Shown here: piece by piece, positions 1 to 64,000 of the stretch | How the letters are laid out: each line of letters opens with the position of its first letter | How positions within the stretch are numbered: position 1 is the first letter of the stretch | Source: Ianthella basta | Taxonomy: Eukaryota > Porifera > Demospongiae > Verongiida > Ianthellidae | Length of the DNA stretch: 64,000 nt | Assembly (NCBI GenBank): GCA_964019415.1 | Contig: OZ025879.1 | Location: 511,001 to 575,000, forward strand | Direction: 5' to 3' | The notes under the pieces: generated by a model | Seen by the model: the letters and a program-made list of their open reading frames with translations, nothing else | The model's database searches: none | Told to the model about the DNA's origin: nothing | Program-made: the position numbers and the translations under genes

Positions 1-10
1 TCTTCTGCAG

Positions 11-3000
11 TATCAGCCAGTGGAGGCATTGTGACTTATTCCTGGCAGGCCACTGGGCAGGGGGCAGATCAGCTCACCTACAGAGCCTCTCTGAATGGAG
101 GAGCAGAGTTTAATGGTGAGTGCATTGATGTGCATCACATGCTGTTCCGCAATGACCCCCATCCCATTCTCCTTCAGCCACTTCTCCTTACACCCTCAAC
201 CTGACTGGACAGGCTGCTGGAGAGTATACTCTTTGTGTGATGGTTCTCCTGAATGGAGAAGTGGTGCAAGAGTTTGACCTGACTTATCTCTACTTCCAAC
301 TAAGTGGTGGTGGTGAGTGAAACATCCTCCCTTGGGGGCCATCCCTCCTGGACCCTGGTTGACTCCTGCCCTTCTCTGTATGGTGTCCTCCAGTTGCTCT
401 CAGCTCTGATGGTAAGAGCTACATCATCTCTTGGCAGGGTTCAGGAGCTGACAATGTCAGTTACACCATCTCCATCAATGGTGGACCAGAGATGCCAGGT
501 GAGTGAATCCCTACAGTGGTGCAGGTGCCACTGTGGTCTGTATGGACTCCAACCACCCACCTCCCCATGCAGCCACCTCTCCCTTCACAACTCCTGTGGC
601 GGGCTTCCAAGGAGCTGTTGTGACTAGCTATGGCAGTGACGGAAGTGCTCTGGCAACGCTGTCAGTACCAGGTGAGCTCTCCATTGTGTACTAGAGCAAC
701 TATGTAGTGTTAACTTGAATGGCTCCTTTCCCGCCCAACACACCCCAGCCCCAGCAACGCCTCCTCCCACCACCTCCACCCCTACGCCAGGTTAGCTGTG
801 TAGGGGCCATACGGTGGGGCACATGTCACTCCTACTGTATATGGCCACAGTACTGATCCCTACCTGTGTGTAACAGCACTTATTACATATGCTGTGCCTA
901 CCACAATGCACTAGTAGAGGCAAGGCAGTGCTGTAACTGTCAATACTGCACAGAGTATGCTCCTAGCTAAAACAGTTTGGTTGTGAACTTGAATGACTCC
1001 TTTTCCACCCAAGGTACCCCAACCCCAGACCCCAACTGTGTAAATGCAAACATTTCCACTCTGGACCGTAAGTCTGGGCAATTGTGTGTGTGTGTGCGTG
1101 CGTGCATGTGTGCGTGTGTGGGTGTGTGTGTGTGTGCGTGCGTGTGTACATGTGTGTGTGTGAGTTGTCTTTTGATGTGTGTGCATGTGCTTGTACAGCT
1201 GGTATATCCACTTTGTTGTGCTGCTGCGGAGTCCATTGGCTGACATTCTATGATTCCTATTGCCATGACAACAGGTGTCTGAATGCTGCACCTAAATCCA
1301 ATAGAAGTACAGCCCAACACTTCACACAGGTGTCTAAATTCCACAGATGCATTTGTGGGCACTTTGCAGGGTGCAAGAAGGATCTAGCAAGCTAGATGAC
1401 CTGTGTATCTAAATCCCATACGTAGATGTACTGGTGGGCAATTTGCAGGTCGTGTAAAGAGTCTCACTAGTATGCATCTAAATACAGTACAAGTTGATTC
1501 CATATAGAGATGCATCTGTGGGCACTGATGTAATATCATGAGAAGGAAAGGATCATAAGCGTAAACACAGCAAGGCCCGATGGAAGAAGCTACGTCCGAA
1601 GACAAAGCCGATGGAAGGAGCTACGGTCCAAAGACCTTAAGGCAACCTGTCGAAACAAGTCACGATTGGCGTCGTTACTGTCCGTAGACCTTTGAAATGA
1701 CTTTGGGCTGCAAAGAAAGTGGCACCGCCGGGAATCAAATCCAGGACATCTGGCTTTAGCTGCCAGTGCTCTAGCCACTGAGCTACTACACCCCGCCAGC
1801 AACCACACGCCGATCGTGACTTGTTTCGACAGGTTGCCTTAAGGTCTTCGGACCGTAGCTCCTTCCATCGGCTTTGTCTTCAGACGTAGCTTCTTCCATC
1901 GGGCCTTGCTGTGTTTACGCTTATGATTCTTTCCTTCTCAGCTATTTCTACGCAGCAATTATCCTTTAATTTAGCATGTAGTATCATGTCATCCTCTATA
2001 TGCAAATGTATGCCAATTATCTTACTCTAACACACGTACATCACTTCTAACTATTCTTTCAGTTCTCAGCAAAAGGCCACCCTAGGATGGAGGGGGGGAG
2101 GGGTGACAAAGTAGTGTAACTAGAGAACTCCTGTATGCCAATGAGCTCTACTCCTGGGCTTCTTGCATCCTCAACAGTTACCAATGATGCAGATGTCATT
2201 AAAAGGAGAGAGGGAGATGATTTTGATTGGGTTAGAGAACAGTTTTGGATCAATGTTACTTAAGTGCCAACTAATTGATGTCCTATGGGATTAAAACCAC
2301 TCAGCACTCTTACACACTCTTGGGCTTCATGCTTTAAATCTCACAGACCTTCGACATTCTATACTGTAGGTATGTGCAGCCACTTCAGCCACTTTTTCAT
2401 TTGTTCAAATTCCACTCCTTGGAGGAGGTCTAGTCTCCCTCTCTGTGGTTGTAATGTAGCCTGCACTTGTGGGAGACCTTTGCATGGGAAGCCATCTGAA
2501 TGGAAGCCAATTCTATCTGTCCCTCCCTGCAGGTGACTACCTCTGGCCTTCTGGTTTTGTTCGGTTCAAATGGACCAGCAATATGACATCCACACGTTGC
2601 AAGCTGGATGGAGGACAGGAAATGGACTGTGAGTGACTGAATAGACAAGTTGAAGCAGTGGGAGGTCTTGACTTGAGAAGGCCATTGCATTCACTCCTCA
2701 CAGGTGAGAGTGGAGTACAGTACTTTTTGGGGAATATCACTGCTGGGAAGCACTCAATAGAGGTGGTAGCCTACTGCAGTGGAGTGCAAGTTCGAACTGA
2801 ACAGAAAAACTTCCGATGTAAGAGTAGCCTGAACCATGTATGGTAGGAGAAATCACTGTGGATGCCTTCCTCCTTCTCTCTCTCCCCCTCCCCCTCCCCC
2901 TCCTCCTCCTCATCCATTCAGCCCAGAGTGGCATACCTAGTGACCCGGTTAACTGCCAGCGCATGTCCATCCAGAATTCCACGGCTGTGTACGATGCAGC

Positions 3001-3303
3001 TGCAGAGACAGTTTCCATCACTTTTGACACCAGCACTGCATCCACCTGTGTGTGCAAGGTGCCAGCAATAGGCCAGAGGAAGAGAAACTGTAAGTGATGG
3101 TGATCCATTGATTGAGTGGTCCAAATGTGACTGATACCTCTCCCTCCCACCCCACTGTCCTTGCAGGTGAATCAGGCCATGTGTTCACTGGTGCTATGAA
3201 ATCACTCTTTGGCAGAAGGATAAGGTCCAAAGTGGCTGTGATCTGCAAGTCAGCTGACTGTGGCGTCAAGCACATGGTTCCTGTTTACTTCAACCTCCCC
3301 TAA
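11..3303 (+). CDS. Gene A: secreted modular protein, 3' part only (family with B-E)
   Basis: Left edge is cut: the window opens with a splice acceptor (exon starts at 11). Exons: 11-115, 178-312, 394-498, 573-671, 749-790, 1014-1067, 2533-2628, 2704-2817, 2922-3089, 3167-3303 (stop TAA). Every intron is phase 1. The first four exons form two two-exon modules (a half with a W and an S-x-NGG turn, then a half starting ATSP). Exon 749-790 is a Pro/Thr-rich linker. The last four exons are the family's C-terminal region: a YLWPSGFVRFKW strand with C-K-LDGG and C, a second half with NITAGKHSIEVVAYC, then a CVCKVP exon, ending with KHMVPVYF. From exon 749-790 on it is nearly identical to gene B. Function unknown; an extracellular structural or binding role is inferred from B and E. 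The head and signal peptide lie outside the window. Confidence 0.75.
1084..1165 (+). repeat. TG-rich microsatellite in gene A intron 6
   Basis: Interrupted TG/CG dinucleotide tract. The duplicate at about 9255-9297 in gene B is shorter, so repeat length has changed since the duplication. Confidence 0.9.
1541..1988. mobile_element. Fold-back/MITE-like insertion with tRNA-like core
   Basis: Left arm about 1541-1667 and right arm about 1812-1939 are inverted repeats of roughly 128 bp with few mismatches. A spacer of about 145 bp between them holds a tRNA-like sequence on the minus strand. The 7-bp sequence TATCATG occurs at 1534-1540 and again at 1982-1988, as expected of a target-site duplication. 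The homologous position in the second copy of the surrounding block (about 9665-9680) has a single TATCATG and no insert, so it is the empty site. No transposase frame is present, so the element is non-autonomous. Confidence 0.85.
1719..1793 (-). pseudogene. tRNA-like sequence inside the insertion
   Basis: On the minus strand the core reads as a tRNA: an A-box-like TAGCTCAGTGGC, a five-base-pair anticodon stem CTGGC/GCCAG and a B-box-like GATTTGATTCC. The position normally U33 is G and one T-stem pair is mismatched. It therefore looks like a degenerate tRNA-derived sequence (SINE head or captured tRNA), not a working tRNA. Confidence 0.65.
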
Positions 3304-4391
3304 TTGGAGCAGAGCAAGGCAGTGCAGATGCTCAGGGATTTAGTTTGCTACCAGAAACTAGAACACAATACACTGTCTTAGATTGAACTATTATACTTGT
3401 TTATATAGGCAACTATCAGTTACTAATAGCTGTATTGTGTTATGTATTGATCATTGCAAGAATGAGGCACAAGATCTATATAGCTAGGCAGCACATGGCA
3501 TGTATCTACTCACCATGCATGCTGAGCAAGCAGTTCGTATGTGTATGGCTTTGATCATGATTGGCTTCTGATTTGGTTTGCCTGGTAACACCTAAGACAT
3601 TATGTCTTCTTCATTCTTTGAATGCAGCTCACAAATGGACCTTGTACATGTGTATGCTTGTCACATGGCCAGCAGCACACAAGGTACCCACACAAGTGCT
3701 TGGAGAGCTGGGTCTAGTGTGGTTGTTGGGTTTCATGTTGTACACCCCTAATCTGTCTGCTATATACTATATACGTATGCTGTTGCCTAGCAACTGTCAG
3801 AGTGAGCGTGTTGCTGGTTGCATACAGTATACACTCAATCAGAGCACATAATACATAGATACAGCCTTGCCCCCCATGCAGTACACTGTGTACTGCACTT
3901 TAACATGCCTTTCCTCATTTTGGAATACCCTATAAACAGCAAAGGCAGCACAAGCTACTCTTGCTTGCCATTGGCAGTGGAGTAAGCTTCATGCATGTAC
4001 TGTATGTGTACAGAACGGTTTACTGCAAACTAGCTTACACCAAAACTCTTGTAAACTTCTGTCTCCAGAGATACTTTGAAAACATAAGAGTCTGCTAGTC
4101 TGCTGACACCCTAGCAAATCTTTGGGATTCTGGTGAACTCATCTGGTGTCAACACATTCTAGGTAACTATCAGCCTAACTATCTGGCTTCCCCTGCCAGG
4201 CAAATTAGGTCCCAAAGGGACAGCACAGCTGGTGTCACCTGTGTGGAAGCAAGTGAAGTGAAGCTATTATTAGTCAAAGCAGTATGAACACATACATCCT
4301 GAGCACTGGTCACCAGGGCAGCTGCCAGACCATCCTTATTACAAGGTGTTAATTTGATAATGACTTTTAATATAATTTGCTTTGCATGACT
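3304..4391. other. Intergenic, gene A to gene B
   Basis: No coding exon with consistent splice sites seen. It holds the presumed 3' end of gene A, a perfect RFX X-box-like palindrome at 3782-3794 and the upstream region of gene B. Confidence 0.6.
3782..3794. promoter_or_regulatory. X-box-like palindrome (RFX motif)
   Basis: GTTGCCTAGCAAC fits the RFX X-box (GTNRCC, 0-3 bases, RGYAAC) with a one-base spacer. It lies 664 bp upstream of the gene B start codon. Binding is an inference; one such motif can occur by chance. Confidence 0.4.
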
Positions 4392-4398
4392 TATATAA
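4392..4398 (+). promoter_or_regulatory. TATA box of gene B
   Basis: TATATAA lies 60 bp upstream of the inferred ATG at 4458. Related genes D and E have similar boxes at similar distances, which supports a shared promoter layout. Confidence 0.6.
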
Positions 4399-4457
4399 CC
4401 CACCTTAGCCCAGGCTGACTGCTCTTTGTGCTCATTTGTGTGTGGTTCAGAGTGACA

Positions 4458-7400
4458 ATGCTGTCTTCCCTTGGTCAGTGCTGGAGGTTTGGTGGTGTCC
4501 TGTGCACCTGAGCTGCTGGTGATGTGGTGACTTCTGGTCTCTGTCCCTCTTTGCCACAGGTGTGGCAATCCTGCTGGGCTTGCTAGCCAGCGCCACAGCA
4601 CAAAGTAGTGGTAAGTTATTCAACTGTGAGAAGATCTGTTCCAATCTTCACACATGTCTGATCCAGTAGTCTGCAGTTCAGTCCAATTACACTGAATATG
4701 CACTGAATATGCACTTCCGACTGTACAGTTCCTTGCTCGAAGAGTTTCATTGTCGCTGAAGGTGCCTACAACGCCTCCTGGAAGGTGGAGGGGGATGACA
4801 TTATCTTCACAGTCAGAGCACGGACAACAGGATGGGTGGGCATTGGCTTCTCAAGGGACCAGAGAATGGTGAGTGCCCAATGTAGTGTACCAGTGAGGTT
4901 GGCACACACAAGTGCAGCTGATGTACTACAGCTGTGCCACTAAACCATGTGATGTGGATATCACAGTGTGTGTACAGGTGCAACTGGAGGTTTAGGTCTC
5001 TTCTGCTGACCAAGGCTTCTGTTGTAGTACAGAACTGCTCCATGTGTGCTTGTTCCCTTCCAAATGCAGGCCAATTCAGACATCGTGGTTGGTGGTGTGT
5101 TCCAAGGAACTACTTTTGCATATGATGGGTATGTTTCATACAGTACATCACAACATTTCAGTGTGTGGTGTGAGGAGTGATGGCATGTCACTTCTTGCAT
5201 GCATACACACCATCCTCCAGATATGCTATCCAGCAAGCTCGGCCACCAAAGGACCCTCAGCAGGACATCACGGATGTGACAGTGACCCAGGCCGGTGGAG
5301 TGACCACCCTCCAGTTCACCAGAAAGAGAGTGACTGGGGACACCAATGACCTTGCCTTGGACAGTCCCTTTTACTTACTGTTTGCATGGAATGGTCCTGT
5401 CACTGGTGTTGAAGTGATTGGCTACCACGGTGCAACCCGAGCAGTGAGTTTTGAAACGGTCACCATTCCCACAGCCCAGCAGTGCACAAGTGAGTACACT
5501 CTGACCTCACATACAGATCAAGGAATCCCCTATGTATTAGTTTGTTTCAAAGTACTTGCATGTCCAGTGTCTTATAATTACAAGTCTCTACTACCCCTTA
5601 ACAGCTACCACTATTGGGCACAGTGGAAATGGTTAGTTCACACATGATGTCACATTGCCCAGTGTTCAAAAAGCCAGCCACTGGGTATGAATAGCTACAT
5701 ACTGTACTTTGGACTGCAGCTACATTTGATGGACAAAATGTGACGTTCACATGGGAGTCTACTGGTGCTACTGGACTGACCTACAAGTGTTCTCTGAATA
5801 ATGGGTCACTGTTTAACTGTGAGTTCATTTTCTCCACCATTTCAAACTGCTACCACTAGTACTAGCTGTGACAGCTCACTTCAATCATCTTTCTCTCTTT
5901 TCCCTCCTTCTCGTTTTTCATTACTTTTTAGGTACCCCTCCTATTGAGGTTCCATGTGACCAACTCCTGCCAGGGATGAACATGTTGGAGGTGATTGCCT
6001 GCTTCAGTGATGGACGGCCTGCTGGAAGCCTTAAAATCAAGATTACAGTTATTTGTAAATCTAGTAAGTTCTGCCAGCATTCAGTGGGTTATCTCTGTAA
6101 TATCTCATACAGTGTGCCCTTCTATGATCCTGTCCTTGATACTTTCATGGCCCTTGACTTATTATTATGATTGTCTACTACCACACTACCACTACAGCCA
6201 CCACTATTACACACAATGGAACAGGTTAGTTCACACATACTGTCACATTGCCCAGTGTTCAAAGAGCCAGCACTGGGTATGAATAGCTACACATCTTGAA
6301 CTGCAGCTGAAGTTGTTGGAGAAAATGTGGTGTTCACATGGGAGTCTACTGGTGCTACTGGACTGACCTACAAGTGTTCTTTGAATGGTGACACACAGTT
6401 TGACTGTGAGTTCATTCACTACATGCATAATTTTCCAAACTACTACCAGTACTACTGTGACAGTTCTCTTCCGACCTCTTTCCCTCCTTCTCCTTCTCTT
6501 TATCCCTTCTTCATGCAGGTACCTCTCCATATTCGGTTGCATGTGCCAGCCTCCGGGAAGGGGAAAATGTGTTTACTGTAAGTGCCTTTCTCAGTGATGG
6601 ACGGTCTGCTGGAAGTATTCAAATCAAGGTTACAAAACCTCGTAAGTTGTGCCTGCATTTGTTGGAATGCCACCTCATTGTAGACCTAGGTATGTACTTT
6701 CATGGACATGTCTTCTTATTTCCCACCCAACACGCCAGCCCCTAGAGCCCTGCCCCCACGAGTGCTCCTATGCCAGATTAGTGTCGTATAGCTCATGTGC
6801 ATAATTCCGATATTGCCACAGCACTGATGTCTGCCTGTATGTAACAGTGTCCATTATTGTATGTATTGAGAATCACTAGCATGCTTGCCACAGTGCAATA
6901 ATGGAGGCAAGGCAATGTTGTTATTGTCGCACTGAATATGCAATTCCAACTGTACAGCTCCTTGCTCTGGGAGTTTCAGTATTTCAGGAGGTGCCTACAA
7001 CGCCACCTGGAAGGTGGAGGGGGATGACATTATCTTCACAGTCACAGCACAGACAACAGGATGGGTGGGCATTGGCTTCTCACAGGACCAGAAGATGGTG
7101 AGTGCCCAATGTAGTGTGCCAGAGAGGTTGGTACACACAAGTGCAGCTGATGTGCTACAGCTGTGCCACTAAACCATGTGATGTGAATATCACGGTGTGT
7201 GTACAGGTGCAACTGGAGGTTTAGGTCTCTTCTGTTGACCAAGGCTTCTGTTGTGGTACAGAACTGCTCCATGTGTGCTTGTTCCCTTCCCAATGCAGCC
7301 CAATTCAGACACTGTGGTTGGTGGTGTGTTCCAAGGAACTGCTTTTGCATATGATGGGTGTGTTTCATACAGTACATCACAACATTTCAATGTGTGGTGT

Positions 7401-10400
7401 GAGGAGTGATGGCATGTCACTTCTTGCATGCATACACACCATCCTCCAGATATGCTACTGCATATGCTCAGCCACCAAAGGACGCTCAGCAGGACATCAG
7501 AGATGTGACAGTGACTCAGGCCGGTGGAGTGACCACCCTCAGGTTTACCAGAAAGAGAGTGACTGGGGACACCAATGACCTTGCCTTGGACAGTCCCTTT
7601 TACTTACTGTTTGCATGGAATGGTCTTGTCTCTGGTGTTGAGATGATTAGCTACCACGGTGCTGCAACCCGAGCAGCAAATCCTCAAACAGTCACCCTCC
7701 CCACAGCCCAGCAGTGCCCACGTGAGTACACTCCGATTGAGTGAGTACACTCCAATTGAGAAATCCCCTATGCATTTTGCTTTAAAATGCCCATGTGTGC
7801 ATTACTATTTGGGATGTATCTGTAATATCTCACACTGCCCTTCTATGATCCTGTCCTTGATACTTTCATGGCCCATGTCTTATTATTACAAGTGTCCACT
7901 GTCACTATACTACTGCAGCAAGCACCACTGTCCGGCAAGGTAGTACGTAATTGTTGCACTGAATATGCACTTCCAACTGTACAGCTCCTCCCTCTGGGAC
8001 TTTCACTGTCTCTGGAGGTGCCTACAATGCTACCTGGAAGGTGGAAGGGGATGGCATTATCTTCACAGTCACAGCACGGACAACAGGATGGGTGGGCATT
8101 GGCTTCTCACAGGACCAGAAGATGGTGAGTGCCCAATGTAGTGTACCAGAGAGGTCGGTACACACAAGTGCAGCTGATGTACTACAGCTGTGCCACTAAA
8201 CCATGTGATGTGAATATCACGGTGTGTGTACAGGTGCAACTGGAGGTTTAGGCCTCTTCTGTTGACCAAGGTTTCTGTTGTGGTACAGAACTGCTCCATG
8301 TGTGCTTGTTCCCTTCCCAATGCAGCCCAATTCAGACACCGTGGTTGGTGGTGTGTTCCAAGGAACTGCTTTTGCATATGATGGGTATGTTTCATACAGT
8401 ACACCACAGCATTTCAGTGTGTGGAGTGAGGAGCGATGGTATGTCACTTCTTGCATGCATACACACCATCCTCCAGATATGCTACTACGTATGCTCAGCC
8501 ATCAAAGGACGCTCAGCAGGACATCACGGATGTGACAGTGACTCAGGCCGGTGGAGTGACCACCCTCAGGTTTACCAGAAAGAGAGTGACTGGGGACACC
8601 AATGACCTCGCCTTGGACAGTCCCTTTCATTTCCTGTTTGCATGGAATGGGGTTGTCACTGGTGTTGAGATGATTGGCTACCATGGTGCTGCGACCCGAA
8701 TAGCGAGTGACTTGTTCACCTTCCCAACAGGTGAGTAAACTCCCTCAGCTGTGCCTGGCCCCACCCCAGCCCCTACTCCAATGCCAGACTAGCTATGTAA
8801 TGTGTCGTATGGCACACATCACTCCTCTTGCCATAGTACTGATTCTTGCGTGTACTAGAGCAACTACGTAATGTTAACTTGAATGGCTCCTTTCCCGCCC
8901 AACACACCCCAGCCCCAGCAACGCCTTCTCCCACCACCCCCACCCCTACTCCAACGCCAGGTTAGCTGTGTAGGGGCCATAGGGCGGGGCACATGCTGCT
9001 CCTACTGTATATGACCACATTACTGATCCCTGCCTGTGTGTAACAGCACTTATTGCGTATACTGTGCCTACCACAGTGCACTAGTGGAGGCAAGGCAGGG
9101 CTGTAACTGTCAATACTGTACAGAGTATGCTCCTAGCTAAAACGGTTTGGTTGTGAACTTGAATGTCTCCTTTCCACCCAAGGTACCCCAACCCTGCCCC
9201 CTGCCTGTGTAAATGCGAACATTTCCACTCTGGACCGTAAGTCTGGGCAATTGTGCGTGCGTGCATGCGTGCGTGCGTGTGTACATGTGTGTGTGTGAGT
9301 TGTCTTTTGATGTGTGTGCATGTGCTTGTACAGCTGGTATATCCACTTTGTTATGCTGCTGTGGAGTCTATTGGCTGACATTCTACTGTATGATTCCTAT
9401 TGCCATGACAACAGGTGTCTGAATGCTGCATCTAAATTCAATAGACATACAGCCCAATACTTCACACAGGTGTCTAAATTCCACAGATGCGTTTGTGGGC
9501 ACTTTACAGGGTGCAAGAAGGATCTAGCAAGCTAGACGAGCTGTGTATCTAAATCCCATATGTAGATGCACTGGTGGGCAATTTGCAGGACATGTAAAGA
9601 GTCTCACTAGTGTGCATCTAAATACAGTGCAAGTTGATCCCATATATAGAGATGCATCTGTGGGCACTGATGTAATATCATGTCATTCTGTCAGATGTAT
9701 GCCAATTATCTTACTCTAACACATGTTCATCGCTCCTAACTATTCTTTCAGTTCTCAGCAGAAGGTCATCCTAGGATAGGGGGGGGAGGGGGGTGGCAAA
9801 GTAGTGTCACTAGAGAACTCCTGTATGCCAATGAGCTCTACTCCTTGGCTTCTTGCATCCTGGACAGTTACCAGTGATGCAGATGTCATTAAAAGGAGAG
9901 AGGGAGATGATTTTGATTGGGTTAGAGAACAGTTTTGGATCAATGTTACTTAAGTGCCAACTAATCAGTGTCCTATGCATGGGATTAAGACCACTCAGCA
10001 CTCTTACACACTCTTGGGCTTCATGCTCTAAATCTCACAGCCCTTCAACATTCTATACTGTAGGTATGTGCAGCCACTTCAGACACTATTTCATGTGTTC
10101 AAATTCCACTCCTTGGAGGAGGTCTAGTCTCCCTCTCTGTGGTTGTAATGTAGCCTGCACTTGTGTGAGACCTTTGCATGGGAAGGACTAGGGTTAGGAA
10201 TGTTCTCACAATGTCACATACTGTGTGTATGATGGTGTTACTGTGCTATCTGTGTGGTTGGATGGGTGTCTCGTCATCTGAATGGAAGCCAATTCTATCT
10301 GTCCCTCCCTGCAGGTGACTACCTCTGGCCTTCTGGTTTTGTTCGATTCAAATGGACCAGCAATATGACATCCACACGTTGCAAGCTGGATGGAGGACAG

Positions 10401-11079
10401 GAAATGGACTGTGAGTGACTGAATAGACAAATTGAAACAGTGGGAGGTCTTGACTTGAGAAGGCCATCACCTTCACTCCTCACAGGTGAGAGTGGAGTAC
10501 AGTACTTTTTGGGGAATATCACTGCTGGGAAGCACTCAATAGAGGTGGTAGCTTACTGCCGTGGAGTGCAAGTTCGAACTGAACAGAAAAACTTCCGATG
10601 TAAGAGGAGCCTGAACCATGCATGGTAGGAGAAATCACTGTGGATGCTTTCCTCCTCCTTCTCCCTCTCCCCCTCCCCCTCCTCCTTCTCACCCATGCAG
10701 CCCAGAGTGGCATACCTAGTGACCCGAACTGCCAGCGTATGTCCATCCAGAATTCCACGGCTGTGTACGATGCAGCTGCAGAGACAGTTTCCATCACTTT
10801 TGACACCAGCACTGCATCCACCTGTGTGTGCAAGGTGCCAGCAATAGGCCAGAGGAAGAGAAACTGTAAGTGATGGTGATCCATTGATTGAGTGGTCCAA
10901 ATGTGACTGATACCTCTCCCTCCCACCCCACTGTCCCTGCAGGTGAATCAGGCCATGTGTTCACTGGTGCTATGAAATCACTCTTTGGTAAAAAGAAAAG
11001 GTCCAAAGTGGCTGTGATCTGCAAGTCAGCTGACTGTAGCGTCAAGCACATGGTCCCTGTTTACTTTGACCTCCGCTAG
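4458..11079 (+). CDS. Gene B: secreted protein with three DOMON domains
   Basis: Exons: 4458-4473, 4560-4610, 4729-4868, 5070-5128, 5221-5489, 5605-5631, 5720-5818, 5932-6063, 6198-6224, 6307-6405, 6519-6641, 6958-7097, 7299-7357, 7450-7721, 7919-7939 (least certain), 7985-8124, 8326-8384, 8477-8730, 8913-8960, 9183-9236, 10315-10410, 10486-10599, 10701-10865, 10943-11079. They join in frame to 866 aa. A signal peptide (MLSSLGVAILLGLLASATAQ) spans exons 1-2. DOMON domains lie at about residues 23-178, 348-504 and 512-662, recognised by TTGWVGIGFS, a Met before NSD, VVGGVFQG, a TVTQAGGVTTL strand and TG(D)TNDLALDSP. Between DOMON 1 and 2 are two beta-sandwich-like modules with YKCSLN and C. 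A Pro/Thr linker (exon 8913-8960) and the family C-terminal region follow. DOMON folds bind haem or sugars in other proteins; the ligand here is unknown. No membrane segment is seen after the signal peptide. Confidence 0.85.
4729..8730 (+). repeat. Three tandem DOMON gene segments with near-identical introns
   Basis: Units 4729-5489, 6958-7721 and 7985-8730 each have three exons of about 140, 59 and 254-272 nt, and their introns are almost the same sequence. Equivalent donors at 7098 and 8125 are 1027 bp apart. The two Ig-like segments (5605-6063 and 6198-6641) are also near copies. This indicates recent tandem duplication or gene conversion. Confidence 0.92.
8851..11079 (+). repeat. Duplicated block, copy 2 (in gene B)
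   Basis: Counterpart of 687-3303. It gives the empty site for the 448-bp insertion and has about 85 bp not present in copy 1 (near 10188-10272). Confidence 0.93.
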
Positions 11080-11947
11080 TTGGAGCAGAGGAAGGCAGCG
11101 CAGATGCTAAGGGACCTAGCTAGCCAAGAATTAGAGCACAATAGCTACACTGTCTTAGATTGAACTATATACGTACTTGTCTAGGCCGCTGTCAGTTAGG
11201 TGTGTTATGTTAGTTGTCATTGTAGGATGCGCCATGGAACGACTCACCATGCATGCTGAATGAAGTAAGTGGTGCTTGGTTGCATTCAGAGTGATGATTT
11301 GCAAGATATTGTCACAACGTAGCATTTCCTCAAATATAATGAGGCAGAAGTCATGCATATGCTTGCAGCAAGGATTGTCTGTGTGTGTGCCGCGCACGCG
11401 CGTGTGTGTGTGCATTTGCATGCATATGCAAGTTGACAGATTGATGTTGGCAGGATGTTGTTCTGATCAGGCAGTGTCCAGTTGGTAGCTGTGACTGGTC
11501 AATTAAAACCTGCATTTTGAGGTGTTCAGGTAGCTACTCGGTTACATAAATTTCCTCCCTAAATCTTGTCTTCAGTTAGGCAGCTAGCTATAATTATCAT
11601 TTTCGAAGACAAAATAATTTTGCATTGACAGTCAAACAGCAAGCAGGGCTGCCGAGCAATACTAACTTCGTTGTATACGAATTGAATGCAGTAGATAGCC
11701 CTACTTGTCAAGCTAGAATGCTATTGCTAATGCCACATGTGTCGAATAGACTGCTCTCGCTAAAGCGGTATGCCAAGCACGAGGTATGATTACTCGTGTA
11801 ATACGCCACCAGTTACAGCGTTTCATGTGTGGCACGGCAGGATTCAGAGGAGGGTGGTATACTGTTGATAAGGTGCATTCCAAGTGCATCCGGGCCCGTT
11901 GCGGGAGAGTACTTTGCGCGTTCGGCCAGTGAGAGTAACAGGGAGCG
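11080..11947. other. Intergenic, gene B to gene C
   Basis: No supported exon. It contains the gene B 3' end and the gene C upstream region. No clear TATA box is seen close to the inferred gene C start. Confidence 0.55.
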
Positions 11948-13996
11948 ATGTGTTCGGCTCAGTCTATAGCCCGTCAGTATATCTGGTTTGTAATCCACCG
12001 CTCGCGGTATAATTAACACCGCCTCTGTTTCTCTTTCTACTAGGATGCCTCGTTATCCTGTCAGCTCTGTTCGGAACATTCAGCAACTCTGAAGGTACGC
12101 GGTCGTTGCTAGCATACAAAGTGATTGTGTCCTGCGCACCTATCGATACCCTGTAGCTATAGCTACATTCACCTCCGTTAGTACACGTCTGTTCCTTTCA
12201 GTAATGTTGACTACCTTGAAGTAACCCAGCTTCATCACATGATTTATTCTTAATTATCAGTGTGGTGGCTAACAGTATTTCTGACTGACTGGCTTGATGA
12301 AACCACTCATCTTCTCAGTTCAATGCCCCCCCCCCCCCCCCCCATATGCTCCTTAGGGTGCCTCTTTGAAGTTGGACAGGTAGTTCTGAGGCCAGGCCTT
12401 GTCAGACTGTCCTACACAGCAGCACAGGTGTCATCTGTTCAGTGCAACATTGATGATGACGCCTTCATTGACTGTGAGTACCTAGCTATATTTGAGAATG
12501 TTTGCCTAACCCTGCTGTAACTCTGTTTACTTGTCATGGGGTTGTGATGGATGTCTTAAAGTACAGGACAAAATTACCAGTGTATATACATGCAATGTCA
12601 CAGGTATTGAACGTTTTAGAGCCCCCAGAATGTATTCTGTCTCTCTCCTGTGAGCTCAGGCCCCGATGGTACAGAGCTTGTCCTCACACGGGGTGGGATT
12701 CATTCTTTGAGCTTTGCCATTGTCTGTGACAATGGCTCCAACATCATGGCAGGACCATTTCTGATCAACTCACCAGAGCTGGCACCTTGTGGAGCTGCGC
12801 ACGTCTCCAGGATACAGCGTGAGTCGCAGGTCCTGCAAGGCTTCTGAGTGCGCTAGTGGGGTAGGGCAGGGTTGCTAGGGTGCATGCATGGTGTGAGGCA
12901 CACTAGTAATACATACTAGGCAAACTGGAGATTTTGGTATGCTAGAGATTTTACAGCTATGCGATGATGCCATAGCCTCAGAATGTAGAGTATTTGGATG
13001 GCATAGCACTTCCTAGTGGGGTTATAACATACCCATTTTGTCTGAATAGAATTACTACACTAATAGTTACTGTTATTACTTATGCAAGTATAATACTGCT
13101 ACTGTGGGAATCTCTCACAATGTCCACCTTCTAGAAAGAGCTATGTGTGTGAATAATTTGATAGGAAACAAGATTGCTTAATATAGAAGATGGGCTTATA
13201 AGTAAACAAAGGATGCATGTGTGAAATGTCAGGGGACAAACACAATACATATAGCTATGTATAGGTCCCTTGTGTGAGGAGTCTTCTAACACACAGTACG
13301 TATATGACAGCACATGATTACAACAATGACACAAAGTCCACATGATGTGGGGTGATTTGAGGCCTGTGCAAGTGGCAGCTGCTGTGTGCTATTGTCTGAG
13401 AAACAGAACTCTTCTTTGTATCACCACCTACATAGCTCGGCATAAAGCTTGTGTTCATGTTTATGTGCTGTGACCGGCCAATAATGTTAGGTAGGTGTGA
13501 TGTCTGTAAGTATGTACAAGTCCACAGCTTGTTCTTCACAGTCCGCAGGTCCTTTGATGTTTTCAGGATGCTCAGCTTCAGTTGGAGAACTACAGGAGAT
13601 GTTCACTACACAAAGTACCAGATAGACCAGGGCGAAGAGGTTGAAGGTGTGTAAAGGTTTTGGAGTTGAAAGTGGGTTTTGGAGTAGATTCATCTCATAC
13701 AGGAAGGTTTGGTTGATCAATTGAAAGTAGACATGGTGAACAATTACACAGGGCACTGTAGCATCTCTTACATGGTGGGATGAAGTTTGATGTATGTAGC
13801 AAGTTCCTGGTTTGCATGTTCTACTTTTCTGGTATATTGATGCAGTCACAAGTCCCTATGAATTGCCATTGTTTGACCGATGTGAGAGCAGGATGAGAAT
13901 AACAGTGAGGGCCTACTGCAATGGCAGAGCTGTTGCTAACAGAACTAAGAGGTTCCACAGTGAGTGCACCATGCACAAGCAACTCACTTCTTGCAC

Positions 13997-14046
<50 letters not shown>

Positions 14047-14663
14047 CACACAAGGTATGTGCAGCTGCAGCCCTCTATTCACTATGCAACACAACACACA
14101 ATGTACTGTGCAGCTTTAGTGGTCTGTGGATGTATTCACAACAAAAAGTGTATTGGTATATTAACTATAATTTATACATTTTTTCCTGCATGCCCTGATT
14201 CCTTCAGACTTCAATGGCCTATCCTGTAACCATAGCTGCGGCAACATCAGCTTTACCTCTGCTCCCTCGACAATCTACAATGCTGTCACTCGTACTGTTG
14301 CTGTGGACTTTGCTACCACTGTACCCTCAATATGTAAATGCAGGGAAAAATCGCAATCAACGTACAACTTTCAGGACTGTAAGTTTTACCTGCATGCTCT
14401 CCACCACCACTGCAACAGCTAGTATTATAGGTATGTGTGGCAACTATATAGGCAGTAGTACATGCAGTCAGCTACCATTCACTGTCTACAGTAACACCAA
14501 TTCATAATATGCAGGACTGCCGTACATTCTGTCTTCCTGCCATCCCTATCATGGTGCAGGTGCTGACATCCCGGTGAACAGGCCTAGTGGTCTCATCACA
14601 ATCAGTTGTCGAACAGTGGATGGCTGTAGGACCATCATTCGCAACCATATTAACTACGCATAG
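11948..14663 (+). CDS. Gene C: small secreted member of the modular family
   Basis: Exons: 11948-11972, 12044-12094, 12357-12473, 12660-12818, 13542-13646, 13846-13959, 14208-14378, 14560-14663 (stop TAG). They give 281 aa and all introns are phase 1. Exon 2 is 51 nt, the same size and place as in gene B, and encodes a hydrophobic signal core (CLVILSALFGTF). Two two-exon cysteine-bearing modules follow (SSVQCNIDDDAFIDC plus its partner; YTKYQIDQGEEVEG plus a half with AYCNGRAVANRTKRF). The end is a divergent form of the family C-terminal region (CKCREKS, then CRTVDGC). There is no DOMON, Calx-beta or Pro/Thr linker. The first exon is the least certain. Function unknown; this looks like the minimal form of the family. 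Confidence 0.72.
13999..14052 (+). repeat. CA microsatellite in gene C intron 6
   Basis: Nearly pure CA tract beginning about 40 bp after the exon 13846-13959 donor. Confidence 0.95.
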
Positions 14664-15273
14664 CAACTGTATTGAAGTTGATACCAATACCCTTCACACA
14701 CATCAAAGTGAATGACAAAGTCAGATGATTAAACATTTATAGTCCACTAGTTTTTGATGGATCATTGATTAATTTGATGATTACATGGGAAGTTGTATAA
14801 TTATATGATTATGAAGATTTTAATTTTTGCGTATGACAGCACCTGAATGCAATTCACTCCCAGTGTCAGCGTCTGCCCAACACATTGCACGAGTACATGG
14901 GTGCAATTTGCCAGAACTGCAGTGACAATTGCAAGTGAGCAGCTCTTCATGGGATGATAACAAATGGCTCAGCTATTGATGAAGCTTACTAGAGAGTTTG
15001 AAAGCATTGCATACAGACTAATTAATCAATGAAAGTTAACAGAGTTTGAGTAACTTGCACTTCTGAGTAGTCAGCAGAGTTGCATCATCATACGATCCCC
15101 GTCAGACTGGCAACTACAACCTTCTTTCGGAGGCAATTAACAGTGACACTTCTTATAAGAGCTGCTTTCTTGAAAGTAATACCTTTACAATAAAAAGACA
15201 GTATATAAAGATACAGCATCAAGTTCTCGGTAACAAGTGTGCTCTAAACACCGCCTGCTATGGCATATTAAAA
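14664..15273. other. Intergenic between convergent genes C and D
   Basis: AT-rich 3' regions of both genes. No exon or RNA gene recognised. Confidence 0.6.
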
Positions 15274-19648
<4,375 letters not shown>

Positions 19649-19703
19649 TTCCTTTGATCGATCTTCACACAGAGCACTGCCGATCGATCGATCTAGCGCG
19701 CGC

Positions 19704-19713
19704 TTTTTATATA
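19704..19713 (-). promoter_or_regulatory. TATA box of gene D
   Basis: The minus strand reads TATATAAAAA about 60 bp upstream of the ATG at 19648, flanked by GATC/CGCG-rich sequence. Confidence 0.65.
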
Positions 19714-21175
19714 CTGTGCATGCGCACTTCCGGTGTGCAATAATACTGAATCAAAGCACCCTAGTCTGTATTGTCATCAAACATCACTGTCAGCGTGTCT
19801 ATTAGAGCATCAGTGCTGTGAAGAGCAAGCAAATTCAACCATTGTCAATTCTAGTAGCTGCTGTCTGTAAGACATATACCGGTAGGTATGACATGCACAT
19901 GAGCAAAAGGAACACAAGTATTCATACAATGGAGTGGTTGTCATGGACACCAGTAAGATTACTTCAGCAGCTGCATGCCTTTACAATGAACTTAAAGAAA
20001 AATAAACAAAGGCTGTAATAGCTAGGATGGCCAGCTGCAATGACTCAATGAAGACTGCTGCAGTGTTACACAAACTCTACCAGTCACACATGGCCACTTA
20101 CAAACAGCCAGTGCAGCATGTTGAGAGAGCATGTTGAGGGAGCAAGCTGAGGCAGCATGCTGAGGCAGCATGTTGAGGCAGCATGTTGAGGCAGCATGTT
20201 GAGGCTGCATGCTGTACAGGATGGTAGATGCATGCATGTTCTCTGCAAAGTACTGCATAGCCTTGGGCATACATTAAAGCTCAATGTATACAGTGCGGGT
20301 TAGCCAATGACTCCAGTGAGCTAATGATATCATTAATGAGCTGTAGTGGCACTGCAGTGAAGCTGCCCAAGAGGATAACTGATCCCACCACAAGGGAAGC
20401 CCAAGCAAGATGAAAGAAGCTGTGATCATTAAGACTGCTCCAGAGCCAGTACAAGTGACTGCAGCAGTGGCCAGCAAACATGTTTGTAGGAGCCAACATG
20501 CACAGTGAAACCTAACACATTTCAATCAAACACCCAACACGCCACTTATATGCTCCCACTCTCCCTCCCTGGTGCCTCAGTCCAATCGACAGATATAGCT
20601 TGACCCAGATGAACCATAGAAAATGCTCAGTGTTGCTGTGTTTCCTCTGACACAGACTCCTGCCAGCCAGAACCCAGTTAGAACCCAGCCAAACATTGTC
20701 CTTTGTTCTCCTATCCTCAAAAGGTGCCATAGGGTTGCAGTTACAACTTACAGCCTTGCCCCTCCTTGTCAAGTTGCTAGCAGCTTACATAGAGACACAT
20801 AACTGCTCACATGCTTAAGGCTTCTGAACAGTTTGATGATCGAGCAGTGATTTCCAGGCCAGTTAGCTACAACACCCCTGAATACTGCATAACTGTCCAC
20901 AGGCACAATTAATTATAGGCAGGCAGGCTCCCAGACAGCTGCTAGCACTGATAACAGAGCCAATGAATGAACAGTGATCTTACTGCAAATAGCTACATTC
21001 AGCTAGACTAAAGTGGTTATGCATAGGTAACAACTGCAGCATGTTCAAACAGCTGCTAACGAGCAAGAAGTCCAAAGACTATCCTTACTACCAATCGTTT
21101 AAACCTACCTCACCGAATCGGGCACACTTGGTGTGTTCAGCTATAAGAGCAGATTATGTATCACTGGAAGGTCAT
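19714..21175. other. Intergenic between divergent genes D and SNAPIN
   Basis: Contains a 13-bp minisatellite at 20116-20215 and several frames with membrane-like composition (20274-20525) that lack consistent splice sites. An ATG frame at about 21040-21187, upstream of SNAPIN, is probably 5' leader. I do not see a supported gene. Confidence 0.5.
20116..20215. repeat. 13-bp minisatellite
   Basis: Unit GAGGCAGCATGTT, about seven copies, the outer ones degenerate. Because 3 x 13 = 39, it keeps a frame open on the minus strand without being a gene. Confidence 0.85.
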
Positions 21176-21185
21176 GTCACGTGAC
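21176..21185. promoter_or_regulatory. CLEAR-type E-box at SNAPIN start
   Basis: GTCACGTGAC, a perfect 10-bp palindrome identical to the TFEB/MITF CLEAR consensus, ends 9 bp before the SNAPIN ATG. CCGGAAG (ETS-type) overlaps its end at 21185-21191. CLEAR elements mark lysosome-related genes in vertebrates; use of the site here is inferred. Confidence 0.5.
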
Positions 21186-21194
21186 CGGAAGAAA

Positions 21195-22849
21195 ATGGCT
21201 GACACAAGTGAAGTTGCTTTGGACGAGCATGTGGATGTCCCGGGAGATGAGGAACGCCTTGCGGAGGGAGAGGAGACACCTGTTACAGAGGGAGGGGACG
21301 CGCCTGTTACAGAGGGAGGGGACGCACCTGTTACAGAGGGAGGAGACGCGCCTGTTACAGAGGGAGGAGACGCGCCTGTTACAGAGGGAGAGGATGCACC
21401 TGTTACAGAGGGAGGGGAGACAAATCCTTCAGAGGGAGAGGACCAAGTTGTGCTGAACAAGCTAGCTGAGGGTATATTTGGTCTGCTAGGTCCCGCTGTC
21501 AATGAAATCGATGACAGAGTTGCAGATGTGCGGTAAGGATAGGTGGTTCTCCACTCTCTCCCTCCATCACATGGACTATATACTACGCATCATTGTGTGT
21601 ATTAAACGTACATGTGTCTGTATACAACATGTTGACATGCATGCTATGTGATATGTTTCTTGTGCAAGAAGTGCATCAAGCTTGAGTTGTACTGGGTCCC
21701 TTTGCTGCCCCTCTCTGTGCAGGAAGAGCCAGTCCGACCTCAAAGAGCAAGTTGACCGTCTGCATGATGGTATGAGGTAGAGGGTGGGTGTGGTGGGAGT
21801 GTGGGGTGTGAGGGCAGAGGTGTGGTGGGGGTGTGGGGTGTGAGGACAGAGGTGTGGTGGCAAAGGAGCCACTAGTAGCTAATCAGGTTGTGAGTGTTTG
21901 TGCTCCTTGTTGTGTGAACATGGTTAACTAACAGTTTGTGCCTGTGTGTCATCAAGTGGGGATTCTCATGTTGCCTTGCTCAAGTTGTAACCCCTGGCAA
22001 CCAGTTACTGCTCTTAATCAGAGAACGCGTCCACTAGTTTGTCCGGTGGTGGTACCGCATTGAGTGGGACTTTTGTAATTGCCAGCCTAGACTCAGTGTC
22101 TCGTAGCAGCAACTCTTCATTGTGCTGTGCAGTGTGAACTGAGTTAAGACAACTTGTGGTGTGTGCAGGGAAACACCGCCAGGCCGGTGACAGGCATGTG
22201 TTGGCCATGGTACAGCAGTGCTTATCAAATAGACTCACAATAAGATTGAATTCAAATATTTATTGTGTGTTTATCATTGGTGTATGTACTGGTCTACATT
22301 GGGTCAATGCATGCAACGTGTCATTGCAGCCTGCTGTCCTCTTCTCTTGCAGAGCTAAAGCGTATTGCTGAGCAGAAGGAGGTCCCCCACACATTGGAGT
22401 CATACATAAACAAGCTGTCCAACTGTAGGAGACGCATGCATCTTGTCAATGAGCTCCTTAAGAACATCCAGGTAGAGGGCATCACAAGAGGGTGGAGCTG
22501 CTTCAGTAGTGTGCACCTGTGGTGTGTGTGGTGCTGTGATTGGATGGAACAGCATTGGTGTGCATAACCATAGCAACACTGTTTAAAATATGGCTACCAA
22601 AGTGTGAAGGGTTGTCAACTTGTCAAGGGTGTGGCTGTGTATTAGGTTATAACCCCTGTGCATGTGTAGGTGTACCTCATTATGTGTGTGTGCATGTGCC
22701 AGTTGCTGAGAAGATGGCTGCTTGTTGACCGGTGTCAGTGGCACTCACACATTCTGTAGGAGCGATTGAATAAACTGCAGCAGAATGTTGCCAAGGAGAC
22801 CACCCGGAAGAGAGTGTCATTGGAATCAACTTCGTACTTGAGCAATTAG
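21195..22849 (+). CDS. SNAPIN: SNAPIN (BLOC-1/BORC subunit)
   Basis: Exons 21195-21532, 21723-21769, 22353-22471, 22760-22849; 197 aa. From LAEGIFGLLGPAVNEIDDRV to the end the protein follows animal snapin: QSDLKEQVDRL, YINKLSNCRRRMHLVNELL, then ERLNKLQQNVAKETTRKR. Snapin is a small coiled-coil subunit of the BLOC-1 and BORC complexes, which govern lysosome-related organelle biogenesis and lysosome positioning, and it binds SNAP-25-type SNAREs. The start at 21195 has a good context (AAAATGG); ATGs at 21156 and 21174 are in frame upstream. Unusual: residues of about 27-90 are acidic and contain about five tandem copies of an 8-residue unit (EGGDAPVT) encoded by a 24-bp minisatellite, absent from vertebrate snapin as I know it. 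The gene is convergent with STX18. Confidence 0.92.
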
Positions 22850-22895
22850 TTTTGTATTGTTTGCATTGGAATATTCCTGCATGCTGTGACTGTAC

Positions 22896-22981
<86 letters not shown>

Positions 22982-23256
22982 TTGTTTCAGTGAATATGTG
23001 TGCAACCATCTCTTGTAATTCAGTTGAAAATGATGTTAACTTGCCATAAGAGCAATCTCGTCACACCACACACAAACACACACAGGTTGTGTGAGTGAGC
23101 GGGCTAAACCCTGCATGCACTCCTTCATTAAACATGACCTGACTAGCACTAACAGACTGCGCATGCACACATGGCTCCATTACATTATATGTAGTGGTTC
23201 TGTATTGATCGGATTGAGGCGTGTATGGGGACGGGGGGAGGGGCACTCCCCAGTGG
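22850..23256. other. Intergenic between convergent SNAPIN and STX18
   Basis: 407 bp between stop codons, with a CA microsatellite at 22897-22980. No other feature seen. Confidence 0.7.
22897..22980. repeat. CA microsatellite
   Basis: Nearly pure CA tract of about 80 bp just after the SNAPIN stop. Confidence 0.96.
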
Positions 23257-25822
<2,566 letters not shown>

Positions 25823-26313
25823 TGTCCCTACATTAAATCATAGATAGATACTGAACTGGTAATGTCGTACAGATCATGACTCAGCCTACAGCGCCATTTT
25901 ATTTCCGTTGCGCAATGTTTTGGAATGGAAATTTTCATACATGGTCAATTTTTTGACACCAAAAATCCGGAACTAGCTACAGTGCATTCTATTATATGGC
26001 ATAAATTTTCCTCGTGCCTTTTCGTGTGCGTGTTGACTTAATGCAATATAATTGTATATAGCTGATGGATCAGATTAATTAGCTATATCCCAAAACGGAG
26101 AGAGATTAGCTGTCTGGTCACGTGAAGACAAGATTGAAGAAGATAACTCCTTCTTATATACAGTATAGTTAAACATAATTCTGAGTTGCAAGGGAGTCCT
26201 TAGGAGCCACCTGCCTCTGCCAGCAGCCGGCTTGGACAAGCAGTTTGACTAAATTAATGCATAACGTTAAAAATCTAATTAGTCTCTTAGCATCTGATTA
26301 GCTTCTGCTCCAA
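25823..26313. other. Intergenic: STX18 5' side and gene E 3' side
   Basis: Contains the STX18 promoter. No TATA box or exon is recognised. Confidence 0.6.
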
Positions 26314-29300
26314 TCAGCGCAGGTTGAACAAGACCGGTAGCATGTGCTTCACTCCACAGTCATCTGATGTGCACACCACAGCCATCTTAGACCTGCGCCT
26401 TTTACCAGTAAATACAGCACCAGTGAACACGTGGCCTGATTCACCTGTGGGGGGGGGGGGGGGGGGGGGGGATGATGGAAATTATCTCAAGGCAATACAC
26501 CTACTTCCTTGTATACAAGAGCCAGGTGTGGGAACAAGTAATGAACATGAGCATGATAATGGCAAAAGAAGATTGCTTCTGTGTCTAACAGACAGCCCTC
26601 CTTGGCCTCTTGCAGGCTCAAGCTCACTAGAGTCCACAGCTAGACACATTAACCATTATCATCACTCACATCCCTGTTTCCTCTGGCCTATTGCTGGCAC
26701 TTTGCACACACAGGTGGATGCAGTGCTGGTGTCAAAAGTGACGGAGATAGTCTTTGCTGTTGAGTTGTACACAGATGTGGCATTCTGGATGGACATGCGC
26801 TGGCAGTTCGGGTCACTAGGTATGCCACTCTGGGCTGCATGGATGAGGTGGAGGACGGGGAGGGGGAGGGGAAAGAGAGGAGGGGGGAGGAGGGGAGGGG
26901 GAGGGAAAGAGGAAAGCAGTTGCAGTGATTAGATTTCTGCAGGTCATTTCTCTCACCATGCATGGCTCAGGCTGTGCTCACATGTGAATCTCTTCTGTTG
27001 AGAGGAAATTCTCTCTCCATTGGCACTGCAGTATGCAATGACCTCCACTGCATGCTTCCCAGCAGTGAGGTTGTACAGGTCATACCGCACTCCACTCTGA
27101 CCTGGTGTGAAGACAACACCCAACTGACAGGTCAACACAGGGTCAGCAGTGACCACTATAGCACCTTGGCACAGATATAAGTCATTCAGTTATTCTGTAG
27201 TATATACGTATGTAAAATTGAGCTGTGGGAGTGCATATGCTCTGCATCTCCTCCTTCGTGACACTCAGATCACAACACTGCACTCTGTAGGTGTGTCTAC
27301 ATGTAAGAGTGCCCACCAGTGTGTGTGTGTCTGGTGAGCCCTCTGCCACAGCATAGACTGCTCCAGCCAGTGCTACCACATTAAAGCAATGAGATGGTGA
27401 CTCAGGCTCCGGGCAGTACTTCAGCTTAACATTACTCACAGTCCACTTCATCTCCTCCATCCAGTTTGCACCCTGTGGATCCCACATTGCCGTGCGTGGT
27501 CCATTTAAACCGAACAAAGCCAGAAGGCCAGAGGTAGATGCCTGCAGGGAGGGACAGAAGGAAGTGACTACATATCACAGAAAACCCTTCAATCGTCAAA
27601 GAGAGGAAGGTGCTGAAGAGAGGTCAGTCATGCATGTACAGAGCACATGAAGAAACACACACACTTTGGGGGATATCCATGAATGACACACACATACTTA
27701 CATAAGGACAGAGACTCACGTTTCAATGGGGATGTGCCAGTACGCTTGCAGGTTTGGACGGCCGCCTCTCCAGAGCCAACCTGCTCTCCTCCCTGAAGTG
27801 CTGTCACCTTCACCACATGGTTTGCAAGAGGCAATTCCTCTTCAGGAACAATGTAGCCAGGGTGACCTAACAAGGGGACATGGGAGGAGGAGGGAAGTGA
27901 AAGGAGAAGAGAAATGTGTGCTATGAGATGAGGTCTTACAGACAACTGGAGAGCCATCGTCGAGAGAGCACTGATAGGTAAGTCCTCCTACAGCATCCCA
28001 GGTGATGGTGGCACTGCCATTTGGGTTCAGTGATGAGACGGGCTCTGACAGACAGGGGTGAGAGGGGGAGGCAACGGGTTAGTGCGTTTGTAAGATAGGA
28101 CCTTCTGTCAACAGGTCACAGTCTACTCCACTCACCTGGATCAACAGACGGTGACACTGCAAGGGACAAGCAGTAGGGGTATAGGTGACATGACAAGGTA
28201 TGACAAGATATGTCAAGGTGTGACATGTCATGAGAGATAATATAATGTGTGGTAAAAGATCAAAAAATTTAATGTGAAGTGTGGTTGGACAGAATGTGGA
28301 GTGTGGTGGGAGAGAATGTGGAGTGTGGTGGGAGAGAATGTGGAGTGTGGTGGGAGATAATGTGGAGTGTGGTGGGAGAGAATGTGGAGTGTGGTGGGAG
28401 AGAATGTGGAGTGTGGTGGGAGAGAATGTGGAGTGTGGTGGGAGAGAATGTGGAGTGTGGTGGGAGAGAATGTGATGTGCGGTGGGAGAGAATGTGGAGT
28501 GTGGTGGGAGAGAATGTGGAGTGTGGTGGGAGAGAATGTGATGTGCGGTGGGAGAGAATGTGGAGTGTGGTGGGAGAGAATGTGGAGTGTGGTGGGAGAG
28601 AATGTGAAGTGTGGTGGGAGAGAATGTGATGTGCGGTGGGAGAGAATGTGGAGTGTGGTGGGAGAGAATGTGGAGTGTGGTGGGAGAGAATGTGATGTGC
28701 GGTGGGAGAGAATGTGGAGTGTGGTGGGAGAGAATGTGGAGTGTGATGGGAGAGAATGTGGAGTGTGGTGGGAGAGAATGTGATGAGCGGTGGGACTAAT
28801 TGACCCGACTGCATCATCTTGATTTCACAAGTGTATAGGAATCGAGCACAGCTCCACCCCCCTACACTCACCATCATCATCCTGGATGTACACAACTGCC
28901 TCACTCCTATCACCCACAGCATAGTTCACTGCGACTAGAGCAACATTAAACTCTTCCACAACCTCAGGGATGCTGTCATCAACGATGCCAATGGTGAATT
29001 CCACCTCAGACTCTCCCTCCGACAGAACACTAGTCAGCTGTATGCCACTCGGCAGGATGGCCATGGTGCCTGCCAGACGGTAATCTGTGCCATCTGTAGT
29101 CAGTGGAACAGTTCAGATAAGCGTGTGACAAAGGCTCAAACGTGAGACAATCACAGCCTGAAGTAAGTGGTGCAGTGTGGTGGTGTGGTGGTGTGGTGGT
29201 GCCAATCGGCTTGCGGAAGTGCATAACAGTCCTACCACAATCACCACATTACATCACGTGGACCTCACTTCTGACTGGACAGAATCCTTCATGGTATGTA

Positions 29301-31749
29301 TGTTAAGGGGGTAAGCATGTTGAGTGCCAGACAGTAATAGAGTACTCACTGACAGCTGAGCCATCTGAGACCAGCAAGAATACTATAGTGTCATCTGTGG
29401 CTGGCTGAGATGACACAACACGCACTGCCACACTGCCACCTCCTTCTGAGACATTGTAGTGGTCCTGATCCAGTGAGAGACTCAGTGCTGTTGGCAGCAG
29501 GAGAAGGACAAGAAGACCAAGAAACTGAGTATGATCAAATGATGGAGAGTGAGCACATGCTCCACTGACCGTCATCATCTTTAATATACACAGCTGCTTC
29601 CCTCGTTTGACCCAATTCATAACCATCTCTTGCCACAAGAGCAACATTAAACTTTTTGTCCTGGAACTCTGGTGTGTTATCATTAAGGATGGTGATAGTG
29701 AAGTCCACGTGGGTCACTCCCATCAGAAAGACAGTCGACAAAGACCCAGCCTGTAGGTAGTCGAGGCCGCCTGTGCAAGGCAGAGAGGGGAGGGCACTTC
29801 ACAGCACACAACGCACTCACACATGTAACATACAGTGACACACCACACTATGTGCACCCTCTCCTCTCAAGTGCTATGTACGTAGCATGCAGTCAACTAC
29901 ACTAATAGTGTGGACGCAGCTTCCTTAACAGTTGCATGGTAGGCTACTCACTGACAGCTGAGTCATCGGAGAGCTGAATAGTTACTATGGTGATTTGAGG
30001 CACTGGCTGTGATGCTATGACACGCACAATCACACTGCCGTCATCCTCGTTCACATCATAGCGGGTTTTCTCCAGAGAGAGTTCCAACATGGCTACAGGG
30101 AGAGGGACGCACACATACAACCTTACTAATACTGCAGTGGGCAGGGAGAGCCAGGCCTGTATGCACACTGCAGTGGGAAGGGAGAGCCAGGCCTGTATAC
30201 ACACTACAGTGGGCAGGGAGAGCCAGGCCTGTACACACACTACAGTGGACAGGGAGAGCCAGGCCTGTACACACACTACAGTGGACAGGAGAGCCAGGCC
30301 TGTACACACACTACAGTGGGCAGGGAGAGCCAGGCCTGTACACACACTGCAGTGGGAAGGGAGAGCCAGGCCTGTACACACACTACAGTGGGCAGGGAGA
30401 GCCAGGCCTGTACACACACTACAGTGGGCAGGGAGAGCCAGGCCTGTACACACACTGCAGTGGGCAGGGAGAGCCAGGCCTGTACACACACTACAGTGGG
30501 CAGGGGAGCCAGGCCTGTACACACACTACAGTGGGCAGGGAGAGCCAGGCCTGTATACACACTGCAGTGGGAAGGGAGAGCCAGGCCTGTATACACACTA
30601 CAGTGGGCAGGGAGAGCCAGGCCTGTACACACACTGCAGTGGGCAGGAGAGCCAGGCCTGTACACACACTACAGTGGACAGGGAGAGCCAGGCCTGTACA
30701 CACACTGCAGTGGACAGGGAGAGCCAGGCCTGTACACACACTGCAGTGGGCAGGAGAGCCAGGCCTGTACACACACTGCAGTGGACAGGGAGAGCCAGGC
30801 CTGTACACACACTGCAGTGGGCAGGAGAGCCAGGCCTGTACACACACTACAGTGGACAGGGAGAGCCAGGCCTGTACACACACTGCAGTGGGCAGGGAGA
30901 GCCAGGCCTGTACACACACTACAGTGGACAGGGAGAGCCAGGCCTGTACACACACTACAGTGGACAAGGAGAGCCAGGCCTGTACGCACACTGCAGTGGG
31001 CAGGGAGAGCCAGGCCTGTACACACACTACAGTGGACAGGGAGAGCCAGGCCTGTACGCACACTACAGTGGGCAGGGAGAGCCAGGCCTGTACGCACACT
31101 ACAGTGGACAGGGAGAGCCCGGCCTGTACGCACACTACAGTGGACAAGGAGAGCCCGGCCTGTACGCACACTACAGTGGGCAGGGAGAGCCAGGCCTGTA
31201 CACACACTACAGTGGACAGGGAGAGCCAGGCCTGTACACACACTACAGTGGGCAGGGAGAGCCAGGCCTGTACGCACACTACAGGGGACAGGGAGAGCCA
31301 GGCCTGTACACACACTGCAGTGGGCAGGGGAGCCAGGCCTGTACACACACTACAGTGGCCAGGGGAGAGCCAGGCCTGTACACACACTACAGTGGCCAGG
31401 GGAGAGCCAGGCCTGTACACACACTACAGTGGGCAGGGAGAGCCAGGCCTGTACACACACTACAGTGGACAGGAGAGCCAGGCCTGTACACACACTACAG
31501 TGGACAGGAGAGCCAGGCCTGTACACACACTACAGTGGGCAGGGAGAGCCAGGCCTGTACACACACTACAGTGGGCAGGGAGAGCCTGGCCTGTACACAA
31601 CTTACACTGTGCTGTGGTGCTGGCTAGCAAGCCCAGCAGGATTGCCACACCTGTTGCAAAGAGGGACAGAGACCAGAAGTCACCACCTCACCAGCAGCTC
31701 AGGTGCACAGGACACCACCAAACCTCCAGCACTGACCAAGGGCAGGCAT
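26314..31749 (-). CDS. Gene E: secreted protein with two Calx-beta domains
   Basis: Exons in transcript order: 31737-31749, 31606-31650, 29952-30092, 29570-29770, 29350-29487, 28872-29093, 28136-28156, 27940-28044, 27720-27866, 27440-27541, 26982-27101, 26670-26834, 26314-26444. They give 516 aa and all introns are phase 1. The signal peptide is MPALGVAILLGLLASTTAQ, nearly that of gene B. Two Calx-beta domains at about residues 20-133 and 134-253 are each split over two exons (Y-V-E-G/D-G-S-V-x-V-R-V, then VDFTITILNDN or VEFTIGIVDD, ending in DDD). A 21-nt exon links to one beta-sandwich module (YQCSLDDGSPVVC plus a second half), then the family C-terminal region (YLWPSGFVRFKW, NLTAGKHAVEV, CVCKVPAIGQ, KHMLPV). 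Calx-beta domains bind Ca2+ in exchangers, integrin beta-4 and sponge aggregation factors. Introns 2 and 6 hold large minisatellites. Confidence 0.85.
28270..28795. repeat. 22-bp minisatellite in gene E intron 6
   Basis: About 23 copies of a 22-bp unit (GAGTGTGGTGGGAGAGAATG plus TG), with variants GATGTGCGG and GAAGTG recurring in a regular higher-order order. It keeps false frames open on both strands. Confidence 0.96.
30130..31600. repeat. 36-bp minisatellite in gene E intron 2
   Basis: About 40 copies of a 36-bp unit containing GGGCAGGGAGAGCCAGGCCT then GTACACACACTACAGT. A few units are one or two bases shorter or longer. Because 36 is a multiple of three, all frames stay open for hundreds of codons, but these frames are not genes. 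In the sense of gene E each unit ends with CTCTCCCTGCCCACTGTAG, which looks like a 3' splice site, and the true acceptor just downstream (exon 29952-30092) is CTCTCCCTGTAG. Confidence 0.95.
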
Positions 31750-31841
31750 CTTGGCTCTCCCTCTCTCTCTCCTAAGGCTACAGTCCAACACCTGATGGGG
31801 TGCAGGTATGTGAGCTAGAAGTACCTCAACTTGTGGGGTTG

Positions 31842-31850
31842 CTTATATAA
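31842..31850 (-). promoter_or_regulatory. TATA box of gene E
   Basis: TATATAAG on the minus strand, about 95 bp upstream of the ATG at 31749. Confidence 0.5.
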
Positions 31851-32365
31851 GGAAGACACACAGTGCAACTATATTCATAATGTCAATGATAATAGCACTC
31901 ACATGACTGACAATGAAGGTGACACACAGCGTCAGGCCAGAGGGACAGCCGGGTTTGTAGGACAGAGTGCAATGCCATGGGTAGGCGGGTAACTGGAGAC
32001 TTGAATGCGCACACTGACTCACATTGCAGTAACAAATGCATATCATAGGTTGTGGGCAGCAGGAAGCAATGAATATCATTTACACAGTCATTTTACTAGA
32101 CAGGAGAACCGGATAGTCCCCTTCCAACATGCCATAGTGATATGCCTACATGCTCAAATGTTCACATTGTACTGTATATTTATCATTACATTGTTCAGGG
32201 AGAACAGAAGTAGCTGAACCAGGCCGGTTGCGTAGAATTAGGTCTAAATCAGTCAAAACCTTTACTGTGCTACAAATGGTGACTGTTGCTTCCATTTTGC
32301 GTTCCTTCCTGCTGACCTCTCGGCCGGCAGGAGAGCTGGCCCGGGTGTAGGTCCTGTACCTGGTA
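31851..32365. other. Intergenic between divergent genes E and G
   Basis: No exon supported. It holds the upstream regions of E and of the small gene G. Confidence 0.5.
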
Positions 32366-33015
32366 ATGATGACAATCAACCACCATTCTGACGAGATGTG
32401 CTTTAGTCTTTGTACGGATGGACCGCCTGGTGGAATGCTGACCTGGCCACTGCCATCTTCAGATGAGACCAGAGAGGCCCTACAAGTCCACTACCCACTC
32501 ACATCCCAGTGCAGAGGCTGCCATGCAAAAGAGTTACAAGGTGGCCTGGGTTGAGCGGTGCAGCAAGAAGGCTTGGGGGGGGGGGGGGGGGGTGGATGGC
32601 AACCATGGCATTGCTTGTATGGTAGGCATTCTCTACAGCCATATGTAGGAAACACCTCATGAAGCCATAGCAGCCTACAGGCTTGCTTTGATGGGTCATT
32701 TGTAGCTACAGGAGAGGGTTAAGTCAGCTCCTTAGCCCAACCACACTACATCATTGTATGTATATTGAACGATAAAATTAATGTCATACAAATTTAAATT
32801 AGGAACAGCAGAGGAGCAAGCAAGCAGTAGTCCTGTGAGAGATGTTGAGGTGTCAGATGAGTACCATGCTAGCCTTGGTCTCTGGAAGGACCCAGGTCAG
32901 ACAGTGTACTGTACATGCCCACACATTTCATTCACTCTTACAACACAGAGGCACTCTCCTATGTGTGCTAGCTACGTACACTCCACACTTATCATCCCGT
33001 CATCACATACACACA

Positions 33016-33072
<57 letters not shown>

Positions 33073-33318
33073 CAGCATGACCTCTACATACAAACCTGCA
33101 CGTCCCAAGACGCAGAGAGACACTCCCAAGGGCGCTATGGTGCCATCCACACTACCACAAGCAAGCTAATGCTGTGTGTGTTTACAGGCCGAGGCAATGA
33201 GAACCTCACTGTTGATCATTCCACTGCCCTCCAAGGCGCACTCACCAACAATTACACGCCCAAACAGCACAACTGGCGCCCTCGCTGGAATGCGGAGCAT
33301 TCAGACAAGATTGCATAG
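32366..33318 (+). CDS. Gene G: small unrecognised protein (putative)
   Basis: Three exons, 32366-32540, 32803-32895 and 33188-33318, join in frame (phase 1 at both introns, GT-AG sites) to 132 aa ending in HNWRPRWNAEHSDKIA. The middle exon encodes SDEYHASLGLWKDP. I do not recognise the family. Support comes from matching phases across two introns and protein-like composition of the last two exons. The start is uncertain: ATGs at 32366, 32369 and 32396 are in frame and an upstream exon is possible. Intron 2 contains a CA microsatellite. The gene lies between gene E and the putative ciliary gene F; nothing else indicates its role. Confidence 0.45.
33006..33071 (+). repeat. CA microsatellite in gene G intron 2
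   Basis: Nearly pure CA tract. Confidence 0.95.
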
Positions 33319-33786
33319 TGGAATGCGCTGGCTTCATTCTCAGCATATCACTGTGACAGGCCAGCCACTTGGCCTTTGTGTACAGGATTCATATGGTTTC
33401 TGTCCCTACTCTGCACGCGCACTAGCAGCACAAGCCACGCACTCCCATGTGTGCTACGGATTCGCTTACTCTGCATGTGTTTCCTTGCCCAGGAAGGCTG
33501 CTGCCACACCCGATGGGCTGGGCCCTACTGTACACCAGTAACAAGTGATTACTCCTTATCTAGCTCCCTCACAGACACCACACGCACTGCAGCAGTAAAC
33601 CAGGGTGTGTGTGGCTGCATTCAACTGCTCATCTAGTCCAGCTACAGTACCTGGAAAACAACGCATCACGTGATACAGTTTTGCGTCAACATTCACGATC
33701 AGGACACCAGTACAGGTACTGCAATACAGTGTACATGTACGTCCTGCGAGCAAGCTGGGTCTGCCGGTAGCTCTTCTGCGCCCCCA
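33319..33786. other. Intergenic between convergent genes G and F
   Basis: No supported exon seen. Short open frames here have no consistent splice context. Confidence 0.5.
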
Positions 33787-35231
33787 TCAGAGTACGCTCC
33801 TCTCGGACTCTAACGCCCTACAAAGGAGACACAAGCAATGACATACCAACACAGGAGTGAATGCAGTGTCATTGTGCACACCAATTTAGGTTCTCCTCAC
33901 CCTCTTTCAGCCTCCACGTCAGGAGGTACACCTCCACTCTCGTTTCCACTGCCTGCAGAGATACGTAGAACAGTCAGACCCAAGCAAGCACATGATTGTG
34001 TGTGTGTGTTGGTGATTCCATGCTGCAGGCTTTAGGCCACACATCCCTCGGTACACCAGAAGCACACTACACACTGTAACAGAGAGGCAGTCTGACAAAT
34101 GGGTGCTTGCAAGCATGCTGCTCTCACCTTGGTCACTTGTGGTGTCTGCCTCCTTCTCTGCAACCTCATCCTGTGGAAGGGAGAGGAAAGGGTCCATGCT
34201 GGGGATTATGCCCAGCAGACTGAGGAGATACAGGGATCCAAGGAAGCAAGACTCACCAACCTGTGCATGTGTCAGCTCCTGTTTACACTCTAAGATATTA
34301 CCTACAGTTGTTAGAAACATTGGATTAACAAATATCATTAATACAATACACTCCAACACATTTACTATGCACTGCATGTGAGTGTATAAAGATGCAACTA
34401 CACATATATGTAACATGGCAACTTTTCTTGTGTGTACCCTTTCTCACCTTCCCCCTCTGCTGCCGTTGCCCCTTCACCATCCTGCTACAGTGTGGGGACA
34501 ATGCACAAAACAAACACTTGACAAGACACACAGAAAGTACCTTCTACCACATACAGTATAATTATACAAAAACAGACACACAATATGTAGTCTCTGTTGC
34601 TGTGTCAGCTCATATGACTCCAGTAGCTGTGTGCCCGCACCTTCTCTGCAAGAACGGGCTGCTCTGCTCCTGACAGCACAGCACATGGCTGTCGCTCCTC
34701 TGTCTTGTCCTCCTCCTCTGGTACATCAGATGACAATGATGATCCAGATCCAGATGCAACAGCCAGCTGCCCTCTCTCTAGCGATTGCTCCAACCCACCC
34801 AGCTGTGCCTGCAGCTGCACAGGTGTGACCTCCTCACTAACTTGCACTTCTTCCCCACAATGTGCTCCCTCCCTGTGCAGCGACACAGCAACATCATGGA
34901 CCTCTTTGACAGCAGTGAGGCTAGGTCTTCCTTCATCAGAGTGACTTAAAAAGCAACCCTGCATCAACTACAGTGACAGCAACAGTGACAGTGTCAGTGA
35001 CAGTGACAGTGACAGTGACAACTATAGATAAGAATAAGATCATAATACCCACAACATACTCTCATAACAGATATGCATATATGTCAAAGTGTGCGCTCAC
35101 GTACGTAGGATAGGTCTGTTTGGGTGCCAGCCTCAGGACAGGTTTGTGTGGCTTGGTCTACTGTACCCGGCACGTGCACCCCACGGCTGACAGTAGAGAC
35201 AACGTCGACTTGGACCACTGGAGAAAGGGAG

Positions 35232-35308
<77 letters not shown>

Positions 35309-36582
35309 ATGTGCAGTTCTCATTTCCATTTCCTCACCTTTATCCTCTACTGTCTGTGTTCCTTGGCTGCACTTGCCACGTTCGCTGTCTGTTGGTGGTT
35401 GTGATGGAGGTGGAAGTCCATCCATTACTCCACTGCCATCAGTGACACTGCAGAGTCTCCTACTGCTATTTGCACTTGGTGACTGTTGGAATGCTGTAGG
35501 AGCAATGTCTGCTCCAGATCCAGTACCAGCTGTGTCCCCTTCCTCTCCATCCTTCCCAGGCTGAGGGGATGCCAGCTCACTAACACTGTCACTGGAGTCT
35601 CTGGCTCTGTCTGCCCTGGCATCAGGGAGGACCTCAGGGATGCTGAGGACAGCAGAGCTGCTATGGGAACGGGAGCGCTGGGCGGGGGAGGAGCGGTGGG
35701 TGGGGGAGGAGCGGTGGGTGGGGGAGGAGCGCTGGGTGGGGGAGGAGCAGTGGGTGGGGGAGGAGCAATGGACAGGGGAGGAGCGGTGGGTGGGGGAGGA
35801 GCCAGGGCTGGTGGACCCTGGGGACCACAGAGGGGTCTCAAGTTGCCTTTCCTTCTGCTTGTTAGAGGGCTTTGCATCATTCTGCAGGGAATGAAGAAGC
35901 TAGCTGATGTAGGAACAAACCACACTTGCAGCTAGCAAACTTCCCAACATATGCACATGCCAACACAAGAAGGGTGCACTGGATCACTAGTCATTTGAGG
36001 ACTGGCTAGTGGATGGTGGAGAGGATGGAATGTAATGCATGCAAGCCTATGCCACATGACTAGCATGGGGACAGGTGGGGACAAGTGGGTGGGTGGAACA
36101 GGTGGGTGGGACAAGTTGGTGGATAGGTGGACAGGGGGGACGAGGGGACAGGGGGGACAGGGGGAGACAGGTGGGGGGATAGGGGGGACAGGTGGGGGGA
36201 CAGGGGGGACAGGTGGGGGGACAGGCGGGAGAACAGGGGTTAGGTGAGAACAGGTGGAGGGACAGGTGGGGGGACATACACACTCTTCAGAGAAGGACAT
36301 GAATGCACACACTCCAGCCTCACGTACCCATGCTCCCGACGCCAGCAGCCCAGCCACAGTGTTGGTTATTCTATCATCACCTCCAGATTCTCTCAAATCA
36401 GGCTTTAGAAGCTTTGACTGTGCCCTGCACAGGACAACATGGTACAAAGTCAAACCAACATCACTGCATAGTGTCTAACACATGCACAAACACACACCCA
36501 CATCCACACACCCACACCCACACACACCCACACACCCACCCACCCACCCACACACACACACACACCCACCCACACACACACA

Positions 36583-36613
<31 letters not shown>

Positions 36614-37875
36614 CCACCCCCCCCCCCACACACACACACACACACACACAGTACAGGGACCTACACAAGTAGTATGCATATGCACAGCTGTACATACCTT
36701 CTCTCTACAGGCGACAGGAGGTGTTCAGGAATCTGCAAAGAAAGATAGACTCATTCTCAGTTCAGTGGCTCAGGGACACTTCCTTCACATTCAGCAGAAA
36801 GGCACTGAGCAACTCATAATCCTGTGTCGGTCACGTCACACACTTGCTCACAGTCTCACTCGGTGGCTCTCCAGGGCAGCAATGCAAACAGGTGTGCAGT
36901 GCATGCTACACAATGTCAAGAGCTAGTGACATGGTTGATTAACTAGCTGTGTGTATGTATGTGTGTGTGGCCTCACTGTGCCAGTGGCAAATAGGTGCTT
37001 TTTGGTGCTGGGCCGCTCAAAGTAGTGTCTCAAGTGTTTGTCTTGAAGGGCGCTGTAATACAGGGAGCCCTGGTGGCAGGGAGAAGAGTGTGGGTGTGAC
37101 GCATGAAAGCAATTCTTATGTACTAAAGAATGTGCATAAATTGTCTCATGCCCATGTCATGTACACACATTCACACTACATGCAAGTCAGTGATTTAGGA
37201 CCTGTCCCAACTCAACAGTATGCACCTCTCCAATGGAACTCCATCTCATACATGCACAGTACAAGGGCCCCATGAACCAAAGCCCCACATCCCTCTTCCC
37301 ATTCTCATGACTCAACCACTTACTCCTCTTGTGGAAGAGAAGGCACCAACTTGCCCCACTCGGCTGTTGTCAAACCCACTCTCTCGTCTACCGGTCCGCA
37401 TATACTTCTTCCTGCAGCAGACAAAGGGGTCCCATGGGGGTTGCTCACACTAATACAAGCTCCTCCACTCCATTATATGGAGGGGTATTTTGTAGGTAAC
37501 CAGTAATACACAGTATCCAAGCAACCAATGACAGTTGCCTAGGTAACCGGACAATGTGACGGTCTAGACAGTATGCAGGTGACATGACTGTACAGAAAAA
37601 TGACGCAGAACTAACTCTGTTGTCCAGTTGAGTCATGGCTCATTACAAATCATAATTATTAGTATCCTTTAGTGCGCACCATTCAAGCCATGCCGCAGAA
37701 GCAAATAAATTTAAACTTATTGCGTGCAAGGTGCACATTCCGTACACAAAGTCTAATTATTCAATACATTGATACACTTGGGAAGGTAAGGAGTAGGTAT
37801 TAGGTGGCTCGCTACTTACAGTTCTTTGGCAACAGCCTTGACAACTGCAGGAGGTACGTCTGCTGAAGCGTCCAT
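33787..37875 (-). CDS. Gene F: Ser/Glu-rich protein with TQT motifs, probably ciliary
   Basis: Exons in transcript order: 37820-37875, 37324-37411, 36977-37069, 36698-36732, 36328-36424, 35338-35881, 35105-35217, 34641-34958, 34448-34481, 34261-34289, 34128-34170, 33901-33952, 33787-33817. They give 510 aa; the last four exons are the least certain. The N-terminus [20 protein letters not shown] is followed by [14 protein letters not shown], then HLFATGTIPEHL. This recalls the DKHL-x-x-YF...HL...G-x-I motif at the start of vertebrate ERICH3, a ciliary protein (recalled, not searched). The large exon encodes six or seven copies of a six-residue SSPTHR-type unit from an 18-bp repeat. Three TQT motifs (GTQTV, ATQTC, GTQTD) resemble dynein light chain LC8 binding sites. 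The tail is acidic. It is head to head with IQCA1. Confidence 0.6.
35236..35307. repeat. TG microsatellite in gene F intron 6
   Basis: TG tract filling most of the 120-bp intron between exons 35338-35881 and 35105-35217. Confidence 0.95.
35690..35810. repeat. Coding 18-bp repeat in gene F
   Basis: Unit GGAGGAGCGGTGGGTGGG on the plus strand, about six copies, encoding SSPTHR-type hexapeptides on the minus strand. Confidence 0.85.
36062..36275. repeat. G-rich minisatellite in gene F intron 5
   Basis: Irregular repeats of GGGGACAGGTGGG with shorter and longer variants. Confidence 0.85.
36480..36650. repeat. CA/CCCACA microsatellite in gene F intron 4
   Basis: Mixed CA and CCCACA tract including a run of nine C. 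Confidence 0.93.
37534..37547. promoter_or_regulatory. Consensus RFX X-box
   Basis: GTTGCCTAGGTAAC fits GTNRCC-N2-RGYAAC exactly. It lies in gene F intron 1, 443 bp upstream of the IQCA1 ATG. RFX factors drive ciliary genes across animals, which fits IQCA1. Binding is inferred. Confidence 0.5.
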
Positions 37876-37989
37876 TTTGCACAGCTGATCGTTGCCAAGG
37901 TGTTCTGTTCATAGCAACCAGAAAGATGGCGTTGTTAAATTTAACGAACGAATTCGAAGCACTGGTTCGCTGACTGCAAAAAGTGGAAC
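37876..37989. promoter_or_regulatory. Bidirectional promoter of gene F and IQCA1
   Basis: Only 114 bp separate the two start codons. Separated RFX-like half sites GTTGCC (37891-37896) and AGCAAC (37913-37918) lie inside. No TATA box is seen. Confidence 0.65.
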
Positions 37990-44029
<6,040 letters not shown>

Positions 44030-44283
44030 CAAAGTTGTTCATTCATTCCACACCATGCATGTGATTGCTTACAGCTATCATAGTAATTATACACAGTGTG
44101 ACCAGCTCTATGGAAATATTGAGAGTACAGGTCTAGCTAGCTTGCTATGTAGCTGCATGTACGTATACACCTGTGGAAGGGAAGTGTGTGTCATTGGGTG
44201 ACGAGACATGACTGACAAGTATACTGGCTGGCCTATGTGGCCATATGGTACACAGTCACTGAAGTGTTACAGCTAGCTGTGAC

Positions 44284-44369
44284 CTAGTCTTGTGCGCCAG
44301 CCCCTATTTCCCCTATTGCACAATCGAGGAGAAATTTCTCCGTGATATAGAGTCTGGAAGCGAGACTAG
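44284..44369. mobile_element. Candidate tiny MITE
   Basis: 86 bp bounded by inverted CTAGTCT / AGACTAG, with the direct repeat TAGCTGTGAC at 44274-44283 and 44367-44376. The second direct-repeat copy overlaps the right inverted repeat by three bases. The 14-bp palindrome GGAGAAATTTCTCC lies inside. Short terminal matches can arise by chance. Confidence 0.4.
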
Positions 44370-44746
44370 CTGTGACCCTCCCTCAATCTATTGGAGTCTG
44401 AAACATACATAGTTTACCAGGGGAACGGGACTGCTGATGAAATAGCAGCCCCTCCTGCACACCGAGCCACAGTGTCAGCTTCCTTGTTTGTACTATAGCA
44501 TGAGCCTCATGATAGTCATGCACGCATGTGTCAATCCCACCACACCTTATAACTAGAGTACACATAGTGTACATACCCCACGCACAAGTGAACAGTGAAT
44601 GCATGTTTGTGAGTGTAGACAATGTAGTGCTATGTAATTGGTTGACAGCATCTAAAACTATTTTGTTAAGTGCTTCAATTGTAAATAAAGAGTACTTAGT
44701 TAAAATCAGTGATGAAGTGCTTTATGCACTACTGCAGTAGAGGTTG

Positions 44747-44748
<2 letters not shown>

Positions 44749-44830
<82 letters not shown>

Positions 44831-44864
44831 ACACATGCACACACACACACACACACGTACACAC
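44749..44864. repeat. CA microsatellite
   Basis: CA tract of about 115 bp between IQCA1 and POLRMT, interrupted by GTACA. Confidence 0.96.
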
Positions 44865-45535
44865 TTCTATCACACGTGGGGTAACAACTCAAAAGACGAT
44901 ACCAGACCATTGGGCACATGAGGGGTGGCTAGTGGATGGCTGACTGCACACTTATACCACATCCATCAAAGTGTAGAGTCCACATAGCATGTTCAATAAC
45001 CACAACTACAAAGTGACAAGCTGATTAAACAACACTAGCTAATCAACTCACTCTAGCAATCCTGTTGCCCCTGGTGTTAGTAACATGGCAGGTTTGGCTT
45101 CCACATTGACCCTTATCTCTGTGACAACAGGACTGAAAGTCACCATGAGAAGGACATTGAGGATTTAATTGTGAAGACAATTAGACACACGGCTGCAATG
45201 AGAAAGCCCCTAAAGCAGTAGAAAGGGATGGACCAGAGTTAAATGCATGCTTGAGGGAAAATGCAAAAGTGACGAGTGGCCAATCATCTAGGTATATACT
45301 GCTGCCACGGTAACCAAAATATACCTCCAGTGCAATTTGGCACAGTTAAAAGGTTTTCTTCTTGTAGTGGGATCTATATGATTCAGACCACACGGACGTG
45401 TGATGTAATAGTGATATTTCCCTCAATCATCAGCCTCGGGAACAATCACTAATCATCTATAATTATACCATGAGCACACCCTGCCTATTAATTAACCGTT
45501 TTTGCAGCAGTCGCGGTGAAACGTCTTCGGTTAAA

Positions 45536-54582
<9,047 letters not shown>

Positions 54583-54974
54583 CACAGTAACAGCATGTTG
54601 GAATTAAGTTAATTTTATCAGCTGTTCAATTATTTCATCATCATTTTTACCATTGGCTAATGCAAGAATTTGGAATGTTGCGTCATGTATGCCGTGCACG
54701 TGACTTTCACTATGGTGACGTAAAGGTCGACCACGTTTCGTACTGACCAGGTTGGGATAGCGCCATTTCTCGAAAAAGGGTGTGAGCGAGAGCATTTCCC
54801 TTCCAAGATACCGAATTGTTAACAAGGTGAGCACGACATACTCTTTCTACAATACTTTTGGTGCGTGTTCTTGGTTGTGAACAGTGGCGCTAAGGTTCGA
54901 GGCGTCAGCTTGTCCTTTGTGCTACCTCCGGTTTGTTCACGACTTTGATTCGTCCTCTGTCCCGCCCAGACACT
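54583..54974. promoter_or_regulatory. POLRMT-CYCS intergenic region, CYCS promoter
   Basis: 392 bp. It contains an E-box CACGTG (54697-54702) and a CRE-like TGACGTAA (54716-54723), about 250-275 bp before the CYCS ATG. CRE sites are known in mammalian cytochrome c promoters; use here is inferred. Confidence 0.5.
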
Positions 54975-55852
54975 ATGGGTGACGCCGATATTGACTCTGG
55001 TAACGCAACAAACGGAGCCAAGATATTCAAACAGAGATGCGCTCAGTGCCACACCACAGAAAGTGTAAGCCGCCGACTAATTTGAAGGGAGGGGAAGGGG
55101 GTGGGGGAGGGGGAGGGATGTATGAGAGAGGTTTTAGTGGTGTAGGTGTGGCGACGTGAACACGGTATGCTGTTACTTTGGGTCTACTATCCCTTTAGGG
55201 TGGCAAGCACAAGACTGGGCCTAACTTGAACGGACTCTTTGGGAGGAAAACAGGACAAGCTAAAGGCTTCAGCTACACTTCGGCAAACCAGAATAAAGGT
55301 AGGGTCTGCGCACACATGCACACAAATGTACATACTGAAATGTACTTTGGTACTCAACATGAGAAGACATGGGTACTTGTACATGGGAATCTCAGAGACC
55401 CGGAGGCGGCACCTTCTCCATTTGTAAAGCTCTTTGCGTGCACCCACTAAATTGGGTTCAGTGGGCAGTGTCACTTCCTGTGGGTAGCAGATAGTGCTCC
55501 CTTGACCCATTCATGTGTGCAGTGATGTAATGGGAAGAATGAGGCAATGAAGTAATGTATGTAACATGTGCTTCCTCATCCCTTAGGTATTACATGGGGT
55601 CCAGACACCCTGTTCATATACCTGGAGAACCCAAAGAAATACATCCCTGGCACAAAGATGGTCTTTGCAGGACTGAAGAAGAAGAATGAGCGTGCAGGTG
55701 CTTATACATGTGTGGGGCATCGTGATGTAGACATGCACCACCACGTGTGTGCCTGTGTCAATACTCTCCCACAGATTCAGAGGCTAACGTGCTCTCTCTT
55801 CCTTGCCTCTTTAGATCTCATAGCCTTCCTCAAGGAGGCCACAGCAAAGTAA
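54975..55852 (+). CDS. CYCS: Cytochrome c
   Basis: Exons 54975-55064, 55199-55298, 55587-55697, 55815-55852; 112 aa. The haem attachment motif CAQCH is at residues 22-26, followed by [48 protein letters not shown] (axial Met88) and [12 protein letters not shown] at the end. The protein is soluble in the mitochondrial intermembrane space, passes electrons from complex III to complex IV, and triggers Apaf-1 in many animals. The N-terminal extension before GAKIFKQRC is a few residues longer than in vertebrates, as is common in invertebrates. It lies downstream of POLRMT on the same strand. Confidence 0.97.
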
Positions 55853-56187
55853 CAAGCAGGCTATTCCACGACAGTCACCGTTGTAACAACGCTGTTGTTG
55901 TATATTTATTATAGGAGTAATTCCCAACCTTGTATATCAGCAGATATGTATGTGTGTGTATTGTGAGTTGTTAATTTATAGTCAAGTCATAGTGCAGTAG
56001 CTATATGCACAGTAACAATTTGATTATGCTCTCATCATATTATCAGATCATAACTCAGCTGCCTACGATGTGTGTGTAGTGTACAGAATGGTGGAGAAAG
56101 CAATATCAATTGTATGCATCAAGTGTGCATGATTGTCTTCAATATTGCCACAAACACACATGCACGGTGTGTGTCCTCCCATACTGC
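55853..56187. other. Intergenic between convergent CYCS and CIAO1
   Basis: 335 bp between stop codons, AT-rich, no other feature. Confidence 0.7.
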
Positions 56188-56618
56188 CTACACCAGACCA
56201 TCAGTTTTCAGCTTCCACACTTTGACTGTGCCATCATCAGAGCAGGTGGCCAGCAGCCCAGGCTGTTTGGGGCTCCAACTCACACTGTTTACATCCGTTG
56301 TGTGTGCCTGCCCAACGGAGCACAGTAGAGTGAAGATGGGCTCATTTGGAGATCCTGCAGATGAAGGGTCCTACAAACACGGTGTACCCATTGAGGGTAC
56401 ATGGGTAGTTACAACAAGTCCACCATTATGTCACCCATAATTATGTCACCATGTGTCACCATGTGTCACCATGTTGACTAACCTCACTGAATATTCTAAC
56501 ACCGTCATCACCACATGCTGTTGCAATGTAACCATCCTTTGACCTGACAGTATAGAAATGTGGTTACAGCAGTAGTGCATAATAGGTGGGGAATGTGACA
56601 CTGTCATAAGACACACAC

Positions 56619-56685
<67 letters not shown>

Positions 56686-59600
56686 TGCATGCTGCATAGC
56701 CTACCATGCAACATCGTAGATCTCTCTGGTGTGATAGCCTGATAGTGTACACACACAACACCATCTGGGGTCCTTCCCCTCAACACGGACACCTTCAAAC
56801 ATGGCAAAGAAGTTAGAGGTGGGTGAGAGAGGAGTCTTCAACCATTCTCCACACGCACCACACGCACCACACGCACCACACACACCACACGCACCACACG
56901 CACCACACGCAACACACACACCACACACACCACACACACCACACACACCACACACACCACACGCAACACACGCAACACACGCACCACACACACCACACAC
57001 ACCACACGCACCACACGCACCACACACACCACACACACCACACACATCACACGCACCACACACACCACACCACACGCACCACACACACCACACACACCAC
57101 ACACACCACACACCACACGCACCACACGCAACACACACATCACACGCACCACACGCACCACACACACCACACACACCACACACACCACACACACCACACG
57201 CACCACACGCAACACACGCACCACACACACCACACACACCACACACACCACACGCACCACACACACCACACGCACCACACACACCACACACACCACACGC
57301 AACACACGCAACACACGCACCACACACACCACACACACCACACACACCACACACACCACACACACCACACACACCACACACACCACACACACCACACACA
57401 CCACACACACCACACACACCACACGCACCACACGCACCACACGCACCACACACACCACACACACCACACACACCACACACACCACACGCACCACACGCAC
57501 CACACACACCACACACACCACACACACCACACACACCACACGCACCACACACACCACACACACCACACGCACTACACGCACCACACACACCACACACACC
57601 ACACACACCACACACACCACACGCACCACACACACCACACACACCACACACACCACACGCACCACACACACCACACACACCACACACACCACACACACCA
57701 CACACACCACACACACCACACACACCACACACACCACACGCACCACACACACCACACACACCACACGCACTACACGCACCACACACACCACACACACCAC
57801 ACACATCACACGCACCACACACACCACACCACACACACCACACACACCACACACACCACACACACCACACACACCACACACACCACACACACCACACACA
57901 CCACACGCACCACACACACCACACACACCACACACACCACACACACCACACACACCACACACACCACACACACCACACACACCACACACACCACACGCAC
58001 ACCTAAAGTATTCCCTGGTTGATAGCACTGCCATATCTTTACCGATTTGTCTGCACTGCAAGAAACTGAAGTTGAAGGGAGGGGGTGGGGTGGGGGGTGG
58101 GGTAGAGCTGGTGATCAACAATATAATTATGCAATTGACCCCAATCCACCTCCTTACCTAGACGGTTTCCGCAGCTCTCAAAAGCAATTGCCCAGACCGT
58201 GGACTGGTGACCCTCCAGAGTGGCAAAGGAAGACCTGGAGTGTGAGTGGGTGGGAGAAGAACAGCATCAGATGTATATGGCACGCTCTCATTAAACACAG
58301 CAACAGCTGGGAACACATAGCAACAATACAACATATGAAGAGTAGGCATCACAGGCAGTGTGGTCTGACATAGCCCAGACCCACTTCCAGCTACAAAATG
58401 GAGGCTGGAAGTGGTCGGGCTCAAGACTACCAGCAGTGAGGAACCTCACCAATCATCACCATCTTCTTTGTAGAAACGAATGGTGTCATCGTAGCCACAA
58501 GAGACCAGTATCTACAAAGGAGGGGAGGGCACTGTGGTTTTAGGTGTGTGCACATTGCTTGGTGGAGGGAGTGAAGCTCACCTCCTCTGTGGGGTGCCAC
58601 TGGACATGCTTGACATCCTGTGTGTGGTTGTGGAGCACACTCACACATTCATAGTCTTCATCCTCCTCCACCACTGAAGGAGGGCAGGCACACAGCACAC
58701 TATTGCCATCAGTGCAGGTAGGTACTCACCACACCAGCACACTACACAGGTCACAGGCCACACTAGCACACTACACAGGTCATAGGCCACACTAGCACAC
58801 TACACAGGTCACAGGCCACACTAGCACATTACACAGGTCACAGGCCACACTAGCACACTACACAGGTCACAGGCCACACTAGCACACTACACAGGTCACA
58901 GGCCACACTAGCACATTACACAGGTCACAGGCCACACTAGCACACTACACAGGTCACAGGCCACACTAGCACACTACACAGGTCACAGGCCACACCAGCA
59001 AACCACACAGGTCACAGGCCACACTAGCACATTACACAGGTCACAGGCCACACTAGCACACTACACAGGTCACAGGCCACACTAGCACACTACACAGGTC
59101 ACAGGCTACACCATCAAACCACACAGGGCATCAATATGAAACTGAAGTGCCACTGATATACCATACTACACACCTGCTGAATATTCCCACCAGTAGCAGC
59201 TACCCACCACAACCCCATACCTTCCCAGATCCACACACTCTTGTCTCTACTGCAGGTTGCCAGGAGTGACCCTGAAGGAGACCACGCAGCAGACTTTACT
59301 TCGTTCTCGTGGCCTTCCAGAGTAACTGTCTGCTCAAACTCTACACGCAAGATGACACACAGAAACAACCCAGCACAGAAGGACAGGGGAGGAGGAAGGA
59401 GTGCAGCAAATGGGAAGCAACTACACACAACAAGACAACCTAGTCACACTGAATGTCCCAGAATGGTTTGACACTAACCTCCATCCTTCAACTCCCAAAT
59501 GCCAATAGTTGCATCAAAACTCGCTGTTGCCAATTTGCGCCCGCAAGGCGACCATGCAACTAAGCAGGAGGAGGGAGGAGGGAAGATGTGCAGTGGGGGG

Positions 59601-60549
59601 TCTAGAGTGAGTGGAATGGACCCCAGCCCACCCACCCACATCGCAGAGGAGTCTGGCCAGTGGGACTATGCCCCTCCCCTCCAGCATCCCCGCCCCCTTG
59701 GTGAACCTCACCAGTTTCATACCACTAGTTATAAACAGAGATTTGACCGTCCCCTCCCTAACTTGAAGTTTGCACTCCCATTGTACCAATCTCAGATGAC
59801 ACAAGAAGCAATCCAAGTGGACAACTTACAACCACAATATTACCACTGCAGCCAACACAAGCACTCCACACCCATGCACACATGTATACAGAGTCAACAG
59901 CACACTGTGTGTGTGTAATTATGAGAAGAGTAAGTATACTAATGGATGTGCACATTACATAATACACCTCATCTCATCTGTTACAAGTTGTACCATGACA
60001 TCACATGTACCCCTTGGCTCCAGACTCACCTGACCTCACAGTCCGCTGATGCCCACCCTCCAAGACAGACTTGCACACATATTGGTCATTCTCTATCCTC
60101 CACAACCTAATCTGTGTTAAGTGAGCAAGTTAAAGGCACTGACAGATGGAGAACGTCACCACGGAGTGACACACGAGTTTTTGCCAACATGGCACACACA
60201 GCAAGCTGCAGTGAACCATCAACACTTCCTTTGCCAATTATTTAACATCACACACGTCACGTCTAAACACATGTAATGCTACACGAGTCCCCCCAACAGT
60301 AGTTCAGCAAGGGATACAGTCTTGTCCCCTCCACAGCTGGCCAGGGTAGTTCCGGAGGGGCTCCAAGCGACACTCCACACACGGTCCTTGTGACCTGAGT
60401 ACAACAGGAATGCAGAATGAGGTCGATGATGCCATTGTCAGTGATGCATCAGCCCTCTATGAACTACCCACGCTCTAATCCGCACCTGCAAAACGTATCA
60501 AACCCCTTCACCCACCTTCCAAAGTTGAGATACACTGAAGGGAACTCAT
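56188..60549 (-). CDS. CIAO1: CIAO1, cytosolic iron-sulfur assembly WD40 protein
   Basis: Exons in transcript order: 60516-60549, 60318-60394, 60030-60111, 59479-59559, 59221-59340, 58582-58673, 58450-58511, 58158-58234, 58003-58065, 56705-56792, 56483-56543, 56188-56370. They give 339 aa, the same length as human CIAO1. The seven-bladed WD40 series is clear: [46 protein letters not shown] then [61 protein letters not shown]1 is the scaffold of the cytosolic Fe-S targeting complex (with CIAO2B and MMS19), handing clusters to cytosolic and nuclear enzymes. Intron 9 is a 1.2-kb minisatellite that starts at the donor itself, and intron 5 holds a 29-bp minisatellite. The gene is divergent from PI4KB. 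Confidence 0.95.
56612..56682. repeat. CA microsatellite in CIAO1 intron 10
   Basis: CA tract of about 70 bp. Confidence 0.95.
56850..58002. repeat. 10-bp minisatellite filling CIAO1 intron 9
   Basis: Over 110 copies of ACCACACACA with the variant ACCACACGCA and occasional AACACACGCA. A higher-order period of a few hundred bp is visible (blocks around 56990-57150 and 57540-57860 recur). Since 10 is not a multiple of three, all frames cycle and stay open, giving false frames of about 400 codons. Confidence 0.96.
58730..59127. repeat. 29-bp minisatellite in CIAO1 intron 5
   Basis: About 13-14 copies of a unit reading CACACTAGCACACTACACAG then GTCACAGGC. Confidence 0.95.
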
Positions 60550-60878
60550 TTCCCTATGACGTCATTTAGCGATTGCTCAATCACCAGAAAGGGCGGGGCA
60601 TAGACTCCATGCTTACTCCTGGGGAGGCGTCACTCGGTAAAATCGGTCCTTTAGTATCGCTGTGCTGTCCTGAACTAGCGGGTATGTCGTACTGAAAGGC
60701 ACTCGTTTGGCTTCTGCTGTCTTTAGTGCTAAGAGCTGCGCCCTGAGCACTCTAGGTGTTGCCCTTTATCGACTTCCAGGCCGTCCTTCGCTGTACGGGT
60801 GGTGGAGGCACAAGTGGCTCTTCGTCTGAGGGGATTCCTTCCACGAAAGACAAGACAACTGTTGGAGCTGGCACCTTG
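60550..60878. promoter_or_regulatory. Bidirectional promoter of CIAO1 and PI4KB
   Basis: A perfect CRE palindrome TGACGTCA at 60557-60564 lies 8 bp upstream of the CIAO1 ATG, and a GC box GGGCGGGGC at 60591-60599. The open frame of PI4KB continues upstream to at least 60756, so part of this region may be 5' leader or coding. Confidence 0.6.
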
Positions 60879-62185
60879 ATGTTCCTATCAATTCCCTCCA
60901 GCAACCAGCCATTAGCGAATGATTCTTCGTCTGACGAAGACGGCGCTATTCACTGTGCGTTAGACCGCTCAGCTTCTGGCCAAATGCCGCGCCGAAGCAG
61001 GAGAGGGGTGATGAAGGTGCCAGGCAGGGTAGTGAAGGTCGAGTCAGCCCCTCAACAAGCCGGGCGTGAGAGCGAGTTGGAAAGGCCGCCCGTTCGGAGC
61101 ACCTCGGTGCCGTGTGCAATTTTACTCGCGGATAACCTGAGAACTAGACCTCGGCCTCCCACCTCCTTGGAGCAGCAGCGCCACCCTCCTTCCAGCTCCT
61201 CACCCTCGCCCATGTCTGACTCCTCACCAACGGACGTCCAGCTCTCCCCAGCGGTCCTCGTAGACGAGGAGGAAGCAGTTGGGAACAGTTTGTCGGACAA
61301 TAATGGTGAAGAGGCGGAGATGGTCACTCCTGTCCCTTCACCGATGTCGCTGCGCTCCTTCCACAGTGTCCGCGAGGAAGACAGCGGTCATGAGAGTCCC
61401 ACGGAGCGGGATACCTTGGCTGCCTCCCCTCAGGGACAGGAGCTGGCACAAGCGTCCCAGTCGTGGCTGATGCGGCTGTTCCAGTCCAAGCTGTTTGACA
61501 TGTCTATTGCCATTCATTACCTCTTCAACAGCAAGGAGCCCGGGGTTCAGAGCTACCTCGGCAACAAACTGTTTGTGAGTAGTGTGTGTGTGTGTGTGTG
61601 TGTGTGTGCATGTGTGTACATTAGTGGTGCAATCCCCTTGTGCCCTGGTTGTACCATGTGACTTGTGACCTGCTTGATTAGCCAAGTTGCTATGGTTTCA
61701 CATCCCTCCCTCTTTCCCCTTATGGTGTTCTCTTATTGTCCCTTCAGTCCTTTCCTGACCACGAGGTGGACTTCTACCTGCCAGAGCTGATGTGAGTGGG
61801 CCGTACCTGCTCTTCAAGCCCCCTCAGCCTCTCTCATTATTGGGATGTAGTTTTGTGCCAAAAATAGCTATCAGTGTGTGTATATATGCAAGGTGCACTG
61901 TTTTGGCTTCTCTTCTCTGTTTATACAGACATTTGTACATTCAAATAGAGGATCTCTCTGAGGCACTCCACAAGTACTTTCTATATAGGTGCAAGAACGG
62001 TGTCCTGTTCTCTCTCCAGGTGAGCGGGGGCGGTTGGAGTGTGGTGGCGGGAGGGGTGTTCGCATGAGTGGGCCATTAAATGTGATTTGTGAGCTTCACA
62101 GTGTGCTGTCAATGCATTAGGAGTAATAACATTTGGTAGTCAATTACTTGGCACTTCAACGTTACTGTGGCTACTCGAGTGTGTG

Positions 62186-62279
<94 letters not shown>

Positions 62280-63485
62280 TTGTAACTGACATGTCCACTT
62301 CCCTTCAGACGGTGTGGTTGCTTCGTGCGTTCACCACCAACAGTTGGCTGCCATCAGGAGAGATGGCTCGTGGCAGTCGCCTCCTGCACCTCATCAGTTC
62401 TGAGCAGATCAGACCTCCTCCATACCTAGGGTGAGCATGATGTTAGGGGAGGAGGGACAGCCAAGGGCAGTGGGTGGTGTAGTGGTTATGGGGTAGTCTG
62501 TGCTTGTACCACAGTGCATTCCAGTTGGTGTGAGATGTCTGTCAGTTGTGGACCTAACACACAAGGTGCCCTGTACCATTCCAAACACCCACCTGCCCCA
62601 TTGCAGTTCAAAGACTGCCCCTCAGGAGGCTTGTTGTCTTGTCCGCTCAGGCTCATGCTCCCTTCCTTGGGCAGGCTTAGTTCCTGTCCTTGTGCTTGCA
62701 CTGATAAACAGGACCCATGACAAATGATATCATGCTGCACATCACATCAGCTCCCCAAATATGCACTAAACCCTGAACTGCGAAATGTCCCCTAGCAACC
62801 TCTGTTGGTATAATGGCCCCTTAATGACATTCATTGCTGATGTCATACAACCGCCACCTCCAAATATGTACATCCTATACTTGGCGATGGTGCATGTAGT
62901 GTCATTGTTGTGTGTGTGTCTTCACGCTGCAGGCCTGGGATGGCTGTATCTTCCAGTCACATTGCAGACTCTCCGCGTAAGGGACATCACCACCGGTCAC
63001 TGTCAGCAGCTATGCCTGTTTCTTCTTCATATACCAACTTGTTGTCTGCCTCCAGGAGGGCTGGCTCTAAGGTGTGTGTGTGTGTGTGTACCTGTGTGTA
63101 CGTAGGAGTGGGTTACATGTGTGTTGGTGTGTGTGGGAGTGGCACAGATAATTACATTGCCCTAAATTAGTTGTACTGACCCAAATGTGTTGGTGTGATG
63201 TTGTGTGTGATGGTTCTATAATTATGCATCATCAGCAGTGAGAGGGGATTCAGAATGGGTTTGTCCCATTCAACTAGAATGCTATGCTGGCTTGTCAGGC
63301 ACTTGGTTTTATCTTACCACCTCTGACCCCTGGACCAGCCATGATAACTCCTTGCCCCCCTCTCCCCTGCCCCACAGCTGGTTGATCTCCATTCAGGCAA
63401 GGCCTTTGACTGGGGGTGCACCTGTTCCCTTCCTGAACTGAAACACTCTGGGTCAAAGATGATCCTGCCAAGATGCCGGTGTTAT
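60879..63485 (+). CDS. PI4KB: Phosphatidylinositol 4-kinase beta, N-terminal part
   Basis: Exons 60879-61574, 61748-61791, 61929-62019, 62309-62430, 62933-63071 and, less surely, 63378-63485; the gene continues beyond the window. The first in-frame ATG is at 60879, but the frame is open upstream to 60756, so an earlier exon could supply the start. A long Ser/Pro-rich disordered N-terminus precedes the conserved helical domain: [55 protein letters not shown]. These match the region of vertebrate PI4KB before the kinase domain. [14 protein letters not shown] in exon 5 corresponds to the phosphorylated Ser-rich linker. The enzyme makes PI4P at the Golgi. The catalytic domain is not in the window. 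Confidence 0.9.
62180..62272 (+). repeat. TG microsatellite in PI4KB intron 3
   Basis: TG tract with two TT interruptions, ending in GAGAGAG. Confidence 0.95.
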
Positions 63486-64000
63486 GTGAGTTTGGAGTAT
63501 TGCAGACACTATGTGACTGTCTGGAGGGTTTGGTGGTGATATGCCAGTGCAGGCATGTGGCCCACTGTACTACGTACGTGGGGTGGTGTTCTCACAGCTG
63601 CTACAAGTTAACTTGACATTCTTCGGCTGCTGTTCTCTGACAGACCTTGCCTTGCACTGCCCCTCTTGTGTCTAACTTGTTTAGCTACAAGTAGCTTTGT
63701 GGCTCATACGATAACAGCTCATGTTACCACTGTAAGACCCCCTTATGAAGGACACTGGCCCAACTACATAGAGATGTGTACAAAAACTGCCTCTGAATGA
63801 AGGGACCTCTCTAATGAGGACAGTGGCTATGCCCCAGCTGCATAGAGATGTGCACTAAGCTACCTCTGAATTAAGGGCAGTGCTCTCATGAAGGCATTTG
63901 GGCATGGCCCAAATGTGTCCAGAATGGAGTGGTGCAGTTTTAGTGCAGTAAGGTGATTGTATACCCTAGCTACACTTGTGAGTTTGAATGACATTTTTGT
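63486..64000. other. PI4KB intron, right edge
   Basis: No exon recognised in the last 515 bp. Two degenerate direct copies of a sequence with GAAGGACACTGGCCCAACTA / GAGGACAGTGGCTATGCCCC, each followed by CATAGAGATGTG, lie at about 63745-63785 and 63810-63855. Confidence 0.5.

Follow-up and report, generated by a model that had tools for sequence, protein, structure and literature searches.

How have neighbouring genes in a sponge genome come to encode proteins that share their beginnings, repeats and ends but carry different heads? The window analysed here, 64,000 nucleotides of Ianthella basta DNA, raises this question because a sequence-only reading had described five of its genes, A–E, as one chassis with interchangeable heads. 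Mitochondrial gene content identifies the host as a sponge. Silicatein was also tried as a marker: in the nine papain-family loci searched, out of 30 excised, its motif occurred in four, each of cathepsin type. The cluster is real and extends further than first described: a sixth gene, Z, with three DOMON domains, is situated before gene A. Judged from sequence, the genes are related and their products probably secreted, with a common start, repeated module and tail, and heads that vary. The chassis consists of a two-exon signal peptide, a variable number of two-exon modules resembling fibronectin type III (FN3) domains and a Cys-rich tail, with a Pro/Thr-rich linker joining it in some genes (A, B and D). 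Into it, heads are spliced as DOMON triple-exons (B, Z) or Calx-β exon pairs (E). Exon models, built and translated, support this description; each of genes A–E assembles as an open frame with GT-AG at every intron, and frames are open in every modelled copy.

Gene A is represented in the window by its 3′ part (11–3303, forward strand), with 10 of its 34 exons. The gene begins 8.4 kb upstream, at C12:502577, and position 11 is therefore a splice acceptor and not the start of a gene. The part in the window comprises two modules (11–115/178–312 and 394–498/573–671), Pro/Thr-rich linker exons (695–790, 1014–1067), a tail module (2533–2628, 2704–2817) and the terminal exon pair (2922–3089, 3167–3303). 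Gene B (4458–11079, forward strand; 21 exons, 859 residues) reads in a single frame from ATG to stop. Its signal peptide (4458–4473, 4560–4610) is followed by DOMON 1 (4729–4868, 5070–5128, 5221–5489), two modules (5720–5818/5932–6063 and 6307–6405/6519–6641), DOMON 2 (6958–7097, 7299–7357, 7450–7721), DOMON 3 (7985–8124, 8326–8384, 8477–8730), the linker (8859–8960, 9183–9236) and the tail (10315–10410, 10486–10599, 10701–10865, 10943–11079). Gene C (11948–14663, forward strand; 8 exons, 281 residues) lacks a recognised head and has a signal peptide (11948–11972, a guessed exon, and 12044–12094), two modules (12357–12473/12660–12818 and 13542–13646/13846–13959) and a terminal exon pair (14208–14378, 14560–14663).

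The two remaining genes lie on the reverse strand. Gene D (15088–19648; 14 exons, 732 residues, 42 of them Cys) has a signal peptide encoded by 19615–19648 and the start of 19369–19515, six modules recognised by hidden Markov model (HMM) and one further N-terminal module recognised by eye, a linker (15588–15680) and a terminal exon pair (15300–15437, 15088–15182). Several of its exons carry two fused half-modules, and one exon (15912–16130) carries a whole module, the single-exon module placed at 15913–16131. Gene E (26314–31749; 12 exons, 509 residues) is modelled without a linker; it comprises a signal peptide (31737–31749, 31606–31650), Calx-β 1 (29952–30092, 29570–29770), Calx-β 2 (29350–29487, 28872–29093), a single module (27940–28044, 27720–27866) and the tail (27440–27541, 26982–27101, 26670–26834, 26314–26444).

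Pfam confirms the heads as they had been described. The three DOMON stretches of gene B (PF03351) score 286.8 bits against a cut-off of 32.7, and the two Calx-β stretches of gene E (PF03160) score 83.1 bits against a cut-off of 27; whole-model scans of C and D, which have modules only where the others have heads, match no family at E 0.01. This whole-protein scan covered B, C, D and E, and the models of A and Z are made of modules, DOMONs and linker. Haem ligands of DOMON domains are a Met and a His; in the DOMONs of B, M46 and H135 are invariant (3/3 aligned) and are candidates for these ligands. The best match in a search of PDB templates was dopamine β-hydroxylase (E 0.0074), and no haem-bound template was matched. 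Divergence among the DOMONs looks relaxed. Here the DOMONs are joined to FN3-like modules, whereas elsewhere in the genome one adjoins EGF-like repeats (on C14, by eye). Among the few other Calx-β and DOMON genes that were read in the genome, some match the exon borders of the cluster heads, which adds support to derivation of the chassis by exon shuffling.

The repeated module matches no Pfam or NCBIfam family. It is 68–81 residues long (15 aligned), and most copies have a pair of cysteines; a phase-1 intron interrupts it in the middle, in most copies at the codon of the second cysteine. The single-exon module of gene D (15913–16128) was modelled as an all-β sandwich similar to those of FN3 and PKD domains (mean pLDDT 80.4), which makes such a sandwich a candidate fold for the two-exon module. 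The likeness lies in the predicted fold of one module; unlike FN3 and PKD domains, the module is short, contains a Cys pair in most copies and has no Pfam fn3 or PKD match above the cut-off. No fn3 appears among Pfam matches of the 15 modules at E 0.1, or of the four full proteins at E 0.01. A bacterial source was considered, and none of 270 pattern hits in prokaryote genomes (84,980 species) was confirmed by tblastn; that search, with one composite module as query, detects close relatives, a distant origin being beyond its reach. The module HMM was seeded from the window itself. Module-like matches on C23 (E 0.77; E 0.012 and 0.032 in a small database) were judged spurious, as they lie on the strand opposite to Calx-β exons, and a further match occurs on C10 (E 0.12).

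The tail also matches no Pfam family. Its C-terminal exon pair is assignable in all five genes A–E; in C and D, whose pairs are 19% and 24% identical to that of B, the assignment rests on this identity together with position and phase. The C-terminal region, earlier described as distinctive, is on weak evidence probably a series of diverged modules. The tail is under constraint. Weak matches to tail exons occur elsewhere (L060, E 0.032; L061, E 0.11; L005, E 0.16). Genome searches with single sequences, exon by exon, located close relatives of the tail, the module and the signal-peptide cassette nowhere but at this locus; diverged relatives elsewhere would escape such searches, which missed the C and D tails and most C and D modules within the cluster itself. 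With close relatives understood in this way, we consider their confinement to the locus, like the architecture and the intron phases, to be demonstrated at the sequence level.

Intron phase provides the clearest signature of shuffling. All 54 introns counted outside DOMONs in the window (A 9, B 14, C 7, D 13, E 11) are phase 1, as is the additional acceptor at position 11, and the six introns inside DOMONs are in phases 0 and 2. The original tally was right in both patterns but had given 57 for the first group. Because the first exon lists presupposed phase 1, a separate phase-blind splice test was run with a home-made consensus score on 75 cluster-wide HMM matches to half-exons of the module, which are mutual duplicates and hence not independent events. 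The top acceptor was phase 1 in 71/75 and the top donor in 70/75, ruling out phase 1 as an artefact of the exon filter. Eight of the nine exceptions are in D and one is in E; most of those in D reflect half-modules within one exon, where no splice site is expected. Modules, DOMON triples and Calx-β pairs are flanked on both sides by phase-1 introns, the fused half-module exons of D excepted, and the earlier description of an exon-shuffling system stands. In excerpts of Patthy (PMC8001218), metazoan class 1-1 modular extracellular proteins are described as having domains bounded by phase-1 introns, a signal peptide, and a phase-1 intron in the signal-peptide region as well. The cluster resembles them in all three respects and differs in the extra phase-1 intron within its module and in the lack of a Pfam family for it.

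The signal-peptide cassette suggests that exchange has continued. A short ATG exon, a phase-1 intron and a hydrophobic exon are present in B, E, D, A and Z; the claim that A–E share this layout holds for A, B, D and E, the ATG exon of C being a guess among many candidates. The cassette of B (4458–4604, forward strand: exon 1, an 86-bp intron and exon 2) and that of E (31606–31749, reverse strand) are 96% identical over 141 bases, and 84/86 positions of the intron are the same, although the tails of B and E diverged long ago. Recent exchange of the cassette between genes is strongly suggested by this sequence comparison and further supports the exon-shuffling account; constraint on the conserved intron may explain its conservation instead. 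That the intron holds a known RNA was considered and rejected, since its two Rfam matches (E 0.67 and 0.84) fall far under gathering scores. The genome search found four copies of the cassette, all within the cluster (Z, A, B and E), and none in C or D, whose open reading frames begin with other sequences. Recent tandem duplication is seen within Z, A and B. These genes, at least six at one locus, form a family arisen through duplication and phase-1 exon shuffling, and are a clear case of assembly of that kind.

What the proteins do is approached through comparison. Sponge aggregation factors have Calx-β as their main ectodomain, a Wreath domain and, in some members, VWD, and their genes are clustered with phase-1 exons. 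It is rather improbable that the cluster consists of divergent members of that family serving cell aggregation and self-recognition. The sponge host, the clustering and the phase-1 symmetric exons are common to both, and the Calx-β domains of E are split internally as are the exons of two large Calx-β arrays elsewhere in the genome. However, Calx-β is found in one of the five window genes, in two copies (none in B, C or D by Pfam), and the other five cluster genes are modelled without it, with FN3-like modules plus a private tail; no VWD domain was detected in the four complete models (B, C, D and E; Pfam, E 0.01). Single-sequence searches found no close relatives of module or tail outside the locus, and profiles of the modules and first tail exon, run near other DOMON and Calx-β genes (16 loci and 6 short stretches), gave nothing convincing at eight Calx-β loci or in three further Calx-β stretches. 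In the available portion of a review, demosponge allorecognition is ascribed to a cluster of aggregation factors with Calx-β (PMC10815962), which favours the kinship; an excerpt of an Amphimedon grafting study, in which aggregation-factor adhesion genes were not significantly enriched (PMC5450542), weakens the recognition role itself. The suggested kinship is not supported, and the parallel is one of style.

The likely function, as we infer it, is adhesion in the matrix or the surface coat by secreted proteins whose heads vary; a role in adhesion or self-recognition is a guess. The tail would anchor every protein to one shared partner, in the matrix or on the cell coat, while modules and linker would serve as a spacer, and the heads would do the binding, the DOMON of haem or another small ligand and Calx-β through calcium-dependent contact. 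The outcome would be a set of proteins for adhesion or for the coat whose specificity can be exchanged. We hold this reading as a whole, from the shuffled chassis to the function of the heads, at about even confidence. Alternatively, the DOMON and Calx-β heads and the varying arrays of modules might bind microbial or foreign surfaces as secreted innate-immune recognition proteins, duplication keeping the repertoire changing; this seems unlikely, as there is no known immune domain and the dN/dS comparison has small numbers and overlapping ranges. Somewhat less likely still, the proteins may be passive structural components of the matrix whose domain differences have no recognition role and whose duplications are neutral, in favour of which stand the recently duplicated tandem units inside Z, A and B and the relaxed-looking DOMON divergence; open frames in all modelled copies, the invariant Met and His of B's three DOMONs and the constraint on the tail argue against this. 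Alr-type allorecognition proteins are transmembrane Ig-like receptors; unlike them, B, C, D and E have no transmembrane stretch by a simple hydropathy scan (beyond residue 30, no 19-residue mean exceeds 1.57). Ectopic recombination via phase-1 introns could also go on shuttling cassettes (signal peptide, modules, DOMON, Calx-β) among the genes of the locus, so that individuals differ in the heads on a common docking tail; such a combinatorial locus for self/non-self or microbe recognition, apart from the aggregation factors, is a quite speculative proposal.

In an early-branching animal, the locus appears to capture exon shuffling near the act: its head exon borders are common to other gene families, its tandem units have grown recently, and the intron of its signal-peptide cassette is nearly unchanged between genes. 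It also provides a module and a tail that belong to no Pfam family, and whose part in the adhesion, matrix or recognition of sponges is open to testing.

The heads of the genes in this cluster appear, as far as the genome was searched, to be common domains carried on a chassis that is private to the locus. The chassis consists of a signal peptide, two-exon FN3-like modules and a tail, and it bears DOMON domains in genes B and Z and Calx-beta domains in gene E. This reading rests on searches of 209 Mb in 96 contigs, in which close matches to single-sequence queries from the tail, the module and the signal-peptide cassette fell inside the cluster (16 of 17 in one search, the remaining one having an E value of 0.77, 40 of 40 in a second, and 4 of 4 for the cassette), while matches elsewhere numbered at least 150 for Calx-beta and at least 154 for DOMON. 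In 16 loci and six stretches that adjoin other heads, profiles of the module and the first tail exon gave no convincing hit.

Some heads elsewhere share exon boundaries with those of the cluster. All five Calx-beta second-half exons examined from two other arrays start and end as in E and have the same phase. Other Calx-beta matches, among those listed, run through the entire domain without leaving the open frame, so the split seen in E is not general. A DOMON gene on contig C14, judged by eye to lie beside EGF-like repeats, agrees with B in the residues at which the first donor and the last acceptor fall, with identities of 53% and 44%; the DOMONs on C4 and C9 are each read in one open frame. 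Large clusters of DOMON exons also occur on C1, C2, C14 and C19.

Rebuilt from homology and splice sites, the genes of the window, C12:511001–575000, each read in a single frame: the translations of B (21 exons) and E (12 exons) comprise 859 and 509 residues, C has 8 exons and 281 residues, D has 14 exons and 732 residues, and 10 exons of A lie within the window. Every intron in these models is GT–AG. Gene A extends upstream to a total of 34 exons and about 1,240 residues; the donor of one of its 33 introns, a phase-1 GTAAGT, was placed separately from translation of the full model. Farther upstream lies gene Z, for which a model of 31 exons gives a single open frame that includes three DOMONs; this model covers neither the signal peptide nor the linker nor the last exon pair, and tail exons of Z were detected in a genome search.

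The sequence-only reading had every intron outside the DOMONs in phase 1 and the six within them in phase 0 or 2. That pattern holds, but the former number 54 rather than 57 (A 9, B 14, C 7, D 13, E 11); with upstream A and Z added, the totals are 102 in phase 1 and 12 in phase 0 or 2. Because the initial exon lists presupposed phase 1, the strongest nearby splice sites were tested without regard to phase. Among 75 module half-exons, which as mutual duplicates are not independent events, phase 1 was found in 71 acceptors and 70 donors, the nine exceptions falling in D (eight) and E (one).

The C-terminal region proposed to be common to A–E is borne out unevenly. Each of the five genes can be given a last exon pair, and in the alignment of these pairs six columns are invariant, cysteine accounting for four; identity to B is 76% in E, but only 19% in C and 24% in D, so that assignment in the latter two relies on position and phase. 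There is a weak alignment of the pair to the module over a shared cysteine junction (hhalign E 0.0027, probability 11%), and the pair is probably a diverged module. The tail is under constraint, as dS is about 0.54 and dN 0.18–0.19 when E is compared with A or B.

The four copies of the signal-peptide cassette, which is made of two exons around an 86-bp intron, belong to Z, A, B and E. Those of B and E are 96% identical and lie on opposite strands, 27 kb apart, separated by C, D and, between D and E, unrelated SNAPIN-like (+) and syntaxin-18-like (−) genes named by eye (21147–25900). The simplest reading is that the cassette may have been recently converted or copied; alternatively, its intron may have been kept alike by constraint. 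The B and E copies of that intron align free of gaps and agree at 84 of 86 sites, and B/E similarity stops at or near the cassette edges. Between the same two genes the four tail exons are 68–87% identical, and the three tail introns match at 33 of 69, 80 of 101 and 44 of 77 sites, with 275, 46 and 148 gap columns.

A 36-bp minisatellite (30131–31599; 41 copies, 94% match), with long open frames on both strands, fills the intron of E from signal peptide to Calx-beta, and a 22-bp minisatellite (28271–28782; 23 copies, 93% match) lies in the intron between the second Calx-beta and the module. In a long intron of A, about 400 bp (1539–1940) align to their own reverse complement at 79%. A 24-bp repeat (21264–21418) lies inside the SNAPIN-like frame. 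Beyond the cluster, conserved genes at 39501–59443 were named by eye as an IQ-motif/AAA protein, mitochondrial RNA polymerase and a CIAO1-like WD protein. At 56704–58003, about 1.3 kb of simple repeat is strongly GC-skewed and stays open over long distances in several reading frames. On the mitochondrial contig (20,000 of 21,233 bp read; protein genes named by eye), the cox1 frame contains nine TGA codons, read as Trp, atp9 is present, ARAGORN finds 20 tRNA genes, and the order includes nad6-nad3-R-nad4L-cox1-cox2-K-atp8-atp6-R-cox3. These features mark the host as a sponge, probably a demosponge.

The proteins are predicted to be secreted, because signal peptides were recognised by eye and a hydropathy scan of B, C, D and E found no second strongly hydrophobic stretch. 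A role as aggregation factors is among the less likely ones; the large Calx-beta exon clusters on C11, C6 and C23 are where true aggregation-factor genes would better be sought. In a stretch from C23 (L063, about 2670–3998), a long open frame, retroelement gag-like by eye, adjoins Calx-beta exons. A passive matrix role is likewise less likely. Immune recognition ranks next after adhesion. The dN/dS among the DOMON repeats of B and Z runs from 0.33 to 1.4 in the 14 of 15 pairs where it is defined, two of them above 1, and the tail values of 0.33–0.39 (three of three pairs) overlap this range, the counts being small. Among the literature matches listed, with most subscription papers outside the scope, no title or abstract opening describes such a family. 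Most likely, these proteins would serve a putative role as adhesion proteins of the matrix or cell coat whose heads can be exchanged.
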